NCBI RefSeq assembly: GCF_003315135.1
Contig: NZ_QNRK01000012.1
Span: forward strand, 62,001 to 126,000
From: Roseiarcus fermentans
GTDB lineage: Bacteria > Pseudomonadota > Alphaproteobacteria > Rhizobiales > Beijerinckiaceae
Length of the DNA stretch: 64,000 nt
Direction of reading: 5' to 3'
In this document: piece by piece, positions 1 to 64,000 of the stretch
Position numbering within the stretch: the stretch's first letter is position 1
Layout of the letters: each line of letters opens with the position of its first letter
Translations under genes and position numbers: made by a program
Notes under the pieces: model-generated
Told to the model about the DNA's origin: nothing
What the model saw: the letters and a program-made list of their open reading frames with translations, nothing else
The model's database searches: none

Positions 1-59
1 AATTCGACGGGGAAGCGGACGATATTCCCGCCCAGCAGGGACAACGTCTCGTAACGCAT
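1..59 (-). CDS. Partial hypothetical protein, N-terminus only
   Basis: Only the first 19 or so residues lie in the window; translation begins MRYETLSLLGGNIVRFPVE and runs off the left edge. The start is supported by a strong ribosome binding site, GGGAGG, seven bases before the ATG on the minus strand. The gene diverges from the ssb leader region. The fragment is too short to assign a family. Confidence 0.5.
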   Translation of the reverse strand, partial: MRYETLSLLGGNIVRFPVE

Positions 60-492
60 GGAACTGCCTCCCGGATCGAACAAACCATGAACAATTACCA
101 GCGGGCGCCCCGCCTCGTCAACACAAGATGTAGGGGTTTTGGAGAGAAAGCGAGAAAAGACCGGGAGAGAACAAGCGCAGGAATGCGCAAGAGACGGGAC
201 AGGAATGGGCTGCGCTCGCGGCCCGTGCGGTCCCCCGGATTTCCGTGCGGCCATGAAGCCGGACAGACCGCGCCGCAACGGCTGCGGGCGACGATTTTCC
301 CCTTCGGCCCCCAAGGGGCCGAATTCCTCGCGCGGCAAAATCGCCGCCCTTCGCCGTCCTCCGCTCATCGCTACGGCCCGCTCGCGAGGCTCGCGGGTGC
401 TGGCCCGGCCCGCCCGGCTTCCTTCGAGCCGCACCTGAGGGACCGACGGCACGAGCCGAAGGCCCGAGGAGAACGGAAGAAGGAGCGAACAC
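60..492. other. Leader region upstream of ssb, no gene seen
   Basis: This 430-base stretch separates the partial minus-strand gene from ssb. No convincing coding frame is present. It holds a long hairpin (288-347) and further GC-rich dyads around 368-390. Just before ssb is a good AAGGAG ribosome binding site. The left part (90-270) shows nothing I recognise. Confidence 0.5.
288..347 (+). promoter_or_regulatory. Long two-part hairpin upstream of ssb (copy A)
   Basis: The inner stem is a perfect 9-bp repeat, TTCGGCCCC (303-311) and GGGGCCGAA (315-323), closed by a 3-base loop. The outer arms GCGACGATTTT (288-298) and AAAATCGCCGC (337-347) pair with one mismatch. A related copy lies at 4216-4303, where one outer-stem base pair is changed on both sides at once. 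This suggests the folded structure is what is selected. By analogy with single-stranded promoters of conjugative leading regions it could drive early ssb expression, but that is inference. Confidence 0.5.
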
Positions 493-885
493 ATGAACAC
501 GCCCGCGGAATTCACGATCGTCGGCCGGGTCGGCGAGATCAAGCAGGTCGGTACGACGCTGCGCGTCAGCATCGCCTCGAGCTACAGCCGCAAGGACAAT
601 CGCGGCGAATGGATCGAGCGCACCCGCTGGAATGAAGTCACCATCTTCAGCGAGACCACGCGTGGCTACGTCAGACGCAACATCGGCAAGGGCGACCTCG
701 TCTTCACCTCGGGTTCCCTCGGCCAGACGCAGTGGGAGAAGGACGGCGAGACCTTCTACGGCGTCACACTCGCCGCCGAGCGTATCGAGCGCCTGTGCAA
801 GGGCCCGAACCACCGGGGCGACAAGGGGGACGAGCCCCAGGAGGCGCAGCGTCCGGCGGTCGACGATTCGGATATCCCGTTTTGA
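493..885 (+). CDS. ssb: Single-stranded DNA-binding protein
   Basis: The 130-residue protein has an OB-fold SSB domain over about residues 1-105 and the conserved acidic C-terminal tail DDSDIPF that recruits repair and replication partners. SSB coats ssDNA in the cytoplasm. On conjugative plasmids it is typically carried in the leading region and used when single-stranded plasmid DNA enters the recipient. The start follows an AAGGAG ribosome binding site by 7 bases. A perfect hairpin lies just downstream (895-914). The protein is shorter than chromosomal SSB (about 150-180 aa), as is usual for plasmid copies. Confidence 0.95.
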   Translation: MNTPAEFTIVGRVGEIKQVGTTLRVSIASSYSRKDNRGEWIERTRWNEVTIFSETTRGYVRRNIGKGDLVFTSGSLGQTQWEKDGETFYGVTLAAERIERLCKGPNHRGDKGDEPQEAQRPAVDDSDIPF

Positions 886-894
886 CTCAACCGA

Positions 895-914
895 GGGGAG
901 GCTTCGGCCTCCCC
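895..914 (+). terminator. Perfect hairpin downstream of ssb
   Basis: GGGGAGGC (895-902), tetraloop TTCG, GCCTCCCC (907-914): an 8-bp perfect stem with a very stable UUCG loop, ten bases after the ssb stop. There is no clear U-tract, so it may act as a weak terminator or protect the mRNA 3' end. Confidence 0.5.
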
Positions 915-965
915 GACCTTTGCTCGTCTCCCCCTTCCCTCCTTCCCGCCTCTTCGAGACCCCCC

Positions 966-1373
966 ATGTTCCACTTCGCGAAACTCCGACTCGCGCGCCG
1001 CGCCGACCCTCCGAAGGACGCCTGGCGCCGCCTCGCCGAACAGGTCGCCCTCGACCGCGCGAGCCGCCGCAGCGAGAGCAGAGCGCGCATCGCGCTCACG
1101 CTGACGCAGGACGCCGAACTCCGCTGGACCCTCGCCGACACCGGCGTCATCCATCTCCACGGGCGCGACGGTCGCGGCCGCCACGTCCCGGCCGTCTGGC
1201 GCGCGCCCGAGGACTTCGATCGCGACCGCGTTCGAGCCCTCTTTCGCCGCCTCGCCTCAGGTGCCCTGGTCGAACTCGAAGGGCTCTGGCGAACCCGTGA
1301 CGTGCGCGGAACCCCCTTGATCGATTTCGTCGCCCAGTACATCACCCTCGACGCCGATCCGCCCGTCCCGTGA
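966..1373 (+). CDS. Hypothetical plasmid protein
   Basis: This 135-residue arginine-rich protein begins MFHFAKLRLARRADPPKD and is probably cytoplasmic, with no membrane segment or signal peptide. Central residues look like a beta-rich domain (ELRWTLADTGVIHLHGRDG, ALVELEGLWRTRD). I do not recognise a family. It sits 80 bases after ssb, downstream of the ssb hairpin, and the ribosome binding site is weak. Codon bias matches the surrounding plasmid genes, which supports it being real. Confidence 0.6.
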   Translation: MFHFAKLRLARRADPPKDAWRRLAEQVALDRASRRSESRARIALTLTQDAELRWTLADTGVIHLHGRDGRGRHVPAVWRAPEDFDRDRVRALFRRLASGALVELEGLWRTRDVRGTPLIDFVAQYITLDADPPVP

Positions 1374-1416
1374 GCGCCGCGAAGCCGACAGTCGCCAAGC
1401 CGAAAGGAAGCATCCG

Positions 1417-1470
1417 ATGCGGAACCGTGCTACCCTACGCACCATGAACCTCGTCCTCGCAAGCCCATGA
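1417..1470 (+). CDS. Possible 17-codon leader peptide before the Uma2 gene
   Basis: An ATG with a good ribosome binding site (AAGGAAG, 6 bases upstream) opens a 17-codon frame whose TGA overlaps the ATG of the Uma2 gene in an ATGA arrangement. It may translationally couple the next gene. Alternatively it marks the true N-terminus of the Uma2 protein in a shifted frame. It is too short for more. Confidence 0.25.
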   Translation: MRNRATLRTMNLVLASP

Positions 1471-2042
1471 CGCTCGCCGAATTCCTCGCCTGGGAGGAGC
1501 GGCAGGACCTGCGCTACGAGTTCGATGGTTTCCAACCCGAAGACATGACCGGCGGCACAGTCGGCCATGCGGCCATCCAGGCCAATCTTGCCATCGCCCT
1601 CGGCGGACGACTCCTTGGCAAGCCCTGTCGATTTTACGGTAGCGACCTCAAGATCCAGGTCGCAGACGATCATATCCGCTACCCGGACGGCATGGTCGTT
1701 TGTTCGGACGTCGATCAACGAGCGAAGGTCATTCAGGACCCCGTCGTGATCTTCGAGGTGCTGAGCCCGAGCACCGCGGGCAAGGATCGCATCGTCAAGG
1801 CGCGCGAATACCAGGCGACGCCCTCTGTCCAGCGCTACGTCATGCTCGAGCAGGACCGGATCGGCGCCACCGTCCATGGCCGGGCCGCCGACGGATGGAG
1901 CGTCGTCGTCCTGAAGGAGGACGATACGCTCGCCCTTCCCGAGATCGGCCTTTCGATCCCGCTCGCCGAGTTCTACGAGGACCTGACCTTCGAGCACGAT
2001 CCGGCCGAAGACGACGACAGGCCGCCCTTGCCTGTCGCCTGA
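1467..2042 (+). CDS. Uma2-family putative restriction endonuclease-like protein
   Basis: The 191-residue protein matches the Uma2/DUF820 family, a PD-(D/E)XK nuclease fold common in cyanobacteria and methylobacteria and of unclear biological role. Typical blocks are the N-terminal MTLAEFLAWEERQDLRYEFD, the YPDGMVV segment near residue 72 and the EVLSPST segment near residue 95, which include the presumed catalytic acidic residues. The start has no ribosome binding site of its own and may depend on coupling to the short frame 1417-1470. A few N-terminal residues could be missing from this call. Confidence 0.85.
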   Translation: MTLAEFLAWEERQDLRYEFDGFQPEDMTGGTVGHAAIQANLAIALGGRLLGKPCRFYGSDLKIQVADDHIRYPDGMVVCSDVDQRAKVIQDPVVIFEVLSPSTAGKDRIVKAREYQATPSVQRYVMLEQDRIGATVHGRAADGWSVVVLKEDDTLALPEIGLSIPLAEFYEDLTFEHDPAEDDDRPPLPVA

Positions 2043-2198
2043 CCCGGTCTGGTCTGGGCGTTCGTAGCCGAACGGACCCGTCGCCCAATCGCCTGAGCGC
2101 CCGCCGCCTTTCCCCATCTTCCCCAAGATTTCGCGTCTCGCGCGCCGGCGAGAGCGCCGACGCGCGCCGATCCTCCTTCCGCAAACGGAGTTCGCCCC

Positions 2199-2522
2199 AT
2201 GTCCAACCTTCCCGTCCGGCGTGACATTCCCGCCGGCAAGATCCTTCTCGCCGATTACGGCGATCGCGACTACGAAGCGGCGACCCTCGAGACGATCGCC
2301 GAGGGTTTCGCCCCGCACCCGGCGATCCACGCCACGGTGCGACTGCAATGGTCGTCGCCCGGCTTCGAGCCGGCCGGATCGCGCGCTCGGTGGACGAACG
2401 GATATTTCGCGGTGCGGTGGACAGATCGCTGCGGCGCAACGCAAGGCCAGCGATACCCCGATACTCCCTCTGGCGAAGCCGACGCCCGCGCCCGTTTCGC
2501 AGCGCTCACGGCGCTCCGATGA
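2199..2522 (+). CDS. Hypothetical protein, 107 aa
   Basis: A 107-residue protein starting MSNLPVRRDIPAGKI, with a CGGAG ribosome binding site about 9 bases upstream. It has no signal peptide or membrane helix and no recognised domain. Its TGA overlaps the ATG of the MT-A70 methyltransferase (ATGA), so the two are likely cotranslated. Whether it modulates the methyltransferase is unknown. Confidence 0.55.
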   Translation: MSNLPVRRDIPAGKILLADYGDRDYEAATLETIAEGFAPHPAIHATVRLQWSSPGFEPAGSRARWTNGYFAVRWTDRCGATQGQRYPDTPSGEADARARFAALTALR

Positions 2523-3175
2523 TCGCCGGCGATCCTGGGCCGCTCGCGGAGCGACGCAAGTATCGGGTCGTCTATGCCGACCCGCCCTGGCTCTTCCGCA
2601 ACCGAAGTCGCAAGGGAGAAAGTCGCAACGCGCTCGCACACTACGATTGCCTCGACTTCCCGGCGCTTGCGGCGTTGCCTGTTCCCGAGCTCGCCGCCGA
2701 CGATTGCGTCCTCTTCCTGTGGGCTGTCGATCCCCTTCTCGATCAGGCCTTCGACCTCATCCGCGCATGGGGGTTCGTCTACAAGACCGTCGGCTTTACG
2801 TGGGTGAAGACCAATGCGAGGCGCGACGAGGCGCGCCCCGACGACGGCGGCTTCTTCACAGGCCTCGGCTACTGGACCCGCGCCAACCCCGAACAATGCC
2901 TGCTCGCGACGCGGGGCGCGCCTCGCCGTCTCGCCCGCGACGTCAAGCGCCTTGTCGTCGAGCCGCGCCGCGAACATAGTCGAAAACCGGACACCGTCCG
3001 CAGGCGGATCCAGCGTCTCGTCGAAGGCCCCTATGTCGAACTCTTCGCCCGCGAAACGCGACCAGGCTGGGACGGGTGGGGCGGGGAGCTCGGGATCTTT
3101 GACGCAGGCCTGGTCCAGACGCGCCGCCGCCCAATCCGCCCGCAGATTGCAGGGCCCGATCCCTTCACGCGATAG
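2519..3175 (+). CDS. MT-A70 family DNA adenine methyltransferase
   Basis: The 218-residue protein carries the hallmark DPPW motif at residues 21-24 (YADPPW), used by amino-methyltransferases of the MT-A70 class to hold the target adenine. The segment DDCVLFLWAVDPLLDQAFDLI and the GFVYKTVGFTWVKTN block are also typical. It transfers a methyl group from S-adenosylmethionine, probably to the N6 of adenine in DNA. Carried on a mobile element it could protect the incoming plasmid from host restriction or mark replication. The start is fixed by the ATGA overlap with the upstream gene. Confidence 0.85.
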   Translation: MIAGDPGPLAERRKYRVVYADPPWLFRNRSRKGESRNALAHYDCLDFPALAALPVPELAADDCVLFLWAVDPLLDQAFDLIRAWGFVYKTVGFTWVKTNARRDEARPDDGGFFTGLGYWTRANPEQCLLATRGAPRRLARDVKRLVVEPRREHSRKPDTVRRRIQRLVEGPYVELFARETRPGWDGWGGELGIFDAGLVQTRRRPIRPQIAGPDPFTR

Positions 3176-3179
3176 GTCG

Positions 3180-3527
3180 ATGCCCGAGATGGATTCCCAC
3201 CTCCCCCCGTCTCACGCGGAACAGCGGGTCTTCGTGCGTGCGATGGGCTGCGGCGTCGAGGACTTCATCGCCCGGTTCGGAGCGGAGCCGGCGATCCGAC
3301 GCGTGAAGACCGAATTGCGGCGCGCCAGGCGCGCCCGCTCGAGGAAGCTCTATCAATTCTGGAGCACGATGCTCGTCCGCCTCGAGGCGGACATCGCGGC
3401 TCAGGCGCCACACGGCGTAACCACAGCCCGAACGCCTCCAGTGACGCGACGGACAGGCTGGAGACCGGGCGAGGACCTTTCGGTCCCCGCCGGCGACGTC
3501 GCTCGAGCAGCCCTTCCCGGCTCATAG
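3180..3527 (+). CDS. Hypothetical basic protein
   Basis: A 115-residue protein starting five bases after the methyltransferase stop. Its central part (about residues 20-75) is helical and basic (RRVKTELRRARRARSRKLYQ), which might bind nucleic acid. No family is recognised. Its C-terminal 25 residues run across the hairpin that ends the decayed inverted duplication (3469-3490), so the last part may be junk acquired at the duplication boundary. Confidence 0.5.
   Translation: MPEMDSHLPPSHAEQRVFVRAMGCGVEDFIARFGAEPAIRRVKTELRRARRARSRKLYQFWSTMLVRLEADIAAQAPHGVTTARTPPVTRRTGWRPGEDLSVPAGDVARAALPGS
3469..3490 (-). repeat. Dispersed hairpin GCGGGGACC-GAAA-GGTCCYCGC, copy 1
   Basis: On the minus strand this reads GCGGGGACC, GAAA loop, GGTCCTCGC. 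It lies just past the 3' end of the decayed gene copy 3500-4099, mirroring the hairpin after the intact copy (5035-5056). One arm base differs from perfect pairing. Confidence 0.6.
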
Positions 3528-4099
3528 CGCACTTGTCTCGAGCTGGACGTCGCGAGGAGCTTGTCAGAGGCCCGCGCGTCTTCGCCGGCGAGGTCCTGAA
3601 GGCGGCCTGACGAGCGCAGACGCGGCGGCGAGGAGGCACGCCTTGCAGGAGCAAAGCGTTCGTCGACGCCCGGATGGCAAGGCCGAGCTTGCTCTCGAAG
3701 CCGATCAGAACGCGGCGCTTGTGGCGCAGCCGAGATCAGCACCCATGCGGCGACGCGGACCTCGCTGTCCCTCTTTCTGCGCGCGACGAACCGCCCCGCG
3801 CCGATCGCGAATTCGGAGAGAGGCTCTCCCCGGCGTCTCGCTGAGAGCGCATGGTTCGCCGCAACATTGTCGTCGAGCGAGCCCTCGAACGCCGATCCGC
3901 GACCCGCTCGAGGGCGGACATCTCCGCACGACGCCGATCGCCTCGTATTCGGGAACGATGAGGTCGACACATCGGCGCGCAGCGACGGCCTGACGACGGC
4001 GCCGGGGGAGAGTGCGAAACTGGGCGGCCATCCGGTGCGCGCGGCGGAAGCTGGTCTCACGCGCCTTGGGAAGGACGTCGCATGCGATGCGCGAGCCAT
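3500..4099 (-). pseudogene. Decayed inverted copy of the 4447-5025 gene
   Basis: Translating the minus strand gives, scattered over different frames, stretches that match the intact gene: MKEPAAMARA versus MKEPTTMATT, DLIVPEYEAI versus GLIVPEYETI, AFEGSLDDN versus AFEGSLNDK, IGAGRF versus VGAGRF, IGFESK versus IGLESK, and DLAGEDARAS versus DLTGEEWKAY. The upstream leader (AGGGACATGAGCTGGCG versus AGGGACACGAGCTGGCG) and the downstream hairpin are also duplicated. Frameshifts interrupt the copy, so it is a pseudogene. The two copies diverge from a shared palindromic centre at about 4216-4303. Confidence 0.75.
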
Positions 4100-4215
4100 C
4101 GCCGCCGGTTCCTTCATCTTGCACTGCGGACCGCACGCGAAGCCCACCGCCAGCTCATGTCCCTCGGCTATGGGCGGCGATAAGCCCGGCCCGTTCGGCC
4201 AGCAACGGCTTCGGT

Positions 4216-4303
4216 CGACGAATTTCCCCTTCGGCCCCCCGATTCATAAGGCAAAAGAGCTTCTCGTGAGGGGGGCCGAATTCCTCGCGAAACAAATTCG
4301 CCG
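4216..4303 (+). promoter_or_regulatory. Long two-part hairpin (copy B) at the centre of the inverted duplication
   Basis: Inner arms TTCGGCCCCCC (4230-4240) and GGGGGGCCGAA (4270-4280) form a perfect 11-bp stem. Outer arms CGACGAATTT (4216-4225) and AAATTCGCCG (4294-4303) pair with one mismatch. Flanking sequence closely follows copy A upstream of ssb (for example CCGAATTCCTCGCG and CGCCGTCCTCCGC-like tracts), but the loop is longer here. It may serve as promoter or leader for the 4447 gene and, in mirror image, for the decayed copy. Confidence 0.5.
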
Positions 4304-4446
4304 CCCTCGGCCGTCCTCCGCTTCGCTTCGGCCCTCCGCTGCGCTTCGGGTGCATGCCGCCCAGGCCGGGCTTCTTCATGCCGCACCGAGGGACACGAGC
4401 TGGCGATGGGCCAGCGGCCCGCGGCAAGATGAAGGAACCGACGACC

Positions 4447-5025
4447 ATGGCCACGACCCGCTCCAAGTCCAAGACCCAGGCCTCCAAGACCCAGACCCGC
4501 CCGGCCCTCACCTTCGAGATGGCCGTCCAGCTCTGCCCCCACCAGGGCGTCGCCGAGAACGTCGCACAGGCCTTCGGCCTGATCGTCCCCGAATACGAGA
4601 CGATCCGCGCGGAGCACGCAACCGCCCTCAACCAGATGGCCGGTGCGTTCGAGGGCTCCCTCAACGACAAGGCGACCGAGATGCACTTCCAGCGGATCGT
4701 CGGGGCCTTCGTTTCCTCCGCTGTCGGCGCGGGGCGGTTCTACTCCGAGAAGGTCGGCGAGGCCCGCGCCGCCACCGCCCGGGCCGCAGACGGCGGCGAC
4801 GACGAACACGGCGCCCCGATCGGCCTCGAAAGCAAGGCGCAGCGCATCCGGGAATTCGCCGCCGACATGGCCATGCAGGCCTACGCTCTTCTCGCCGCAG
4901 CCCACGGCGCGATCGACGCCTACAAGGACCTCACCGGCGAGGAGTGGAAGGCCTACGAAGCCAAGCCCGACGCCCAGGTCGAGCAGAAGGCCGCAGCCTC
5001 CCAGATGGGAGCCTTCGGGGGCTGA
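4447..5025 (+). CDS. Conserved hypothetical plasmid protein, 192 aa
   Basis: The 192-residue protein begins MATTRSKSKTQASKTQT, a basic disordered N-terminus, then a mostly helical alanine-rich body (FEMAVQLCPHQGVAENVA, LIVPEYETIRAEHATALNQM). The GAGRFYSEKVGEARAATARA segment resembles a helical repeat or structural protein. The chosen ATG follows AAGGAA by 8 bases; an in-frame ATG 15 bases upstream (4432) lacks a ribosome binding site. I do not recognise the family. A mirror-image decayed duplicate lies at 3500-4099, and a perfect hairpin follows the stop. Confidence 0.7.
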   Translation: MATTRSKSKTQASKTQTRPALTFEMAVQLCPHQGVAENVAQAFGLIVPEYETIRAEHATALNQMAGAFEGSLNDKATEMHFQRIVGAFVSSAVGAGRFYSEKVGEARAATARAADGGDDEHGAPIGLESKAQRIREFAADMAMQAYALLAAAHGAIDAYKDLTGEEWKAYEAKPDAQVEQKAAASQMGAFGG

Positions 5026-5034
5026 CGCCCCTGA

Positions 5035-5056
5035 GCGGGGACCGAAAGGTCCCCGC
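5035..5056 (+). terminator. Perfect GNRA-capped hairpin after the 4447 gene
   Basis: GCGGGGACC (5035-5043), GAAA tetraloop, GGTCCCCGC (5048-5056): a perfect 9-bp stem. It has no U-tract. Related copies occur at 3469-3490 and about 52312-52333, so it is a dispersed element of this plasmid. It probably stabilises or attenuates mRNA between the 4447 gene and the 5091 gene. Confidence 0.5.
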
Positions 5057-5090
5057 CCTCCTATCCCTTCTCTTCTCCCGGAGCCTTCCG

Positions 5091-5462
5091 ATGACCGTCT
5101 CCTTCAACCCGCTCAAGGCCAACGGCCACACTTTCTCCCGCGTCCCCGAGTTCGACGATCTCGAGGTCTCCCTGTCCAACGACAACGCCAGAGACGTCCT
5201 CCAGGCCCTCGGGATTGACGACCTCTACTCGACAACGCCGTGGCCCATCGCCTGCTTCAGGGCCGTCCTCGTCGTCGCCCGCCGCAAGCGCCTCGGCCAC
5301 GCCTCGCCCGCCATCCCCCGCACAGAGACTCGTGAACCGGGCTCCATGCTTATGATCGATTGCGGCCGGGACGAGGGCTATGTCGAGCGGAAGCTCGCGC
5401 TTCTCTCCGACCTCGTGAACCGGGCCGCCGACGTGGGCGCGACCCATATCGATTGGGGCTGA
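5091..5462 (+). CDS. Hypothetical protein, 123 aa
   Basis: A 123-residue protein starting MTVSFNPLKANGHTFSRVPE, with a GGAG ribosome binding site 8 bases upstream. It is acidic in the C-terminal half (GRDEGYVERKLALLSDLVNR). It has no signal peptide, membrane helix or recognised domain. It follows the 4447 gene after the hairpin and probably belongs to the same transcription unit. Confidence 0.6.
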   Translation: MTVSFNPLKANGHTFSRVPEFDDLEVSLSNDNARDVLQALGIDDLYSTTPWPIACFRAVLVVARRKRLGHASPAIPRTETREPGSMLMIDCGRDEGYVERKLALLSDLVNRAADVGATHIDWG

Positions 5463-5564
5463 GGCCCTTCGCCCGTTTGCTCCCGTCGGCCGCGTATGCG
5501 CGAAGAGGGCGTCGCCGTTTGCCTCGAGCGCGACTGGCGAATCTGAACGATCTTCGCCGTCCGA

Positions 5565-6209
5565 CTATTTCGGTCGACCCGACGTCAAGTCCGCAAGCGG
5601 ACAGACGTCCATGGTCGTTCCGTTCGACATCCGAACCTTCATCGGCTCATACCAGCACCGGTCGACCGCGTTGAACATCGCCTGCCGCGACTCCGTCAGT
5701 GGCAGGTTCCAGTATTGCGAGGTCGCGTAGCCGGCGATGAAGAGCGCGATCGCGCCAATCGCCACCCGTGTGGCCAACTTCCACGCGTACTCGCGATGCC
5801 GAAACTTCTGTTCGAGGATGAGCCAGTTCGGGCACTCCTTCACGAGCGCGTCCGACATGCGGCGCTGAATGCCGGCAACCGATTCGTCGATCATCTGTCG
5901 CGCGTGCGCGCTCGCCTCGCCCGCGTTCTCGGCAGCGCGATGCGCCATCGCCAGCGCGTTCGAAGTCGCCTCGATCAGCCGTTCGACCCGGCGCCGATCG
6001 GCTTCGCCTTCTCGTCGCGACTTGTCGAGAATCCCCTCCGCCTCGACGACGATCCCCGCAAGCGCCTCGACGGACGCCCGCTGCCACCGAACGAACACCG
6101 CATGCGACCCGAAGGACTCGAATCCTTCCTCTCTCAGCGCCTCGTCCATGTCCCCGGCCGCCTCGCGAAGTCTCGCGAGGCGATCCGGGCCAACGTCCGC
6201 CGCCGTCAC
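5565..6209 (-). CDS. Membrane-anchored coiled-coil protein, third gene of Stb-like operon
   Basis: The 214-residue protein has a long helical region rich in Glu, Arg and Ala (about residues 10-125), likely coiled coil, then one transmembrane helix (VAIGAIALFIAGYATSQYW, about residues 150-168) and a C-terminal tail with two cysteines. A GTG start at 6209 is chosen because it overlaps the TGA of the preceding gene and has GAGGG 9 bases upstream; a longer start at 6260 would overlap by 55 bases. It ends the operon begun at 7644. A membrane-tethered partner of the upstream P-loop-like protein is a plausible role, but no family is recognised. Confidence 0.65.
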   Translation of the reverse strand: MTAADVGPDRLARLREAAGDMDEALREEGFESFGSHAVFVRWQRASVEALAGIVVEAEGILDKSRREGEADRRRVERLIEATSNALAMAHRAAENAGEASAHARQMIDESVAGIQRRMSDALVKECPNWLILEQKFRHREYAWKLATRVAIGAIALFIAGYATSQYWNLPLTESRQAMFNAVDRCWYEPMKVRMSNGTTMDVCPLADLTSGRPK

Positions 6210-6991
6210 GGCAACCAGCCCTCGACCGGTGCGAGGCGTTGCTCCATCCGGTTGATCCACGTCTTGATGATGAATTGATGCCCAAGCGACATCGGCCGGC
6301 CGCTTGCGCCCCGCTCGCCCTCGACAGCCTCATAGAGGCTCAGCTTTTCATCGCGCATCGCCTCCATGCAGGCGAGCTTCGGCATTCTGATCGATCGAAT
6401 GTCGTCCTCTATCGCTCGATAGCGCGGATCCTCCATGATGAAGTCGAACGCGCCGCCGGCGCCCTTGCCGTTCTCCACGAGGCTTTCATTCGCCACAAAC
6501 AATGTCCGCTCAGACCGGACGTACCCCTTCTCATAGATGCCCAGGGCGTGATGCAAATCCGCCGGCCTTGGACCCAGCGTATAGATCGCCAACAGGGCGA
6601 TCCCCGACGCCTCGCAGAACTCGGCGAGATTCATCTGCTTTGCGTGCGCTTCGAGCACCTCGTCGCCGGCGCCCATGTCGAGCACCATCGACACTTGCTC
6701 ATCCGCCATCTGACTGACGACCTCCGTCACCCATTCGGCGACGTCGCCGATCTCCGTCCCTTCGGGACGCAGCGCTCCCCCCGCCTTTCCGACGGGATAC
6801 AGGTCCGACAACGTCGCGTTGCGACGATCGCCGTCAGCGACCTTGATCATCGTTCCACGGCGTCTCGCCCTCTGAACAAGAAAGTCCAGAACCGTGGTGC
6901 CTCCAGTCCGGCCTCGCCCGAGACGAACCGCCAATACAGGTCGGCTATCCGCCACCGTGTCCTTGACCTCTTCAATCGCATGAATGTTCAT
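6206..6991 (-). CDS. ParA/VirC1/StbB-like ATPase-fold protein with atypical P-loop
   Basis: The 261-residue protein begins with a strand-loop-helix (LAVRLGRGRTGGTTVLDFLV, residues about 19-38) placed where ParA/MinD/VirC1-type ATPases carry their deviant Walker A. Here it reads GRTGGTT and lacks the usual GKT/GKS lysine. Later segments (VSMVLDMGAGDEVLEAHA, IALLAIYTLGPRPADLHHAL) fit the D-containing strands of this fold. The related proteins position plasmid DNA or the relaxosome. The ATG has AAGGAG 9 bases upstream and overlaps the upstream stop (ATGA). Assignment rests on fold-level pattern only. Confidence 0.55.
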   Translation of the reverse strand: MNIHAIEEVKDTVADSRPVLAVRLGRGRTGGTTVLDFLVQRARRRGTMIKVADGDRRNATLSDLYPVGKAGGALRPEGTEIGDVAEWVTEVVSQMADEQVSMVLDMGAGDEVLEAHAKQMNLAEFCEASGIALLAIYTLGPRPADLHHALGIYEKGYVRSERTLFVANESLVENGKGAGGAFDFIMEDPRYRAIEDDIRSIRMPKLACMEAMRDEKLSLYEAVEGERGASGRPMSLGHQFIIKTWINRMEQRLAPVEGWLP

Positions 6992-7644
6992 CGATATTCG
7001 CTCCTTAGTTCGAGTTTCGCGTACACATGCTCCGTCTTCAGATTGACCGGGCGACCGCTATCGATGTTCATCTCCTGTCGAATCGCCAGCTGCGACGCCA
7101 GGTTGGTCGACGGCACGATCGTCCCGTCCTCCTTGAAGACGTAATCCGGACCGTCCGGACGGAGTTTGAAGACGCGCGTGACCTTGGTGATCACGACGCC
7201 CTCGGCAGTCGAGAGCTGCAATCCAAGCTCCGCCTGCCGCTCGAGGGTCATCGGCAGCTTCGGCTTCGCGGTCTTTGGGGTGGTCGCCAGCGGCGGCCCG
7301 TACTCGCCCTTCGGAAAGCGCGACGGCCGGCTCCCATTCGCCGCCGCGCGGCTCTCGCGCTCCGCGCGCTCGGCGGCGCGCAGCGCGTCGAGGCGGACCT
7401 TCTCCTTTCGAACGCGCCACCACGTCATGCGTGCGGTGTGCATTGTTGCGGGCTCACCGTCCCGATCGGTGAGCCCTTGATCCGCGAAGGTTGCACACAA
7501 CCCCTTCCAGTCGTGTCGACGCCCTTCCGCGCTGTGCACCACGGCGTCGTAATGATCGAGCAACCACCAGAAGAGCGACGACCGGGTCTTCGGCCGCGCG
7601 ATCTCGTCCAGCACCGCTTTGGTCGTCGCCGTCGGATTTTTCAT
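6988..7644 (-). CDS. Putative DNA-binding relaxosome/partition accessory protein, first gene of operon
   Basis: The 218-residue protein starts MKNPTATTKAVLDEIARPKT after AAGGAG (6 bases). Residues about 15-80 (LFWWLLDHYD, KGLCATFADQGLTDRDGEPATMHTARMTWWRVRKEK) look like a winged or helix-turn-helix DNA-binding region common in small mobilisation proteins. A basic linker with KTAKPKLP follows, then an unassigned C-terminal domain. It is the promoter-proximal gene of a three-gene overlapping operon that resembles stbA-stbB-stbC by order and overlap. It could bind the phased repeats at 7818-7879. The function is inferred. Confidence 0.6.
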   Translation of the reverse strand: MKNPTATTKAVLDEIARPKTRSSLFWWLLDHYDAVVHSAEGRRHDWKGLCATFADQGLTDRDGEPATMHTARMTWWRVRKEKVRLDALRAAERAERESRAAANGSRPSRFPKGEYGPPLATTPKTAKPKLPMTLERQAELGLQLSTAEGVVITKVTRVFKLRPDGPDYVFKEDGTIVPSTNLASQLAIRQEMNIDSGRPVNLKTEHVYAKLELRSEYR

Positions 7645-7759
7645 CCGCCGCTCCTTCTCCAACACCGCGCGAACCGATCCATCCGTTCACGCCTGCGCTC
7701 CGATGCCGGCGACTGGAGCACCCCCAGCGCCTCGGCGATTGAGAGCGTAGGAGCGGCCT

Positions 7760-7769
7760 GCGCGAACAG
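7760..7769 (-). promoter_or_regulatory. CTGTTCGCGC motif before the Stb-like operon
   Basis: The minus strand reads CTGTTCGCGCAGG, 116 bases before the ATG at 7644. It is one of about 12 sense-oriented copies preceding backbone transcription units. Confidence 0.45.
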
Positions 7770-7817
7770 CTTCGAGAAAATTTGCGGGCCTCGCGGCGCG
7801 TCTGAGCGCTACATCAG

Positions 7818-7879
7818 CGTTACGGCTCCGCCACACCGACTGCCGCTTCGCCACGGCTGCGTGACACATCCGCTACGGC
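7818..7879. repeat. Three phased direct repeats CGYYACGGC
   Basis: CGTTACGGC (7818-7826), CGCCACGGC (7849-7857) and CGCTACGGC (7871-7879) are spaced 31 and 22 bases apart, close to three and two helical turns. They sit upstream of the Stb-like operon and are candidate binding sites for its DNA-binding product or for relaxosome proteins. Confidence 0.4.
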
Positions 7880-7904
7880 ACGCGGCACGAAAAACAGCCT
7901 ACAT

Positions 7905-7947
7905 GGACCAATGCACCTTTGGTGCGGTCCGCCCGCTGGCGCGGGCG
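7905..7947. promoter_or_regulatory. Adjacent stem-loops, candidate oriT core
   Basis: GGACC-AAT-GCACC (7905-7917), TTT, GGTGC-GGTCC (7921-7930) folds into a bulged hairpin. CGCCCGC (7930-7936), TGGC, GCGGGCG (7941-7947) forms a second perfect one. Inverted repeats beside the nick site are usual for MOBF origins of transfer, and the relaxase gene starts 1.8 kb downstream. No nick sequence could be identified. Confidence 0.3.
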
Positions 7948-8175
7948 GGCGCGCTCCGGCGACAAAGAGCCGCAAATTGCGCCGCGCGCGGCAAGACCGG
8001 AAGCTTCTCGTCCGGCAAAACGGGCCTCTGCGGCCTTCAGGGAGGCTAAGGACCGCTTTTCCCGGCATGGCCGCTACCCGCCCGTCCTCAGCCCTTTCTG
8101 CGCGGGATCGTCCGGCCCGCTCTCCTGCCGGGTTCCGCCCGCGCCGCCGCGCGAAAAATCTCTCAGTTTCCGTTC

Positions 8176-8185
8176 CTGTTCGCGC
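8176..8185 (+). promoter_or_regulatory. CTGTTCGCGC motif before the BRO-N gene
   Basis: The sequence reads TTCCTGTTCGCGCAAC, 129 bases before the ATG at 8314, in sense orientation. Confidence 0.45.
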
Positions 8186-8313
8186 AACTGGCGCTGACGT
8201 TCGGATCACGGCCGCGGCGCCCGCGCTGCGGCCCGTGCGGCGGGAACAGCCGGGCCCGGCTCTTCCCGTCCGCTCTCAAACCGTACCGTCAACGCCTTCA
8301 CAAGGAACAGGCA

Positions 8314-9009
8314 ATGTCATTCGAAGATATGGCCGAATCGGCCCAGGACCCCAAGAACCTCCCGGTCGAATTCGAGTTCGACGCGACCCTCGTGCGCACG
8401 ATCGCGCGGGAAGGGCAGGCGTGGTTCGTCGCCAAGGACGTGTGCGACATCCTTGGAATCGACGACCCAAGCATGGCGGTCGATCGGCTCGAAGACGACG
8501 AGACGAGGAAAGCTAGTATTGGTACAACAGTCGGTCCCCGTGAAATGCTTATCGTGAGCGAGTCGGGTATGTACTCTCTGATCTTCACCAGCCGAAAGCC
8601 CGCAGCCAAGCGCTTCCGCAAATGGGTGACGAGCGAGGTCCTGCCCGCCATCCGCCAGACCGGACGCTATGTCGGCTACTCGGAGAAAGACCCCGATCCG
8701 ATCACCGTCTGGGCGAAGCTCCTCGGCGTTCGACCCTCAGACGTGATCGCCAAGGGGTTCGGCGCCGCCTATCTGACCGGCGGGCCGATCAATCCGTCCG
8801 ACTACCTCGTCCACAACCACCGCGTGCTGTGCCACCTGGTCACGAGCCTCGCGTCTTGCTGGCAGGGCCTGCACGCCGACGACTTCGACCCGCGCTGGTC
8901 CAGACGCGAATGGTCGGCGCAACAGTTCACCAGACAGCTCCAGAACGCCGACTGGCTCGCCAACCGATTCCTCGACACCGAAAGAGCACAGCCGACCTTC
9001 GTCGGCTAA
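8314..9009 (+). CDS. BRO-N domain protein (antirepressor-like)
   Basis: The 231-residue protein has an N-terminal BRO domain (about residues 20-125), with typical blocks WFVAKDVCDILGI, SGMYSLIFTSRKPAAKRFRKWV and TSEVLPAIRQTGRY. The domain is shared by phage antirepressors and baculovirus BRO proteins and binds DNA. The C-terminal half (about residues 130-231) is not recognised. It is the first plus-strand gene after the control region and lies upstream of the relaxase unit, so a regulatory role in transfer is plausible but unproven. Confidence 0.85.
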   Translation: MSFEDMAESAQDPKNLPVEFEFDATLVRTIAREGQAWFVAKDVCDILGIDDPSMAVDRLEDDETRKASIGTTVGPREMLIVSESGMYSLIFTSRKPAAKRFRKWVTSEVLPAIRQTGRYVGYSEKDPDPITVWAKLLGVRPSDVIAKGFGAAYLTGGPINPSDYLVHNHRVLCHLVTSLASCWQGLHADDFDPRWSRREWSAQQFTRQLQNADWLANRFLDTERAQPTFVG

Positions 9010-9076
9010 CGCCCCCACCTTTTCGCAGCCGTCGCCGAGCCCACCCTCGGCGACGATCGGTGACGCTCGCGGTTTC

Positions 9077-9086
9077 CTGTTCGCGC
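9077..9086 (+). promoter_or_regulatory. CTGTTCGCGC motif before the relaxase unit
   Basis: The sequence reads GGTTTCCTGTTCGCGCGG, 48 bases before the ATG at 9134. The same 16 bases up to CTGTTCGCGC recur almost exactly at 24333-24346 on the minus strand. Confidence 0.45.
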
Positions 9087-9133
9087 GGCTCGCCGAGAGA
9101 GTTGGGGTCCATCGAGACAAAGGTGCATCACCC

Positions 9134-9346
9134 ATGAGCAACAAGCCGTCGGAACCGTCCCTGGTCCGAGAGGTCGCGCGCCTGCGGAGTTCCTTCGCCA
9201 AGCTCTTGGAGAGCCAGACCACCCTGCACGCCTACGTCGCGAAACTCGGCGACGATCTCGAGACTCTGTCGGGCGAGGTGCGACGCATGCTCGAGGCGAT
9301 GAGGCCGGAAGCCGCCGAGCACGAAGCGCGCCGGCAGCTCCACTGA
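9134..9346 (+). CDS. Small coiled-coil protein, 70 aa
   Basis: A 70-residue, strongly helical protein (VREVARLRSSFAKLLESQTT, LGDDLETLSGEVRRMLEAM) with heptad-like spacing of Leu and Val, likely a short coiled coil. No family is recognised. It shares the C-terminal pattern of a methionine-containing helix ending in a PEAAEHEA-type tail with the next gene (MIEVLTPERPEQEG), so the two may be distant paralogues. It lies in the relaxase unit. Confidence 0.55.
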   Translation: MSNKPSEPSLVREVARLRSSFAKLLESQTTLHAYVAKLGDDLETLSGEVRRMLEAMRPEAAEHEARRQLH

Positions 9347-9403
9347 TCGGCGCTTCCGCGCGCGACTGCGCTTCCCTCCTGACCCAAAATCAAGGACGAT
9401 CTG

Positions 9404-9769
9404 ATGGCTCCGCGCCACGACACGAACGACGCCGCGCTCGAGCGCATCGCCGACGATCTCATTGGGCTCCGCGCGCTTCTCGACAAGATGGATCACGCCC
9501 AGGACGCCCTGCTTCAGAACGGCGAATCCCTCCAGGGACAGCTCGAAGCCCTCACCGGCCAGATCACCCACATGATCGAGGTCCTGACGCCCGAGCGCCC
9601 CGAGCAAGAAGGACCGTCGCTCGCCGACCTCCTCGCCCGCATCCTGACCCAGCAGTCGGGAATGATCGCCCTCCTGCGCGAAATCAGCGAAACCATGAAG
9701 CGCCTCGCGGCGCCGGACGGCGGCGCCTCTGAGGCGCACGCGCCTGCCAACGGTGCCCGTCACGCCTGA
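9404..9769 (+). CDS. Coiled-coil protein preceding the relaxase
   Basis: A 121-residue protein made of two helical blocks: ALERIADDLIGLRALLDKMD through QITHMIEVLTPE, and LADLLARILTQQSGMIALL through SETMKRLAAP. It is probably a cytoplasmic coiled coil. It ends nine bases before the relaxase ATG and is surely cotranscribed. A small relaxosome accessory protein is a reasonable guess, but it has no recognisable DNA-binding fold. Confidence 0.6.
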   Translation: MAPRHDTNDAALERIADDLIGLRALLDKMDHAQDALLQNGESLQGQLEALTGQITHMIEVLTPERPEQEGPSLADLLARILTQQSGMIALLREISETMKRLAAPDGGASEAHAPANGARHA

Positions 9770-9777
9770 CGCTGCCG

Positions 9778-12700
9778 ATGCTCAACTTCCGCAAAATCTC
9801 CGCCGCAAGCGACGGCGCCGCGATCCGCGCCTACATGACCCAGGACGAGCCGGAGCCCGAAGCCCTCAAGATCCATGGCGTCGCTCTCGATGGCCGCGAC
9901 CTCGAAACCGGAGAACGGCTCACGGCCTACTACACTGGCCGGGGCGAGCGGGCGAACTGGCGGCCCGACATGGACCCGCGCGTCGCGGCGGCGCTCGGGA
10001 TCGGAAGCCCCCGCACGAACCCCCGCAACGGCGATCTCGACGCCCTCTTCGAGGCCCGACGCGCCGACACCGGCGCGGACTGGAGCGAGCACGTCCGCAA
10101 GAACTCCGGCTTCGACTTCGTGTTCGCCCCGCACAAGTCCGTGTCGCTCGCCGCCGAGTTCGCCCCGACCGAAGCCGAGCGGCAGATGATCCGCAACGCG
10201 ATCCATGCCGCAAGCGACGATGCGCTTCGCTACGCCGCTCACGACCTGGGCTTCGCCCGCAAGGGGCACGCGGGGGAGAAGGGGGCGGAGGCGGGCGAGA
10301 TCGGCTGGGTCACCTTCGCCCATGACGCGGCCCGACCCACGGTCGCGGTCCAGAATGGGCCTGACGGGGCGACCTATCTCCTCGACGCGCCAATCGCCGG
10401 CGACCCCCACTACCATCTGCACAATTTCATACCGAACCTCGTCGTCACCGACGATGGCCGGGTCGGCTCGATCGACTCGAAGGCCCTGACCACGCACAAG
10501 GTGCCCGAATACGGAGCGTTCTTTCAGGCCCGCCTCGCCGACCGTCTGCGCGCGCTGGGCTTAAGGATCGGCCTCGACGCCGGCGGCGAAGCGGCCGTCG
10601 CCGTCGACATCCCCGAGCGCGCCGTCGCCACTTTCTCGAAACGCGACCGACAGGTGGTCGGCGACGCGCAACGCTACGCCCGTGAACACGCGATGGACTG
10701 GGACGAGCTTTCGCTCGAGCGCAAGAAGCAGATCCTGCACGAAGCGAGCGCCGCCGGGCGACTCGGCAAGACAAAGGAGGATGCCCGCTCGGTCTGGCGG
10801 GACCAGGCGGCCGCGATCGGCTGGACGCCGGCCTCCGTGCTCGGCGCCGCCGCGCTGACGGAGCGGACGGAAGCGGAGCGGCTCGAGGCTGCTTACGCGC
10901 GAGCCGCCGTCTCCCTCTCGGCGGAATTCCAGTTGAACGCCGTCCTCGACGCGGAGCGCCTGCGCGTCCATGCGGCGCGCGGCCTCATCGAAGCAGGGGC
11001 CGCGGGCGGACGGGACGACGTCGACGCGGTCGTGGCTCTCATCGAGAGGCGCGGCTTCGTCCATGACGGCCAGACCGTCACGTTGATCTTCGGCCTGCAT
11101 GAAGGCAGGGAGCGGATCAGCCACACCGAGCAGCTCCGTATCGAACAGAGCGTCGCTGCCATGGCCGGCAAGGCCGCCTGCGACCGCTCGGGGAACCTCG
11201 CCGACTCGGCGATCCGCGCGGCGATCGGGCGGGTCGAAGCCGACGATGCCGGCGTCCGCTTCTCGAAAGAGCAGCTCGCCGCCATCCATGCGCTCGGCGG
11301 CGGCGGAAATCTGTCCCTACTCACCGGGGTCGCCGGATCCGGCAAGACCACGCTCCTCAGGCCCCTTGTCGAGGCCTGGCATGAGGACGGCCGCACCGTG
11401 ATCGGCATGTCGACCGCCTGGCGGCAGGCGGACGCCCTCAAGGAGGCCGGCGTCGACGAGACCTGGGCGCTCCAGCCCCTCCTCAATGCTATCGACTCGG
11501 GAGAATTCCAGGCGGACGAGACGACCGTGCTCATCGTCGACGAGATCAGCCAGATCGGTCCGCGCCCGATGCTGACGCTCCTCGAGCTCCAAGCCCGGAC
11601 CGGCATGACCATCAGGATGCTCGGTGATCGCGAGCAGGTGCAGTCGATCGAGGCCGGCGATACGATCGCGCTCCTGAAACGCGTCCTGCCGAAATCCGCG
11701 ATGCCAGAGGTTCTGACCGCCGTCCGGCAGAAGCACGATCGCGACCGCCGGATCGCCGCCCTCATCCGCGACGCGAAGGCTGAAGCCGCGTTCGCGATGA
11801 AGCGGGAGGACGGCACGGCCAGACTCCTCGAGGGCGACACGGACCAGGTCGTCCGCCAGATCGCCGATCTCTACATCGAGCGCAACGACGCCCTGAAAGC
11901 CCAGGACACGAGCTATGGCGTGACGATCACGACGCTCACCAACGCGGAGGCCGCCGACATCAGCAGGGCGATCCGCGAGCGCCTCAGAGCCCGTGGCGAG
12001 ATCGGAACCGACGAGGCGACCTACAAGGCGATCACATATCGCGCCGACAAGCGGGAGCTGTTCGATCTCCCGATCGCGACCGGCGACCGGCTGCGCATGT
12101 ACCGCAAGACGGTCGCCGAGATCGACGGAAAGCGCGCCACGATCGGCAATAACGGCGACATCGTCGAGGTGATCCGCAAGACGGGCGCCGGCCTCGTCCT
12201 CAGGAACGCGCGCGGCCAGACGGCCGAGATCGACTGGAAGCGGCTCTCCGACCCGAAGACCGGCAGGCTCCTTCTCGGGTTCGGCCACGCCTTCACGATC
12301 GACGCCGCCCAGGGGATGAGCACCAAGGGCGAGCATATCAACGCCCTGCCGCACGGAACCGGGGCGACCACGGCCTTCAAGACCTACACGGCCGAGAGCC
12401 GCGCCACGGGCCGGACCTGGACCATGATCTCGAAAGCGGCCGTCCATGGCGCGGTTCAGCGCTCCCGGGCGCTCGGCGACGTCACCCCCATGACCGAGGA
12501 CGATCTCTGGAAGAAGGTGGCCAAAGACGCCTCTGCAAAGCCTTACAAGGCGCTCGCGCTCGACGTCGCCGGCAACGCGCGCCGTCAGCACGTCCGCGCC
12601 GTCGAGACGGGGCTCGCAAACCACGAACGGATCGAGACAGCCGCCGAGGCGCGACCCCAACTGGGGGACGAGATGAAGGCGGCGTGGCAGGCGGGGCTTC

Positions 12701-12903
12701 TGCGCCAAGCCTTCGACCAGCAGCGCGACGCGCTCTTGGCGCTCGTCCAGGCGATCGACGAGCAATTGAAACGCGCGGCCGGCGTCGTCGCCGACCGCGC
12801 CAGGGCGATCGCCGCGGCGATTGCGGGCGAGCCTGACGAAGCGCCCACGACTCCCCGCCCGCCCGAATCGCCGACGCCCTTGGCCCGCGGTCCTGGTTCT
12901 TAG
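9778..12903 (+). CDS. MOBF-family conjugative relaxase-helicase (TraI/TrwC type)
   Basis: The 1041-residue protein joins an N-terminal HUH relaxase to a C-terminal RecD2-like helicase. The metal-binding His triad is PHYHLHN (His211, 213, 215), preceded by the conserved KSVSLAAEF block near residue 120. Candidate catalytic tyrosines are Tyr19 and the pair Tyr51-Tyr52. The helicase Walker A is GVAGSGKT at about 517-524, with Walker B VLIVDEISQ near 580. It nicks oriT, stays bound to the 5' end and unwinds the plasmid for transfer through the T4SS. It is similar in length to TrwC (966 aa) and much shorter than F TraI. Pairing a MOBF relaxase with a type IVB channel is notable. Confidence 0.93.
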   Translation: MLNFRKISAASDGAAIRAYMTQDEPEPEALKIHGVALDGRDLETGERLTAYYTGRGERANWRPDMDPRVAAALGIGSPRTNPRNGDLDALFEARRADTGADWSEHVRKNSGFDFVFAPHKSVSLAAEFAPTEAERQMIRNAIHAASDDALRYAAHDLGFARKGHAGEKGAEAGEIGWVTFAHDAARPTVAVQNGPDGATYLLDAPIAGDPHYHLHNFIPNLVVTDDGRVGSIDSKALTTHKVPEYGAFFQARLADRLRALGLRIGLDAGGEAAVAVDIPERAVATFSKRDRQVVGDAQRYAREHAMDWDELSLERKKQILHEASAAGRLGKTKEDARSVWRDQAAAIGWTPASVLGAAALTERTEAERLEAAYARAAVSLSAEFQLNAVLDAERLRVHAARGLIEAGAAGGRDDVDAVVALIERRGFVHDGQTVTLIFGLHEGRERISHTEQLRIEQSVAAMAGKAACDRSGNLADSAIRAAIGRVEADDAGVRFSKEQLAAIHALGGGGNLSLLTGVAGSGKTTLLRPLVEAWHEDGRTVIGMSTAWRQADALKEAGVDETWALQPLLNAIDSGEFQADETTVLIVDEISQIGPRPMLTLLELQARTGMTIRMLGDREQVQSIEAGDTIALLKRVLPKSAMPEVLTAVRQKHDRDRRIAALIRDAKAEAAFAMKREDGTARLLEGDTDQVVRQIADLYIERNDALKAQDTSYGVTITTLTNAEAADISRAIRERLRARGEIGTDEATYKAITYRADKRELFDLPIATGDRLRMYRKTVAEIDGKRATIGNNGDIVEVIRKTGAGLVLRNARGQTAEIDWKRLSDPKTGRLLLGFGHAFTIDAAQGMSTKGEHINALPHGTGATTAFKTYTAESRATGRTWTMISKAAVHGAVQRSRALGDVTPMTEDDLWKKVAKDASAKPYKALALDVAGNARRQHVRAVETGLANHERIETAAEARPQLGDEMKAAWQAGLLRQAFDQQRDALLALVQAIDEQLKRAAGVVADRARAIAAAIAGEPDEAPTTPRPPESPTPLARGPGS

Positions 12904-13215
12904 CGACTTTGGCGGCCCAGTCGCGTTCCGCCTCCGGTTGCTGTCCGCCCGGAGCGCATTCGGGCGAGATCCGGCGAACCTGGGCGATGGGCCAAGAACA
13001 ACCGGAGACGGCCGGATACCCGCCCTCCAAATTCGATCGGGAACGGGGAAGGTCCGCCCGGAGTTCGTGTTCGCCCCCGGCAATCGAACGGCCGGAGTCG
13101 ACGTTTTGCGGACCTAAGGGGCCGCGGCCGTGGACGTCGCAAGTGGGTGGGTAAGCGGCCCTTGCCTTTCACGTATTCCCACCACGGTTTGGGTCTGGGG
13201 CCGAGCTCTGGCCGA
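12904..13215. other. Intergenic region between relaxase and metabolic cassette
   Basis: About 310 bases with no convincing gene. It marks the change from plasmid backbone to the sulfatase/HAD cassette and may contain the left boundary of an insertion, but no clear terminal repeat, target duplication or terminator with a U-tract was found. Confidence 0.4.
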
Positions 13216-14277
13216 TTACTCGAACGCGAAGATGCGCTTCCAGTCGTCCTTCATGCTGATGATGAACCAGCCGCCCTTTTTCGCCTCATCATCGAGCTCT
13301 TGGGGGAACCTGCCGACCCGTGTGTCGGGAAGGCCGCGCGCCGGCCCGTAGGCGTATTCCCGGCTCGCGTCGTCGTGCAGCACGATCATCGAGAGGCGCG
13401 CGCCGTCGCCGGCCTTGGCGTATTCGAGCATCTGCCGGTCGCCGGTCGAGTTGCCGAAGGCGGCGTGCGGGCGCCGCCCGATCTCGAGATGGATGCCTTC
13501 GGGCTTGCCGGCGTTGTCGTCGTTGAGCAGGAGCTTCGGCTCCTTGGTGAGGAACGGCCGGCCGGCCTTGTCGTAGCCGAACTTGGTCCCCAGCGCCGAT
13601 CCGACCACCTGCTCGGGCGGGATGCCGTAGACTCGCTGCGAGTAGACGCGCACGAAGTCCTGCCCGCCGCCGGTGACGATGAAGGTCTTGAAGCCGTTGG
13701 CGCGGAAGAAGGCGAGTACCTCCTGCATTGGCTGGTAGGTGAGCTCCGTGTAAAGCTTCTTCCAGCGGTGATCCCTGGCTTCGGCGATCCACGCCTTCAC
13801 TTCAGCCGCAAACGCCTCCACGTCCATACCGGTGAGGGTCGCGACTGCAATCGTCTCGAAGTCGCGCAAAGAAAGCTTGGCGATCTTCTCGAAGTCTCCT
13901 GTGAGCACCGTCCTGAACGGCTCGACCTTCGCCAGATGCGGGTTCGCTTTGGCCAGCACCGGCACGCGGGCGAGGCAGTAGATGATCTGCGTGTAGATCG
14001 GCTGCTCGACCCACAGCGTGCCGTCCTGATCGAAGGTCGCGATGCGCTCCTCCGCCGGGACGAAGTCCTTGCTCGATGGGTCGGTTGTCGCGTGGATGAA
14101 ATCGAGGATCGCCTGCTTCGTCGGCCCGTCGTTCCATGACGGAAGCGGCGGCGGCGCGTCGTCGGCCCGCGCGACGGACGCGCCGAAGAGCACAGGCAGA
14201 ATGGGCAGCGTCGGCAGCGCTGCGAGCGCACCGAGCACATGGCGGCGGCTCATGTCCTTGGAACCGGATGTCGACAC
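13216..14277 (-). CDS. Exported HAD-superfamily phosphatase
   Basis: The 353-residue protein carries the HAD motif I in IATFDQDGTLW (DxDGT), motif II in KTFIVTGGG and a late acidic motif region (GDRQMLEYAK), pointing to a haloacid dehalogenase-like phosphohydrolase. The N-terminus has a twin-arginine-like signal (SRRHVLGALAALPTLPILPV), so it is probably exported folded to the periplasm. A GTG start at 14277 is chosen because AAGGAG lies 9 bases upstream; MSRRH at 14253 is the alternative. It is the last gene of the minus-strand cassette headed by the sulfatase, perhaps acting in scavenging of phosphate or sulfate esters. Confidence 0.85.
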   Translation of the reverse strand: MSTSGSKDMSRRHVLGALAALPTLPILPVLFGASVARADDAPPPLPSWNDGPTKQAILDFIHATTDPSSKDFVPAEERIATFDQDGTLWVEQPIYTQIIYCLARVPVLAKANPHLAKVEPFRTVLTGDFEKIAKLSLRDFETIAVATLTGMDVEAFAAEVKAWIAEARDHRWKKLYTELTYQPMQEVLAFFRANGFKTFIVTGGGQDFVRVYSQRVYGIPPEQVVGSALGTKFGYDKAGRPFLTKEPKLLLNDDNAGKPEGIHLEIGRRPHAAFGNSTGDRQMLEYAKAGDGARLSMIVLHDDASREYAYGPARGLPDTRVGRFPQELDDEAKKGGWFIISMKDDWKRIFAFE

Positions 14278-14321
14278 GGGATGGGTCTCCTTGGTCGTTG
14301 GCGCGGGCCTGTCGGCCGCCC

Positions 14322-15188
14322 TCAAAAGATGAATGTCAGTTGCGTGCGCCACTGCCAGTTTGCGCCGTATTCCGGCCTAACGAGGTTGTAGTACGCGGCG
14401 AGGCTGAGATTGATCGGCAGCTTTCCGAGCCGGAACACGCGGCCCGCGCCGCCGCCGATCGGAACCGTCCACTTTGTCCCCGGCGTCTCCCAGTTCGCCG
14501 TGACGATCGGGGCGCTGGTCACGTACCAGCCGCCGCCGAAGTTGTAGTTGACGAAGGGCTGGGTCAGGAAATTGTTGTAAGCGTTGCCCAACGGCCCGTG
14601 CGTTCCGCCGAACGACCAGATGTTGTTGACGAGGCAGCCGACGACCCAAGGCCCGTTCGTGTAGACGATCGCGGCGGTCGGCCCGGCGCCCCAGACGTTG
14701 GAGCCGATGCCGGGTCCGCTGACGGTCGGGATCTGGATGATTGGGCCCGCGCCCCATAGCCACCCGTTCGTCGGGTTCTTCGGCGACAGGAACGCGGAAA
14801 AGTCGGTCGGACCCGTGCCGACCGGCACGCTTGGCAGCGGCGACAGGTCCGGGTTCCAGACGACCGGCAGAATGGTGCGGGTGATGACGTTCCAGTCGTC
14901 GTTGACGTGGATCGGGATGACCGGCTGGATATTCAGGATTTCCTGCGTCCCCGGATGAGGTCCGACGCCGAAGTTGGTGTTGCTCTGGAACGGGAAGCTG
15001 TAGAGATCTCCGATCGGGTTCTGCAGCTTCTTGGCGAGATCTGTGTCGCTTTCGCCGGCCGTGTCGTCCGCGGGCTTCGCGGCGGCGCTCGACGCGACCG
15101 GGCCCTGTTGAGCCTGCGCCGGCGCGCAGGCGAGGAGACAAGCCGCAGCCAACGCGGCGAGGCTATGCGTCCTCGAATTTGCGATCAC
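14322..15188 (-). CDS. Putative outer-membrane beta-barrel protein
   Basis: The 288-residue protein has a signal peptide (SLAALAAACLLACAPAQA) followed by a sequence rich in aromatic and glycine-containing beta strands (NVITRTILPVVWNP, YNNFLTQPFVNYNFGGGWYV), ending in Phe (LTFIF) as outer-membrane barrels do. It resembles uncharacterised transporter-like proteins often found beside phenol-degradation MetA-type and sulfatase genes. A GTG start at 15188 follows GGAGG by 5 bases. It lies between the HAD phosphatase and a small exported protein and may admit the substrate of this cassette. Confidence 0.75.
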   Translation of the reverse strand: MIANSRTHSLAALAAACLLACAPAQAQQGPVASSAAAKPADDTAGESDTDLAKKLQNPIGDLYSFPFQSNTNFGVGPHPGTQEILNIQPVIPIHVNDDWNVITRTILPVVWNPDLSPLPSVPVGTGPTDFSAFLSPKNPTNGWLWGAGPIIQIPTVSGPGIGSNVWGAGPTAAIVYTNGPWVVGCLVNNIWSFGGTHGPLGNAYNNFLTQPFVNYNFGGGWYVTSAPIVTANWETPGTKWTVPIGGGAGRVFRLGKLPINLSLAAYYNLVRPEYGANWQWRTQLTFIF

Positions 15189-15212
15189 GCTCGCCTCGCC
15201 TCCGGGCTCCAA

Positions 15213-15686
15213 TCAATCACCGGCTATCCCGCCGGGGGCGACGCCGGTGATCTTCCCGGCGGCGTCGAAGCCGAACAGGAGGCTCGTCGCGTCGCCGCGC
15301 GGAAAGACGAATTTCAGCACGGCGAAGGTCTGCTCGCCGTCCGTCTTGGTCTGGACGATTTCGGCCCGCAGCGGCGCCGCGCCGTAGCGGTTGAGGTCGT
15401 GCGATATGCGTGCGACCGCATCATCGGTCACCTGGGGCGCAAAGGCTGCCGAATATTGCGAGCGGTCGGTCCGGCCCGCCATCATCTCGGTGAACCAGCG
15501 CATCGCCCAGGTCGTCAACGCCGAGCCCGCCCGCACCGCGCCGGAAGGGGCCGCCGCCGGCGGCGCCTCATCGGCCTGGACCAACGCGACGGGACCGGCC
15601 GCAATCAGCCCAAGCGCCGCGAAAACGGCGATGCAGCGCGGCGTCAAGGCGGCGCCTCGGACTCGGCTCGTGGATCGGGTCGGCAT
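15213..15686 (-). CDS. Small exported protein
   Basis: The 157-residue protein has a long N-terminal signal region (CIAVFAALGLIAAGPVALVQA), then a domain of about 100 residues (WAMRWFTEMMAGRTDRSQYS, TFAVLKFVFPRGDATSLLFG) with the flavour of an NTF2/SnoaL-like or DUF4440-type cone fold. It is probably periplasmic. It sits between the outer-membrane protein and the sulfatase in a same-strand cassette. The family assignment is tentative. Confidence 0.6.
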   Translation of the reverse strand: MPTRSTSRVRGAALTPRCIAVFAALGLIAAGPVALVQADEAPPAAAPSGAVRAGSALTTWAMRWFTEMMAGRTDRSQYSAAFAPQVTDDAVARISHDLNRYGAAPLRAEIVQTKTDGEQTFAVLKFVFPRGDATSLLFGFDAAGKITGVAPGGIAGD

Positions 15687-15710
15687 GTTCGAGTCTAGAC
15701 GAACCAAAGT

Positions 15711-15732
15711 GAGGGCGGCCGAAGCCGCCCTC
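15711..15732 (-). terminator. Hairpin after the sulfatase gene
   Basis: GAGGGCGGC (15711-15719), CGAA, GCCGCCCTC (15724-15732) is a perfect 9-bp stem; on the minus strand the loop is TTCG. There is no good U-tract, so it may reduce rather than block transcription from the sulfatase into the downstream genes. Confidence 0.5.
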
Positions 15733-15748
15733 CGTTCTTTCGATCCGG

Positions 15749-17440
15749 TCAGCCGCCGCCGCCCTGGACGGGAGCGAGTTTCCCGTCCTCGATCTGCTTT
15801 CTCAGCAGCGGAACCGGATCGCTGGGGTCCTGAAGGTTCGGCCGCAGGTCGGTCGAAGCGCCGCCGACATAACGGCGGATGTTCGGAAATTTCATGACCG
15901 ACTTGTCGAACTCGATCATCACCGGCGAGATCAGCGCAAGAACCCACCCGTTGTCTTGTCCAGCGTACTTGCCGGGTGAAGCCTGCTGGACCGACACCGG
16001 AGCAGCTCCATTGAAGGTCATGTCGTATTTCTCATACGGGTCCATCGTGAGGTTGTAGGTCGCCCCGATCGCGCCGAGGTCGGAGTTCACGCCGAGCCAC
16101 GAGTCGCGGGCGGTGTAGAGATATTTCCACGCGATGTTGACCCAGGGCTCGTCGGGATCGCCGCCGATATCCGCGCGCGCGCCCCAGAAGGTCTCGCCGT
16201 CGATATAGATCCACGACCGGCGCGCCGAATGGGGCGACTTGCCGAGGATGTAGTCGCTGTTGTCGATCGAGTCGAAATAGATCGGCTTGCCGTCGTTGCC
16301 GACCCATTCATGGGGCGGAGGCGTGACGCCGACCATGGTGGAGAGCGTCGCCCAAGCGTCGATATGCGACATCATCTCGTCGTACTTGGCGCGCGCCGGG
16401 ATGTGTCCTGGCCACCACATGATGCCGGGCACCCGCCAGCCGCCCTCGAAGGGCGAGCCCTTCTCGCCGCGGAACGGCGTCGTGCCGGCGTCGGGGAAGG
16501 CGTCGAGCCAGGCGCCGTTGTCCGCGGTGACGATGACAATGGTGTTGGGCGCGTCCTTGCGGATCTCGTCCATGACGACGCCGATATCGGCGTCAAGCTC
16601 CATGAGCGAGTCCGAATAGTCCCCGAGCTTCGACTTGCCGGCGAAGCGCGGCGAAGCGTTGGTCGGGTTGTGCATCTTGAGGTAGTTCACGTCCATGAAG
16701 AAGGGCTTGTCGTCATTGGCGTGTTTCTTGATGTAGGCGACGGCGTTGGCGGCCTGATCCTCGTCGAAGGTCTGGAAGCGCTCGAAGTCGATCCGCCCGA
16801 CGCTCTTGGCGGGCTGGCCCGCAACGCCTTCCCACTCGTTGAGGTTCACGTTCTCGCTGAAGTACTTCTTGAATTGCGGGTTGTACGACGGGAACCAAGG
16901 ATGGAACCATTTGTTGGTGTAGTCATAGGTGTAGACGCCGGCGTAATAGGCGGCGAAGTTCTTCATCTCGTCGAAGCCGTGCTCGATCGGATAGGACTCC
17001 GGAACGTCTCCGAGGTGCCACTTGCCGGAGAAATAGGTCGAATAGCCGTTCTTCTTGAAGAACTCGGCGATGGTCGGCGTCTCCTTGCGCAGGAAGTTCG
17101 GGTCGGCCGGCGCCACGACGATTGACAGCGCCGAGCGGATCGGAATGCGCCCAGTCATGAACGAGGCGCGCCCCGCGGTGCAGCTCGCCTGCCCGTACCA
17201 GTTGGTGAAGGTCGCGCCTTCCTCGGCGATCCGGTCGACGTTCGGCGTCGGATGGCCGAGCGCTTTGCCGCCGTTGGAATAGGGGCCGAAGTCGTTCCAG
17301 CCGGTGTCGTCCGTCATCAGCATAACGATGTTCGGCCGCTTCTGAGGCTGCGCGTCGGCCGCGGCCAGCGGGATCCCGGCCAAGGCCGTTCCGAGGGTGA
17401 GCGCGCCGCCGAGCGAGACGAGACTTCGTTTTCGACTCAT
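15749..17440 (-). CDS. Arylsulfatase (formylglycine type I sulfatase)
   Basis: The 563-residue protein opens with a signal peptide and then PNIVMLMTDDTGWNDFG, the calcium-binding aspartate pair at residues 44-45. The active-site motif is CTAGR at 87-91, where Cys87 would be converted to formylglycine. The FSGKWHLGD block near residue 140 and TADNGAW are further sulfatase signatures. It should hydrolyse sulfate esters in the periplasm. The core CxAxR fits cysteine-type maturation by a formylglycine-generating enzyme; none is encoded in the window. It is divergent from the AraC gene across a palindromic operator. Confidence 0.93.
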   Translation of the reverse strand: MSRKRSLVSLGGALTLGTALAGIPLAAADAQPQKRPNIVMLMTDDTGWNDFGPYSNGGKALGHPTPNVDRIAEEGATFTNWYGQASCTAGRASFMTGRIPIRSALSIVVAPADPNFLRKETPTIAEFFKKNGYSTYFSGKWHLGDVPESYPIEHGFDEMKNFAAYYAGVYTYDYTNKWFHPWFPSYNPQFKKYFSENVNLNEWEGVAGQPAKSVGRIDFERFQTFDEDQAANAVAYIKKHANDDKPFFMDVNYLKMHNPTNASPRFAGKSKLGDYSDSLMELDADIGVVMDEIRKDAPNTIVIVTADNGAWLDAFPDAGTTPFRGEKGSPFEGGWRVPGIMWWPGHIPARAKYDEMMSHIDAWATLSTMVGVTPPPHEWVGNDGKPIYFDSIDNSDYILGKSPHSARRSWIYIDGETFWGARADIGGDPDEPWVNIAWKYLYTARDSWLGVNSDLGAIGATYNLTMDPYEKYDMTFNGAAPVSVQQASPGKYAGQDNGWVLALISPVMIEFDKSVMKFPNIRRYVGGASTDLRPNLQDPSDPVPLLRKQIEDGKLAPVQGGGG

Positions 17441-17616
17441 TCTAGGTCCTCCAACCTTGACTGCGCTTTCAACCGTCCACGCGACGTGGCGCCATTGCCT
17501 TCAGGCGCGTCGTTCCTCGGACACGGCGTCGCAACGCCGTACCGCAGTGTCGGCGCAAGATCACAAATTTGATTGGAGGCCCTGTCGCAGTCACTTGTAC
17601 AAAATGTCGCGACTTA

Positions 17617-17640
17617 TTAGCATTTTGCGCAATGTGCTAA
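17617..17640. promoter_or_regulatory. 24-bp near-perfect palindrome, candidate operator
   Basis: TTAGCA, TT, TTGCGCAA, TG, TGCTAA: outer 6-bp arms and the inner 8-bp core are perfect dyads with only a 2-base mismatch ring between. It lies between the divergent sulfatase and araC-like genes. A second pair of arms, CAAAATG (17600-17606) and CATTTTG (17621-17627), overlaps it. It is probably bound by the AraC-like regulator or another dimeric regulator of the cassette. Confidence 0.55.
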
Positions 17641-17719
17641 GATGCTGCGTGGATAACCGCCCGTTGGCCGCATCTGGTGGGGAACGGCCATGAGAATTCT
17701 TGGGTATTGGGCATAGTCG

Positions 17720-18754
17720 ATGGCGACGGCGCTGTTCAGTCGCGCTTCGGGTTTCGGCCCCCTGTTTGCTATCATCGAGGCCGAACACGGCGCTGAGGCG
17801 TTACGATGTCTGCGACGCGAGTCGGGCTTTGCCGCCGCCGCGCATGCGCCCTCCGCGCTGGTGCCGTTCGCCCTGATGAACCGGGTCTACAATAGCGCGG
17901 CGAAGCTCTGCGGCGACCCCCAATTCGGCGCTCGCGTCGGGCAGACCATTCGCCTTGAGGACTTCGGGCCGTTCGTCGAATATGCGCTTCACGGCGAGAC
18001 TCTCGGAGACGTCATCGCCCGCTCCATCGTCGCGCAGCCCGCCCACAGCAGTGAACTGATCCAGGATCTGCGCCTCCTTGGCGGTGAGGCGCGCTGGCGG
18101 ATTCGCTACCAGACCACCGCCGAGCCGACCGTCGAACACCATGCGCAACGGACGCTGATGCAAATGCTGGCCGGGGTCCGCCGCGCGCCAGGCGTGCAAG
18201 ACGCCGCAATAGAGATCCATGTCGCGGAGCCTTACGCGGCCGAAGCGCGCATCCTCGAGGATCGCACCGGCGTCAGGGTTCGGCCCCGCGCGAACGACTA
18301 TGAGCTGGCCTTCCCGGCGCGATGGCTGGGCGTACTGCCGCTGGCCATCGGTCTGCCGCCCGACCTGGCCGTCGAATGGGCGACGTATCCCGACCGGGCA
18401 TTGCCGCGCACGACAGCCGAGGCGGCGCTCGCCGCGCTCGACCTTCGCGACAAGCTCCCGGGCATCGGCGCGATCGCCGCCGACATCGGCCTGCCGAGCC
18501 GGACGCTGCAACATGCGCTTCACAAGGAGGGCGTGAGCTACCGCGAACTCGTCGGGGCGTTCCGTCTGCGGCGGGCGCTCCAGTTGCTGGCTACCACCCG
18601 AAAGCCGGTCGCCGAAGTGGCACTGCGCGCGGGCTATTCCGAGCCGTCGAGCTTCGCCCGCGCGTTCCGCTCACAGACGGGCATGACGCCGGGCCGCTTC
18701 CGGGAGGCGTCGCGGGCACCCATGCGGGCTCCACTGGTGCGCGCCTCAAGCTAA
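17720..18754 (+). CDS. AraC-family transcriptional regulator
   Basis: The 344-residue protein has an N-terminal ligand-sensing half of the arabinose-binding-2 type (about residues 1-190) and a C-terminal double helix-turn-helix (about 235-335), with the typical LQLLATTRKPVAEVALRAGY and SEPSSFARAFRSQTGMTPGRFR blocks. It is divergent from the sulfatase gene and so likely controls it through the palindrome at 17617-17640. The ATG has only a weak ribosome binding site. Confidence 0.9.
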   Translation: MATALFSRASGFGPLFAIIEAEHGAEALRCLRRESGFAAAAHAPSALVPFALMNRVYNSAAKLCGDPQFGARVGQTIRLEDFGPFVEYALHGETLGDVIARSIVAQPAHSSELIQDLRLLGGEARWRIRYQTTAEPTVEHHAQRTLMQMLAGVRRAPGVQDAAIEIHVAEPYAAEARILEDRTGVRVRPRANDYELAFPARWLGVLPLAIGLPPDLAVEWATYPDRALPRTTAEAALAALDLRDKLPGIGAIAADIGLPSRTLQHALHKEGVSYRELVGAFRLRRALQLLATTRKPVAEVALRAGYSEPSSFARAFRSQTGMTPGRFREASRAPMRAPLVRASS

Positions 18755-18808
18755 AGCCTTCTTCGAGCGCCCGCACCGGGGCAACCGCGGAACGGCCGCA
18801 AAAGGTCG

Positions 18809-20344
18809 GATATTGTTGAAAAACACGCTTGCTTCGCCGACTCGGCTCTGATTCAGTTTTCTCAATGAATCTGGGGCTTTCGCGATGATCGGCGAGCGGA
18901 AAGTGATGCAGGAGGCGCTGTTCTACGGCTTCAGCCTCGAGCGGCATGTCCCGGACAATCACCTGCTTCGCAAGATCGATCGGTTCGTCGACCTTTCGGA
19001 GGTTCGCGCGCATCTGGAGCCCTATTACAGCGAGACGGGTCGCCCTTCGATCGACCCCGAGCTGATGATCCGGATGCTGATCGTCGGCTACTGCTTCGGT
19101 ATTCGCTCCGAACGGCGGCTGTGCGACGAGGTCCACCTCAATTTGGCCTATCGCTGGTTCTGCCGCTTGGGGCTCGACGGCGACGTCCCGGATCATTCGA
19201 CCTTTTCCAAGAACCGCCACGGCCGTTTTCGCGACAGCAATCTCCTGCGCAAGCTGTTTGAGACCGTGGTCGCGCGCTGCATCAAGGAACGGATCGTGGG
19301 AGGCGAAGCTTTCGCGGTCGACGCCAGCATCATCGTGGCGGACGCTCATCGACGGCGAAGCGTCGCCAAGGGCGAAGATCTCGACCCGACTTCCAGTCGC
19401 GCAATCGCTGAATATCTGTCGGTCCTGGACGATGCGGCCTTCGGCGGGTCGACGCCGGTCGAGCCCAAGGTGATCTCGCCAACCGATCCGGCGGCCCGCT
19501 ACACCGCCTCGGCCAACTCCGTCGCCGGTTATGCCTACTCCGACAACTACCTCATCGATCTGAAGCATGCGGTGATCATGGATGTCGAGGCGACGACGAC
19601 CATTCGCCAGGCGGAAGTCGGCGCGGCGAAAACAATGCTCGACCGCACGGCCGAGCAGTTCGACGTCACCCCGTCGCGCCTGGTCGCGGATGGGGGATAC
19701 GGCTCGGCCGAGATGGTTGCGTGGCTGGTGGACGAGCGCGGAATCGAGCCGCATGTGAAACTGATCGACAAGGCCGAGCGCACGGACGGAACCTTCTCCC
19801 GCAGCGACTTCGCCTTCGATCCAGAGCGCAACGTTTATGTCTGCCCTGGCGGCCAAGAGCTCAGGAAGTACCACCGCGCTTTCGCCAAGCCCCGCGACGG
19901 GGTCACGAAAGCCGGCACCATGATTTACTTTGCGCGCAAGCAGGACTGCGAAGCCTGCGCGCTCAAGCCCAAGTGCTGCCCGAACGGTCCCGTACGCACA
20001 ATCGGCCGCTCCATTCATGAAGCCGCTCGCGACAAGGCCCGCGCGATCGCAGAGACCGAGGCCTACGCCGTCTCATGTCGCGAACGAAAGAAGGTCGAGA
20101 TGCTCTTCGCTCACCTGAAGCGCATCCTCAGGCTCGACCGATTGCGTCTCCGCGGCCCAAGCGGAGCAAAAGACGAGTTCCTATTGGCCGCCACAGCCCA
20201 GAATCTGCGGAAACTGGCGAAGCTGGCGCACTTCCCGGCACCGGTCTTCGCCACATGAAGCGGGGAGCCCCGCCTTTGCCTCGCTGACAGCCGCCCGCTC
20301 AAGCGTATCGCCGTCGGCCCCAGACGGGGTTTTTCAACAATATC
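18809..20344 (+). mobile_element. IS1182-like insertion sequence
   Basis: The element is 1536 bp. Its ends are a perfect 16-bp inverted repeat, GATATTGTTGAAAAAC (18809-18824) and its complement at 20329-20344. A 5-bp direct repeat GGTCG flanks both ends (18804-18808 and 20345-20349) and is probably the target duplication. The single gene inside (18885-20258) is an intact DDE transposase. The near-perfect ends and intact gene suggest a recent, possibly active insertion. Confidence 0.85.
18885..20258 (+). CDS. IS1182/IS5-group DDE transposase
   Basis: The 457-residue protein has an N-terminal DUF772-like helical domain (PELMIRMLIVGYCFGIRSER near residue 60) and a DDE catalytic core: Asp146 in FAVDASII, Asp268 in VADGGYGS and Glu404 in KKVEMLFAHLKR. 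A zinc-like cysteine cluster (CEACALKPKC) lies near 354-363, typical of IS1182 transposases. The gene is uninterrupted. An alternative start is the ATG seven codons downstream. Confidence 0.92.
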   Translation: MIGERKVMQEALFYGFSLERHVPDNHLLRKIDRFVDLSEVRAHLEPYYSETGRPSIDPELMIRMLIVGYCFGIRSERRLCDEVHLNLAYRWFCRLGLDGDVPDHSTFSKNRHGRFRDSNLLRKLFETVVARCIKERIVGGEAFAVDASIIVADAHRRRSVAKGEDLDPTSSRAIAEYLSVLDDAAFGGSTPVEPKVISPTDPAARYTASANSVAGYAYSDNYLIDLKHAVIMDVEATTTIRQAEVGAAKTMLDRTAEQFDVTPSRLVADGGYGSAEMVAWLVDERGIEPHVKLIDKAERTDGTFSRSDFAFDPERNVYVCPGGQELRKYHRAFAKPRDGVTKAGTMIYFARKQDCEACALKPKCCPNGPVRTIGRSIHEAARDKARAIAETEAYAVSCRERKKVEMLFAHLKRILRLDRLRLRGPSGAKDEFLLAATAQNLRKLAKLAHFPAPVFAT

Positions 20345-20590
20345 GGTCGGACTTGTTCCGTTCGTACAGCCGCCCGCGACCGACCGCTTCGTGCGCACTG
20401 CCTCCGTCCCGACCCGCCGGGCGAAGGCGCAAGAATGGCGCGCTTGTCACGTCGCGCGACCGGCGGGAAACTGCCGCTTCGGTTACGTTCGTTTCGCTTC
20501 CCCTTGGGGTGGTCGCCGCCAGGATCTCCTCTCCGAGCGGCTGTGAGCGCGAGGTCGAGCAGGCGTTCGCGAGCTGCTGACGGACGTTGG

Positions 20591-20746
20591 TCACCAGCGA
20601 TGATGACCGACCATATTATGGGCGACCTCGCGCCCGATCCCCCACCCGAATCCGTGTAGGACCGAGCGCATGAGGCCCGCGCCGTCATTCGGCGCGAAGA
20701 CCGCGATCGCCACCACGGCGAGGCCGGCGAGAAGGACGAGTCTCAC
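20591..20746 (-). CDS. Small membrane protein at the end of the dotL unit
   Basis: A 51-residue protein with one hydrophobic helix at the N-terminus (LVLLAGLAVVAIAVFAP) and a short tail ending HHRW. A GTG start at 20746 is chosen: AAGGAG lies 7 bases upstream and the GTG overlaps the TGA of the DUF2726 gene (GTGA). It has no recognised family. It closes the minus-strand unit 24274, dotL, DUF2726. Confidence 0.55.
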   Translation of the reverse strand: MRLVLLAGLAVVAIAVFAPNDGAGLMRSVLHGFGWGIGREVAHNMVGHHRW

Positions 20747-21371
20747 AGCGACGCTCCTTGCGGTGGAGGGAGGGTGTAGAGCCCGGCGCGCGCGCACAAG
20801 GTCCGGAGTTCATGGACCGAATAGGCGCGCTTTGCTGGCACTCGCAGGAGCGGCACTCCGATCTCGAGGAAGACCGCGTTCACGAAAGCGTCGCGCTGCC
20901 GGCGCTCGGGCAGGCCGTGGCTCCTGTCGTCGACCTCGATCGCCGCGACCGGCTCGAGGCTCAGGACGTCGCAGATCACGAAGTCGACGCTCTTCGCCAT
21001 CACCCCGTTCAACGCGAGCCGGCGCGCGGTGGGCCGAGCGCCGAGCGTGGGGGTCGCGAGCTGGCGAGGCGCACCTGGGCGAAGGCGCGGTAGTTGAGGC
21101 CCAGCGCCGCGTCGAGCGTCATCAGAAACGACTTCTCGTTGGCGGTCATGAACCGGCCGCGCTGGTAGCCGGCACGGGAGGCGGACGGCAGGTTGCCTGA
21201 GAGGAACACGGCGATCGCGATGAAGGCCGCGAGATAGAAGAGCGCCGCCGGCCGATCGAGAAGAGCCTCCAGCCCCTTCCCCCAGCCGGCGCCGAACGCA
21301 TGGACCACCGCGGCCAGCGTCCCGGTCATCTGCGCCGAGGCGTCGGAGAGTGCGTCGAAGAAGACGTTCAT
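20743..21371 (-). pseudogene. DUF2726 membrane protein broken by a single-base frameshift
   Basis: The first part (21371 to about 21060) encodes an N-terminal membrane helix (ALFYLAAFIAIAVFLSG) and the start of a DUF2726 domain (LTANEK-like: MTANEKSFLMTLDAALGL, then AFAQVRLA). The rest of the domain (MAKSVDFVICDVLSLEPVAA, IEVDDRSHGLPERRQRD) continues in the next frame to 20743. Reading back one base at about 21060 joins the two into one typical DUF2726 protein (a nuclease-like fold). No slippery heptamer is present, so a one-base deletion or sequencing error is likelier than programmed frameshifting. It lies directly after dotL. Confidence 0.75.
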
Positions 21372-21384
21372 GGACAAGCCGCCG

Positions 21385-23751
21385 TCACCGAATCGCGCCG
21401 GAGAGGCGCGGCGACGCCGCCTCCTTCGCCGACGCTTCGGCAACGGCCTCGCGCGCCGCGCTCGCCATCTCGCCGATCAACGTCCGGATCGAGCGGGCCA
21501 CTTCCTCTTCCGCTGCGCCCCGCAGGTCCGCGCCAGCCTCGATCGCGTGGCCCCCGCCCAGCACGGCCGCAGCCGCGTGACGCGCCTCCGCCGGCGATCC
21601 TCCCGCCGCGATCTCGACGCTCTCGAGCAATGCTCGTGTCTCCTCCGCCGGCCCGCCCTCTCCCGAGTAACGCGGCGCCGGCGTCGACGGGGCTTTCGGG
21701 GGGCGGCTTGCCGCGGCGCGCAGCATCGCCTGGAGCGGCGCGCGGGGCGCGAGGGCGGCGATCTCCTCGGCAGCCAGCGGCGCTCTGCCAGCGGCCTCGA
21801 TCGCCGCCTCGACGCATTCGCTCCCCGGCCGCCCGGCGGCTGCGGCCTCGGCAAACGCCTGAAGCATGGCGGCGAGGGTCGCCGACTTCTCTCCCCTCGC
21901 CGCGCCGAGACCGCGCTCGAGTCGCTCGAGCGCGGCGGTCACGGGTCCGGTCGAGGCCTTGAGCGCTTCGGCGTCGGGCGGCGCCAGCACCACGGGGCGG
22001 TTCAGCCGCATCGGTCCTCTCGGGTCGATGTCGGCGTGAAAAAGCTTGGCGTGGATGCGGCGGCCGCCGAAGAGGATGATCGCCTCGCCCTCGATCAGGC
22101 TCTGCAGATCGCGCCATTCGACGCCGGCGACTTCGCGGACTTCGGCCGAGCGGCTTTCGGCGTATTCGCCCGTCCCGCCGCCCTCGTAGCTCGTGGCTTG
22201 GGTGACATAGGCCTTGCCGGCCGTACTTTCGATCCACTCGCGGGTCCGGTTCGCATCCTGCTGGCGCATCGCGACCGTGAGGTTGCCGTTGCCGAGCAGC
22301 GACTGGGTCTTTTCGCCGAGCCGCGCCCAGATGCCCGAGACCTCCTGGAACCCGAGCCAGAACATCAGATTGAGACCGCGCCCTTGCGCGAGCATGCGGT
22401 CCATGCCGCTCGTCGCGTAGTAGCCGACCTCGTCGAGGACGACATGGAAGGGGGCGACGCCCATGCCGGGCTTGTTCGCGACGATGACGTCGGAATCGCC
22501 CTCGAGGCGGGCGCCGAGCATCTGCGCCATCATGCCCCTGAGCGACGCGACCACGATCTTGCCGAGCGCCGCAAGGCGTTCGTCCGAGCTCTCGAGGGCG
22601 GGGAGATTCACGACCAGGATGCGGCGGTTGAGAACCACGTCGCGCATGTCGACGTCCGACTGCCTCACCTTGAAGATGTGGCCGAGCGAGACGCCGAGGA
22701 GCTGGAAGGTGTGGGTGAAGTAGAACTGGGCGAAGCCGTGCTGCTTCGACGGCTCCTCGGTCTTCTGCCGGTTCCAGTCGAGGCTCATGTCGTAGGACGG
22801 CAACTCGCCGAGATAGGCCTGAAGGGGATAGATCAGGTCCTCCGGCATTTCGGGGACGGGGATGTCGGTCGTCTCGCCGGTCATCGGGTTGCGGACCTCG
22901 AACACCCGCTTCGTCGCGACCTTCCAGATGCTGCGGAGCTCGAAGGAGAGACGGATCGTCTCGATGTTGAGCGGCACGTTCTTGTGGTCGCGCATCCAGA
23001 CGAGCACCGGGGTCAGGGTGCCGACGAGCGCGACCGCGCGTTCGCGGAAGACGCCGTTGGCGTCGCCCGGGGCCGGCTCGCCGAGGAGGCTCGACAGCAT
23101 CTCGCCGATCGCGTCGGCGTTGCCGACCGCGAACGGGTTGAAGCGGTTCGAATCCTTGACCCCGGACGCCACCATGAAATTGAGGCACAGCACGTCGTCC
23201 TCGCGCCCGAACCGGCGGGCGAGCGCCAAGACCTCGCCGTAGAGCTTGTTGTCGGCCTTGCCGTCGACGATCACGAAGCCCGACGCGTGGGTCAGCGCAT
23301 TGGCGAGGAACGACAGAAGCGCGGTCGTCTTGCCGGCGCCGGTCGTGCCGGGCACGGTCGCATGCTGGCGGCCGTCCTCGAAGGCGATCCAGAGCTCCCG
23401 CCCGTCGACATCCCGGCCGAGATGGATCGAGCCCTCGGCCATGCGCGGCCTTCGGCCCTTCGGCGAGGGATGGTTCCAGTCGCGCATGCGCGCGGTGCGC
23501 GGCATGCGAAGCGGCAGGGTGACGCGGCGGGTGAGGACGAGCCCGGCGTAGAGAAAAGAGGCGGGGGTCACGATATTCACGAGCGCGGGCTCGACGAACA
23601 TCAGCATGGCGCCGCTCGCGAGCATCACGCCCGAGAACTCGCTCATCATCGCCGACCACAGGCGCGTCGAGATCGGGCGGATGTCCCGCAGCCGCTGTGC
23701 GCCCGACCGTTCGAAGCGTTGCTGCGGCCCGACGATCTCCCGCTGGCTCAT
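21385..23751 (-). CDS. dotL: DotL/IcmO-type T4SS coupling protein (TrbC-like ATPase)
   Basis: The 788-residue protein has two N-terminal transmembrane helices (about residues 37-75), then a VirD4/TraG-class ATPase domain with Walker A GTTGAGKT at 135-142 and the DotL-specific VIVDGKADNKLY block near 160. It brings the relaxase-DNA complex to the T4B channel at the inner membrane. The roughly 190 C-terminal residues are Ala/Arg/Glu-rich and replace the adaptor-binding tail of Legionella DotL. The start follows GGAGG by 7 bases. DotM and DotN, its known partners, are encoded nearby. Confidence 0.92.
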   Translation of the reverse strand: MSQREIVGPQQRFERSGAQRLRDIRPISTRLWSAMMSEFSGVMLASGAMLMFVEPALVNIVTPASFLYAGLVLTRRVTLPLRMPRTARMRDWNHPSPKGRRPRMAEGSIHLGRDVDGRELWIAFEDGRQHATVPGTTGAGKTTALLSFLANALTHASGFVIVDGKADNKLYGEVLALARRFGREDDVLCLNFMVASGVKDSNRFNPFAVGNADAIGEMLSSLLGEPAPGDANGVFRERAVALVGTLTPVLVWMRDHKNVPLNIETIRLSFELRSIWKVATKRVFEVRNPMTGETTDIPVPEMPEDLIYPLQAYLGELPSYDMSLDWNRQKTEEPSKQHGFAQFYFTHTFQLLGVSLGHIFKVRQSDVDMRDVVLNRRILVVNLPALESSDERLAALGKIVVASLRGMMAQMLGARLEGDSDVIVANKPGMGVAPFHVVLDEVGYYATSGMDRMLAQGRGLNLMFWLGFQEVSGIWARLGEKTQSLLGNGNLTVAMRQQDANRTREWIESTAGKAYVTQATSYEGGGTGEYAESRSAEVREVAGVEWRDLQSLIEGEAIILFGGRRIHAKLFHADIDPRGPMRLNRPVVLAPPDAEALKASTGPVTAALERLERGLGAARGEKSATLAAMLQAFAEAAAAGRPGSECVEAAIEAAGRAPLAAEEIAALAPRAPLQAMLRAAASRPPKAPSTPAPRYSGEGGPAEETRALLESVEIAAGGSPAEARHAAAAVLGGGHAIEAGADLRGAAEEEVARSIRTLIGEMASAAREAVAEASAKEAASPRLSGAIR

Positions 23752-23800
23752 GATGGGCCCTCCGGATGCGGCCGGCGCGCGACCTCGTCCCCGGCGGCTC

Positions 23801-24274
23801 TCATTGCTCGTGCAGCCCGAATGTCGAGGGACCCGGCGGGCTCTCGGCCGACCTTTGCGGACTGGCCGGCCGGCCAGGAGTCGCTTGCGGCAAGCGGACC
23901 ACGCTCGATTGCGACCCGGGGGTGGCCGCCGGGCGTCCGAGATCCTCGAGGCTGGCGACGGCGGACGCCCGCGGGCGATAGGACGTGACGGCGAGCGACG
24001 CGACCGCGCCAATGCCGACGCAGACGAGGAAGCCGAGCGCACGCCTGAGCCAGCCCCGCGCCTTCGGCCGCGCGTTCGCGGCGAGCGTCAGACGCTCGAG
24101 CTGCGCGTCGCGCAGCGCCTCGCGGACGCCGTCGCGGATCGCCCGCTCGATCTCGCCGGGGCCGGGACCGAACGCGCCGCCACCCGCGGAATGAAGCCGA
24201 ATATCGATCTGAAGCCTTGGCGGGTCGCCCCCGCGGACCTCGGCTTCCATGCTGGCGTATTCCGAGACCGACAT
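23801..24274 (-). CDS. Single-pass membrane protein preceding dotL
   Basis: The 157-residue protein starts MSVSEYASMEAEVRGG after AGGAG (6-7 bases). It has a cytoplasmic N-terminal region of about 75 residues, one transmembrane helix (ALGFLVCVGIGAVASLAV, about 80-97), and a proline/serine-rich tail. No family is recognised. A copy of the CTGTTCGCGC motif lies 58 bases upstream, so this gene probably begins the unit that continues with dotL. Confidence 0.6.
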   Translation of the reverse strand: MSVSEYASMEAEVRGGDPPRLQIDIRLHSAGGGAFGPGPGEIERAIRDGVREALRDAQLERLTLAANARPKARGWLRRALGFLVCVGIGAVASLAVTSYRPRASAVASLEDLGRPAATPGSQSSVVRLPQATPGRPASPQRSAESPPGPSTFGLHEQ

Positions 24275-24332
24275 CGCCTTCTCCTCGTCTCCCGGGCGCA
24301 GGGTTGCCCCATCACAACCATGCCGAGGGGCT

Positions 24333-24342
24333 GCGCGAACAG
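24333..24342 (-). promoter_or_regulatory. CTGTTCGCGC motif before the dotL unit
   Basis: The minus strand reads GGTTTCCTGTTCGCGCAG, 58 bases before the ATG at 24274 and right after the dotM stop. Confidence 0.5.
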
Positions 24343-24357
24343 GAAACCGCGGGCGCG

Positions 24358-25503
24358 TCACGCCTCCTTGGGTCGGATCGCGGCGATGGCAGATCCAAAC
24401 TCCGCGGTCGGAATCGGAACGCCGGCGGCGCGTTCGGCAGCCCAATGAGCGCCCGCGCCGATCGCCTCGACCCGGAAGCTCGGATGGGGATGGGAATGAA
24501 GCGCATCCGATTCGAAGCCGAGCGCATGGAGGGCGTACCAGAGGGGGCGATCGACGAGCTTCAGGAACGCGAACTGCGCCGGCGCCAGAACGCCGCTCCG
24601 GAGGCGCGCTTCGTTCAGAACCGACATGAGTCCCGGCGTCGCGTAGTGATGTCTCGCCATGACCTCGAAGGCCCAGCCCGCGACTTCGGGTGTCGCGAGG
24701 ACGCGATCGACAGCTGCGAGCGTCTTCGCGTCGAAGGCGAGCGGCTCTTCCGGTCCGGCCCCGCCGTCGGCCTTCGAGCGCGCCAGCCCTTCCGACAGAA
24801 GCCCGAGCAGCAGGGAGGCTTCGTCGCGGCGCTGGACGCCCTGGAGGGCGAAGACCGCGAGCATCGCCCGCGTTGGGTGCGACGCCGCGGCGGGCGCAGT
24901 CCACCGATCGCCGAGCTGGCGCATGAAGGCGCGCCGGGCCGCCGCCTCGTCGAACCCGCCCTTTTCGTTCGTCGCGTAGCGCACGATCCACTCGTCGACA
25001 TGCAGCGCGGCGTCGGCCGGACGCGGCTCGCCGTCGCGGATCTTCGTGAGCTTCAGCCCCCGCCCGACGAAGGCCGCAGTGCTTCGCGAATGGATCGCCT
25101 GCTCGGCCATCAGCTTTTCGAGATCGAAGAGCCTGGTGAAGCGGGCGGCGCCGCCGCGCAGGAAGCAGAGGGCCGCGAGCGAAAGGACCAGCGCCATGGC
25201 TGGATAGAGGAGCGCGCCGCCGACGAGGCGGTAGAGGCGCACGAGCTGATCGAACCGGGCCCGATCGGCATGAGCGTGCTCGACGGCGACGTCGGCCGCG
25301 GCCAAGCGGTCGGTCACGAGGCCGATCGCCTGCATCTCGACATGGGCGACCATGAGCGCGATGCGGCTGATCTCGGCGTGCCAGACCCGCCAGCCCGCCC
25401 AGCCGAGGATGCAGAGGCCCACGACGATCAGAATGAGGCTGAAGACCGTGTAGTCGTCGCTTCCGATCGCGCCGCCGAATCGGGAAGACCGGGCCATGCT
25501 CAT
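24358..25503 (-). CDS. dotM: DotM/IcmP-type T4SS coupling-complex protein (TrbA-like)
   Basis: The 381-residue protein has N-terminal transmembrane helices (VFSLILIVVGLCILGWAGW near 20-38 and LLYPAMALVLSLAALCFL near 98-116) and a helical cytoplasmic domain with the typical DotM blocks (FVGRGLKLTKIRDG, RRAFMRQLGDRW, FEVMARHHYATPGLMSVLN). DotM joins DotL and DotN in the type IV coupling complex. Its ATG overlaps the transglycosylase stop (ATGA) and has GGGAGG upstream. It closes the long unit that starts at dotD. Confidence 0.9.
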   Translation of the reverse strand: MSMARSSRFGGAIGSDDYTVFSLILIVVGLCILGWAGWRVWHAEISRIALMVAHVEMQAIGLVTDRLAAADVAVEHAHADRARFDQLVRLYRLVGGALLYPAMALVLSLAALCFLRGGAARFTRLFDLEKLMAEQAIHSRSTAAFVGRGLKLTKIRDGEPRPADAALHVDEWIVRYATNEKGGFDEAAARRAFMRQLGDRWTAPAAASHPTRAMLAVFALQGVQRRDEASLLLGLLSEGLARSKADGGAGPEEPLAFDAKTLAAVDRVLATPEVAGWAFEVMARHHYATPGLMSVLNEARLRSGVLAPAQFAFLKLVDRPLWYALHALGFESDALHSHPHPSFRVEAIGAGAHWAAERAAGVPIPTAEFGSAIAAIRPKEA

Positions 25504-26054
25504 CGTCCTCCCGCAGCGTCGGCGCTCGCGAGCTCGCGCATCGCCTCGCGCTTCAGCCGCATCGCCTGATCGTAGACGAGCTTCATGTATTCGAGCTGTC
25601 GCGCCGGCGTATGAGAATGGTAGAGCGCGACGCCCTCCCAAAGGCGCCCACGCGCCTCGTCGAGCGCCTGACGCAGGATCCAGGCGCCGCCCTCGACGTT
25701 GGCGCAGAAGTTGTCCCTCAGGGCCCGGTAGGCCGCCTCGCGCGAGGTCCGCCAATGGTCGGCGATCTTTCCGAGCCAGGTGTCGTTGACCTGCATCGGG
25801 CCGATGTCGACCGTGCCGTTCGCGTTCTGGCTGACCGCGCCCAGCCGCCCGGCCTCGACCCGGATCAGAAGCGCCAGCACGCCGGCCGGAACATGATGAA
25901 CCTCGGCCGCTGCTTTCAGGCAGCCCTCGATCATCGCTTCGTCGGCGCTCGCGGAGGAAGCGCCCGCGATTGAGAACAACGCGACCGCGGCCGTGATCGC
26001 CGCCTTTGCGAGCCTTCCTCTCCCGTCCGCCCCATGACCATTCCGTGCGGTCAT
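25500..26054 (-). CDS. T4SS-associated lytic transglycosylase
   Basis: The 184-residue protein has a signal peptide (residues 1-38) and a lysozyme-like SLT domain with catalytic Glu67 in LIRVEAGR and the GTVDIGPMQVNDTWL block typical of VirB1/IcmX-neighbour transglycosylases. It should open peptidoglycan locally for channel assembly. Start and stop overlap its neighbours (ATGA at both ends), placing it firmly within the dot operon. Confidence 0.88.
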   Translation of the reverse strand: MTARNGHGADGRGRLAKAAITAAVALFSIAGASSASADEAMIEGCLKAAAEVHHVPAGVLALLIRVEAGRLGAVSQNANGTVDIGPMQVNDTWLGKIADHWRTSREAAYRALRDNFCANVEGGAWILRQALDEARGRLWEGVALYHSHTPARQLEYMKLVYDQAMRLKREAMRELASADAAGGR

Positions 26055-26482
26055 CGAAGCGCCGCTCTCGCTTCGATGCGCGCCGTCGCCTCGTCGAAGA
26101 CGCGCGCAAGATCCAGCACCATCACGCCCTCGCGCCCTGCGACCGTCGCGATCGCCTCCATGACCGACAGCAGCACGGCGGAGAAGGCCTCCGCCCGGAT
26201 CGCGTCGACCCGCCACGACATCAGCGCGCCGAGATCGCGCTCGAGCGTGAGCTCGAAGCCGCGTCCGGTCACGTCGCGCCAGATCGCCTCCCCGGCGACG
26301 AGGAAGATCGGAAGAAGGCCGTCGACCGCGGCGGCGGCGTCGACGGGAATGCGGACGAGATCCCGTCGCGGGCCGTCCTCGACCAGAATGTCGCGGTCGG
26401 CCTCGATCAGGAGCGCCCGAACGACGCTCGACACATAGGCCGGATCGAGGGTCTTCATGGGTTCGACGCCGGTCGCGGTCAT
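26051..26482 (-). CDS. Hypothetical protein between icmT and the transglycosylase
   Basis: The 143-residue protein is cytoplasmic by appearance, with mixed alpha/beta character (LRRDLVRIPVDAAAAVDGLL-like core, FSAVLLSVMEAIATVAGREG). Its start overlaps the icmT stop and its stop overlaps the next start, so it is certainly translated in the operon. I see no match to a known Dot/Icm component. It could be a plasmid-specific cytoplasmic factor, perhaps occupying the slot of IcmS/TraL-type small proteins. Confidence 0.7.
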   Translation of the reverse strand: MTATGVEPMKTLDPAYVSSVVRALLIEADRDILVEDGPRRDLVRIPVDAAAAVDGLLPIFLVAGEAIWRDVTGRGFELTLERDLGALMSWRVDAIRAEAFSAVLLSVMEAIATVAGREGVMVLDLARVFDEATARIEARAALR

Positions 26483-26727
26483 GCGAACCTCCGTCGCTTC
26501 CAGGCCGGGACGGCGGGCCGATAGGGGCCGACGAGGCCGCGCCGGATCATCCGCAGGGTCGCCGGAACCGTCAGCCCCGCCCAGCTGATCACCGAGAAGA
26601 CAATCACCCCTGTCGCGGCGATATAGAAGGTCGTCCAGCTCCAGTAGACGATGAACACGAGGAGCGGCAGGCAGGCCCGCGCGTCGAGAAAAACGAGTTT
26701 GACCGGCCGCCCGGTGTCACGCCACAT
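26479..26727 (-). CDS. icmT: IcmT/TraK family protein
   Basis: The 82-residue protein starts MWRDTGRPVKLVFLDARACLPL, matching the IcmT pattern WRD...K..FxDARAxxPL, followed by two membrane segments (LLVFIVYWSWTTFYIAATGVI and VFSVISWAGL). IcmT is a small inner-membrane Dot/Icm component, equal to TraK of IncI plasmids. The length is usual. It lies between dotB and an unknown gene. Confidence 0.9.
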   Translation of the reverse strand: MWRDTGRPVKLVFLDARACLPLLVFIVYWSWTTFYIAATGVIVFSVISWAGLTVPATLRMIRRGLVGPYRPAVPAWKRRRFA

Positions 26728-26749
26728 AGGGTCTCTCCCTTGCCCCTCA

Positions 26750-27925
26750 TCATCCGATTTCCTGTCGGACGGCTTCCGCCGTCTCTTCGCTGATCCGGCC
26801 GTCTTTCAGCGCAATGTCGATCGCCTTGGCGTACGACTGCCCCTTCGTTTCCAGCGCCTCGGCCGTGATCTGCGGCCAGTCGTCCGCTTTGGTTCCGGCG
26901 AGGCGGCGTCGATAGCCGGCGTCGCACACCAGGAACTCTCGCAAGGGGGTCCATTTGCCGTCTCTCGACGGCACGAGGCGCTGGTTGATCACGAGCCGCA
27001 GCGCCTGGGCGCAGGACGTCATCGCGTCCTTCAACTGGGTGGGCGGGAGAAGGCTCGCGACGCGCTGCATGGTGAGCGGCACGGTCTCCGCGTGGATCGT
27101 GGTCGCCGTCGCGTGGCCCGAGATCGCCGCCTGGATGGTCGCGATCATGTGCTCAGGTCTCCGGCACTCGCCGATGATGATATCGGTCGGCTGACGGCGC
27201 ATCGCGCCCGCCATGAACTCCTCGAAGCTCTTCACGTTGCGCGGGATCTCGCTCTGGGCGATCGAGCTCGTCGGACTTTCGACCCGGTCCAGCAGGAACT
27301 CGACGGGCTCGGCGCATTCGATGATGTTGCGGTGCGCGTCGGGATCGCGGAGCTTCTCGACCGTCATCGCGCCGATGAGCGTCGACTTGCCCGAGCCGGT
27401 CGCGCCCGAGACGATCATCATGCCCCTGGTCATCCGATAGTGGGCGAGGATCTCCGGCTCGACGTGCTGGCTCGAGAGCGGCTGCGGCAGATCGCGAACC
27501 GGGCGGATCACGACATGGGCGCCGGCGCCCCGGCTCGCGGTGATCGCGGTGACGTTGACGCGAAACCGCAGGGTCCCCTTTCTCGGCGATCCGATCTGGT
27601 ACATCACGTTGATGTCCGCCCCGCCCTGAAGGCGGGCAATTCCGTCCGCGCCATAGAGGTGGTTGACGATCAGCCCCGCGTCGTTCTCGTCGAGCGGATC
27701 GCGGCTTGCGACCTTGCGATTGACCCCCCAGAGCCGGAACGAGGCCGGCTGGAAGGTCGAGAACATCACCTGTTCGGCCCCGAGCCTGTGGGCGTGCGCG
27801 AGGAACGAATCGAGCGCGGGGGCAAGCCGGCGCGGCTCCTTCACCCACCGGTCGCCGGGATCGACCCAGGCGTAAGGGTCGGCTGCGATCTCGGAGTTCA
27901 GCGCGCGGGAGGGGACGTCGAGCAT
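26750..27925 (-). CDS. dotB: DotB-type T4SS secretion ATPase (TraJ-like)
   Basis: The protein (391 aa from the ATG used here) is a PilT/VirB11-class hexameric ATPase with Walker A GATGSGKS near 174-181, an Asp-box region (IIECAEPVEFLLD) and the conserved QAAISGHATATTIHAE block. It powers assembly or opening of the T4B channel at the cytoplasmic face. The ATG at 27925 follows GAGGG by 5 bases; a GTG at 27937 overlaps the dotC stop and would add four residues. Confidence 0.93.
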   Translation of the reverse strand: MLDVPSRALNSEIAADPYAWVDPGDRWVKEPRRLAPALDSFLAHAHRLGAEQVMFSTFQPASFRLWGVNRKVASRDPLDENDAGLIVNHLYGADGIARLQGGADINVMYQIGSPRKGTLRFRVNVTAITASRGAGAHVVIRPVRDLPQPLSSQHVEPEILAHYRMTRGMMIVSGATGSGKSTLIGAMTVEKLRDPDAHRNIIECAEPVEFLLDRVESPTSSIAQSEIPRNVKSFEEFMAGAMRRQPTDIIIGECRRPEHMIATIQAAISGHATATTIHAETVPLTMQRVASLLPPTQLKDAMTSCAQALRLVINQRLVPSRDGKWTPLREFLVCDAGYRRRLAGTKADDWPQITAEALETKGQSYAKAIDIALKDGRISEETAEAVRQEIG

Positions 27926-27933
27926 CGCGACCC

Positions 27934-28995
27934 TCACTTCGGGCAGTGGCGGGCGCCGCGCCAGGCGCGGGCGTCGGCTCTGAGGCCCGGTTGCGCGGTG
28001 ATGGTGACGATCCGGTCCCCTGCCCTGAGCTCCCCGCCGCCGCCGTCGACGAGTTGCTCTTTTGTCGCGACGCGCGGACTGGCGACGACGCCGGCGCGGA
28101 GCAGCACCCGGTAGCGGGCCATCCCGGTGATGTCGCGCTGAAGCCGCCCGAGATCGTTCAGAAAGATCTCGTTCGCCTGCCGCTCGCCCTCGGCCCAGCC
28201 CTCCGCGACATATTTGTTCCAGTACTGGACCTCCTGCTCGGTTCGGGGCAGCACGGCGTCGGCCGGGCGGCTCGGCTCGACCCAGGTCCGGACGAGGTAG
28301 GTCCGCCAGTTCGGGGGCGCAGAGGCGAGCTGGGCGATCTTGGTGATCGAATAGACGCAGGCGGTCTCGCGGGCGATCTGTCCGCCGTCGCCGAGCGCCA
28401 TCGCCATCTCGGCTTCCGAGACGACCGGAGGGCGCATGACGATCTGGCTGCCCAACCGGCGCAGGATCACGTCGTCGAAATTGTAGACGGTGTCGAGCAT
28501 CGGCTCGTAGCGACGCAGCATCTCGTTGATGGCGAAGGCGCGGGCCGCAAGGCCGCCGCGCGCGCCGTAAGCGAGGCCCGCGTCATAGAGGATGCTCTGA
28601 CGGCCGGGCTCGAGCCCCTCCGCCGCAAGCCCGCTCCCCGGACGCGTCGCCTGCAGGGATTCGAGCGAGAGCGGCTTCTCGCCGCCGACGATCATGGGCT
28701 CGATCGAGGCGCCGGTCACAGGCTTGTTGATCGGGTTGGCGGTCTGCCGAGCCGCGGCGTCCACCGTCGCGGGAGAAGGCTGCGGCGGGATCGGCATGAC
28801 GATCAGGCGGTTGTCGGTCGCAGACGGCGCCGCGGTCGTGACGGGAACCGCAACCTTTTTGGTCGGAAGATCGGGCGCCAAGGTCTGGGGCGAAGGCGCC
28901 GCGTCGGCCGCCGCCGCCGGCCGCACGAGGGCCGCCGGGGTCAGGAGGATCGCGGCGAACGAGACGGCGGCAATGAGGACCCGGCGGTCAGCCAT
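27934..28995 (-). CDS. dotC: DotC-type T4SS outer-membrane-complex protein (TraI of IncI)
   Basis: The 353-residue protein has a signal peptide (VLIAAVSFAAILLTPAALV) and the DotC domain with typical blocks (ALAYGARGGLAARAFAINE-like, LQRDITGMARYRVLLRAGVV). DotC and DotD help DotH into the outer membrane. Legionella DotC is a lipoprotein, but this protein has no cysteine near the signal cleavage site, so it may not be lipidated. The start overlaps the dotD stop. Confidence 0.9.
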   Translation of the reverse strand: MADRRVLIAAVSFAAILLTPAALVRPAAAADAAPSPQTLAPDLPTKKVAVPVTTAAPSATDNRLIVMPIPPQPSPATVDAAARQTANPINKPVTGASIEPMIVGGEKPLSLESLQATRPGSGLAAEGLEPGRQSILYDAGLAYGARGGLAARAFAINEMLRRYEPMLDTVYNFDDVILRRLGSQIVMRPPVVSEAEMAMALGDGGQIARETACVYSITKIAQLASAPPNWRTYLVRTWVEPSRPADAVLPRTEQEVQYWNKYVAEGWAEGERQANEIFLNDLGRLQRDITGMARYRVLLRAGVVASPRVATKEQLVDGGGGELRAGDRIVTITAQPGLRADARAWRGARHCPK

Positions 28996-29461
28996 GATAG
29001 ATCACCTCGAGACGCTGATGTTGCGGGTCGACCCGGACGATCGCGGCGTCGCCCGCCTGGTCGCCGAGCCCCTGCAGAATGTCGTAGACTCGTTGAGGCG
29101 CGGGCTCGACCACGACAGTGACGGCTCGCGTCGCGGCGCCGGTGACGACGGCGCGGTAGCCGATCGTCTCGGCGAGCTTCCTGACGGCCCCATCGAGGGC
29201 GCCGTTCCAGGACATCGCGACCACCCGGTCGAGCTCGCCCGGCACGACGGTCGCTTTTGCGGCGACCGCGGCTTCAGGCTGAACAGCGCCGATCCGGGCG
29301 AGTTCGCGCGCGGTCTCGTCCATGCTCCTCTGCAGCGCGACCTCGGCGTTCGGCATGCCGGGCGTATCGACGTTCGGCGTGACCGGCGTTACGCCGCAGC
29401 CCGAGAGCGCGCAGGCGACGAGAGTCGCTGCGAGACACGACGCGCGTGACTGATGAATCAT
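28988..29461 (-). CDS. dotD: DotD-type T4SS lipoprotein (TraH of IncI)
   Basis: The 157-residue protein has a lipoprotein signal ending in LSGC (Cys22) and a C-terminal secretin N-domain-like fold (LAETIGYRAVVTGAA, VYDILQGLGDQAGDAAIVRV), as in the DotD structure. It sits at the outer membrane with DotC and DotH. An upstream in-frame start at 29515 is possible, but the ATG at 29461 begins the signal peptide directly. A CTGTTCGCGC-like motif lies 45 bases upstream. Confidence 0.88.
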   Translation of the reverse strand: MIHQSRASCLAATLVACALSGCGVTPVTPNVDTPGMPNAEVALQRSMDETARELARIGAVQPEAAVAAKATVVPGELDRVVAMSWNGALDGAVRKLAETIGYRAVVTGAATRAVTVVVEPAPQRVYDILQGLGDQAGDAAIVRVDPQHQRLEVIYHG

Positions 29462-29505
29462 GCTGGGCGGCTTCCTGTGCATGGGGGAGAGCTTCGGCGC
29501 GCCTC

Positions 29506-29514
29506 GCGCGAACA
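29506..29514 (-). promoter_or_regulatory. CTGTTCGCGC-type motif before dotD
   Basis: The minus strand reads CTGTTCGTGTTCGCGCGAGG, a partly duplicated motif, between the dotO stop and the dotD start. Confidence 0.4.
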
Positions 29515-29547
29515 CGAACAGACGTCGCGGCGTTCTTTCGGGCGGCG

Positions 29548-32500
29548 CTATTCCGCGGCCAGCGCCCGACGGGCGGGCTCGTCGTCATGGGGTCTCAGCG
29601 CCAGCGCCACACCGCGACCGTCGATGACTTCGGCGGCGAGACCCTCGAGCACGCTCTCGGTCGCCCGGGCCTCGATCTCGCCGCCGCGCAGGCGCTCGAG
29701 GCGGCGACGCTCGACTTCCTTCTGCGCCGATCCGGTCGGGAAGACTTTCGCGAGCCGACGCAGCGCCTCCTGGAATCCGACCGCCTCGTAGAGACGGTTG
29801 CGCAAGGCCGCGTCATCGGGGGTCGTCGACAAGGCCCAGAGCTCGATCGGCCCGAGGCTGTTGACGAGGAGCTGCTCGTACTTCGAGTTCTCGATCTGCA
29901 TGATGGCGAGAAACGGCGCGCCATGGGGGCCGGGCCCGTGCAGCCCGTGGCGCACGACCTGAGCCGAGGCAGGCGTGAGCGCGAAGCGGGCGATGACCTC
30001 GTCCGCCTCGCGTTCGTCGCCGGCTTTGAGGACAAAGCGGCCGGTCGACTGACTGATCAGCGCGTCGCCCATGTCGGACAGGCGCTGGCTCGCAAAGCCG
30101 AGCTGGATATTGTGCTTGCGGCCCTCGCGGGCGTCGAGCTCGGCCTGGGCGCGCACCTGAGGGCTGCCGAGCGTCCGGTGCCACTCGTCGTAGTCGAGCC
30201 GCTTGACGGTCTCGTAGGCCTCGCGAAAGCGTTTGGCGTGATGGGGCCGCACGGGTTCGGGAACGTATTGGACATAGTCCGGCCGCAGGAAAAAATTGCG
30301 CGCGAGAATGTGCCGGCCGAGGAGATACATGAGCTCGGTCTGGCGGTTCGAGGCCGCCGATCCAGTTGGAGCCACTTCCTGAAGATTGAGCACGATGATC
30401 CGCGCCGAGCCGAAATCGAGCTTCGTCGGCTGGTTCAGGATCGGATACTTGCGGATCGCGTCGTAGATGTAGCGGGCGAAGACGCCCGAGACGGTTTCGG
30501 CCGTCGTCTGGATCTTGAGCTCGGCGAACATGTCCTGAACCTGCTCGGAGCGGGACGCTGCAATCAGATCCTCGAGCACCGGCACGGCATGGCGCTGGGC
30601 GATCTCGGCGAGGCGGAACTCGTCTCGCTCGCAGAGCGCGGTGACGACGTCGCGCCAGATGGCGTCCGTCGGATGCAGCCTGATGCGATGCTCCTCGATC
30701 GCCGCGTCGACGAGCGGCTCGACCCCCTTTCGGTAGCGCTTCGGCGCGCCGTCCGGGACTTCCGTGCAGCGGCGATAGGCCTCGTCAATGACGAGCGAGA
30801 TCATCTGCGCCATGCCCTCGAACGGGGTCGTCTCGTCGGGCGGAAGGGTGAGGAGCGCGAGAAAGTTCTGCAGGAAGGCCTTTTCGAGCGGCAGCGGATA
30901 TTCGCAGCCGACCTGAAGATCGAACGCGTTGAACTCGTAGCCCGGCGCGAACTGCATGGTGACGAAGATCGCCTCGTGCCGCCGCGTCGGCCCGACCGCC
31001 TCCTGAATCAGCCGGACGAACCCTTCCGCCGAAGGCCCGATGTCGAGCTTGCCGATCATCGGCAGCTTCGCCTTGGCGCTGCCGAGCACAGCCGACGACA
31101 GGCAGAGGCCGATATTGATGGTGTTGGCGAGCACCGACTTGCCCGACCCTGGCGGGGCCACGAAAATGTCGATCATCAACGGCCGCATCGACCCGCCCGA
31201 CGGATCGTAGGGCCAGATTGCGCCGTTGGGCAGGCGGAAGAGCACCGATCCGCGCTCCCAGGGCGAGATGGTGTGCGACCACGGCAGGAGCGGCAGCGCT
31301 TCCCCGATCGGGGCGAGCGAGGGGTTGCCGGTCGAGGCGAGCGCAAGGCCTGGAACGGAGCTCATCACCCCGTCGAGCGGATCGCCGGCGATCCGCGCGG
31401 TCTTGCAATTGCCCCAGCCCTCGATCCGCTGCGCCAGCGTCGAAGCGCGCCGCCTGAGCTTCCGGGTCTCGCCGATCGGCGCCCAGGTGGCGAAGGATGC
31501 ACGGAGCTTGACAGAGATGTGGTTCTCCTGCTCGCGCATGTGCCGAAGCGCCGCGAAGGCGCGCTGAAGATCGCGGTTCGCCGGGAAGATCGCGAGGAAC
31601 GACGAGCCGATCTCCTTGAACGCCATCCCGGTCTTGCCGCCGCCCTCGAGGATGAAGGCCGCCCGCCACGGGAGCCGGTCCTGGCCGAGCCAGCTTGCGA
31701 GCTCGACGAAGGGACGCGGATCTTCAGGCCCGATCATGAGGTCGACGCCGGCATATTCGTTCTCGCCGATCTCGACGCGCTGGCCGCCGTGAGTGATCGC
31801 GTCGATGCGAAAGAGCTGGCTGCGGATCGAGGGCCACAAGAGCCCCGACTTGTCCGGGTTCCTCTCCTCCTCCTCGGGCAGGCGCGGCATGATCCGGTCC
31901 CCGATCAGCGTGGGCTTCCAGTTCGAACCCGCGGTCTCGCGATAGAGCGCTTCGCGCGCCAGAACGAGGGCGTCACTGGCCGAAAGCTCGGTCGCCGCCA
32001 CCTCGGCGCCGCGCAGCGCCGTCATCACCCGATTGACGAAACCGGTATGATGGGCAGCCATGATCTCGGAGCGGAGAAAGAAGCGCTGCGCGTCGCCGAT
32101 GCGCGGGACCGCCTTCGCCGCCGCCGCCTTCTCCTCCTTCATCTGCTTCAGCTCTTCCCTGGTCAGCACCGCCCGGCGCGTCCAGAGCGCGAAGCACGAT
32201 GTTTCGAAGCGCATCGTCTGGCTCCAGAGGCGGAGCCGCTCGTCGAGAATGTCCGTGAGATCGAGGCCGACCTCGCGGCCGACGCGCCGGCAGGCCTCCA
32301 TGTTGATCCGCTCGATCTCCCGCTCGGCCATGTCGGGGTCCGACAGATACCAGCCGACGATGGCGTGGCCCTTGGCTTCGAGCGCCCCCGACAGATCGAG
32401 ACGCAGGCCGTTCGCGAGCTTCACGACGTCGTCGCGGGTCGCCATGCGTTTCATGCCGCCGATCCGGACGAAGGTGCAGTAGTCGCCCTGCTTTGTGACG

Positions 32501-32601
32501 AGCGCGTCGCCGTGCGTCGTCTCGACGTCGCAATAGCCCGCGAGCGGCTGCTTCAGCGCGAGCGAGAGGCTCGCGAGCAGACTCGACACGATCCCCACCA
32601 T
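29548..32601 (-). CDS. dotO: DotO/IcmB-type T4SS ATPase (TraU of IncI)
   Basis: The 1017-residue protein is a VirB4-class ATPase with Walker A APPGSGKS at about 483-490 and a conserved C-terminal NIQLGFASQRLSDMGD region. DotO forms a hexamer at the base of the channel and docks DotB. The N-terminal half (residues 1-450) is the usual DotO-specific region. The ATG at 32601 follows GGAGG by 7 bases. The length matches Legionella IcmB (about 1009 aa). Confidence 0.94.
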   Translation of the reverse strand: MVGIVSSLLASLSLALKQPLAGYCDVETTHGDALVTKQGDYCTFVRIGGMKRMATRDDVVKLANGLRLDLSGALEAKGHAIVGWYLSDPDMAEREIERINMEACRRVGREVGLDLTDILDERLRLWSQTMRFETSCFALWTRRAVLTREELKQMKEEKAAAAKAVPRIGDAQRFFLRSEIMAAHHTGFVNRVMTALRGAEVAATELSASDALVLAREALYRETAGSNWKPTLIGDRIMPRLPEEEERNPDKSGLLWPSIRSQLFRIDAITHGGQRVEIGENEYAGVDLMIGPEDPRPFVELASWLGQDRLPWRAAFILEGGGKTGMAFKEIGSSFLAIFPANRDLQRAFAALRHMREQENHISVKLRASFATWAPIGETRKLRRRASTLAQRIEGWGNCKTARIAGDPLDGVMSSVPGLALASTGNPSLAPIGEALPLLPWSHTISPWERGSVLFRLPNGAIWPYDPSGGSMRPLMIDIFVAPPGSGKSVLANTINIGLCLSSAVLGSAKAKLPMIGKLDIGPSAEGFVRLIQEAVGPTRRHEAIFVTMQFAPGYEFNAFDLQVGCEYPLPLEKAFLQNFLALLTLPPDETTPFEGMAQMISLVIDEAYRRCTEVPDGAPKRYRKGVEPLVDAAIEEHRIRLHPTDAIWRDVVTALCERDEFRLAEIAQRHAVPVLEDLIAASRSEQVQDMFAELKIQTTAETVSGVFARYIYDAIRKYPILNQPTKLDFGSARIIVLNLQEVAPTGSAASNRQTELMYLLGRHILARNFFLRPDYVQYVPEPVRPHHAKRFREAYETVKRLDYDEWHRTLGSPQVRAQAELDAREGRKHNIQLGFASQRLSDMGDALISQSTGRFVLKAGDEREADEVIARFALTPASAQVVRHGLHGPGPHGAPFLAIMQIENSKYEQLLVNSLGPIELWALSTTPDDAALRNRLYEAVGFQEALRRLAKVFPTGSAQKEVERRRLERLRGGEIEARATESVLEGLAAEVIDGRGVALALRPHDDEPARRALAAE

Positions 32602-32641
32602 CAAGAAACCTCCAGTGTCTTCGCGAAAAGGACGGGCGCGT

Positions 32642-33199
32642 TCAGGCGGCGATCAGTCGGGGATAGACGTCCTCGCCGGCGACGAAGAATCTTCCCCGCG
32701 ACCACAGCCTCAATCCGCCGAGCCGCCTGGCGCGCTCGGCGTAGAGCTTCGGCTCCGCCCGCAGGAGCGCCTGGCCGAGCACGCGGGGCGACGCGGTCCC
32801 GAATCGCGCCTCGGCCTCTGCGCTTCGCATCTCGATCGCCCGGATCGCCTCGATCGCCGGGTTCGCAACATAGCTACGGGTCACGGAGAAGGGCGACGCT
32901 GCGAGATAGAGGGCGCCCTCGGCGGCGAGCAGCCTATGGGCTCTGTTGGCGAGCGCGTTGAGCGCGCTCTGCGTCATCTCCGGAAGCCAGATCAGCACGG
33001 CTTCCTCGGCGATTGTCTCGCGCTCGAGATGGCGAACGAGCGAGCACGGCGCGCAGGACGCCTCGTCGAAGCCGTCGGCGTGAAAGAGAGGCTCCCGCCC
33101 TTCTGCGAGGCGAACCCCGCAGAAGGGACAGGAGCGTCGTGTCGCGCCGCCCGGCGGTTCGCCTTCGCAAACGGAAAGAACGAGCGGCTCGAGACGCAT
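32642..33199 (-). CDS. dotN: DotN/IcmJ-type coupling-complex protein (TraT of IncI)
   Basis: The 185-residue protein has two CxxC pairs (CPFC at 24-27, CAPC at 49-52) that probably bind zinc, followed by a mixed domain with LIWLPEMTQSALNALANRAH and the C-terminal RRLGGLRLWSRGRFFVAGED. This matches the IcmJ pattern. DotN binds the C-terminal part of DotL in the coupling complex. It lies between dotP and dotO, as icmJ precedes icmB in Legionella. Confidence 0.85.
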   Translation of the reverse strand: MRLEPLVLSVCEGEPPGGATRRSCPFCGVRLAEGREPLFHADGFDEASCAPCSLVRHLERETIAEEAVLIWLPEMTQSALNALANRAHRLLAAEGALYLAASPFSVTRSYVANPAIEAIRAIEMRSAEAEARFGTASPRVLGQALLRAEPKLYAERARRLGGLRLWSRGRFFVAGEDVYPRLIAA

Positions 33200-33220
33200 C
33201 GGATCCTGTCCCCGCGCCTG

Positions 33221-33625
33221 TTACTGGAACGTCACGACGCCGGCGGTGTTCGAAATCGAGGCCGCCGTGCCGGTGGCGGTCTCGGCCGCCTTGTTGATCC
33301 ACGAGCCGCCGGTGACGAGGAGGCCGCAGAGGACGAGACCGGCGGCGCCGGCCGCAACCTTGCCCGCTTCCCGGTTCTCTGGCTGACGCGACTGCCACAG
33401 GAACCACGCGCCGGCGACGAAGCAGATAAGCGCCCCAACGTACATCGCAGTCGAAGCCGCGGTGCCGCCGGCGGTCGAGAACTCCTGCGCCATCGTGCCG
33501 ATCTGGGCGCCGATGGTGCCCCCGGCCGCCTGCGCGAACGAATGGGCGCTGGCGACGACGAGCGCGCCGCCGAGCGCCGAGGCGCGCAGCAGCAAACGAC
33601 GAATCTTCAGCGAACGCTTTCTCAT
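33221..33625 (-). CDS. dotP: DotP/IcmD-type membrane protein
   Basis: The 134-residue protein has an N-terminal signal-like helix (ALGGALVVASAHSFAQA) and two membrane segments (MYVGALICFVAGAWFLW and AAGAAGLVLCGLLVTGG) with the QPENREAGK loop, typical of the small IcmC/IcmD family. It starts at the ATG 33625. The motif CCGTTCGCGC lies 80 bases upstream, so it begins the dotP-dotN-dotO unit. Confidence 0.8.
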   Translation of the reverse strand: MRKRSLKIRRLLLRASALGGALVVASAHSFAQAAGGTIGAQIGTMAQEFSTAGGTAASTAMYVGALICFVAGAWFLWQSRQPENREAGKVAAGAAGLVLCGLLVTGGSWINKAAETATGTAASISNTAGVVTFQ

Positions 33626-33704
33626 GAGGTTTGACTCCTGACGTTGACGACGAGGGCTCTCACGGGTCCCGTCCTGCCCTCGACGCCGAGACTCGTTCCC
33701 GCCT

Positions 33705-33714
33705 GCGCGAACGG
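33705..33714 (-). promoter_or_regulatory. CTGTTCGCGC-type motif before dotP
   Basis: The minus strand reads GATCTCCGTTCGCGCAGG (one mismatch to the core), just after a run of seven T and 80 bases before the dotP ATG. Confidence 0.4.
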
Positions 33715-33875
33715 AGATCAAAAAAACGCGGCGGCTGGAAAGAACTTTCGGGCGGGCCCGGTGCAATCGACCGGGGCGCTCGCGGCGCAGAACTCAAGAG
33801 GATCCCCGACCCTATCCAACGCCGCGGGTCGCCCCCTGACGTTTCCGGGCGACGCCCAGCGCTTGCCTCCGCTCC

Positions 33876-34415
33876 TCAGACGAACATCGCGATCAGCGCG
33901 TTGGTGATGGCGAGAATGTTGATCAGCATGATCCCGAACACGAACTGCACGACGCAGCCCATCTGACTCCGGTTCGCCTGCCCGCTGACGACAGAACGCC
34001 AGCTCATGAGCGCGAAGAACACGACCATGGCTCCGAAACTCTGGAAGAACGCCTGGAACAGCGTCACGACATTGACCAGCGTCGCGCTCGGCGTCGTCCC
34101 CAGCAATGTCGAGGCGTCGGGCGCGCTCGGCGGCGCGTAGCTCGAGAGCGCCGAGATCGAGGCGGTCACGCCCGACCCGGCGGTTGCGAGCGCCATGTTC
34201 AGGACCTTGTCGAAACTCGCGAACGCTCCGGACAGGACAAGCGACAGGACCGGAATCCACGGACGCCCTTCGAACGGGTTTCCGGGCTGCGACTGCATCC
34301 AGAATCCCCAGGCGGCGAACAGGAAGCACCAGAGCGCCGCCAGATAGGCGAAGGTCGGGACCAGAGTGGCGAGGGCCTCGCCGATCTGGCTCGCAAAATC
34401 GACAAGACCCTGCAT
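33876..34415 (-). CDS. dotE: DotE/IcmC-type membrane protein (TraQ/TraR-like)
   Basis: The 179-residue protein has four hydrophobic segments (FAYLAALWCFLFAAWGFW, LSLVLSGAF, AFFQSFGAMVVFFALMSW, VVQFVFGIMLINILAITNAL) and the LSW...G.a.r pattern seen in IcmC. It is an inner-membrane component of unknown exact role. The start lies 13 bases after the dotF stop, so the two are cotranscribed. Distinguishing DotE from DotV needs a profile search. Confidence 0.78.
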   Translation of the reverse strand: MQGLVDFASQIGEALATLVPTFAYLAALWCFLFAAWGFWMQSQPGNPFEGRPWIPVLSLVLSGAFASFDKVLNMALATAGSGVTASISALSSYAPPSAPDASTLLGTTPSATLVNVVTLFQAFFQSFGAMVVFFALMSWRSVVSGQANRSQMGCVVQFVFGIMLINILAITNALIAMFV

Positions 34416-34428
34416 CGGTCCGGTCCCT

Positions 34429-36165
34429 CTACTGGATCGAGCCGCGATCGGCCTTCACGACCCACGCCTGGCCGTGCTGCTCGATGCTGATGACCTTGCC
34501 GTAGCCGGGGAGAACCGTGCCGATCGCAACCTCGACCGGCCGATCGTCCGGGGCGCCGTCGACCACGCTCAGCATCGCAAGGCCCGGGGAGGCCGCCTGA
34601 ATGCGGTAGGCGCGCTTCTGATCGAGAGCGGCCACTTTCATGCGCACGCCCTGCGCCTGCCCTGCCGCGCCCGAGCTCGGGGCCGCTGCGGGCGCGCCCG
34701 ACGTTGGGACGCCCGCGGGCACGGCGCCCGCGCTTTCCGCCGCTGCGACCGCGCTCCTCGATTCGGCCAGCGAGACCCGCCGCGTCAGATCGGCGAGTCT
34801 CTCCTCCGAACCCGCTGACGTCGTCCGCACTTGCTCCTGCAGATCCTTCACCTGACCGGTGAGACGCGTCACGATCGCCGCGAGCCGCGCGACCTGATCG
34901 GACATCTGGGTCTCGGCCTTGTCGATGTCGGTCCGCGTCGCCGGCGCGTTCGCACGCGCCTTGATCGCCGCTTCGAGATCGGCGAGTCGCGCCTCGATCT
35001 TGGCCGCCTCGCCGAGCCCGGGCTCCGGCGCTCCCTCCGCGGCCAGACGGGCGAGCGGGGCGAGGGCCAGGAGGGGCGCGGCCGGCGGAAGCGAAGCGAC
35101 CTCGTCAGGTTTCCGGTCCGGGGCCGGCGCCGCGGCCGGGGTGGGAGCGGGCGCCGCCGCCGCGGACGACGAGGACGTGGCTTTCTCAGGGGCGGACGCG
35201 AGCAGGGGCTGTGGACCCCTCGCGTCACGTGACGCGCCGGCCGTCGCGGAGCCCGGCTTGAACGACAGCATCTCCTCGACCTGGTCGCGCCGGGCCTGAT
35301 GAACGCGGGGCCGTTCGCCGGCGACGTTCGGCTCTTCCCTCGGCGGCACGGTCGCCAGCGCCGCCGAAGGCGCCATCAGCTTCGACGGTTGATCGGCGAT
35401 GAGGCCGGGCTCCACGATCTGCGGACGACGGCTCCCATGCGGCCAGTTCAGAGCCACGATCGCCGCGGCCGCGGCTACGGTCACGAGGACGACCGCGACC
35501 GTCCCCTTCCCTACCCCTCGCGGCCTGGCGGGCTTGTCCGGAGCCGCCGCGCCTTCGACGCCCGATTCGGGCGCGTCGCCTTCGAGCCCGCCGGTGAGGT
35601 TCGCGACCGTATTGGGCGCCGTCGCAGCCTTCGGCTTCCGCCGCGAGACGCGGCCGAGGAGGGGGCCCATGCCGGCGTCCAGGCGCGCGATCGGTTCGGG
35701 AGGAAGACCCGGCCCATCCTCGCTCCCGGTTTCGACGGCAGGAAGGGCATCCGCCCTCGTTCCGGCGTCTTCCGTCCGCTCGCGCGCTTCGGTCTTGTCG
35801 CCCTCGGGCGAGCTGTCGGGGTTTGCGGGCTCCGCTGCCGCCGTCGCGCCCTTCCGCTTCTGCGGCCGCGCGCGGTCGATCAGGCGGGCGAGGACGCCGC
35901 CGAGGACGGTCTTGGGGCCGGGACGGCGACCCGCGCGATCCTCCGGCTCGGCGACGAGCGGAGGCGGTGCATCGCCAAGGATCCAGTCCCCCTGGCGATC
36001 GTCTTCTCCGGCGCCCCGGGAACCAGTCTTCGCATGCGCGTCGGCTGCCTGGCTGCGGGACTCCTCCGGAAGCCCCAAGGGCGCCTCGTCGGCCTCGGCG
36101 CCCTCGCCTTCGAGGTCTCGGCGTTCCTCGCCCGGGGGCGAGACCAATCGGATATGCGCGGTCAT
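34429..36165 (-). CDS. dotF: DotF/IcmG-type membrane protein (TraP-like)
   Basis: The 578-residue protein has a long charged N-terminal cytoplasmic region (about 1-230), one transmembrane helix (TVAVVLVTVAAAAAIVALNW), a Pro/Ala-rich and coiled-coil periplasmic stretch (IEARLADLEAAIKARA, VRTTSAGSEERLADLTRRV) and a C-terminal globular part (AYRIQAASPGLAMLSVVDG, VLPGYGKVISIEQHG). This is the DotF arrangement, though about twice the length of Legionella IcmG (269 aa). The ATG at 36165 follows AGGAG. Position between dotG and dotE supports the call. Confidence 0.8.
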   Translation of the reverse strand: MTAHIRLVSPPGEERRDLEGEGAEADEAPLGLPEESRSQAADAHAKTGSRGAGEDDRQGDWILGDAPPPLVAEPEDRAGRRPGPKTVLGGVLARLIDRARPQKRKGATAAAEPANPDSSPEGDKTEARERTEDAGTRADALPAVETGSEDGPGLPPEPIARLDAGMGPLLGRVSRRKPKAATAPNTVANLTGGLEGDAPESGVEGAAAPDKPARPRGVGKGTVAVVLVTVAAAAAIVALNWPHGSRRPQIVEPGLIADQPSKLMAPSAALATVPPREEPNVAGERPRVHQARRDQVEEMLSFKPGSATAGASRDARGPQPLLASAPEKATSSSSAAAAPAPTPAAAPAPDRKPDEVASLPPAAPLLALAPLARLAAEGAPEPGLGEAAKIEARLADLEAAIKARANAPATRTDIDKAETQMSDQVARLAAIVTRLTGQVKDLQEQVRTTSAGSEERLADLTRRVSLAESRSAVAAAESAGAVPAGVPTSGAPAAAPSSGAAGQAQGVRMKVAALDQKRAYRIQAASPGLAMLSVVDGAPDDRPVEVAIGTVLPGYGKVISIEQHGQAWVVKADRGSIQ

Positions 36166-36218
36166 GGTCGATGAGCTCCTCAAGACCGTCCCTGAAGCCT
36201 CGAGGATCGCGAGGCCCC

Positions 36219-36228
36219 GCGCGAACGC
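36219..36228 (-). promoter_or_regulatory. CTGTTCGCGC-type motif before dotF
   Basis: The minus strand reads CGGCGTTCGCGCGGGG, 9 bases past the U-tract of the terminator after dotG and 54 bases before the dotF ATG. Confidence 0.45.
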
Positions 36229-36236
36229 CGAACATG

Positions 36237-36270
36237 AAAAACGTTCGGCGGCCCGAAAGCCGCCGAACGT
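36237..36270 (-). terminator. Intrinsic terminator after dotG
   Basis: A perfect 12-bp inverted repeat, ACGTTCGGCGGC (36241-36252) and GCCGCCGAACGT (36259-36270), with a 6-base loop, followed on the minus strand by five U. It is a classic Rho-independent terminator separating dotG from dotF. Confidence 0.88.
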
Positions 36271-36297
36271 CGACATCGCCCGGATTGATGCGCCGCG

Positions 36298-37584
36298 TTA
36301 CTTCGCCGTGAGGTTCGACAGGAACATCACCCCGACCGAGACATTGGCCGCCAGATGCACGGTCGGCCCCTTGGGGATCGACGACGTCATGGCGTTGCTG
36401 ACCGCAGACGCCGCCGCCCCGCCCGCCACCAGCGCCTGCTGCTGGACGGTGAGCGGTCCGAAGCTCTGCGTCGTGCCCCATGGGCTCGTCGTCGTCGTCG
36501 AATTCGAGAGCGCGACCGCCTGCCCGAGGCCAGACACGAAGGCCGCCGCCGCCGGCAGAACGAACCGCTCGAAATAATGCTCGTCGATGCTGGTCGCGAC
36601 CGCCGTCTCCATCGAATCGGGCGCAATGACGATCCCGTTCGCATCGAGCGACTTGCCGCGATGCTCGACTGTCAGAACCTTGACGACGAGCCGGTCCAGC
36701 CCCGACTTCGAGAACGTCCCGATCAGCCGGTCGCCGGAGATCGGCCCGGTGTCGGCCTCGAGCACGATCGGGCCATTCGTGTCCGAATCGACCGCAAGCA
36801 CCGTATGGGCGTAGACGCCGCGGCCGGCCGGAACGAGCACCTTCTCAAGCCCGACCGCGCCCTCGGCTCCCCTGACGCCGCGATCGCCGAGTGCCGGGGG
36901 ATCGCCTGCCCCGGGCTTCAGCGCCGCAGGCTCGATCACGACCGTCGTTTGCGGGGGCCGGGCGTTCCAGCCGCCGAGGAGGTCGGCGATCGCCTTCTGC
37001 CGCCGCTGGTATGCGCCCTTCGCCTCTTCAGCCGTTTCGTCGCCCTCGACGTTGGTCGCCGCGATCTTCGTGACGCGGGCGCCGTCGAAACGTCGCTCGC
37101 CGGGCGGAGGCTCGAGCGCCGCGCGCTCGGGCGGGGTGAAAACGGGCGGCGCCGGCGGCACGATCGCGGGCGGCGGCGGCACGGGCCTGGCTGCAGGCAG
37201 GTCGGGCGCCGGGGACTCCCCCATGCCGACCTCGGCCGGCGGCGGACCGGTGAAGGCGGTCGAGCTCGGTATGGGTGGCGTAAACGACTTGTGAGCCTCC
37301 GCGGCCGCCTGAGCCTTTTCCTGCGAATCCTTCTTCAGAAGCGCGTCCTGCGCCGGCGTGCCCTGCGTCCCGCCGGGCAGGAGATTGCCGGGGGCCATCT
37401 TCGCGACGCGAGAACCCAGCGGGACGTCGCTGTGGCGCCCCGAGAAGACGTACACTACGCCGGCCATCGCGGCGATCGCCGCGGCGATCGCGACGAGGCG
37501 CGCCGGGCCTCCGCGGCCGGCGCCGCCGAAGAGCCCCGTCCGAAGCCAGGCGAAGCGCGGATGGTGCGAGGGGACGAGCGACAT
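36298..37584 (-). CDS. dotG: DotG/IcmE-type T4SS core protein (TraO-like)
   Basis: The 428-residue protein has an N-terminal transmembrane helix (LVAIAAAIAAMAGVVYVFSG, about 30-49), a proline-rich middle, and a C-terminal VirB10-like domain with the conserved VPAGRGVYAHTVLAVDSDTN and GPIVLEADTGPISGDRLIGTF-type strands and LDANGIVIAPDSMETAVATS block. DotG links inner and outer membranes in the core complex. Legionella DotG is about 1050 aa because of pentapeptide repeats; this short form is like plasmid TraO (about 430 aa). Confidence 0.93.
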   Translation of the reverse strand: MSLVPSHHPRFAWLRTGLFGGAGRGGPARLVAIAAAIAAMAGVVYVFSGRHSDVPLGSRVAKMAPGNLLPGGTQGTPAQDALLKKDSQEKAQAAAEAHKSFTPPIPSSTAFTGPPPAEVGMGESPAPDLPAARPVPPPPAIVPPAPPVFTPPERAALEPPPGERRFDGARVTKIAATNVEGDETAEEAKGAYQRRQKAIADLLGGWNARPPQTTVVIEPAALKPGAGDPPALGDRGVRGAEGAVGLEKVLVPAGRGVYAHTVLAVDSDTNGPIVLEADTGPISGDRLIGTFSKSGLDRLVVKVLTVEHRGKSLDANGIVIAPDSMETAVATSIDEHYFERFVLPAAAAFVSGLGQAVALSNSTTTTSPWGTTQSFGPLTVQQQALVAGGAAASAVSNAMTSSIPKGPTVHLAANVSVGVMFLSNLTAK

Positions 37585-37588
37585 CGGT

Positions 37589-38548
37589 TCACGGCTCCGA
37601 GAGTGAGGCGGACACCGTCACGCCGTCCTGCGAGAGCAGCACGACCGGCGTGATAGGCAGGGAATAGACGGTGACGCCGCCCTCGCCGGTTTGCGAGGCT
37701 AGCCACTCGGGCGAGATCAGCGCGAACCGGGTCCGCAGCACCACGCGATTGCCGACCTTCCAGGCCCTGAGATCGTCCGGAGAGACGCCCGCGACCGCGA
37801 GCGGCTCGGCTTCGGCCGGCGGCGCGCCGTCGAGCATGGCGGTCAGAAACGGCGAGGCGGTGTCGGGCGCGACCGGGCCGGTCGCCACCCCCTTCGCGTT
37901 CGGGCCGCGATCGGCGACCTGAACCGTGAGATCGGCGTCGTAGGTTCCCCCGCCCGCGACCAGCATGAACGAGATCGGCTTCGGCGCGCCCTTCAGGGTC
38001 ACGAGGAGCCCGCCGCGCGGCTGCAACGAGGCCGCCGCCACCTGAAGGACGTTCGATCCGACCGTCGGAGTGCAGACGTAGAAGCCGGCGCTCGCCACCG
38101 CCGGCCCCGCTCCCCCCGCCGGCCCCTGATTGCAATTGCCGTTACTGGCCTGGGCCGCCGCCGGATTGGAGTTCGTGTCCCACTCGATCGGCCACGGCTG
38201 CCCGGTGCGATCGAAGAACGACAGCGCCGTTGGATAGCCCTTGACGATCCGAACGATCGGCGTCGACTGGCCCGGGGCGAAGGAGACGTTGACGCGCCGG
38301 CTGATCGGCGAAGCGATCTCCGTGTTGACCTCTTCCTCCGCGCGCCGGTTGTCGCCGACCCGGCGCCCGAGATCGCGGATCATGCCCGGGGTCAGCGGGA
38401 TCGCAGAATCGACGTCGGTCCTGGGCGTTGCCCCGGGCGGCCCGGCGGGCGATGCGCCCGGCGGCCCTGGCTCAGCTGCAACGGGGCCCGCCGCCATGAC
38501 CGCCAAGACGAGTGCGAGGGCGGACCAATCGGGCTGTCTCTGCCGCAT
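37589..38548 (-). CDS. dotH: DotH/IcmK-type outer-membrane T4SS protein (TraN-like)
   Basis: The 319-residue protein has a signal peptide (residues 1-25), the conserved LTPGMIRDLGRR and ISRRVNVSFAPGQSTPIVRI blocks, the FFDRTGQPWPI motif near 115, and a C-terminal domain. It is the ring-forming outer-membrane component of the T4B core. Two cysteines (GNCNQG, FYVCTP) could form a disulfide, perhaps made by the DsbC-like protein at 49932. It lies four bases before dotG. Confidence 0.92.
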   Translation of the reverse strand: MRQRQPDWSALALVLAVMAAGPVAAEPGPPGASPAGPPGATPRTDVDSAIPLTPGMIRDLGRRVGDNRRAEEEVNTEIASPISRRVNVSFAPGQSTPIVRIVKGYPTALSFFDRTGQPWPIEWDTNSNPAAAQASNGNCNQGPAGGAGPAVASAGFYVCTPTVGSNVLQVAAASLQPRGGLLVTLKGAPKPISFMLVAGGGTYDADLTVQVADRGPNAKGVATGPVAPDTASPFLTAMLDGAPPAEAEPLAVAGVSPDDLRAWKVGNRVVLRTRFALISPEWLASQTGEGGVTVYSLPITPVVLLSQDGVTVSASLSEP

Positions 38549-38558
38549 GTATCTCCTC

Positions 38559-39188
38559 CTACCGGGCTTCGGCGACGAGCTGATCGATCGCGATTCCGTC
38601 GCGATGGTCCTCGTCGTTGGTCCTGACGACGAGCGCGGTCAGGATCATCTTCTGGGTGTTGGCCTGCTGGCTGTTCTGGCAGGTCTGAAGAATCGGGAAC
38701 TGGATGCGGTAGGCGAGCGCGCCCCCAATGAGTTTGGTGTCGACGATCACGGCGGCGCGTTGCGCCTGCGCGAAGCAGAGCATCAATCCCTGCTTCATCG
38801 CCTCGTAATTGCCGGACTTGATGTAGCTCTCGGCGAAGGTGCGCCAGCCGTTCTGGGTGAAGCGTCGCCCAGCCGTGTTCAGCTGCTCCGGGTAGTCGTG
38901 GTAATTGACGTTGTAGGGCGCGGACGCCCACTTGACCGTCCAGTCGAGCAATTGCGCGTCGTTGACGATCGGGCTGTCGAGCGCGGCGACCGCGCGCGGC
39001 GCATGCTCGCCGTCGACGATGAAATACTTCGGCGTCGGCGGGTTGGCCCAGATCCAGGCGTCGTGGATCACGAACGCGGCGAGGACCACGCTGAGCCCCA
39101 TGACGAGGCCGAAACTCTTGTTGACGAGGGCCGCCTGAAAGTCCGGATCGGACAGCTTTCGGGCGACGGCGGCGCGCTGGTTCTCCAT
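38559..39188 (-). CDS. dotI: DotI/IcmL-type inner-membrane protein (TraM-like)
   Basis: The 209-residue protein has one transmembrane helix (VMGLSVVLAAFVIHDAWIW, about 29-47) and a periplasmic DotI domain (NVNYHDYPEQLNTAGRRFT, NGWRTFAESYIKSGNYEAMK). DotI/TraM forms a ring in the inner membrane complex. It is the first gene of the dotI-dotH-dotG unit, with a CTGTTCGCGC motif 24 bases upstream. Confidence 0.92.
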   Translation of the reverse strand: MENQRAAVARKLSDPDFQAALVNKSFGLVMGLSVVLAAFVIHDAWIWANPPTPKYFIVDGEHAPRAVAALDSPIVNDAQLLDWTVKWASAPYNVNYHDYPEQLNTAGRRFTQNGWRTFAESYIKSGNYEAMKQGLMLCFAQAQRAAVIVDTKLIGGALAYRIQFPILQTCQNSQQANTQKMILTALVVRTNDEDHRDGIAIDQLVAEAR

Positions 39189-39559
39189 GTTCGGCAGAGT
39201 GCCAAGGCCCCGCGCGAACAGAAACGGAGTCGATCACGTTTTTCTCGGCCGGAGAAGGCAATCCCTGGCGTACGACCTGGAACAGAGTCTGCAGTGACGC
39301 CGAAGCGCCGAATGAGGCGCGTCCCGTCGTCGCCCGCACGCAGTAGGCCCCGCAACCTCTCTTCAGCAGGCGCGGAGGGCTGCTCAGGGAAACAAGGACG
39401 TGCATCGCTGAGCGGTCCCACGCCTCAGCGGACAGAGCAGGACCCCATGGTCGCGTCGCGGGTCGACGCCCCACGAGCCGTCAAGACGGATCGTGGCGCA
39501 GCCGGGGTCGGAAAGACCGCCGAGCGGCTCGTCGATCGATTCGGAACCGCTTCTGAAAC
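39189..39559. other. Intergenic region between dotI and the GcrA-like gene
   Basis: About 370 bases with no convincing coding frame. It contains the motif CTGTTCGCGCGG on the minus strand (39212-39221), the likely start region for the dotI unit, and several GC-rich short dyads without a U-tract. Nothing else is recognised. Confidence 0.5.
39212..39221 (-). promoter_or_regulatory. CTGTTCGCGC motif before dotI
   Basis: The minus strand reads GTTTCTGTTCGCGCGGGG, 24 bases before the dotI ATG. Confidence 0.5.
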
Positions 39560-40567
39560 TTAAGCCGCCATCGCGGTGACGTCGCTCATCGACCGTTCGG
39601 CGCGACGCTGCGCATATCGCGGCGCTGTCAGGAACTCGCGGCAGACCCAACGGCGGCCGCCGATCTCGCGGGACCACCAGAACGACCGGCGAAGCTCGAC
39701 GCACTGGCGCAAGATCGCTCCGACCCGTCGCTTCGCTTCCGCCGCGCGGCGCTGCACCGTCTCCTCGTCGAAACGATCGATGAGGTCATGGCGATCGCGG
39801 ACGATCTGGAGCCGGCTCAGCCGGGAATTGACGGCGCCGACCGTCAGATAGACGCCGAACTCCATCAGCATTCGCTTGGCGATCGTCGCGGCGCTGAGCC
39901 CGGCAAACCCGAGGATCGAAAACCGATCGTCCTTTTCGGCGTCCCGCCCGAGCTCCCATCGAGCGCCGACGGCGGCTGCCTCGCTCGGCGTCTCCCCCTT
40001 TGCCGTCCTTGGGGCCCAGAGACGCGAGAGGATCGGTTTGATGTTGAGCGCGGGCTTCCAGGGGAGCGGGGTCGTGCGGCATTCGGCGGCCGCACGGTCG
40101 GCGACGGTGTTGCGCGCACGCACGCCGAGACCGAGCCAGCGGCGCTTCCCCTGAACGCTCGACGCGGATCGCCTGAGCGCCTCGGCGATCGACTTCACCG
40201 AGACGTTGTCGAGCCACAGCGCGATCAGGCGGCGCACCTCCTCGACCGACCAGGGATTGGCAGACCCGACACGGCGGAGCGGTCTTTCGGTCGCCGCAGG
40301 CAGATCGAGCGCCGCGATCCGCTCGCGGACCAGATGTTCCTCGAGGCCCAGATAGAGCGAGAGCGCCGCCACGCTGTGGCCGGCGCTCGCCATGGCGATC
40401 AGCAGGCGGTCGACGACCGGCCTCGCCGCGACCGGCTCGGCCGGGGCAGCCAGAGACGAAGGGGCGAGCCTCGGGAGCGCCGGCATAAGCCGGAATTCTT
40501 CGGAGAGCACGGCGCCGATGGTGATGATCGAGGCGGTGGACAGCGTGAAGCCGGGAAGGACAACCAT
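39560..40567 (-). CDS. Two-domain GcrA-like DNA-binding protein
   Basis: The 335-residue protein contains a helix-turn-helix close to the N-terminal domain of the alphaproteobacterial cell-cycle regulator GcrA: NPWSVEEVRRLIALWLDNVS followed by VKSIAEALRRSASSVQGKRRWLGLG (about residues 104-150). A second related unit, AATIAKRMLMEFGVYLTVGA and VNSRLSRLQI, lies near 225-260. It is probably a transcription factor located in the gap between the two halves of the transfer genes. The ATG follows AGAGG by 6 bases. Direct repeats AAAACGTT lie upstream. Confidence 0.65.
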   Translation of the reverse strand: MVVLPGFTLSTASIITIGAVLSEEFRLMPALPRLAPSSLAAPAEPVAARPVVDRLLIAMASAGHSVAALSLYLGLEEHLVRERIAALDLPAATERPLRRVGSANPWSVEEVRRLIALWLDNVSVKSIAEALRRSASSVQGKRRWLGLGVRARNTVADRAAAECRTTPLPWKPALNIKPILSRLWAPRTAKGETPSEAAAVGARWELGRDAEKDDRFSILGFAGLSAATIAKRMLMEFGVYLTVGAVNSRLSRLQIVRDRHDLIDRFDEETVQRRAAEAKRRVGAILRQCVELRRSFWWSREIGGRRWVCREFLTAPRYAQRRAERSMSDVTAMAA

Positions 40568-40606
40568 GGCGAACCTCTTGCAGCAAACATGGCAATGATG
40601 TTCAGC

Positions 40607-40645
40607 AAAACGTTGGCGTCAAGATAGATCGCATGATAAAACGTT
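40607..40645. promoter_or_regulatory. Direct repeat AAAACGTTRGC upstream of the GcrA-like gene
   Basis: AAAACGTTGGC (40607) and AAAACGTTAGC (40638) are 31 bases apart, three helical turns, and 40-80 bases before the start codon. They form a candidate operator for a dimeric regulator. Confidence 0.4.
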
Positions 40646-40766
40646 AGCTGCGCCCATGGTTCGGCGGCGCGCGGGTCCCGCTCGCTAAAATTCGCCGAGG
40701 AGTGTGATATTTATGTCACTATGGACTGTCGCAGGGAGGCGGAAGCTGTACCCGCTTCACGAGCCG

Positions 40767-41222
40767 CTATTTGTCCTTGGGCCTCCGGGAGGCTTTCTCG
40801 GCTTTGCCGATCTGGATCCGCGTCTCCTCATCCGCTTGCGCGAAGGCCTCAAAACGCGCGGTCAACTTCAAGAGCTCATCCCGACACTGTTCCAGTTGCC
40901 GGCCGACCTGATCCAGGTCGGACCTGAGCGTAACCACCATGCCTTCGAACCCCTTCGTCGTCACGCCGGGCGTGTCTTCCAGTAACGCAACGAGCGGAAC
41001 CTCAAGAGCTCTGGCGATCCTCTCCAGACTCATGAGTGTTACATTCGCGTATCCAGATTCGATGACCCCGAAGTTAACCGAGGAAACCTGCGCCAGATCT
41101 GCGAGTCGTTTCCCCGACAACCCCCTGTCTAGTCGGATCGTGCGGATGCGCCTTCCGACCGCCCGTTTCAACTCGTAATATTCCTCACTGTCCTCGTAAT
41201 CGTCGGTCCTCCGCTTCGCCAT
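40767..41222 (-). CDS. XRE-family transcriptional regulator
   Basis: The 151-residue protein has a canonical Cro/C1-type helix-turn-helix (about residues 20-80: VGRRIRTIRLDRGLSGKRLA, LAQVSSVNFGVIESGYANVT, LMSLERIARALEVPLVALLE) and a helical C-terminal part (LDQVGRQLEQCRDELLKLTA) that may dimerise. It is divergent from the TcpQ-like gene, with a palindrome just upstream. It lies directly upstream of the GcrA-like gene, so the two may form a control module for transfer. Confidence 0.9.
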   Translation of the reverse strand: MAKRRTDDYEDSEEYYELKRAVGRRIRTIRLDRGLSGKRLADLAQVSSVNFGVIESGYANVTLMSLERIARALEVPLVALLEDTPGVTTKGFEGMVVTLRSDLDQVGRQLEQCRDELLKLTARFEAFAQADEETRIQIGKAEKASRRPKDK

Positions 41223-41251
41223 CTCTCTGCCCTTTAATATACCAGCGATTT

Positions 41252-41271
41252 GAGCCGTTACTCGACGGCTC
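41252..41271. promoter_or_regulatory. Palindrome between xre and the plus-strand transfer genes
   Basis: GAGCCGT, 6-base spacer, ACGGCTC is a perfect 7-bp dyad, 30 bases upstream of the XRE start. Its size fits a Cro/C1-type operator, so autoregulation is likely. Confidence 0.5.
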
Positions 41272-41396
41272 GCTTCATCGCTCTACCAACTGCCGACGCT
41301 CCGCACGCTGATAAAGCGTACAACCGGACAACAATCAATACGACATGGTCTGCATTCGCGCCGCAGGGTCCTAACACTCACGGAACGGAGGACCAC

Positions 41397-41804
41397 ATGC
41401 GACGTGCGACCGTGACTCTCTTCATCATGTGTCTGGCGGCCGGGCCGGCCAAGGCCGAGTTCGTCATGCTGTCTGCGCCGGACGCCCGGGCCACACGCGA
41501 TCCGGCGGCGCCGGACGCCGCTCATACAGCCCCCAAACGCCGCCCGACCCGCCACAATGTCTCGCGCCCAGAACCAGCGCTGTCGGGCTTCGGCGACCGG
41601 GTTCCTCTGAGCTTCGCGGTCCGCCAGGTCGTTCCGGCCGGGTTCGAGGTCGCCTTCGCCGAGGCGGTCGACCAGAACACGCCCGTCGACTGGAAGGGCG
41701 GCAGGCCGTGGCGCGCAACGCTCGCCGACGCCCTGCGCCCGCTCGGGCTCGTCGTCAGCGTCGCCGGACCGAAAGTCACGATCGCCACCGTCCCGGATCG
41801 ATGA
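41397..41804 (+). CDS. Exported TcpQ/PilL-N-like protein
   Basis: The 135-residue protein has a signal peptide (VTLFIMCLAAGPAKA) and a C-terminal domain with the pattern PLSFAVRQVVPAGFEVAFAE and WKGGRPWRATLADALRPLGL, which matches the TcpQ/PilL N-terminal (secretin N-domain-like) fold found in T4SS and type IV pilus systems. It is probably periplasmic and linked to the outer-membrane ring. The ATG follows GGAGG by 6 bases. Confidence 0.7.
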   Translation: MRRATVTLFIMCLAAGPAKAEFVMLSAPDARATRDPAAPDAAHTAPKRRPTRHNVSRPEPALSGFGDRVPLSFAVRQVVPAGFEVAFAEAVDQNTPVDWKGGRPWRATLADALRPLGLVVSVAGPKVTIATVPDR

Positions 41805-41832
41805 TCCGATTGCCGCCGCCGAAACCGGCTCC

Positions 41833-41842
41833 CTGTTCGCGC
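41833..41842 (+). promoter_or_regulatory. CTGTTCGCGC motif before the 41891 unit
   Basis: The sequence reads GGCTCCCTGTTCGCGCAG, 48 bases before the ATG at 41891. Confidence 0.45.
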
Positions 41843-41890
41843 AGACGGCCCTCAGGCTCGGGATGCCACGCCTGTTGGAGACCCGTAGAG

Positions 41891-42310
41891 ATGCTCGACC
41901 CCGCCTCGCTCCAGGACTGGATCGACGCCCCAGACGACGGACCGCTGCCCTTCGCTTCCCCTCCAGACACCATCGACAAGGCGCTCGACGCGCTCGCCGA
42001 TGCGATCCGTCAGGCCGAGGACGGCGAGCGCAAGAGCATGGCCGCATATCTCATGGGCCTGCCCGCGCGCTCCCGCATCGCGAAAATCCTGGCGCAGCTC
42101 CCATCGTCGCAGCTGATGGCGTTCCTCGAGCGCCACAAGCCCGAGACCGGCGTCGCCGACGCCCTCGCCCCGGGCCTCGTTGCATCCGGGGCCGCCGACC
42201 GCGTGGCGCGAGCGAACCTCTTCCGCCGCGTCATGATGGCCCCCCGGCAGTACGCCTTGAAGCGCGCGTGCGGCGCCGCCGCTCGCGAACACGCCGGAGC
42301 CTTCGCATGA
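41891..42310 (+). CDS. Hypothetical transfer-region protein, 139 aa
   Basis: The 139-residue protein is helical and probably cytoplasmic (KALDALADAIRQAEDGERKS, SRIAKILAQLPSSQLMAFLE), ending in a cluster of basic residues. No family is recognised. It starts a unit of four genes ending at the terminator 45473-45503, and its stop overlaps the next ATG (ATGA). Confidence 0.65.
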   Translation: MLDPASLQDWIDAPDDGPLPFASPPDTIDKALDALADAIRQAEDGERKSMAAYLMGLPARSRIAKILAQLPSSQLMAFLERHKPETGVADALAPGLVASGAADRVARANLFRRVMMAPRQYALKRACGAAAREHAGAFA

Positions 42311-42843
42311 CTCTCGCTCGCGCCCTTCTCGTCGCCGGCGCGCTTGCGTGCGCCCTGCCCGCCGCCGCCCAAACCGCCGGCAGCGAAACCTGCACGACGA
42401 TCACCCAGAGCGGCATGAATGCTGCGACCGCGCGCATCAACGCCGACGACACAGACATCCCGCAGCCGCAGAGCGTCAAGAACTTCACCTGCCTCGACAA
42501 GTTCTTCAATGGCGTCGGGCTCAACGTCGTCGTCAATCTCCTGAACCCTGAGACCCTCCTGAACGCGGTCGAAAACCAGATCTGCAACAAACTCACCCAG
42601 ATCTGGCAAAGCACGATCGGCAAGGCCCAGTGCGGAATTACCGTCACCGGCTTCAAGATGGGCTTTCTCGGGGGGTCGACGCTCGGCGGCGGCCTCACTT
42701 GCCCCAAGCTCTCGATCGGCGGCGGAGGCCCGACGCTCATGTCGATCGGGGTGGGCACGAGCAACAGCGGCAAGCTCACCGTGACCGGTAACGCCGTCGC
42801 GCCGACCGGATACCCGATCACCTCCCAGCTCGGCCTCTACTGA
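42307..42843 (+). CDS. Exported cysteine-containing protein of the transfer region
   Basis: The 178-residue protein has a signal peptide (ALLVAGALACALPAAAQ) and four or more periplasmic cysteines (SETCTT, NFTCLD, NQICNK, KAQCGI, GLTCPK), with a glycine-rich C-terminal half. Disulfides are likely, which fits the DsbC-like protein encoded at 49932. It overlaps the upstream gene and precedes an exported 397-aa protein. I do not recognise the family. Confidence 0.7.
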   Translation: MTLARALLVAGALACALPAAAQTAGSETCTTITQSGMNAATARINADDTDIPQPQSVKNFTCLDKFFNGVGLNVVVNLLNPETLLNAVENQICNKLTQIWQSTIGKAQCGITVTGFKMGFLGGSTLGGGLTCPKLSIGGGGPTLMSIGVGTSNSGKLTVTGNAVAPTGYPITSQLGLY

Positions 42844-42853
42844 GGACTTTTGC

Positions 42854-44047
42854 ATGCCGAACGCTCGCCCTCTCCTTTCCGCCGCCGGCGTCCTGACAGG
42901 CGCGCTTCTCTTCGCCGCGTCCCCCGCCTCCGCCCAATGGCCTGTCTTCGACGGGATCAACTATGCGCTTCAGGGGGTCATCAAGACCATTGAAGAGACG
43001 ATGTCGAACACGCTCTCCAACATCACCAAACAGCTCGAGTCGACCGGGCCGCTCGGGACGATCCTCGGCAGCGTCGAGAACGGCAGCGTCACGACGCTGC
43101 TGCAGCAGGGCTTCACCCAGAACGCCAACTACGCCAAGGCCTCCGTGGACGCGTATAGCCAGATCGCCGACGGCGCGTTGACATCGAACGCGCGGTTCCA
43201 GCGCGACATGAGAAACGCGCACATCCGCGACGAACACACGACGAGCTCGCTCCATTGCGTCGCGCTGGACGCAGGTCAGAGCGTCACCGGGGCCTCAGGG
43301 TCATCGTGGAAGGTCGCGCAATCCATTTCCGACGTCGCCGACAACCGCGGTGAAGCCGGTCCGAACCAGCCAGCCTTCTTCGGCCAGGCGCAGGCGGTCG
43401 CCGCGATCGCGCAACTCCACTTCGCCCGCTATTGCTCGCAGGCCGAGGCCACGGCCGGCCTGTGCTCGTTGTCCCAGACCCCGAACGCCGACCAGCGGGC
43501 CACGACTCTCTTCGGGAGCGGGACGCTCGCTGGCCAAGCCGGCGTCACGGCGGCGAACGACTACGCGACGAACCTCATCGAGCCGATCGTTCCGGCGGCG
43601 CTCCGCGGCGACCAGCTGACCTCCGAGACCGGTCGCGACGCCGCCGTCCGCCGTCACGCCTACAATGCGCGCATCTCGCTTGCCCGGCATATTCTCGACT
43701 ACGCGATCGGCATCCAGTCGCCCTCGGTGACGCTGAACGCGACCCAGAAGGCCCAGATGCAGAATGACGGCCTCACGGCGACCGACACCGCATCCTGGCT
43801 GCAGGTCCTGACGCTCGACGCCGAACGGCGCGTGTCCGACATCAACTACGCCGCGCAGTTGCAGGCCATGACGCCCGCCGCGGTCAATCGCGAAATCGTC
43901 CTCGAGCTCGGCGAGACCAACTATCTCCTGGCCCAGCTCCTCCGCGTCGGGATCATGCACGCCTCGACCGCCGCCGCCCACATGGCCAACGACGTCGAGC
44001 ACGATTTCGCGCCGACGGCGCCCCTCCCGACCCCGACCATCAACTGA
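42854..44047 (+). CDS. Exported transfer-region protein, 397 aa, VirB5-like in layout
   Basis: The 397-residue protein has a signal peptide (SAAGVLTGALLFAASPASAQ) and a largely helical body (YALQGVIKTIEETMSNTLSN, AVAAIAQLHFARYCSQAEAT, RISLARHILDYAIGIQSPSV). Secreted, helical and encoded next to dotA, it recalls VirB5/TrbJ-type minor pilus or tip proteins and might correspond to IncI TraW. The assignment is by context only. Confidence 0.65.
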   Translation: MPNARPLLSAAGVLTGALLFAASPASAQWPVFDGINYALQGVIKTIEETMSNTLSNITKQLESTGPLGTILGSVENGSVTTLLQQGFTQNANYAKASVDAYSQIADGALTSNARFQRDMRNAHIRDEHTTSSLHCVALDAGQSVTGASGSSWKVAQSISDVADNRGEAGPNQPAFFGQAQAVAAIAQLHFARYCSQAEATAGLCSLSQTPNADQRATTLFGSGTLAGQAGVTAANDYATNLIEPIVPAALRGDQLTSETGRDAAVRRHAYNARISLARHILDYAIGIQSPSVTLNATQKAQMQNDGLTATDTASWLQVLTLDAERRVSDINYAAQLQAMTPAAVNREIVLELGETNYLLAQLLRVGIMHASTAAAHMANDVEHDFAPTAPLPTPTIN

Positions 44048-44079
44048 CGGTCGCCGCCCCACGCGAAGGACATCCGCAA

Positions 44080-45450
44080 ATGGCTGACATCGCAACCGAC
44101 GTCCCCGGCGCCCCGACCCCGACCCCGGACGCCGCGAAGCCCAACGCCACGGCTGCGCGGCAACTCGCCGCTTTCGACCCGGTCCCGGTCGAGGCGCCCG
44201 AGCCCGAATCGCCCGAGGAGCGAGAGGCAGCGACGGTCGATGCGTGGGAAGCGAGCGGTCCCGCCAAGTCTCCGGACGCCCCGGTCGTCGAAAGGCCGGT
44301 TCGCGACGCGAGCCGGTCGCCACGCGACATCGCGCCGGATACCGCCGCGGCGCCGACGTCCCCGCCCGCTTCGGATCGCAATGCCGCGAGGTCGGCGCAA
44401 GCCACGAGGTCGGCGCAAGCCACGACGCTTGAGGCGCCGCCGCGGACTCCGTCGACCGCGTCCAACCCGCCATCGCCGAGCCGTTCCCCGTTCGCCCAAC
44501 CCCCCGCGCAAAACGATCAGCCTCAGCAGGGAACCGCCCCGGTCAACGCCGCCGCCATGGTCGCCGGCGCGATCGCCGGCGCCTTCCGGCGTCCGGAGAG
44601 CCGGGCAGAGGCGGTCCTTCCCTCCGCCCCGGCAGGCCCGCGCGGCTCGACTCCGCCGGACCCGCGCGGCTCAGCCGCAGAGTCTCTCCTCAACCGCTTC
44701 GCCGTCAGGAACATCCTCGACACGCTTCGCGGGCGCCCGGAGGAGACGACGGCCGCGGCGAAGACCGGGCCCGACACGGCGATCGCCGCCCCGCCCTCTC
44801 CGGCAGTGGCTGGTGACGAAGCGTCCATGCCAACCACGCGCGTCGCTGGGGCCGAGAAGAGCGCTCCGGCCGGCGGGCTTCGGGCCAAGCTCACCGCCTT
44901 CGAAGCCGAACGCCTGCAACCGCGCCGCGACGCCGAACAGGCCCGCGGAGCAGCTGTGGCCGCGGCGGGCGTCGTCGCGTCCCTCGAAGCCCTCGAGCGG
45001 CAGGAAACAGCCGGAATCCTCGCCAGGATCCGAGAGGCCGCCAAAGCCAACGGCGGAATCGAGAACGTGCTCTCGGAAATGCGACCGGGCGGCCGGTTCG
45101 AGGATCTCCGCAAGGAATTCAACACGGTCCTTTCCCACGATGAGGGGTTCGCGGCGGCTTATGAAAAGGCCACCGTCGCCGTCGCCGGCTACGCCGAGGC
45201 CCGCGCCGCCCTGCCGACGGCCGCGCAGTCGAAAAACGATCCGAACCTCGCGCGGCTTCAGACCCTCGATCACGAGATCGCCGAGGTCGCAAGGACGCTG
45301 CCGGGACGCCAGGACGGGAAATCCGCTCTCGACGAGCTCGTCGAGACTGGCAAGGAAGCGGTTCAGAGGCTCTTCGCGACGGTCCAGCAGGCGTTCAGCC
45401 GCGACGCTCATCTCCGCGGTCCCTCGCCGAGCCCCGGTCTCGGGCGGTAA
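44080..45450 (+). CDS. Proline/alanine-rich protein with helical C-terminus
   Basis: The 456-residue protein has a long disordered N-terminal half rich in Pro, Ala and Ser with a tandem ARSAQAT repeat (an 18-base DNA duplication near 44390-44425), then a helical domain from about residue 260 (LRAKLTAFEAERLQPRRDAE, SLEALERQETAGILARIREA). It has no signal peptide or membrane helix. The N-terminal low-complexity part and C-terminal helical bundle could suit an effector or a cytoplasmic scaffold. It ends 23 bases before a terminator. No family is recognised. Confidence 0.65.
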   Translation: MADIATDVPGAPTPTPDAAKPNATAARQLAAFDPVPVEAPEPESPEEREAATVDAWEASGPAKSPDAPVVERPVRDASRSPRDIAPDTAAAPTSPPASDRNAARSAQATRSAQATTLEAPPRTPSTASNPPSPSRSPFAQPPAQNDQPQQGTAPVNAAAMVAGAIAGAFRRPESRAEAVLPSAPAGPRGSTPPDPRGSAAESLLNRFAVRNILDTLRGRPEETTAAAKTGPDTAIAAPPSPAVAGDEASMPTTRVAGAEKSAPAGGLRAKLTAFEAERLQPRRDAEQARGAAVAAAGVVASLEALERQETAGILARIREAAKANGGIENVLSEMRPGGRFEDLRKEFNTVLSHDEGFAAAYEKATVAVAGYAEARAALPTAAQSKNDPNLARLQTLDHEIAEVARTLPGRQDGKSALDELVETGKEAVQRLFATVQQAFSRDAHLRGPSPSPGLGR

Positions 45451-45472
45451 TCCTACCCCCGCCCGACCCTCG

Positions 45473-45503
45473 AGCCGACGGTCCTTCGGGCCGCCGGCTT
45501 TTT
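45473..45503 (+). terminator. Intrinsic terminator before dotA
   Basis: AGCCGACGG (45473-45481) pairs with CCGCCGGCT (45491-45499) with one mismatch, extended by inner pairs around a TTC loop, and is followed by TTTTT (45499-45503). It ends the 41891-45450 unit. Confidence 0.8.
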
Positions 45504-45521
45504 CCCGTCGAACGGGCGACC

Positions 45522-45531
45522 CTGTTCGCGC
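45522..45531 (+). promoter_or_regulatory. CTGTTCGCGC motif before dotA
   Basis: The sequence reads GACCCTGTTCGCGCAGC, 19 bases after the terminator U-tract and 44 bases before the dotA ATG. Confidence 0.5.
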
Positions 45532-45574
45532 AGCTCTCGGTCATCCTCGAGCCGTCCGCGCTCGAGGCCGCCCC

Positions 45575-47917
45575 ATGACCATCCCCCTTCGTTCCCTTGT
45601 CCCGGCGATCGCTGTCTCCCTTCTCCTCGTCGACGCAGCTTTGGCTCAGTCGACGGACACAAGCTCCTTCAACATCAGCTGGTCGGCGCTCGATCCCGGC
45701 GACGACTGGACGTGGCAAATGCTGCAAAGCGTGTTCCCGGTCAGCGGAACGCCGCCGACCGCGACCGGAACCGCCGCGACCGTGATCGGAAAGATGCTCG
45801 GGCAGATCACCGCCGTCGTCATGGCGCTCGCCATGTTCTTCCTCTGCTACCTCACCATCATCAACATCCACCGGGTCGCCGAATCCGGGCAGATCCTGAC
45901 CTCCGCCATGACCTCGATGGCCGGGGTGCGCATCGGCTTCGCCGCCATCATGATGTTTCCGCTGGCCTCCGGCTTCTCGGTCGGGCAGGCGGGCGTTATG
46001 CAGGTGGCCGGGTGGGGCATCGGCATGGCCCGCGCCCTCTACGCCAACGCGGTCAAGGCGATCGGGCCCGACGCCATGGTGATCGCCGACCCCGTCATCC
46101 CCGGCGCCCGCACCATCGTCCTCGGGCTCCTGACCGACGAGCTCTGTCGCAGCCTCGTCAACCAGGCGACGAGCTCGACCCTCATGCCCGCCCCGACCGC
46201 CACGACCGTCAACGCCGGAAAGGGCGCCGTCGTCACCTACGCCTATTCGATGGCCGCTGGGAACGGCACCGGATCGCCGACCTGCGGATCGATCTCGGTC
46301 GCCGACTCGTCGGCCGGCGCCGCGACGCTCGGCGGCGTGACGATCAGCATGGCCGACCAGCAGCGGACCATCCTCGAAGGCATCTTGAGCTCGCTGCGGC
46401 CACAGATCGATTCGATCGCCCAGTCCTACTGGCAGACCAAGACGCAAGGTGCGCTGCAGCCGCTCCTCGGCCTCTATCAGAACGCGACCCAGACCTATAC
46501 CGATCAACTCACGACCGCAGCCCAGGCGATCACCGCCCAATTGCGCGCGAATCTCAAGGCGGCCGACGCGCGCGACGGCAATCTCGGCCTTGCCAAGAAC
46601 GAGGTTCAGCTCTCGACGCTCGGCTGGAGCTCGGCCGCGTCCTACTACCTCGGCTTCGCCCGCCTCAACGGCCTCACGCTGTCGCTCGCGAGCGGCACGC
46701 CCACGGTCAACATGCCGAGCTTCGAGGGCCTGTCGCCCTCGCTGAAAGCCGACATCGCGCCCCTCTTCACCTCCTCGAGCTCGTTTCTTGACAAGCTCAA
46801 GACCTATGTCGCGACCGCCGACGGGCTGACCTCGCCCGGCGGCAACGCCGATACGCTGACCGGCACGATGACCGGCTCGGACGGCGGCGGCATGATGGAA
46901 AAGCTCTTCCGAGCGCTGAACTTCACCCCGACCCTCCTGCAGAGCTTCGTCGACAACCTCTCCCCGACCGCGCAGAACTGGGCCGACCCGTTCGGCGGCC
47001 TCATCGCGCTCGGCAACCAGATGATCATGGTCGCCATGACCGCCCTCGGCCTCGCCGGGATCGCCTCGACCACAACGGGCACGGCCGCGACCACCCTCTT
47101 CAACGCCCTGACGCTGAACTGGGCGGGCGCGGTCGGGACCATCACGCTCAGCGTCCTAATGCAGTTCTTCGCAACGCCGATTTTCTTCGGCTGCATGGCG
47201 CTCCTGATCCCGGGCCTCACCATCGCCTTCGTCTTGCCGATGATCCCCTGGGTCATGTGGATCGCCGGGATCGCGGGCTACCTGATCCTCGTCTGCGAGG
47301 CCATGATCGCCGTCCCCCTATGGATGCTCGCTCATCTGACCTTCGAGGGCGACGGGCTGCACGGGCGGGGCCTCGCCGGCTACGAGCTCCTGTTCAACAT
47401 TCTCTTCCGGCCGGTGCTGATGCTGATCGGGCTCTTCCTCGGCTATTTCATCTTCACCTGCATCTCCTGGCTCATCCGCATGTCGTTCGGCGTCGCGGCA
47501 GCCTTCGTGCTCGGCGACGGCTGGATCGTCACCGATTGGCTTGGGCTCTTCGTGCTGCTCTCGATCTTCGTGCTCGCGCATGTCGTGGCGGCGATTGCCT
47601 CGTTCCGGATGATCACCTTGATCCCGCACCACGTGCCGCGCATGATCGGGTTCTCGTCGGCCAACCGGGTCGACATGGACGAGTGGGCGCAGGCCGCCGG
47701 ATTGATCGGGACGCAGAAGACGCTCGAGACGATCCGAGGAGCCGTAAAGCCGAAGGAGATCGGGTCGGAGACTGGACCGTCTGTAGGACGGGGCGGTCAA
47801 AAGGCGATCGGATCAAATAACGCCGGCAAGAACGACCCCTCCTCGGGGTTGGACACGACGATGCAGGCGCAGATGAACATGGGTGGCGGCCGGCGAGAAC
47901 CGGAGGGCGGTGAATGA
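45575..47917 (+). CDS. dotA: DotA/TraY-type polytopic membrane protein
   Basis: The 780-residue protein has a signal peptide (AIAVSLLLVDAALAQ), an early membrane segment pair (ITAVVMALAMFFLCYLTIIN, FAAIMMFPLASG), a large periplasmic loop (about 190-470), and a C-terminal group of helices (IFFGCMALLIPGLTIAFVLP, VMWIAGIAGYLILVCEAMIA, LIGLFLGYFIFTCISW). The layout and the PLWMLAHLTFEGDGLHG block match DotA/TraY. It lies near the IcmV/TraX-like gene as in other T4B systems. It starts its own unit after a terminator. Confidence 0.92.
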   Translation: MTIPLRSLVPAIAVSLLLVDAALAQSTDTSSFNISWSALDPGDDWTWQMLQSVFPVSGTPPTATGTAATVIGKMLGQITAVVMALAMFFLCYLTIINIHRVAESGQILTSAMTSMAGVRIGFAAIMMFPLASGFSVGQAGVMQVAGWGIGMARALYANAVKAIGPDAMVIADPVIPGARTIVLGLLTDELCRSLVNQATSSTLMPAPTATTVNAGKGAVVTYAYSMAAGNGTGSPTCGSISVADSSAGAATLGGVTISMADQQRTILEGILSSLRPQIDSIAQSYWQTKTQGALQPLLGLYQNATQTYTDQLTTAAQAITAQLRANLKAADARDGNLGLAKNEVQLSTLGWSSAASYYLGFARLNGLTLSLASGTPTVNMPSFEGLSPSLKADIAPLFTSSSSFLDKLKTYVATADGLTSPGGNADTLTGTMTGSDGGGMMEKLFRALNFTPTLLQSFVDNLSPTAQNWADPFGGLIALGNQMIMVAMTALGLAGIASTTTGTAATTLFNALTLNWAGAVGTITLSVLMQFFATPIFFGCMALLIPGLTIAFVLPMIPWVMWIAGIAGYLILVCEAMIAVPLWMLAHLTFEGDGLHGRGLAGYELLFNILFRPVLMLIGLFLGYFIFTCISWLIRMSFGVAAAFVLGDGWIVTDWLGLFVLLSIFVLAHVVAAIASFRMITLIPHHVPRMIGFSSANRVDMDEWAQAAGLIGTQKTLETIRGAVKPKEIGSETGPSVGRGGQKAIGSNNAGKNDPSSGLDTTMQAQMNMGGGRREPEGGE

Positions 47918-48516
47918 ACGGCTGGATCGGTTACGGTCTCGGTTATGACGCCGGACGCTCGGACGCGGAAAACTTGCGTCGCGACCGCGAAATCGTGGAC
48001 CGACTCTTTTATGGTGAGCGACCCGTCAAAGTCGATCAATCGTACATTGATCGCCTTCACGCCGCGCTGACTGAGGCCAGAGCGACGGCGGCGCATAACC
48101 ACAAGGTCGCGGATAGCCTCGAAGAAAAGGTCCACCAGTTCCGCAACGAGGCCCTCTTCTGGCGCGACGAACGACTCGCCCCCGCCGCGGCCGAGGCAAA
48201 TGCCCTGCGGCAGGAAAACGCCGCTCTCCGCGCCCGTTTTGAAGAGCGAAACCCCGACCTCGCCGCTGAGGAGGACGCACATCAGAAGACCCACGAGGAA
48301 AAGCAGAGCCTGCAATGCTTCCGCCTCGTCGCGACCGCGATCCTCGACGCCCTCCTCGCCGGGCGCGCCGATCGGTCAGAATTCGGCGAACTGGTCGCGA
48401 TGGTCAAGGAAGCCGCGGAAGTCATCGATCTGGGCGGCCTCTTTTTCGGCTTCAGCGAGACGCCGGAAAAGGCTGAGAGACTCGACGCCCTGACCGACGC
48501 CCTGGCGCGGCCCTGA
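47914..48516 (+). CDS. Coiled-coil protein downstream of dotA
   Basis: The 200-residue protein starts MNGWIGYGLGYDAGRSDAEN and has a long coiled-coil stretch (about residues 45-125: SLEEKVHQFRNEALFWRDER, EANALRQENAALRARFEERN). The ATG overlaps the dotA stop (ATGA), so it is cotranslated with dotA. It has no membrane segment. No family is recognised, but the N-terminal GYGLGYDAGRSD block looks conserved and may be a binding motif. Confidence 0.7.
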   Translation: MNGWIGYGLGYDAGRSDAENLRRDREIVDRLFYGERPVKVDQSYIDRLHAALTEARATAAHNHKVADSLEEKVHQFRNEALFWRDERLAPAAAEANALRQENAALRARFEERNPDLAAEEDAHQKTHEEKQSLQCFRLVATAILDALLAGRADRSEFGELVAMVKEAAEVIDLGGLFFGFSETPEKAERLDALTDALARP

Positions 48517-48527
48517 TTTCCGACGCG

Positions 48528-48537
48528 GCGTTCGCGC
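48528..48537 (+). promoter_or_regulatory. CTGTTCGCGC-type motif before the lipoprotein gene
   Basis: The sequence reads GCGTTCGCGCGGCC, 41 bases before the ATG at 48578, right after the stop of the coiled-coil gene. Confidence 0.35.
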
Positions 48538-48577
48538 GGCCGCCCGTCAGGATGAGCTCCGAACCCGGAGCCCATCC

Positions 48578-48883
48578 ATGAACCGCCTTCTCCCGATCGC
48601 CCTCCTTGTCCCGGCCCTCGCCGGTTGCGCCCAGGGCAACCTCCGCACCCCCTCGAGCTACGCCGCGCTAGCCCCTCCCACCGTCCGAAACCCGTGGTAC
48701 GATCCGTACGCGCCTTACGGATCGGCCAACGCGACTTGGCGGCCGCCGGCGTATGACGTGCAGCGGACGATCGTGAAGCCGGCCGAGCCCGCCTCGCAGG
48801 CCTCCCGCCCTGACTACGAGGGCGCGGAATGGGCGACCGGGGCCGGCGGAGGGTCGGCGCTGAAGCCGCCCGGAACGTTCTGA
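48578..48883 (+). CDS. Small lipoprotein of the transfer region
   Basis: The 101-residue protein has a short lipoprotein signal with lipobox LAGC (Cys17), then a proline- and tyrosine-rich tail (PWYDPYAPYGSANATWRPPA). It is probably anchored in the outer membrane and could act like DotK or other accessory lipoproteins of the T4B core. The family is not recognised. Confidence 0.7.
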   Translation: MNRLLPIALLVPALAGCAQGNLRTPSSYAALAPPTVRNPWYDPYAPYGSANATWRPPAYDVQRTIVKPAEPASQASRPDYEGAEWATGAGGGSALKPPGTF

Positions 48884-48976
48884 CGCTGAGCTGTCCGTGG
48901 CGGCATGCGGAAGGGGCGCCGCATCCCAGGCCCGTCCGTTTTGCCCCCTCAGGCCTGCTCGTGGTAAAAGGCCGCT

Positions 48977-49420
48977 ATGGGCGACACCAGTTCCACCACC
49001 TATCAGACTGATTTCTACGCCTGGGCGAACGAACAGGCCGCGCTCCTGCGCCAGGGACGCCTGAGCGAGGCGGACATCGCCAACATCGCCGAGGAAATCG
49101 AAAGCATGGGGAAGACGGAAAAGCGCGAGCTCGTGAGCCGTCTGACTGTGCTGCTGGCGCACCTGCTCAAGTGGCAGTATCAGCCAGGACGTCGCGGCCC
49201 GTCATGGGAGGTTACGATCACCAACCAAAGGCGCGACCTTGCTGTTCATCTCAAAGACAATCCGAGCCTTAGATCAAGACTGCCCGAAGCCGTGGAGTAC
49301 GCCTACGCCAATGCGCGCGGAGAGGCTTATGCGGAAACGGGTTTGCCCAAGACGATGTTCCCGCCGAGCGCCCCTTGGACTTTCGACCAGATGATGGACC
49401 AAGATTTCTGGCCCGAATGA
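48977..49420 (+). CDS. DUF29 family protein
   Basis: The 147-residue protein matches DUF29: the N-terminal YQTDFYAWANEQAALLRQGR, LSEADIANIAEEIESMGKTE, and the VLLAHLLKWQYQPGRRGPSW block are signatures. The family is common in cyanobacteria and methylobacteria, often in many paralogues, with unknown function. It is a likely passenger gene between the lipoprotein and the convergent IcmV-like gene. Confidence 0.9.
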   Translation: MGDTSSTTYQTDFYAWANEQAALLRQGRLSEADIANIAEEIESMGKTEKRELVSRLTVLLAHLLKWQYQPGRRGPSWEVTITNQRRDLAVHLKDNPSLRSRLPEAVEYAYANARGEAYAETGLPKTMFPPSAPWTFDQMMDQDFWPE

Positions 49421-49426
49421 CATCCC

Positions 49427-49945
49427 TCAGCGCGGCCAGAAGCCGGACGGCGCGCTAAAAAATTCCCGAACCGAGACCTTTCGACCGAGCCGAATCTGAT
49501 AGTTCTCGAGCCCGAACAGGAGCGCGAGCAGGAAGAACACCGCGCAGGCCGGGGTGAACTGCAACGCCGTCACCGTCGCGTTCACAGTCCAGCTCATGGT
49601 CGCGAGCCGATAGAGCCAGGCGACGAAGAACATCGCCCCGAGCCCCAAAAAGATCCACGCGTAGCGCGCCGTCGATCGCCGCCGGCGCGCCAGCGTGTCT
49701 TCGAAGCGGCGGCGCGCCTGCCCGTGCAGGAAGGCCATCGCTTCGAGGTCGAACGCGCCCGTCTCGTCGAGCCGAACCTTCGACGTCCGTCCGTCGTCGC
49801 GGGACCGGAGCCGCTCGAGGTCTCGCCGAAGCGCGACGTAGCGCTCGCGGAGCTTGAGCGAGAGAAGGGGCGACAGGGCCGGCTCGCCGAGACGGCGCAG
49901 AAGGCGCCGCCGAACCGGATCGCGCTCGTCGCTATCGCGAGACAT
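49427..49945 (-). CDS. IcmV/TraX-like membrane protein
   Basis: The 172-residue protein has a basic N-terminal region of about 90 residues, then two transmembrane helices (YAWIFLGLGAMFFVAWLY and FTPACAVFFLLALLFGLEN) and a short tail ending PSGFWPR. This two-helix layout next to dotA and the DsbC-like gene suits IcmV/TraX of T4B systems. Its start overlaps the stop of the upstream DsbC-like gene, so they form a unit. The family call is by layout and place. Confidence 0.6.
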   Translation of the reverse strand: MSRDSDERDPVRRRLLRRLGEPALSPLLSLKLRERYVALRRDLERLRSRDDGRTSKVRLDETGAFDLEAMAFLHGQARRRFEDTLARRRRSTARYAWIFLGLGAMFFVAWLYRLATMSWTVNATVTALQFTPACAVFFLLALLFGLENYQIRLGRKVSVREFFSAPSGFWPR

Positions 49946-51035
49946 TGTGCGCCTCCTCGACCTCGGCGATCAGCGCATCCCAATTTTTCGGTATGCCGTC
50001 GATCTCGCCCGCGCTCCCGTCCGCCTTGCGCCAGATGAGCGTCGGCGTCCCGCGAAGTCCGATCGCGTCGGCGATCCGATTGTTCATCTCGAGCCGTGCG
50101 GGCGCCTCGGGCGACGCCGCCAGGCGAAAATTCTGGTGATCCCAGGCCTCGGCCATCTTCGATGGCGGTTGGCTCAACAGGGACTCCGCCGATCGCGTGC
50201 TCTGCCCGTTGTCCTCGTAGTCGAGGATCGAGATCGGCACGACCGCCACCTGGATGCGGCCAGCCGTCACATAGGGCTTGAGCGCGTCGAACGCCCGCAC
50301 GGAATAGCTGCAGAAGGGATCGACGATCATCCACAGCCTCGGCGCGGCCGGATCGCCGATGAGGCCGAAGGCTGCGCGCTCGACGCCGAGCAGCGCGTCG
50401 GCCCGGGCGACCGCCTCGACCGACCTCGCCCCATCCTTGTCGACGACGACGGTTGGGATCGCGCCGTCGATCTTCGACACCTGTTCGCGGGTCAAATTCT
50501 TGCCGGTCGCGTCCCACATCACGCCGGCGATCGTCGCCCGGCCGTCCGGCGTCGCGTAGAGCACCTGAAACTCTTGCCCGTTCCGCAGATAGAGCCCGCG
50601 CAGCCCGTGCGTTTCGCCGAGCTCCTTCACCTGCCCCGCCGCCAACGTCATCAGCCTGTCGACCGGAAGATCGAGCTGTGGGCCGCCGACGACGGCCTGC
50701 CCATCCGGAGCGATCTGCAGGATCATGAATTGCTCGCCGCTTCGGGCGCTGACGCTGCGGAGCCCATGCGCCTGGCCGAGATCGAGCAGCTGAGCGCCGG
50801 TCGCGGCGATGTGCTTCAGGACCGGCACGGCGTCGATGTCGCTCGGCGCGGCGAGCGCAAGCAGCGCATCTGAGCCCGATGCGGTTGCGGTCGAGGGCGC
50901 GGACTGGACCGCGCCGTCGACCGCAGCGTTGCTTGGAGCGCCTGGGCCGGCGGTCGGGTTGTCCGAGCCGGCGAAGGCGAGGGTGGAAAAAGCGATCAGG
51001 CTGACGCCGACCGGCAGAACACAAGAGCGCCGCAT
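49932..51035 (-). CDS. TrbB/DsbC-like periplasmic thioredoxin-fold protein with CxxS site
   Basis: The 367-residue protein has a signal peptide, two tandem repeats like DsbC/DsbG N-terminal domains (HGLRSVSARSGEQFMILQIA and HGLRGLYLRNGQEFQVLYAT), and a C-terminal thioredoxin-like domain with cis-Pro motif RGTPTLIW. The active site reads DPFCSYS (Cys242, Ser245), lacking the second cysteine of CxxC. IncI TrbB is a disulfide isomerase that helps T4SS proteins fold. A CxxS site would favour isomerase or disulfide-trapping over oxidation. It may act on the cysteine-rich 42307 product and DotH. Confidence 0.82.
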   Translation of the reverse strand: MRRSCVLPVGVSLIAFSTLAFAGSDNPTAGPGAPSNAAVDGAVQSAPSTATASGSDALLALAAPSDIDAVPVLKHIAATGAQLLDLGQAHGLRSVSARSGEQFMILQIAPDGQAVVGGPQLDLPVDRLMTLAAGQVKELGETHGLRGLYLRNGQEFQVLYATPDGRATIAGVMWDATGKNLTREQVSKIDGAIPTVVVDKDGARSVEAVARADALLGVERAAFGLIGDPAAPRLWMIVDPFCSYSVRAFDALKPYVTAGRIQVAVVPISILDYEDNGQSTRSAESLLSQPPSKMAEAWDHQNFRLAASPEAPARLEMNNRIADAIGLRGTPTLIWRKADGSAGEIDGIPKNWDALIAEVEEAHNVSR

Positions 51036-51079
51036 GCGTTTCGAACTCCATGTCGTCCCGGACGACGCTATGAAGGTTC

Positions 51080-51089
51080 CGCGCAAACG
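51080..51089 (-). promoter_or_regulatory. Degenerate CTGTTCGCGC-type motif before the DsbC-like gene
   Basis: The minus strand reads TTTTTCGTTTGCGCGG, with one change in the core, 45 bases before the ATG at 51035. Confidence 0.3.
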
Positions 51090-51099
51090 AAAAACGGGA

Positions 51100-51780
51100 T
51101 CAAGGCCGCCGTTGGCGTAGCGGCTCGTCGCTGAGGCGAGCGGACGCCAGCGCTCTAAAGTCGCTGAGATAGGACATCTGCAGCGCGCCCAGCGCCTCGG
51201 TCTCGTCAGCCACGCGCCAAAGCTCGTGGAAAATCTCGCCCTTGGCCTTGAGGCCGAGCGAGGTCTCGGCCTGGTGTCCAGCGATCGCCAGGATTGCCTC
51301 TCGCAACTGCGCCAACCACGATTCCCGAACGGCCTCGTCGTCCGCCGGCGCTGCGGCCAACTCTTCACGGACCCGTTGACACGCGGTCCACAAGAGGGGC
51401 TCGAGCGCCTCCAGACCTTGATCACCCTCGCCTTCGTAGCCAAGCGCCCGTTCGCAATCCGCGGCGCAGCTCCGGGTCAGGCCGAGACGCAACTCCCCAT
51501 CCGAAAGAAGCGAAGAGATGACGGTCGTTTTCAGGACCGATTCCCTGATCGTCGGTGCCGGAGCATCGACAATCTCTCGCACCAATTGCCGCCGCCGAAG
51601 GCAAAGCTCATCAAATTCGGGAGGAGGCGTCTCAGAATCCCCGTGTTGCGCGTCGATTTCGTCCAGACGGCCGGCGATCGCGGACAGCTCCTGACACCGG
51701 TCGAAGATTTGCCCTGAAGAATTCGATTCTACCAGACTCTGCGTATTGTTGACGTCCCCAAAACGCTGTTGCCGAAACAT
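51100..51780 (-). CDS. Hypothetical protein, 226 aa
   Basis: The 226-residue protein is acidic and helical (CQELSAIAGRLDEIDAQHGD, SWLAQLREAILAIAGHQAET, ALGALQMSYLSDFRALASAR), with no signal or membrane segment. It starts after AGGAG (5 bases), immediately after the stop of the 81-aa gene (TAAATG). The two form a small operon beside the Tn3 remnant. No family is recognised. Confidence 0.65.
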   Translation of the reverse strand: MFRQQRFGDVNNTQSLVESNSSGQIFDRCQELSAIAGRLDEIDAQHGDSETPPPEFDELCLRRRQLVREIVDAPAPTIRESVLKTTVISSLLSDGELRLGLTRSCAADCERALGYEGEGDQGLEALEPLLWTACQRVREELAAAPADDEAVRESWLAQLREAILAIAGHQAETSLGLKAKGEIFHELWRVADETEALGALQMSYLSDFRALASARLSDEPLRQRRP

Positions 51781-52026
51781 TTAGGCTCCTCGGTATAGAA
51801 TAGGTTGGTATTGAGGCTCCCCCTCCCAGACGTGCAGATCCTTCCGCCATTCCCGAGCCGCTGGCCCGGAAGCTGCGGAGCGCGCGGTAGGTGTGAAGCA
51901 ATGCCTCTCTAGAGAGACGTCCGCCCCGCAGATTTCAGGGAGAATCGGCCAACAGCCCTTGGTGATTCTTTCGATGGCCGCGAGGAAGTCGGTCGTGGTG
52001 CGGGAACCCCCGAATTTTCGCGACAT
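51781..52026 (-). CDS. Small hypothetical protein, 81 aa
   Basis: The 81-residue protein begins MSRKFGGSRTTTDFLAAIER and contains ITKGCWPILPEICGADVSLE. The ATG follows GGAGG by 4 bases. It abuts the 226-aa gene with no gap. The function is unknown; the pair could be an accessory module or a small toxin-antitoxin-like pair, but no motif supports that. Confidence 0.55.
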   Translation of the reverse strand: MSRKFGGSRTTTDFLAAIERITKGCWPILPEICGADVSLERHCFTPTARSAASGPAAREWRKDLHVWEGEPQYQPILYRGA

Positions 52027-52119
52027 CAGACCTCCATACCGGAGTGCTGCGCGTGAGGTCCTCGGCTCGAGAGAGCGACGACGGGCTTAGCCGCGAGACG
52101 TCGAGACGCGCGTTCGCAG

Positions 52120-53568
52120 TCACAGGTTGCGGCTTGAGCGCTGCGCAACTCGCAAATCAGTTTCATCGTTAGTCCTGTTCAGAAGCGGGGATGTGCAGCT
52201 TCCCCGTGGTTGACGCGTGTTCCCTACAGCGGTAGGTGGGGGCTCTTCGGAAGTATCCAAATTAAGATGCATTAATGTGAGGGGGCGTTGCGACACGTCC
52301 TCGTCTCCGCCGGAGAGGCCTTTCGGTCCCCGCGAACCGACTGTCGCTCCCCCACGAGGGGTCCGACGCTGGCGACGCCCTCGAAGCCGAAGCTCACGAC
52401 GAAGAACCGCATGATTGGCGGCCGCCAGGGCGGCGTAGTCAGGCCCGTCGGTGCGTGACAATTTCTTGGCTTCCGCGACCGCGGCGGCGAAGCGGTCCCA
52501 GGGAAGAACGGTCTCGATGGCGGCGAAGGCGTCGCTACCAGTCCTGCGCGCCTCAATCAGCGCATCGCCCAATTTGACGAGGAGACGGACCTTGTCGTTG
52601 ACGGCGCGGGCGTTGGCCTGGAGCGCTTCGGCGGCGCGGCGCTCCGCTCGACGGAAGAGTCCCCCGATCAGCCGGTCGAACATGCCGATGACCTCGTCGG
52701 TGAGCCGAGTAATCGATTCGAGCACGGTGACGGCGAGAATGGCACAGCGACGCAGCGGCGCCAGCATCTTCAGGTGTTGCGCCGATAGTCGCGTTCCCTC
52801 CCGCATCAGGATGCGCCGACGATCGGTATGTATTCTTTCGACGATCGACGGGTCGATCGCCAGAGACCGCAAGCGCACGAGTTGGTCGATCAGCCGAGCG
52901 AGTGCGCGATGCCCGGCCAATCCCCTCGTCTGACGTGTCCAAGCGAGGACGCTGAGAGCGGTATCGGCCTGGATCTCGAGCAGAGCTTCCAAGGCGTCGC
53001 GTTGCGCACCGGTAAGGCCGGCGTCAATCTGTCGGTCGATATGACGTTCCGCCTTCAGCAGGGCGGTCGCAACCAGGCGCTCGATGACACTGGGTCCGGG
53101 CGCCGCAATGGCGCGTCGTCGCAGTTCCTCCAGCAGCAGGCGGGCAAGCGTCGCGCCACTGGTGGTCGTAAGCGCCGCAGGAAGCATCCACTGGGCGAAT
53201 TCGCGCTGGATGGGTCGGGTGAAGGTCTGCAAACCATAGACGGAATACAGAGCGTCAAGCTGATCATATCGGGTCTGCGGTCGGGCTGCGTAGTCCACCA
53301 GAACATCCGGGGGAAGATCGAGCTGATCGGCGACGAAGGCCAATACCTCCCGTGGCACGACCTCGCCCGGCTGCAGCAGGCGGCCGGGGAACCGCAGGGC
53401 ACAGAGCTGGATGGCGAAGCCCAGGCGATTGTGCGGCCGACGGCGCCGCGCGATGACGGTGAGGTCGGCCGGGCTGAGTGTGTAGTGCCGGATCAGGTCG
53501 GGCTCGGCCGTCGGCAACGTGAGCAATGTTTCCAGTTGGGCGTCGGTGATGGCGCGACGGCGCGGCAT
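52120..53568 (-). pseudogene. Truncated Tn3-family transposase (tnpA N-terminus)
   Basis: The first about 390 residues match the DUF4158 N-terminal domain of Tn3-family TnpA (LPTAEPDLIRHYTLSPADLT, RPHNRLGFAIQLCALRFPGR, LQTFTRPIQREFAQWMLP). From about position 52390 the match is lost; the frame continues to a stop at 52120 with unrelated residues. Full TnpA is about 980-1000 aa with a DDE core, so the catalytic part is deleted. It is divergent from the resolvase across a dyad. A degenerate copy of the GCGGGGACC hairpin (about 52312-52333) sits at the junction. Confidence 0.88.
52312..52333 (-). repeat. Degenerate copy of the GCGGGGACC-GAAA hairpin
   Basis: On the minus strand this reads GCGGGGACC, GAAA, GGCCTCTCC. 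The left arm and loop are identical to 5035-5056, while the right arm has diverged. It lies near the tnpA truncation point. Confidence 0.4.
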
Positions 53569-53573
53569 GGCGG

Positions 53574-53673
53574 TTCTGTCCCAATTGGAGTAATGTCTGT
53601 TCAGTCTAGCGGAGAGGCCAGCCCAACGGCGGGTTCCAGGCCTTCGGGCCGGGATGGTTCAATTGGGACAGAA
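53574..53673. promoter_or_regulatory. res-like dyad between tnpA and the resolvase
   Basis: TTCTGTCCCAATTG (53574-53587) and CAATTGGGACAGAA (53660-53673) are perfect 14-bp inverted repeats, 72 bases apart, spanning the divergent starts. The right arm overlaps the first codons of the resolvase. They are likely resolvase binding sites and also the shared promoter region. Confidence 0.65.
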
Positions 53674-54283
53674 GGCTGCGATCTATTGCCGGGTATCCAC
53701 GGCCGATCAATCCGGCGATCGCCAGGAGCGCGATCTGCGCGCCTTCGCCGACCGTGCGGGCTACGAGGCAGTGGGCGTGTTCAAGGAAACCGGATCGGGC
53801 GCGAAGTTCGATCGGGTCGAGCGGCGAAAGGTGATGGCGCTCGCCCAAGCCAGGCAAATCGATGCGGTGCTCGTAACCGAACTGTCTCGGTGGGGTCGCA
53901 GCACGCTCGACCTCCTGGAGACTCTGCGGGAACTGGAGGCGCGAAGGGTGTCGGTGGTGGCGCTGAGCGGCATGACCTTCGACTTGGCGAGCGCGACCGG
54001 GCGCATGATGGCCACGATGTTGGCCGGCATTGCCGAGTTCGAACGGGATCTCCTTCGGGAGCGGGTGCGATCGGGTCTCGCCGCGGCGAGGGCGAGAGGC
54101 AAGACGCTTGGACGGCAGCTTGGCCAGCGTCCAAAATCCGATCGGCTCGCCCCCAAGGTCCTCGCCCTCGTCGACGCCGGTCGCAGCTACCGGCTGATCG
54201 GCCGAGAGTTGGGCCTCAGCAAGAATACCGTCGCCGACATCGTGAAACGGCGCCGCGTGCTGGATGCGGGGAGCATCTCGTGA
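53654..54283 (+). CDS. tnpR: Serine-recombinase resolvase of the Tn3-family element
   Basis: The 209-residue protein has the serine recombinase N-terminal domain (AIYCRVSTADQS with catalytic Ser15, EFERDLLRERVRSGLAAARA hinge helix) and a C-terminal helix-turn-helix (SYRLIGRELGLSKNTVADIV). It resolves cointegrates at the adjacent res-like dyad. The gene is intact although tnpA is truncated. Confidence 0.92.
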   Translation: MVQLGQKAAIYCRVSTADQSGDRQERDLRAFADRAGYEAVGVFKETGSGAKFDRVERRKVMALAQARQIDAVLVTELSRWGRSTLDLLETLRELEARRVSVVALSGMTFDLASATGRMMATMLAGIAEFERDLLRERVRSGLAAARARGKTLGRQLGQRPKSDRLAPKVLALVDAGRSYRLIGRELGLSKNTVADIVKRRRVLDAGSIS

Positions 54284-54840
54284 ACCGGCGCCCGCGGACT
54301 CCTCCAGCGGATCCTCGTCGAAAAGCCAATTTCCGGGAAGAAGCCCGGAGCATCGTGGCGAAGGACCGCTACGATCGGAAGTACGGTCATGCCGTCGACA
54401 CCGCCGGAGCCATCGCGCGGGCGCTCGAGCGCGCCTACAAGCAAGGCTACGCAGATGCTCGCGACGATCCGGTCAGACCGACGCCCGAAGTCTCCGAGGA
54501 GGGGCCGCTGGAGTGGCTGCTCATCCCGCCCCGTCCCCGAAATGCGTTTTGGTCCTGCTGTCTGTTCACGTTCGGGCGACGCGGCGATCAATATCGCAAC
54601 GGATACCTGGAACCCGAAGTTACCGAACGAGGAACACTCGGCTGGCGTCTCGTCGTCGCCGGTATCAAACCGGACAAGGTCATCGGCGCGAGCTCGATCC
54701 AACCGCTGGTCAAGCTCGGCTTGCTTGAAGCCGATCCGGCAGAACCCCACCGTTTGACGGTCAGCGTCCGCGGCCGTTCGACATGGGAGCGCTTCCTCGA
54801 CAGCGGCGGCAGGTATCCCGAGGACCTCACCGGTTTCTGA
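54280..54840 (+). CDS. Hypothetical passenger protein of the Tn3-family element
   Basis: A GTG overlapping the resolvase stop (GTGA) opens a 186-residue frame: a basic N-terminus (RRPRTPPADPRRKANFREEA), a helical middle (DTAGAIARALERAYKQGYAD), and a C-terminal part resembling a winged helix (SSIQPLVKLGLLEADPAEPH). The C-terminal pattern (short helices, then a Leu-rich recognition-like turn) suggests DNA binding. It lies between the resolvase and the 38-bp terminal repeat. Confidence 0.6.
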   Translation: MNRRPRTPPADPRRKANFREEARSIVAKDRYDRKYGHAVDTAGAIARALERAYKQGYADARDDPVRPTPEVSEEGPLEWLLIPPRPRNAFWSCCLFTFGRRGDQYRNGYLEPEVTERGTLGWRLVVAGIKPDKVIGASSIQPLVKLGLLEADPAEPHRLTVSVRGRSTWERFLDSGGRYPEDLTGF

Positions 54841-54870
54841 TCAGCGCCCGCTTCGTTCTCATTCTGTCCG

Positions 54871-54908
54871 CTTAGCGTGGTTTTCTGCCCGTTCTATGTC
54901 GTCACCCC
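54871..54908 (-). repeat. 38-bp Tn3-family terminal inverted repeat (right end)
   Basis: Read from the outside on the minus strand the sequence begins GGGGTGACGACATAG and ends AAAACCACGCTAAG, exactly 38 bases. This is the Tn3-family format (GGGG at the tip, ACGCTAAG at the inner end). It marks the right edge of the element. The left repeat is missing because tnpA is truncated. Confidence 0.82.
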
Positions 54909-55233
54909 GAGATGCTGGGCGCCACCGGCTGATGGTGGTTGCCGCATTCATGAGGATCCCGGCGCAAGAATGAACCGGTCCGGCAGCCGGGAGCGGCAGG
55001 TTGGAGTTATTCGCCGGGCGCGACCTCGGAGCCAGTGCCGGCTGTTCGTGCCGGATCGCCGGATCCGAACTTGCCGGAAGCAGATTCGCTATGTCTTCGA
55101 AAGACCTCGCTGGCGGAGGCCGAGGTAGTCTACCGCGAAGCTCTCAAGTGGATTGCTCTTGCCCCGGCGTCTTCGTCGGGCAGTCGTGCCGCCGAGCGGT
55201 CGGCGCGTAGCAGGGCGCGCACAGCCGTCTCGC
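54909..55233. other. Intergenic region between Tn3 end and MITE-like element
   Basis: About 325 bases with no supported gene and no clear regulatory site. The sequence changes character from the Tn3 remnant to the B12 island here. Confidence 0.4.
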
Positions 55234-55455
55234 CGCAGGGCGGAATCCTCAATCGTTAACGCCGTATCCTTTGGTTTGGGACATCATCCTGAGGTGCACT
55301 TTGGGCGAGCAAAGGCCCTCGAAGGATGCTCCAGATGGCGCTCATGGCGACGCTGGCACCCTCCGGAACGTCCTTCGAGGCCCCTTCGGAGCACCTCAGG
55401 ACGAGGTCGATGGCCATTGAGGCGGGCCGTTAACGATTGAGGATTTTGCCCTGCG
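55234..55455. mobile_element. MITE-like element with 28-bp terminal inverted repeats
   Basis: The ends CGCAGGGC..AATCCTCAATCGTTAACG (55234-55261) and its complement (55428-55455) match at 26 of 28 positions. A second, inner inverted repeat (CATCCTGAGGTGC near 55286 and GCACCTCAGGACG near 55391, with further pairing of CCTCGAAGGA tracts) makes most of the 222-bp unit foldable. There is no coding capacity. It looks like a non-autonomous palindromic element. Confidence 0.65.
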
Positions 55456-55507
55456 TCTCGCCGTTAAGCTCCTTGCGCCTCCTCCGAGAAGCCGGTAACG
55501 AGCATTC

Positions 55508-55680
55508 GACGGTTCCCCTTGGGGATCAAAAGGGAACGCGACGAGGGCGAGCGATCGTCCCTGAGCGCGGCTGCCCCCGCAACTGTCGGCGGCGAGTTCT
55601 CGGGCCACGCGCCACTGGGAGACATCCCGGGAAGGCGGCTCAAGAGCAGCGACCCGCTAGCCAGGAGACCTGCCGTCGCC
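55508..55680 (+). ncRNA. Cobalamin riboswitch upstream of btuF
   Basis: Conserved landmarks appear in order: GGTTCCC with AAAAGGGAAC (P2/P3 region), GGCTGCCCCCGCAACTGT, the GCCACTGGG..GGGAAGGC block, and the B12 box AGCCAGGAGACCTGCC. It should bind adenosylcobalamin and repress the downstream btuFCD operon when the vitamin is plentiful. A GC-rich hairpin (GCGCCGG, ATCCG, CCGGCGC at 55735-55753) downstream could be part of the expression platform. Confidence 0.93.
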
Positions 55681-55808
55681 CGTGGTCACGCGCGATGACC
55701 CTGGACGGGGTGTTCCGGGGGTAGCAGAGCCTTCGCGCCGGATCCGCCGGCGCAAGAGGAACGCTGGCTTCGCAGTGACGGCCACCCGGTATCCGGTGGG
55801 ATGGTCGT

Positions 55809-56705
55809 GTGAAGACTGTTTTCCAGAGCCTTGCCCGACGGGGTCGGCAGCCGGCTATTCTCGCCATTTCGTTTGCCACGGCGATCAGCGCGATCGCGGC
55901 GCCGGCTGGCGTCGGAGCGCCAACGCACCCCCAACGCATCGTCTCGATCAACATGTGCACCGACGAGCTTCTGCTGAGGCTCGTCGACCGTGACCGGATC
56001 GCCTCCGTCACCTGGCTGTCCCAGGATCCCGGCAACGCCAACATGGCCGAGGCGGCGGCAGGAATTCCCGCCAACCACGGCCTCGCCGAGGAGGTCGCGG
56101 CCTTCCACCCGGACCTCGTTCTCGCCGGGACCTTCACGTCGCGCACGACCAAGGAGCTCCTGAGGAAGCTGGGCTTCAGGGTGGTCGAGTTCGGCGTGCC
56201 GACGACGCTCGAGGGCGTCCGCCAGCAGATCCGCAACGTCGCGTCGGCGGTCGGCGAGCCGGCGAAGGGAGACGCGATCGTCGCCGACATGGACGCGCGC
56301 CTCGATCGTCTCGCGTCCGAAGCCCATCGACCGCCGCTGAACGCAATCGTGCTCCGGCCCAACGGCTACACCGTCGGCAAGGCATCCCTGGTCAACGAGC
56401 TCATGGAGCGCGCCGGCCTCCTCAATCTCGCAGAGAAGCTGGGCTTTGCGAGCTATCTGCAAATCCCGCTGGAGGCGGTCGCGCTGCAGAAGGCGGACGT
56501 GCTGATCCTCGACGCGGACGCGAGCGGCCCGCCGTCTCTTGCGACGGAGGCTTTGCGCCATCCCGTCGTGCGGGAGCTCGGCGAGCGGCTGAGGCTCGTG
56601 TCCGTCCCCTCGCGCCTCTGGACCTGCGCGGGCCCTTCGGTCGTCGACGCCGTCGAGCGCCTGATCGACGGGACGCGCGCGCCGGTCGCGGAGGCCTCGC
56701 CGTGA
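55809..56705 (+). CDS. btuF: BtuF-type periplasmic cobalamin-binding protein
   Basis: The 298-residue protein has a signal peptide (residues 1-31) and a PF01497-type substrate-binding fold (PQRIVSINMCTDELLLRLVD, HPDLVLAGTFTSRTTKELLR, VVEFGVPTTLEGVRQQIRNV). It delivers vitamin B12 to the BtuCD transporter. It lies 130 bases after a cobalamin riboswitch, and its stop overlaps the btuC start. Specificity rests on the riboswitch and operon; the fold also serves haem and siderophores. Confidence 0.88.
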   Translation: MKTVFQSLARRGRQPAILAISFATAISAIAAPAGVGAPTHPQRIVSINMCTDELLLRLVDRDRIASVTWLSQDPGNANMAEAAAGIPANHGLAEEVAAFHPDLVLAGTFTSRTTKELLRKLGFRVVEFGVPTTLEGVRQQIRNVASAVGEPAKGDAIVADMDARLDRLASEAHRPPLNAIVLRPNGYTVGKASLVNELMERAGLLNLAEKLGFASYLQIPLEAVALQKADVLILDADASGPPSLATEALRHPVVRELGERLRLVSVPSRLWTCAGPSVVDAVERLIDGTRAPVAEASP

Positions 56706-57739
56706 CCGCTTCGGCACTCCCGGGGACCGACGCGCACGCGCGGAGAGAGCGTCTGGCGTACTGGAAACTGGCCGGCCTGCTGGCGCTCGCCGCCGTTGCG
56801 ATGACGATCGCTTCGGCCTTCGTCGGCTACGCGCGGCTCGACGTCCTCCCCGCGCTCGCCGACGCGCTGCACGGGGAGCGAAGCCTTCCCGCGATGGTCC
56901 TGACGCAGCTCCGGCTTCCGCGCGCGATCCTCGGCGCGCTCGTCGGATTCAGCCTCGGGATCACCGGCGCCGCGATGCAGGGGCTCCTGCGCAATCCGCT
57001 GGCCGAGCCGGGCATCGTCGGCGTCTCCGGCGCCGCGGCCTTCGGCGCCGTCGTCTGCTTCTATTCCGGCCTCGCGGGCGCCTTCGCCCTGGCGCTGCCG
57101 CTCGGCGGCATCGCCGGCGCGTTCGTCGTCGCGCTGATCCTGTTCGCGCTCGTGGGACGCGGGGCGGGGACGATGACGCTGATTCTGGCGGGCGTCGCCA
57201 TCAACAGTTTCGCGGGCGCTATGACGAGCATCGCGCTCAACCTCTCGCCCAATCCCTACGCCGCGCTCGAGATCGTGTTCTGGCTGATGGGGTCGCTGGT
57301 GGATCGCAGCCTGCCGCAGGTCTGGCTGGCGGCCCCCCTGATGGTCGCGGGCTGGGCGCTCCTCATCTCGGTGGGACCGGCGCTCGACGCCCTGACGCTC
57401 GGCGAGGACAGCGCCCGCAGCCTCGGCTTCGACCTCCCGCGTCTGCGCGTCAAGGTCGTCGCGGGATGCGCGCTCGCGGTCGGCGCCGCGGTCGCCGTCA
57501 CCGGCGTCATCGGGTTCGTCGGTCTCGTCGTCCCGCACATCCTGAGGCCCTTTGTCGGCGCGAGGCCGGGGCGCCTCCTGCTGGTCAGCGGCTTCGGCGG
57601 CGCGATCCTGCTGCTCGGCGCCGACATCGCGGTGCGCCTCATGCCGATCCGTCCCGAGCTGCATCTCGGGGTCATGACCGCCGTCATCGGCGGGCCGTTC
57701 CTGTTCAGCCTCGTCTACCGCCTTCGTGAGGACGCGTGA
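56702..57739 (+). CDS. btuC: BtuC-type cobalamin ABC transporter permease
   Basis: The 345-residue protein is a FecCD/BtuC-family permease with about ten membrane helices. Family blocks include LRLPRAILGALVGFSLGITG and GLLRNPLAEPGIVGVSGAA, plus the late VVAVTGVIGFVGLVVPHILR-like motif that contacts BtuD. It overlaps both neighbours (GTGA-type junctions). It forms the channel of the B12 importer. Confidence 0.9.
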   Translation: MTASALPGTDAHARRERLAYWKLAGLLALAAVAMTIASAFVGYARLDVLPALADALHGERSLPAMVLTQLRLPRAILGALVGFSLGITGAAMQGLLRNPLAEPGIVGVSGAAAFGAVVCFYSGLAGAFALALPLGGIAGAFVVALILFALVGRGAGTMTLILAGVAINSFAGAMTSIALNLSPNPYAALEIVFWLMGSLVDRSLPQVWLAAPLMVAGWALLISVGPALDALTLGEDSARSLGFDLPRLRVKVVAGCALAVGAAVAVTGVIGFVGLVVPHILRPFVGARPGRLLLVSGFGGAILLLGADIAVRLMPIRPELHLGVMTAVIGGPFLFSLVYRLREDA

Positions 57740-58542
57740 TGGAGATCCGGGCGGAAGGCCTCGAAGTTCGTTTCGGCGACGCCCGGATTCTCGGCGACGT
57801 CTGGCTCACGCTTCGTCCCGGCGAGCTTGTCGGCCTGATCGGCCCCAACGGCGCCGGCAAGACGACCCTCCTGCGTGCGCTGGCGGACCTCGTGCGCCCC
57901 ACCCGCGGCGTCGTGCGCTACGACGGCAAGCCCCGCTCCGCGCTCGGCCGCGCCGTGCTCGCTCGCCGGCTCGCGTTTCTCGCTCAAGGGGACGAGGTGA
58001 ACTGGGCGCTCAGGGTCGACCACGTCGTCGAACTGGGCCGGCTGCCCCATCGGCGCGCGTTCGCGGGACCGAGCCAGAAGGATCGGGACGCGGTCGAGCG
58101 CGCCCTGCAGGCTGCCGGGGTCGCGCATCTCCGTTTCCGCGCCTGCTCGACCCTGTCGGGAGGCGAGCGCAAGCGCGTGCTTCTCGCGCGGGCGCTGGCG
58201 GCGGAAGGGGAGGTATTGCTCGCCGACGAGCCGGTGGCGGCCCTCGACCCTCTGCATCAGCTCCGGATCATGCAGCTCCTGCGATCGACCGCCCGAGGCG
58301 GCGCGGGCGTCGTCGCGGTGCTGCACGACCTGATGCTCGCGACCCGGTTCTGCGACCGGATCGTTCTCCTGTGCGCCGGAAGCATTCTGCTCGACGGGGA
58401 CCCGGCGGAGCTTTCCGACGCGCTGATCCGCAAGGCTTACGGCGTCACTGCGTTTCGCGGCGAGCAGGACGGCCAGCCCTTCGTCGCGCCGTGGGTTCCC
58501 TGCGACCGGTCCTCGGACGAAAGTTTCGGAGGTCTTCGATGA
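57739..58542 (+). CDS. btuD: BtuD-type ABC transporter ATPase
   Basis: The 267-residue protein has Walker A GPNGAGKTT (about 35-43), signature LSGGERKR (near 138), Walker B VLLADEPVAALDP and the H-loop VAVLHDL. It powers import with BtuC. The ATG overlaps the btuC TGA; a GTG one codon earlier is possible. The C-terminal region (FVAPWVPCDR) is a short extension. Confidence 0.9.
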   Translation: MEIRAEGLEVRFGDARILGDVWLTLRPGELVGLIGPNGAGKTTLLRALADLVRPTRGVVRYDGKPRSALGRAVLARRLAFLAQGDEVNWALRVDHVVELGRLPHRRAFAGPSQKDRDAVERALQAAGVAHLRFRACSTLSGGERKRVLLARALAAEGEVLLADEPVAALDPLHQLRIMQLLRSTARGGAGVVAVLHDLMLATRFCDRIVLLCAGSILLDGDPAELSDALIRKAYGVTAFRGEQDGQPFVAPWVPCDRSSDESFGGLR

Positions 58543-59567
58543 GCGCAATCGTGCTGTCCCCGGAGTGGATCCGGGAGGAACTGCTGAACGCGGGCACGAG
58601 CTGGAGCGTCGGTTCATTCGGAGCGATCGCGGAATTCTCCCGCGACCCCGGCGAGCCTCTGCTCGCGGGCGCCGATGGCTCGCGCCCGGAGGCCGTCACG
58701 GCCAAAGGCGGCATCCGGTTCGACGATCTCGCTGGGGTGCAGGCGATTGCCTACGAGACGACGGCCAAGGACGCGGATCTCTGGAGCCATGCCGTCGCGT
58801 TGTGCCTGCCGGCCCACGTCTGCGCGACGAGCGGCCGGAGCGTGCTGACCGAAATCGGTCCCGATCGCGACGCGCTGCGCGAAGCGGACCGTGACGCGAC
58901 CCTGTTCGACGTCGGCGCCGGGACGTTGCAGGTCGACGTCTGCGTGCGAACGGCCGATCCGGATCTCGTCCGCCGCCTGCGCGCCTGCGAAAGCCAATCC
59001 GTGCTCGAGCCGGAAAGCCCCGCCCTGAAGGCAATCCTCGAGGCGAGCCCGCACCGCGTCTTCGTCGCGAGGATCGGGCGCGTGGAAGTCTATCAGCCGA
59101 TCCCGAGCCCCGACCAGAAGAGCCCGGATGGGCCCCATACCCATTTTCTTCCCAAACTGCTCAGGGCCCGTCGAACCCATTCGGCCGCCAGTCCGATCCC
59201 GGAAGGCTGGGTTCCCTGCGCGCACATGTACCCCGCCAATCCCGCCAGGGACGAGATGGGGCGGCCGACGCCCTTCGACCTCGCGCTGCACGTGCGGTTC
59301 CAGGACATCCTCCGCGCGTTCGGCGATCCCGATCTGATCGCGCTCAAGGACGCCGTCGCCGAGGGCGTGCGCCAAGGCCTCGATCCGGCCGCGTTGCATG
59401 GACCGAAGGGGCGCTTCGCCACGGCGGCGCGCAGAGTCGCGCTGCGGCAGATTCAGGCGAAGGAGGGCGCATCGCCGGCCTTGAGGCTGTGGAGAGAGGT
59501 CTTCGACCGTGTCGCCGACGAGGCGAGCGAGGACGACGAGGGCAAGCCGCAGGCGGATCACGAATAG
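58539..59567 (+). CDS. Unrecognised protein in the B12 operon
   Basis: The 342-residue protein starts MSAIVLSPEWIREELLNAGT and overlaps btuD (ATGA), so it is part of the riboswitch-controlled operon. It has no signal peptide or membrane segment. Notable features are a LCLPAHVCATSGRSVLTEIG block, a PHTHFLPKLLRA segment and GWVPCAHMYPANPAR, giving possible metal- or cofactor-binding His and Cys residues. It may handle cobalamin in the cytoplasm or regulate uptake. No family was recognised. Confidence 0.75.
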   Translation: MSAIVLSPEWIREELLNAGTSWSVGSFGAIAEFSRDPGEPLLAGADGSRPEAVTAKGGIRFDDLAGVQAIAYETTAKDADLWSHAVALCLPAHVCATSGRSVLTEIGPDRDALREADRDATLFDVGAGTLQVDVCVRTADPDLVRRLRACESQSVLEPESPALKAILEASPHRVFVARIGRVEVYQPIPSPDQKSPDGPHTHFLPKLLRARRTHSAASPIPEGWVPCAHMYPANPARDEMGRPTPFDLALHVRFQDILRAFGDPDLIALKDAVAEGVRQGLDPAALHGPKGRFATAARRVALRQIQAKEGASPALRLWREVFDRVADEASEDDEGKPQADHE

Positions 59568-59582
59568 CGCGGAACCTGCAAG

Positions 59583-61247
59583 ATGCGAGCCGGCGTGTCG
59601 CGGCAGGTCAGGATCGATCCCGGCGCCCTGGAGGCGCCGCCGGCGCAATCTTGCGTCGCGGCGCCGGACGTCGAACTCGCGTGGATCGCGCCCGACCCCC
59701 GGGGCTGCTCGGCGCCGGTCGAGGGCGGCGATGGCGCGCGGATCGTCTATCTCCCCCCCATCCTCGCGCCGCTCGACCGCGCGGACGGATCGTCGCCCCG
59801 GATCGATGTCGAACTCCGTCAGGCGGTCGGCGAGGGTCCTTTCCCGCTCGACGCCTCGCCGGGGTCCCCGACAAGCCGCGCCATGGCGAAGCCGTCGCGC
59901 CTGGCGCAGGCCGTGGAAGCGGTCTTCGTCCTCGTCGCCCACATGGCGGCGCTGGCCGCGCTCCTCAGCCTCGACCTCCCGACGCCGTCAGCGCCCGACG
60001 CCGCCATCGAGGTAACGGTGGCGGCCGGCGACGCCCCCTCTGAAACGGGTTCCGCGGCCGGATCGGACGGTCAGCCGGCGGCGTCCGTCGCGAGCGCGTC
60101 GCAGCATGTCGACTCGGCGCCGACGTCCGCCGCCGGATCGCCGGCCGCGCCGGCTGCCGATGACCACATGCCCGCGACCCCGCCCGAGCAGACGTCGCAA
60201 TCGCCGCCGCCGCTCGCTCCGCCGGAGACGCCTCAACCCGAAGAGGCCTGGCCGCCCGCGGTCGCCGAGCCAGCGCCGGCGAGGTCTGAGCCGCCGCAGG
60301 TCCCGCCGACCCCGCCCGAGACGCCTCGGCCGGAGGAGGAGAAACCGCCCGCGGTCGCCGAGCCGTCGCCGCCGCCATCCGATCCGGCGGCGGCGCAAGT
60401 CCCGCCGTCGGTCGCGGAGGCCGCTAGCCCGCCGGCCCCGGCGACCGAGAGTCCGCCGACCCCGCCGGAAATCCCTCGACCGATGGAAGCGAAACCGCCC
60501 GCGGTCGCCGACCTGGCGGCGCCGCAGGCCCCGCCGTCCGTGGTCGAAGCCCTTCCGCCCCCTCCGGAGGCGCCTCGACCCGTGGAAACGAAACCGCCTG
60601 CGGCGCCGTCGACCCAGGTCGCCGTCCAGCAACCTCGGCCTGTACGGTCCGCATCTCCGTCCGACATACGGCCGCGGGCGCCGGCGCCTGTTCCCTCGAG
60701 GCCGACGCCGCAAAGGACGCGGCCCGGGACCCGGCCCGAACGGCCCGAGCGAAAGGCCGAGGCCGCGCCGCCTCCCCGCACGCAAGCTCCTCCGCGGCCG
60801 AAGCCCGAGGCTAGGCCCGCCTCCCCGGCGCAGGCTGACGGCGGAGCCGGGTCTTCCGGGCATGGGGCGCCCAGGGGCCGGCAACAGGGGAGCGAAACGG
60901 CCGGCGGCGGGCAAGGCGCGTCCGGAGCGCGCCGTTCGGGGGCACGGCAAGGCCAGGCCGGCGGCGGCGGCATGTCGCGGTCGAACTACGGTGCGCTGGT
61001 CATCGCCGAGATTCAGGCGCGAAAATACTTTCCGGAATCCGCCCGCGCCCGCGGGTCGACGGGGGCTGTCGGCGTCGCCTTCACGATCGGGCCGAGCGGC
61101 AGGGTCTCGTCGGTGTCGGTCGTCCGATCGTCGGGCGTGGCGGAACTCGACGCCGCCGCCCGCCGCATCGTCCAGTCGATCGCGCCGCCGCCGCCGCCGG
61201 GCGGTTCGTTCTCAGCCAGCGCGACAATCCGGTTCAACGTCGAATGA
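59583..61247 (+). CDS. tonB: TonB-like energy transducer with unusual N-terminal extension
   Basis: The 554-residue protein ends in a TonB C-terminal domain (YGALVIAEIQARKYFPESAR, GAVGVAFTIGPSGRVSSVSV, ASATIRFNVE). Before it is a very long Pro/Ala/Glu-rich periplasmic linker, and a membrane helix (VEAVFVLVAHMAALAALLSL) starts only near residue 110. The first about 100 residues are a coherent but unrecognised domain on the cytoplasmic side. An ATG at 59883 would give a normal TonB without it, but lacks a ribosome binding site. It should energise BtuB. No ExbB/ExbD genes are in the window. Confidence 0.85.
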   Translation: MRAGVSRQVRIDPGALEAPPAQSCVAAPDVELAWIAPDPRGCSAPVEGGDGARIVYLPPILAPLDRADGSSPRIDVELRQAVGEGPFPLDASPGSPTSRAMAKPSRLAQAVEAVFVLVAHMAALAALLSLDLPTPSAPDAAIEVTVAAGDAPSETGSAAGSDGQPAASVASASQHVDSAPTSAAGSPAAPAADDHMPATPPEQTSQSPPPLAPPETPQPEEAWPPAVAEPAPARSEPPQVPPTPPETPRPEEEKPPAVAEPSPPPSDPAAAQVPPSVAEAASPPAPATESPPTPPEIPRPMEAKPPAVADLAAPQAPPSVVEALPPPPEAPRPVETKPPAAPSTQVAVQQPRPVRSASPSDIRPRAPAPVPSRPTPQRTRPGTRPERPERKAEAAPPPRTQAPPRPKPEARPASPAQADGGAGSSGHGAPRGRQQGSETAGGGQGASGARRSGARQGQAGGGGMSRSNYGALVIAEIQARKYFPESARARGSTGAVGVAFTIGPSGRVSSVSVVRSSGVAELDAAARRIVQSIAPPPPPGGSFSASATIRFNVE

Positions 61248-61339
61248 CAAGCGCGCCTCGACCGGCCGCGCCGCTTCTTGCGCAGTTGCACGCAATCATC
61301 CACTGAAACTTGGTAGTTTCATTGCGGCAAAACGGGGGC

Positions 61340-61368
61340 TTGCACTGCGAAAAACCTCGGCCTAGCGT
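61340..61368 (+). promoter_or_regulatory. Candidate promoter upstream of the second riboswitch
   Basis: TTGCAC (61340-61345), 17-base spacer, TAGCGT (61363-61368) resembles an alphaproteobacterial sigma-70 promoter and lies just before the btuB riboswitch. Confidence 0.4.
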
Positions 61369-61385
61369 TGTGGCTGTCATCGGCG

Positions 61386-61556
61386 ATCCGGCTCGCAAAG
61401 CCGGATCACGGGAATGCGGTGAGCGCCCCTCGGGCGCAATTCCGCGGCTGCCCCCGCAACTGTAAGCGGCGAGTCGTTTGCGCATTCAAGCCACTGGGGC
61501 CGAGCCCTGGGAAGGCGCGCAATCGGCGACAACCCGCGAGCCAGGAGACCGGCCTT
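61386..61556 (+). ncRNA. Cobalamin riboswitch upstream of btuB
   Basis: Landmarks in order: GGGAATGCGGTGAG, GCGGCTGCCCCCGCAACTGT, AAGCCACTGGGGC..CTGGGAAGGC, and the B12 box GAGCCAGGAGACCGGCC. It lies 44 bases before the btuB ATG and is independent of the riboswitch at 55508, so receptor and transporter are repressed in parallel. Confidence 0.94.
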
Positions 61557-61599
61557 TGACCACATAACCAACGCCGTCGGTGGGACGGCCGGAGGACAT

Positions 61600-63618
61600 A
61601 TGGTCAAGAACAGTCAGCTGTCCGGCTGCGCCGTCGCCGCTTTTGTCGTCGCCGCGCTCCAGCCCAATCTCGCTCACGCCCAGGCGACGTCGAACGCGCT
61701 AGGCGAGATCACCGTCACCGCCGAACGTACGCCAGTGCCGGTCAATTCCGTCGGCTCCGACGTGACCGTCATTCCCGGCTCCCGGGTCCAGCAATGGGGC
61801 GCCAACGGCATCACCGAGGTGCTGCGCGAGGCCGTGGCCGTGACGGTCACCCAGAACGGCGGACCGAGCACACAGACCAGCGTAACCTTGCGCGGAGGCG
61901 ATTCCGGCCAGGTGCTCGTGTTGGTCGACGGCATCCCGATCGGCAACCCGGCGAGCACCAACGGCGCGCTCGACTTCGGCAACCTCAGCGCCCTCGACAT
62001 CGACCGCATCGAGATCGTGCGCGGCCCGCAGTCCTCGCTCTACGGCTCCGACGCCATGTCGGGCGTCATCAACATCATCACGAAGAAGGCCAAGAAGGGC
62101 GAGCAGCGCAGGTCGGTCACGATCCAGGGCGGCAGCTACGGCACGATCCAGGGCACCGCCACCGTCTCGGGCTCGACCGGCGACTGGCTCTATTCGCTCG
62201 GCGTGACCGACATGTATTCGGCCGGATTCCCGAGCTACGGCTACCGGGTCAACCAGCCGCTGACCTACGGGTTCGGCATGGGGCCGCTGCCGCCGCTGCC
62301 GAACACGCAGCCGTCGAACAAGGGCGGAGCCAACGGAAACTTCACCTACACGATCAACGAGAACGCGAGCGTCGACTTCGGCTTCAACGTGTGGGGCAAC
62401 ACCCTGCAGACGTCGAATCCCGGCGCGACTGTCGCCTCCGACGTCTTCTCGCCCTACAACTCCTCGACCACCTGGATCGGCGACGGATTCGTCCGGGCGA
62501 ACGCCACGACCGGCATCCTGACGAATCATCTGACCGTGTTCGGCAACACGACGGACATGCGGAACCGGATGACGGAGCAGTGCTACGACATCAACTTCAA
62601 TGCCTTCAACTGCACGCTGGGCTACATCGGCGCCCGCTATGGCGCCGAATACCAGGGGCAACTCGCCTTCGGACCTTACGGCTCGCTGATCTTCGGCGCG
62701 CGGAACATGACCGAGTCGATGAGCACGTCGCAGCAACCCAATCCGTACGACGGTTCGTTCACGGCCGTCGACGCCCAGCAGACGACCAACTCGGCGTACG
62801 CCGAATATCGCCTGCCGCTCCTGTCGCGCCTCGACCTGACCTTCGGCGGGCGCGTCGATGCGATCCAGGAAGGACCGGCCTTCGCCACAGGGCGCGTGAC
62901 CGCCGCCTACCGCATCGACGAGACGGGGACGAAGCTGCGCGCCGCCTTCGGCAACGGCGCCAAGGCGCCGACGCTGTTCCAGCGCTTCAGCCTATACGGA
63001 ACGCCGGACCTCCAGCCCGAGCAGAACGTCGGCGGCGAAATCGGCATCGACCAGAAGCTGTTCCAGGACCGCCTGTTCCTGTCGGCGACGGCGTACAACA
63101 CGTTCTACAAGAACGAGATCGGCTTCGGGCTTGTCGACTCCTGCACCGTGTCGGCGGCCGCGCAGGGCGGTTGCTACTACAACATCGGCACGGCCCAGAC
63201 GAAGGGCGTCGAGATCACGGCGGACGCCACCGCCGTTCCGGACGTGCTGCACATCCGCGGCGGATACACCTACAACAACGCGGTCGACACCCAGACGCAT
63301 ACCCCCGTGCTCTACGTTCCGCTCAACTCGGGCTACGTCTCGGCGGTCTGGACGGCCATGCCGAACCTCTCGATCGAGCCGCGCCTCCTGCTCGTGGGTC
63401 CGCGTCCGGGGACGAATTTCTATGCCTCCTTCGGCGGCGACAGGAATGTGACGCTGGCCGGATACGCAAGGCTCGACTGCATCGTGAACTACAAGATCAA
63501 CGACACGTTCGGCGTCTTCCTGCGCGGCGAGAACCTGACCGACGCGAAGTACCAGCTGACCTACGGCTACGGGACGCCGGGCGTCTCGGTCTTCGCGGGC
63601 TTGACCGCGAAGTTTTGA
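61600..63618 (+). CDS. btuB: BtuB-type TonB-dependent cobalamin receptor
   Basis: The 672-residue protein has a signal peptide (to about residue 27), a TonB box-like LGEITVTAERTPVPV, a plug domain with LVLVDGIPIGNPASTNGALD and IEIVRGPQSSLYGSDAMSGV, and a 22-strand barrel ending in AGLTAKF. It imports B12 across the outer membrane. The riboswitch directly upstream fixes the substrate. The length is near the usual 600-670 aa. Confidence 0.94.
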   Translation: MVKNSQLSGCAVAAFVVAALQPNLAHAQATSNALGEITVTAERTPVPVNSVGSDVTVIPGSRVQQWGANGITEVLREAVAVTVTQNGGPSTQTSVTLRGGDSGQVLVLVDGIPIGNPASTNGALDFGNLSALDIDRIEIVRGPQSSLYGSDAMSGVINIITKKAKKGEQRRSVTIQGGSYGTIQGTATVSGSTGDWLYSLGVTDMYSAGFPSYGYRVNQPLTYGFGMGPLPPLPNTQPSNKGGANGNFTYTINENASVDFGFNVWGNTLQTSNPGATVASDVFSPYNSSTTWIGDGFVRANATTGILTNHLTVFGNTTDMRNRMTEQCYDINFNAFNCTLGYIGARYGAEYQGQLAFGPYGSLIFGARNMTESMSTSQQPNPYDGSFTAVDAQQTTNSAYAEYRLPLLSRLDLTFGGRVDAIQEGPAFATGRVTAAYRIDETGTKLRAAFGNGAKAPTLFQRFSLYGTPDLQPEQNVGGEIGIDQKLFQDRLFLSATAYNTFYKNEIGFGLVDSCTVSAAAQGGCYYNIGTAQTKGVEITADATAVPDVLHIRGGYTYNNAVDTQTHTPVLYVPLNSGYVSAVWTAMPNLSIEPRLLLVGPRPGTNFYASFGGDRNVTLAGYARLDCIVNYKINDTFGVFLRGENLTDAKYQLTYGYGTPGVSVFAGLTAKF

Positions 63619-63658
63619 GCGAGGCGAAAGCCCTACGGCTTCCGCAGGCCTACTGAGA

Positions 63659-63687
63659 GGGCGAGACAGCCGCACGCTGTCTCGCCC
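63659..63687 (+). terminator. Strong hairpin after btuB
   Basis: GGGCGAGACAGC (63659-63670), CGCAC, GCTGTCTCGCCC (63676-63687) is a perfect 12-bp stem. It has no U-tract, so it may act as an mRNA 3'-end stabiliser or leaky terminator before the adenosyltransferase gene. Confidence 0.6.
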
Positions 63688-63765
63688 GAGCGCGTCATTG
63701 AACGAAGCGGGGCTCCACATGTCATGGCGCCGCGCGCTCGGACCGGCGAGAAGGGAGCAGGGCGA

Positions 63766-64000
63766 ATGACGACCAAGGATGCGAGTTCAGAGAAGCGGAC
63801 CCGCGTGGTTACGCGATTGGGCGACGCTGGCGAGACGCAGGTCGGGAAGGGCCGCATGCTCAAGTGCGCGCCGAGGGTCGAGGCCTATGGCACGGTGGAT
63901 GAGGCGAACTCGACTATCGGGGTTCTGCGCACCACAGTGCAAGTCGACGAACGGCTGAGCGGCTGGTTGCGTTCGATCCAGATCGACCTGTTCGACATCG
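63766..64000 (+). CDS. pduO: PduO-type cob(I)alamin adenosyltransferase (partial)
   Basis: The first 78 residues are present: TRVVTRLGDAGETQVGKGRM and CAPRVEAYGTVDEANSTIGV match the ATP-binding N-terminus of PduO-type adenosyltransferases (usual TRTGDDGTT...DG and RVEAYGTVDELNS). It converts cob(I)alamin to adenosylcobalamin and so completes the uptake-activation island. The ATG follows GGGAG by about 8 bases. The gene runs off the right edge. Confidence 0.9.
   Translation, partial: MTTKDASSEKRTRVVTRLGDAGETQVGKGRMLKCAPRVEAYGTVDEANSTIGVLRTTVQVDERLSGWLRSIQIDLFDI

Follow-up and report, generated by a model that had tools for sequence, protein, structure and literature searches.

A predicted promoter family on alphaproteobacterial dot/icm-type conjugative plasmids and a GcrA-like protein as its probable reader

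In Roseiarcus fermentans, a short GC-rich motif precedes about a dozen genes and operons of a dot/icm-type transfer region, which raises the question of what kind of signal it is and which protein reads it. The window analysed here comprises 64,000 nucleotides (NZ_QNRK01000012.1, positions 62,001 to 126,000). The original prediction described the motif as the mark of nearly every transfer transcription unit, either as a plasmid-wide regulon or as a promoter or leader element.

Motif copies and promoter anatomy

The 12 copies listed in the original prediction were all found, with coordinates off by only 0-2 bases. All lie between called genes and in sense to the next gene, at about 21-126 bases from its start (24-129 bases originally). 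Exact CTGTTCGCGCRG is present in six copies, at 7758(-), 9077(+), 24331(-), 39210(-), 41833(+) and 45522(+). The copies at 8176(+) and 33703(-) have one mismatch, those at 29504(-), 36217(-) and 48528(+) two, and the degenerate copy at 51079(-) reads GTTTGCGC. An overlooked copy at 41354(+), with 12-base spacing, lies before the 41397 gene. Further intergenic copies occur elsewhere on the contig (C12:39257(+), 59862(-) and 61415(-)), and C12:33953(+) falls inside a called gene with a doubtful start. Genes were called with a home-made caller, which missed at least two paralogous proteins at C12:59862 and 61415. Some called starts may be wrong, and site-to-start distances therefore carry error.

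Chance matches of the core inside genes were anticipated. The 12-mer with up to two mismatches was found 47 times in the whole window (39.1 expected), which is no significant enrichment by itself, 11 of 100 shuffles reaching 47. A separate count covered the 39 regions upstream of called genes, 5,511 bases in total, against 300 dinucleotide shuffles. CTGTTCGCGCRG occurs there six times in sense and never in antisense (0.007 expected), GTTYGCGC 14 times in sense and never in antisense (0.71 expected), and GTTYGCGC-N11-A-N3-T 12 times in sense and never in antisense (0.017 expected). Upstream copies are thus far above chance and exclusively in sense, and the shuffles and antisense counts rule out a chance origin. 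Two copies were originally placed just downstream of intrinsic terminators. The 36217 site is immediately preceded by a strong terminator-like stem, and the 45522 site has a stem with a T-run before it; the scanned stretch contains 16 terminator-like sites, compared with 11.2 in shuffles.

When the intergenic copies are aligned, all 12 window sites share an A 11 bases and a T 15 bases after GTTCGCGC, both invariant. These positions, core +21 and +25, had been overlooked. Judged by sequence, the pair corresponds to A-11 and T-7 of a sigma-70 -10 element, the pattern of the housekeeping sigma factor. This would place the box at roughly -30 to -23. A clear -35 is missing, and the motif looks like the upstream part of a bipartite promoter-like element. 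The layout comprises the box, 11 bases, A-N3-T and a start codon either 6-7 or mostly at least 21 bases further on. The box has the form RTTCGCRC, and is GGTCGCAW-like in Acetobacter and Komagataeibacter.

The box was also searched alone, with RTTCGCRC fixed, in 29 replicons or loci within 200 nt of a start. It yielded 95 sense and 12 antisense sites; the reversed control word gave six sense and nine antisense sites, and a permuted one five and four. A at +11 occurs in 91% and T at +15 in 86% of the 95 sense sites. The corresponding values are 24% and 23% for coding copies (n=195), and 25% and 17% for the antisense copies (n=12). Of 145 RTTCGCR sense sites outside this plasmid, 106 have A-N3-T at spacing 11, whereas any other spacing between 6 and 17 accounts for 0-8 sites. 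At the 106 sites matches to a TTGACA-like -35 element 16-18 bases upstream stay near the shuffled level (2.58 of 6, compared with 2.34 of 6). The -10 has 2.67 of 6 matches, two of which were fixed by selection. A weak TT at -35/-34 is confined to the Hyphomicrobiales group (63% and 52% of 83 sites).

Start-codon distances were compared for 77 strict sites. They are 6-7 bases (seven sites) or at least 21, none falls between 8 and 20, and two are negative; broader word lists add distances of 14, 18 and 19, which blurs the gap. At dotI, 6-7 bases separate the -10 T from the start codon in nine of 21 loci, and 7 bases in the window. These distances agree, indirectly, with a predicted transcription start about 7 bases after the -10 element. 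The original alternatives of a plasmid-wide regulon or a promoter element fit this anatomy. There is no support for a leader element, since the box precedes the predicted start and the dotI start codon follows the -10 by only 6-7 bases. An RNA leader or riboswitch is likewise not supported, as the dotI start is too near the -10 and the two Rfam matches of the window lie elsewhere.

Recurrence on related plasmids and distribution over genes

In de novo discovery with eight shuffles per locus, the element recurs in 20 of 25 related loci, one of which (L018) is close to the plasmid of the window itself, and in four of five named plasmids. In five loci (L022, L023, L029, L040 and L047) no box-type word exceeded the shuffles. 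Beijerinckia pBIND01 also fell short de novo, with three hits and up to four in shuffles; sites are visible there. By these sequence matches, related conjugative plasmids from two bacterial orders share the predicted promoter. It is also found on a second dot/icm contig of the R. fermentans genome. Of 31 genomic matches to TGTTCGCGC-N11-A-N3-T, 17 lie on contigs C12 and C35, which hold about 3.5% of the bases.

Per-gene site counts refer to loci in which the upstream gap is 35 or more, using a site threshold of our own choice. In the window, predicted elements precede the Stb-like operon (7744..7772 (-), box GTTCGCGC, -10 TACGCT), the BRO-N gene (8173..8201 (+), -10 GACGTT) and the relaxase unit (9074..9102 (+), -10 GAGAGT). 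The dotL unit has its element before the first gene (24317..24345 (-), -10 CATGGT; 3/3 loci), and dotD follows a site at 29490..29518 (-) (-10 GAAGCT; 14/19 loci, some with weak words). Upstream of dotO, the element belongs to a 134-aa gene at 33625 (33689..33717 (-), -10 GAGTCT; 22/27 loci). The 578-aa gene in the dotF position has its element at 36203..36231 (-) (-10 GATCCT; terminator-like stem upstream; 22/25 loci), and dotI at 39196..39224 (-) (-10 CACTCT; 20/21 loci). On the other strand, the 41397 gene has a variant element, ATTCGCGC-N12-ACACT (41354..41378 (+); 7/16 loci), followed by the elements of the 41891 unit (41830..41858 (+), -10 CAGGCT; 4/5 loci), dotA (45519..45547 (+), -10 CATCCT; 5/6 loci) and a 101-aa lipoprotein gene (48525..48553 (+), -10 CAGGAT; 3/3 loci). 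The DsbC-like gene has the degenerate element (51065..51093 (-), -10 TAGCGT; 4/5 loci). Genes that are mostly operon-internal have few or no sites: dotO 0/9, dotB 0/7, dotH 0/8, dotL 1/8 and a 185-aa gene 1/14 loci.

The wording "nearly every transfer transcription unit" holds for the transfer units and extends to some other units, with the exception of the two regulator genes. Under the same gap criterion, the GcrA-like gene has a site in 0 of 23 loci, and the XRE gene also lacks the box, weak exceptions aside. A sigma-70-like match, TTGACG-N16-CATCAT, without a box, lies 28 bases before the GcrA-like start (40595..40622 (-)). It is weak, since one such match was found and 0.9 are expected by chance.

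A GcrA-like protein as candidate reader

The candidate reader and activator is a 335-aa GcrA-like protein (39560..40567 (-)). It matches the Pfam GcrA model with E=1.4e-5 and 26.0 bits, just under the cut-off of 26.9. A family profile retrieved Caulobacter GcrA from the PDB (7ye1, E=2.4e-7), and hhalign aligned the family to the chromosomal GcrA at 97.3%, over the DNA-binding domain only. Pfam GcrA is matched by four of six plasmid family members (E up to 0.5), and the NCBIfam model weakly by three of six (best E 0.0044). By these profile matches, the plasmid protein contains a GcrA-type DNA-binding domain. The sigma-interaction domain of GcrA was not found in the plasmid proteins, the profile alignment stopping after the DNA-binding domain, and no GcrA C-terminal pattern can be seen in A3. 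A diverged sigma-interaction domain of the same fold may be present. A tblastn search of phages found no relative. Of 34 loci that extend 9 kb or more on the dotI side, 33 have the gene next to dotI; many of the Komagataeibacter loci are near-copies. Locus L022 has three box sites and no GcrA-like gene.

The adjoining gene encodes an XRE/Cro-type regulator (40767..41222 (-), 151 aa; Pfam HTH_31 E=1.8e-7, HTH_3 1e-6), a candidate controller of the activator, and is conserved next to the GcrA-like gene across loci. Both regulators are present nearly everywhere, so co-occurrence cannot pick the reader. The recognition-helix stretch has a mean identity of 54% in the GcrA-like protein and 34% in the XRE protein (23 loci). 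Of the two regulators originally suggested, the GcrA-like protein is favoured on sequence grounds, and the box is probably read by this plasmid-encoded GcrA relative.

One recognition-helix residue of the GcrA-like protein varies with the box, confounded with clade. The set comprised plasmids having three or more sites and a T at box position 2. With a basic residue after the recognition-helix K/L, 10 of 10 plasmids have mostly G at box position 7; with a non-basic residue, nine of 10 have mostly A (Fisher p 1.2e-4, no kinship correction). The covariation largely follows host order and thus represents few independent events. Methylosinus L016 and Beijerinckia L014 are mixed (four G and three A each), L014 being the non-basic exception. 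Four Komagataeibacter/Acetobacter loci with sites and L023 (two sites) were left out of the table. These four break the pattern, with a basic residue and A at position 7; their box position 2 differs.

Proposed mechanism, rival explanations and known systems

On balance we favour, with moderate confidence, an activator-dependent sigma-70 promoter family that would define the conjugation regulon of alphaproteobacterial dot/icm plasmids and be read by the GcrA-like protein. A monomer of the protein would bind in the spacer, on the non-palindromic box and downstream of a would-be -35, and would keep the housekeeping sigma factor at a poor -10, substituting for the missing -35. Its own gene, lacking the box, would be under separate control, possibly that of the XRE protein. 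Switching on this single activator would then bring up the secretion apparatus, coupling and relaxase genes along with some stability and accessory genes. The wider claim has about even chances: the plasmid family would carry its own sigma-70 cofactor, a methylation-independent GcrA-type domain reading a spacer box at -35-less transfer promoters, with box and recognition helix drifting together.

The same sigma-70 promoters might instead be read by the host GcrA or another host or plasmid factor. The genome does encode a chromosomal GcrA (C53, E=2.6e-44, plus further matches), and the plasmid protein has no recognisable sigma-binding domain. Published GcrA sites, however, are methylated GANTC (PMC7987155), unlike the box. 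The concentration of the element on plasmids, with over half of its genomic matches on C12 and C35, also speaks against a host factor. So do two 38-kb dot/icm stretches without a GcrA-like gene, which have the element in 0 of 17 (Cupriavidus pMTS3) and 0 of 20 (Burkholderia pBVIE03) upstream regions; both plasmids are betaproteobacterial and thus differ in more than the regulator. We regard this reading as unlikely. Still less probable is that the conserved XRE protein is a repressor with the box as its operator, overlapping promoters that would otherwise be active. Repression is common among plasmid transfer genes, and the XRE gene keeps its place next to the GcrA-like gene. Yet the box is non-palindromic and rigidly spaced to the -10, and a poor -10 without a clear -35 is more in keeping with activation than with repression. 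In the XRE protein, moreover, the recognition stretch varies widely while the box hardly changes. Inverted repeats between the XRE gene and its neighbours gave nothing decisive. The variable recognition stretch and the promoter form disfavour the XRE operator.

The rigid bipartite spacing would also suit the -35 element of an alternative sigma factor, and one of six GcrA-like members scanned gave a weak sigma-70 region 4 hit (E=0.024). The A-11/T-7 pair, however, is the housekeeping pattern, and ten bases from box to -10 hexamer are short for ordinary sigma spacing. The search for a plasmid-encoded sigma factor found none: C12 and C35 contain no Sigma70_r2 match, and the nine of the genome are all on other contigs. 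A -35 element of this kind is improbable to a degree surpassed only by the last candidate, a loading site for a Q-type antiterminator, which would bind the -35/-10 spacer and carry polymerase through downstream terminators. The lambda Q site is located in a promoter spacer, which the box position recalls, and one site lies just past a strong terminator-like stem. This stem, though, is upstream of the promoter instead of downstream, and no antiterminator family was found among 20 window proteins scanned against Pfam; the idea is very hard to sustain.

The preferred reading, activation by the GcrA-like protein, has one of its closest counterparts in Caulobacter GcrA at sigma-70 promoters, where the DNA-binding domain is homologous. 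GcrA is reported, in the accessible part of PMC12340889, as a monomer binding downstream of the -35 and contacting sigma2, a position matched by the plasmid box. PMC7987155 describes its sites as essentially palindromic and as able to activate from positions either upstream or downstream of promoters. The plasmid proteins are longer (about 275-495 aa; 173 aa in Caulobacter according to part of PMC7403470). Unlike Caulobacter GcrA, the plasmid protein has further conserved regions and no recognisable sigma-interaction domain; the box contains no GANTC, and its spacing is rigid. Middle promoters of phage T4 have a MotA box near -30 plus a -10 element, in place of a -35. This likeness is limited by the T4 box lying a few bases further upstream and by a different reader, MotA/AsiA. 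MerR-type activators act between -35 and -10, at promoters with both hexamers at non-optimal spacing (PMC12340889, in part). The plasmid promoters differ in lacking a clear -35 and in their non-palindromic box. For a homologous transfer system, plasmid genes have been proposed as regulators, and the available portion of that report mentions no shared promoter box (PMC6112013).

The literature searched contained no description of this element or of a plasmid GcrA relative, and no account of dot/icm-type conjugation control in Alphaproteobacteria. A conserved promoter class would provide operon maps, predicted starts and a regulon for many plasmids from their sequences, and points to a plasmid GcrA relative with a directly testable function. 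If the proposal is true, a plasmid has recruited as its master switch the DNA-binding domain of a sigma cofactor that acts in the cell cycle and reads methylation. The putative regulon also includes accessory genes, such as two secreted-looking paralogues.

Architecture of the element

All 12 intergenic motif copies of the original prediction (window 7760..51089) were found. Upstream of called genes (39 regions, 5,511 bases in total), the motif occurs far over chance and in sense orientation only. The 12-mer is loosely kept, with six exact copies and the rest showing one or two mismatches or degenerate; at up to two mismatches, the entire window holds 47 matches vs. 39.1 expected, which is no excess. 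GTTCGCGC is invariant in the core-aligned sites (n = 11). Core position +21 is A and +25 is T in 11/11 aligned window sites, a pattern also matched by the degenerate site at 51079, in DNA containing about 16–17% each of A and T. In the sigma-70 -10 hexamer, the second and last positions (A-11 and T-7) weigh most. Assigning A and T to these positions places the 8-base box at -30 to -23, ten bases 5′ of the -10 hexamer. At -35, the window plasmid has a weak TTYC; in the Acetobacteraceae groups it is missing, and the box is prolonged upstream as CC in two of three groups.

The spacing is rigid. Outside the window's contig NZ_QNRK01000012.1 (C12), the distance from box to A-N3-T is exactly 11 in 106 of 145 RTTCGCR sense sites (23 replicons); every other distance from 6 to 17 accounts for 0–8 sites. 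With the box alone fixed, sites no more than 200 bases from a start number 95 in sense and 12 in antisense orientation (29 replicons/loci), A and T being prominent at sense sites only. The -10 T precedes the called start by 6–7 bases (seven sites) or by at least 21 in the 77 strict sites, none falling between 8 and 20; two negative distances suggest wrongly called starts. With looser words, dotI starts 6–7 bases after the T in nine loci, and distances of 14, 18 and 19 appear at other genes. The 6–7 cluster would be expected if transcription began about seven bases past the T, leaving dotI (nearly) leaderless, and argues against the leader element proposed alternatively in the original prediction.

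Distribution over replicons and genes

Related plasmids were located via relaxase, DotL and DotO. In a de novo test, any 8-mer 11 bases 5′ of A-N3-T was compared with shuffles. Words of the TTCGC-, GTTTGC- or GTCGC-type exceeded the shuffles in four of five named plasmids and in 20 of 25 loci, the remainder of 41 once short loci and near-copies had been removed. Three of the 25 were excluded from later counts, since L018 is almost the plasmid of the window itself, and the genera of L019 and L024 are also those of the named plasmids L012 and L016. Genome-wide, TGTTCGCGC-N11-A-N3-T has 31 matches (12 on C12, five on the second dot/icm contig, C35), its reversed pattern four. C35 carries nine GTTCGCGC-N11-A-N3-T sites, with CG 3′ of GTTCGCGC in 9/9; C12 has mostly RG. 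This contig (G000:C35, 72,595 bp; L008–L011) is a diverged dot/icm element that carries a GcrA-like and an XRE gene of its own.

A gene was counted in a locus only where the gap upstream of it measured 35 bases or more, at a site threshold of our choice that admits a few weak words. The element lies upstream of dotI in 20/21 loci, the dotF-position gene (578 aa) in 22/25, the 134-aa gene before dotO (33625) in 22/27, dotD in 14/19, dotA in 5/6, the DsbC-like gene in 4/5, the lipoprotein gene in 3/3, a 139-aa gene in 4/5 and a 135-aa divergent gene in 7/16. The background set, mostly operon-internal genes, gave 0/9 for dotO, 0/7 for dotB, 0/8 for dotH, 1/8 for dotL and 1/14 for a 185-aa gene. 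At the sequence level, the element is a conserved, strictly spaced, -35-poor, promoter-like signal that marks the transfer regulon in a family of plasmids spanning two orders.

Copies also precede each of two secreted-looking paralogues at C12:59862(-) and C12:61415(-) (window -2138 and -585), which share GLPVQVHPTFPEPGLPA and are absent from the home gene calls. Between the relaxase and dotL units, an AraC-type regulator and, after it, a DDE transposase (17720–20258) lack the element and look like an insertion.

The GcrA-like protein as candidate reader

We infer use by a housekeeping sigma factor, activation, reading by the GcrA-like protein (335 aa, 39560..40567, minus strand) and an upstream switch in the adjoining XRE regulator (151 aa, 40767..41222, minus strand). 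Of the 34 loci that extend 9 kb or more on the dotI side, 33 carry a relative of the GcrA-like protein, L022 being the exception; the tally excludes seven shorter loci, and many Komagataeibacter loci in it are near-copies. The element is missing from the 38 kb covered in each of two dot/icm plasmids lacking the GcrA-like gene. In L089 (Cupriavidus pMTS3, 9607–10643), a helix-turn-helix gene lies directly 5′ of dotI, with no GcrA-like gene between.

Caulobacter GcrA is the only solved structure below E = 0.01 for the family profile (2.4e-7, 1e-5). Profile alignment (hhalign) to 20 chromosomal GcrA-type proteins gave 97.3% over 58 columns, in the DNA-binding domain; the sigma-binding C-terminus of GcrA gave no alignment. 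Among 289 genomes of the class, 39 matched the profile at E ≤ 1e-8. Only in the window's genome does the match reach outside profile positions 61–224; the others cover the DNA-binding-domain region, and the sequences inspected mostly resemble chromosomal GcrA. Plasmid records with a tblastn match number 16, all from Roseomonas, Methylocella, Beijerinckia, Lichenicola or Methylocapsa, at a sensitivity that misses more remote relatives, for instance those in Komagataeibacter. Phages gave no tblastn match.

Among plasmids that have three or more sites and T as the second box base, box and recognition helix covary. If the residue following the conserved K/L of the helix is basic, box position 7 is mostly G (10/10 plasmids); if it is non-basic, mostly A (9/10; Fisher 1.2e-4, kinship ignored). 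This support for the GcrA-like reader is suggestive, because the split mostly follows host orders (Hyphomicrobiales vs. Acetobacteraceae), kinship is uncorrected and four Komagataeibacter/Acetobacter loci, outside the Fisher count, break the rule. The recognition stretch of the XRE protein is more variable (34% identity vs. 54% for the GcrA-like protein, 23 loci).

The element precedes the GcrA-like gene in 0/23 loci with a gap of at least 35 bases and the XRE gene in 3/15, with poor words in all three. The sole sigma-70-consensus match in window 33–51.5 kb lies directly 5′ of the GcrA-like gene (0.9 expected by chance). GcrA is described with two domains in a review (PMC7403470). Its sites are described as methylated GANTC, essentially palindromic, working upstream or downstream of promoters (PMC7987155); the placement described there differs from the rigid arrangement of the plasmid element.

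Other features of the window

Two cobalamin riboswitches (55493–55691 and 61364–61571; Rfam RF00174, 108 and 114 bits) lie close to the B12 genes of the original prediction. Downstream of dotL, two adjoining short ORFs (20743–21371) match successive parts of DUF2726, one weakly (E = 0.05), and may represent a split or frameshifted gene.
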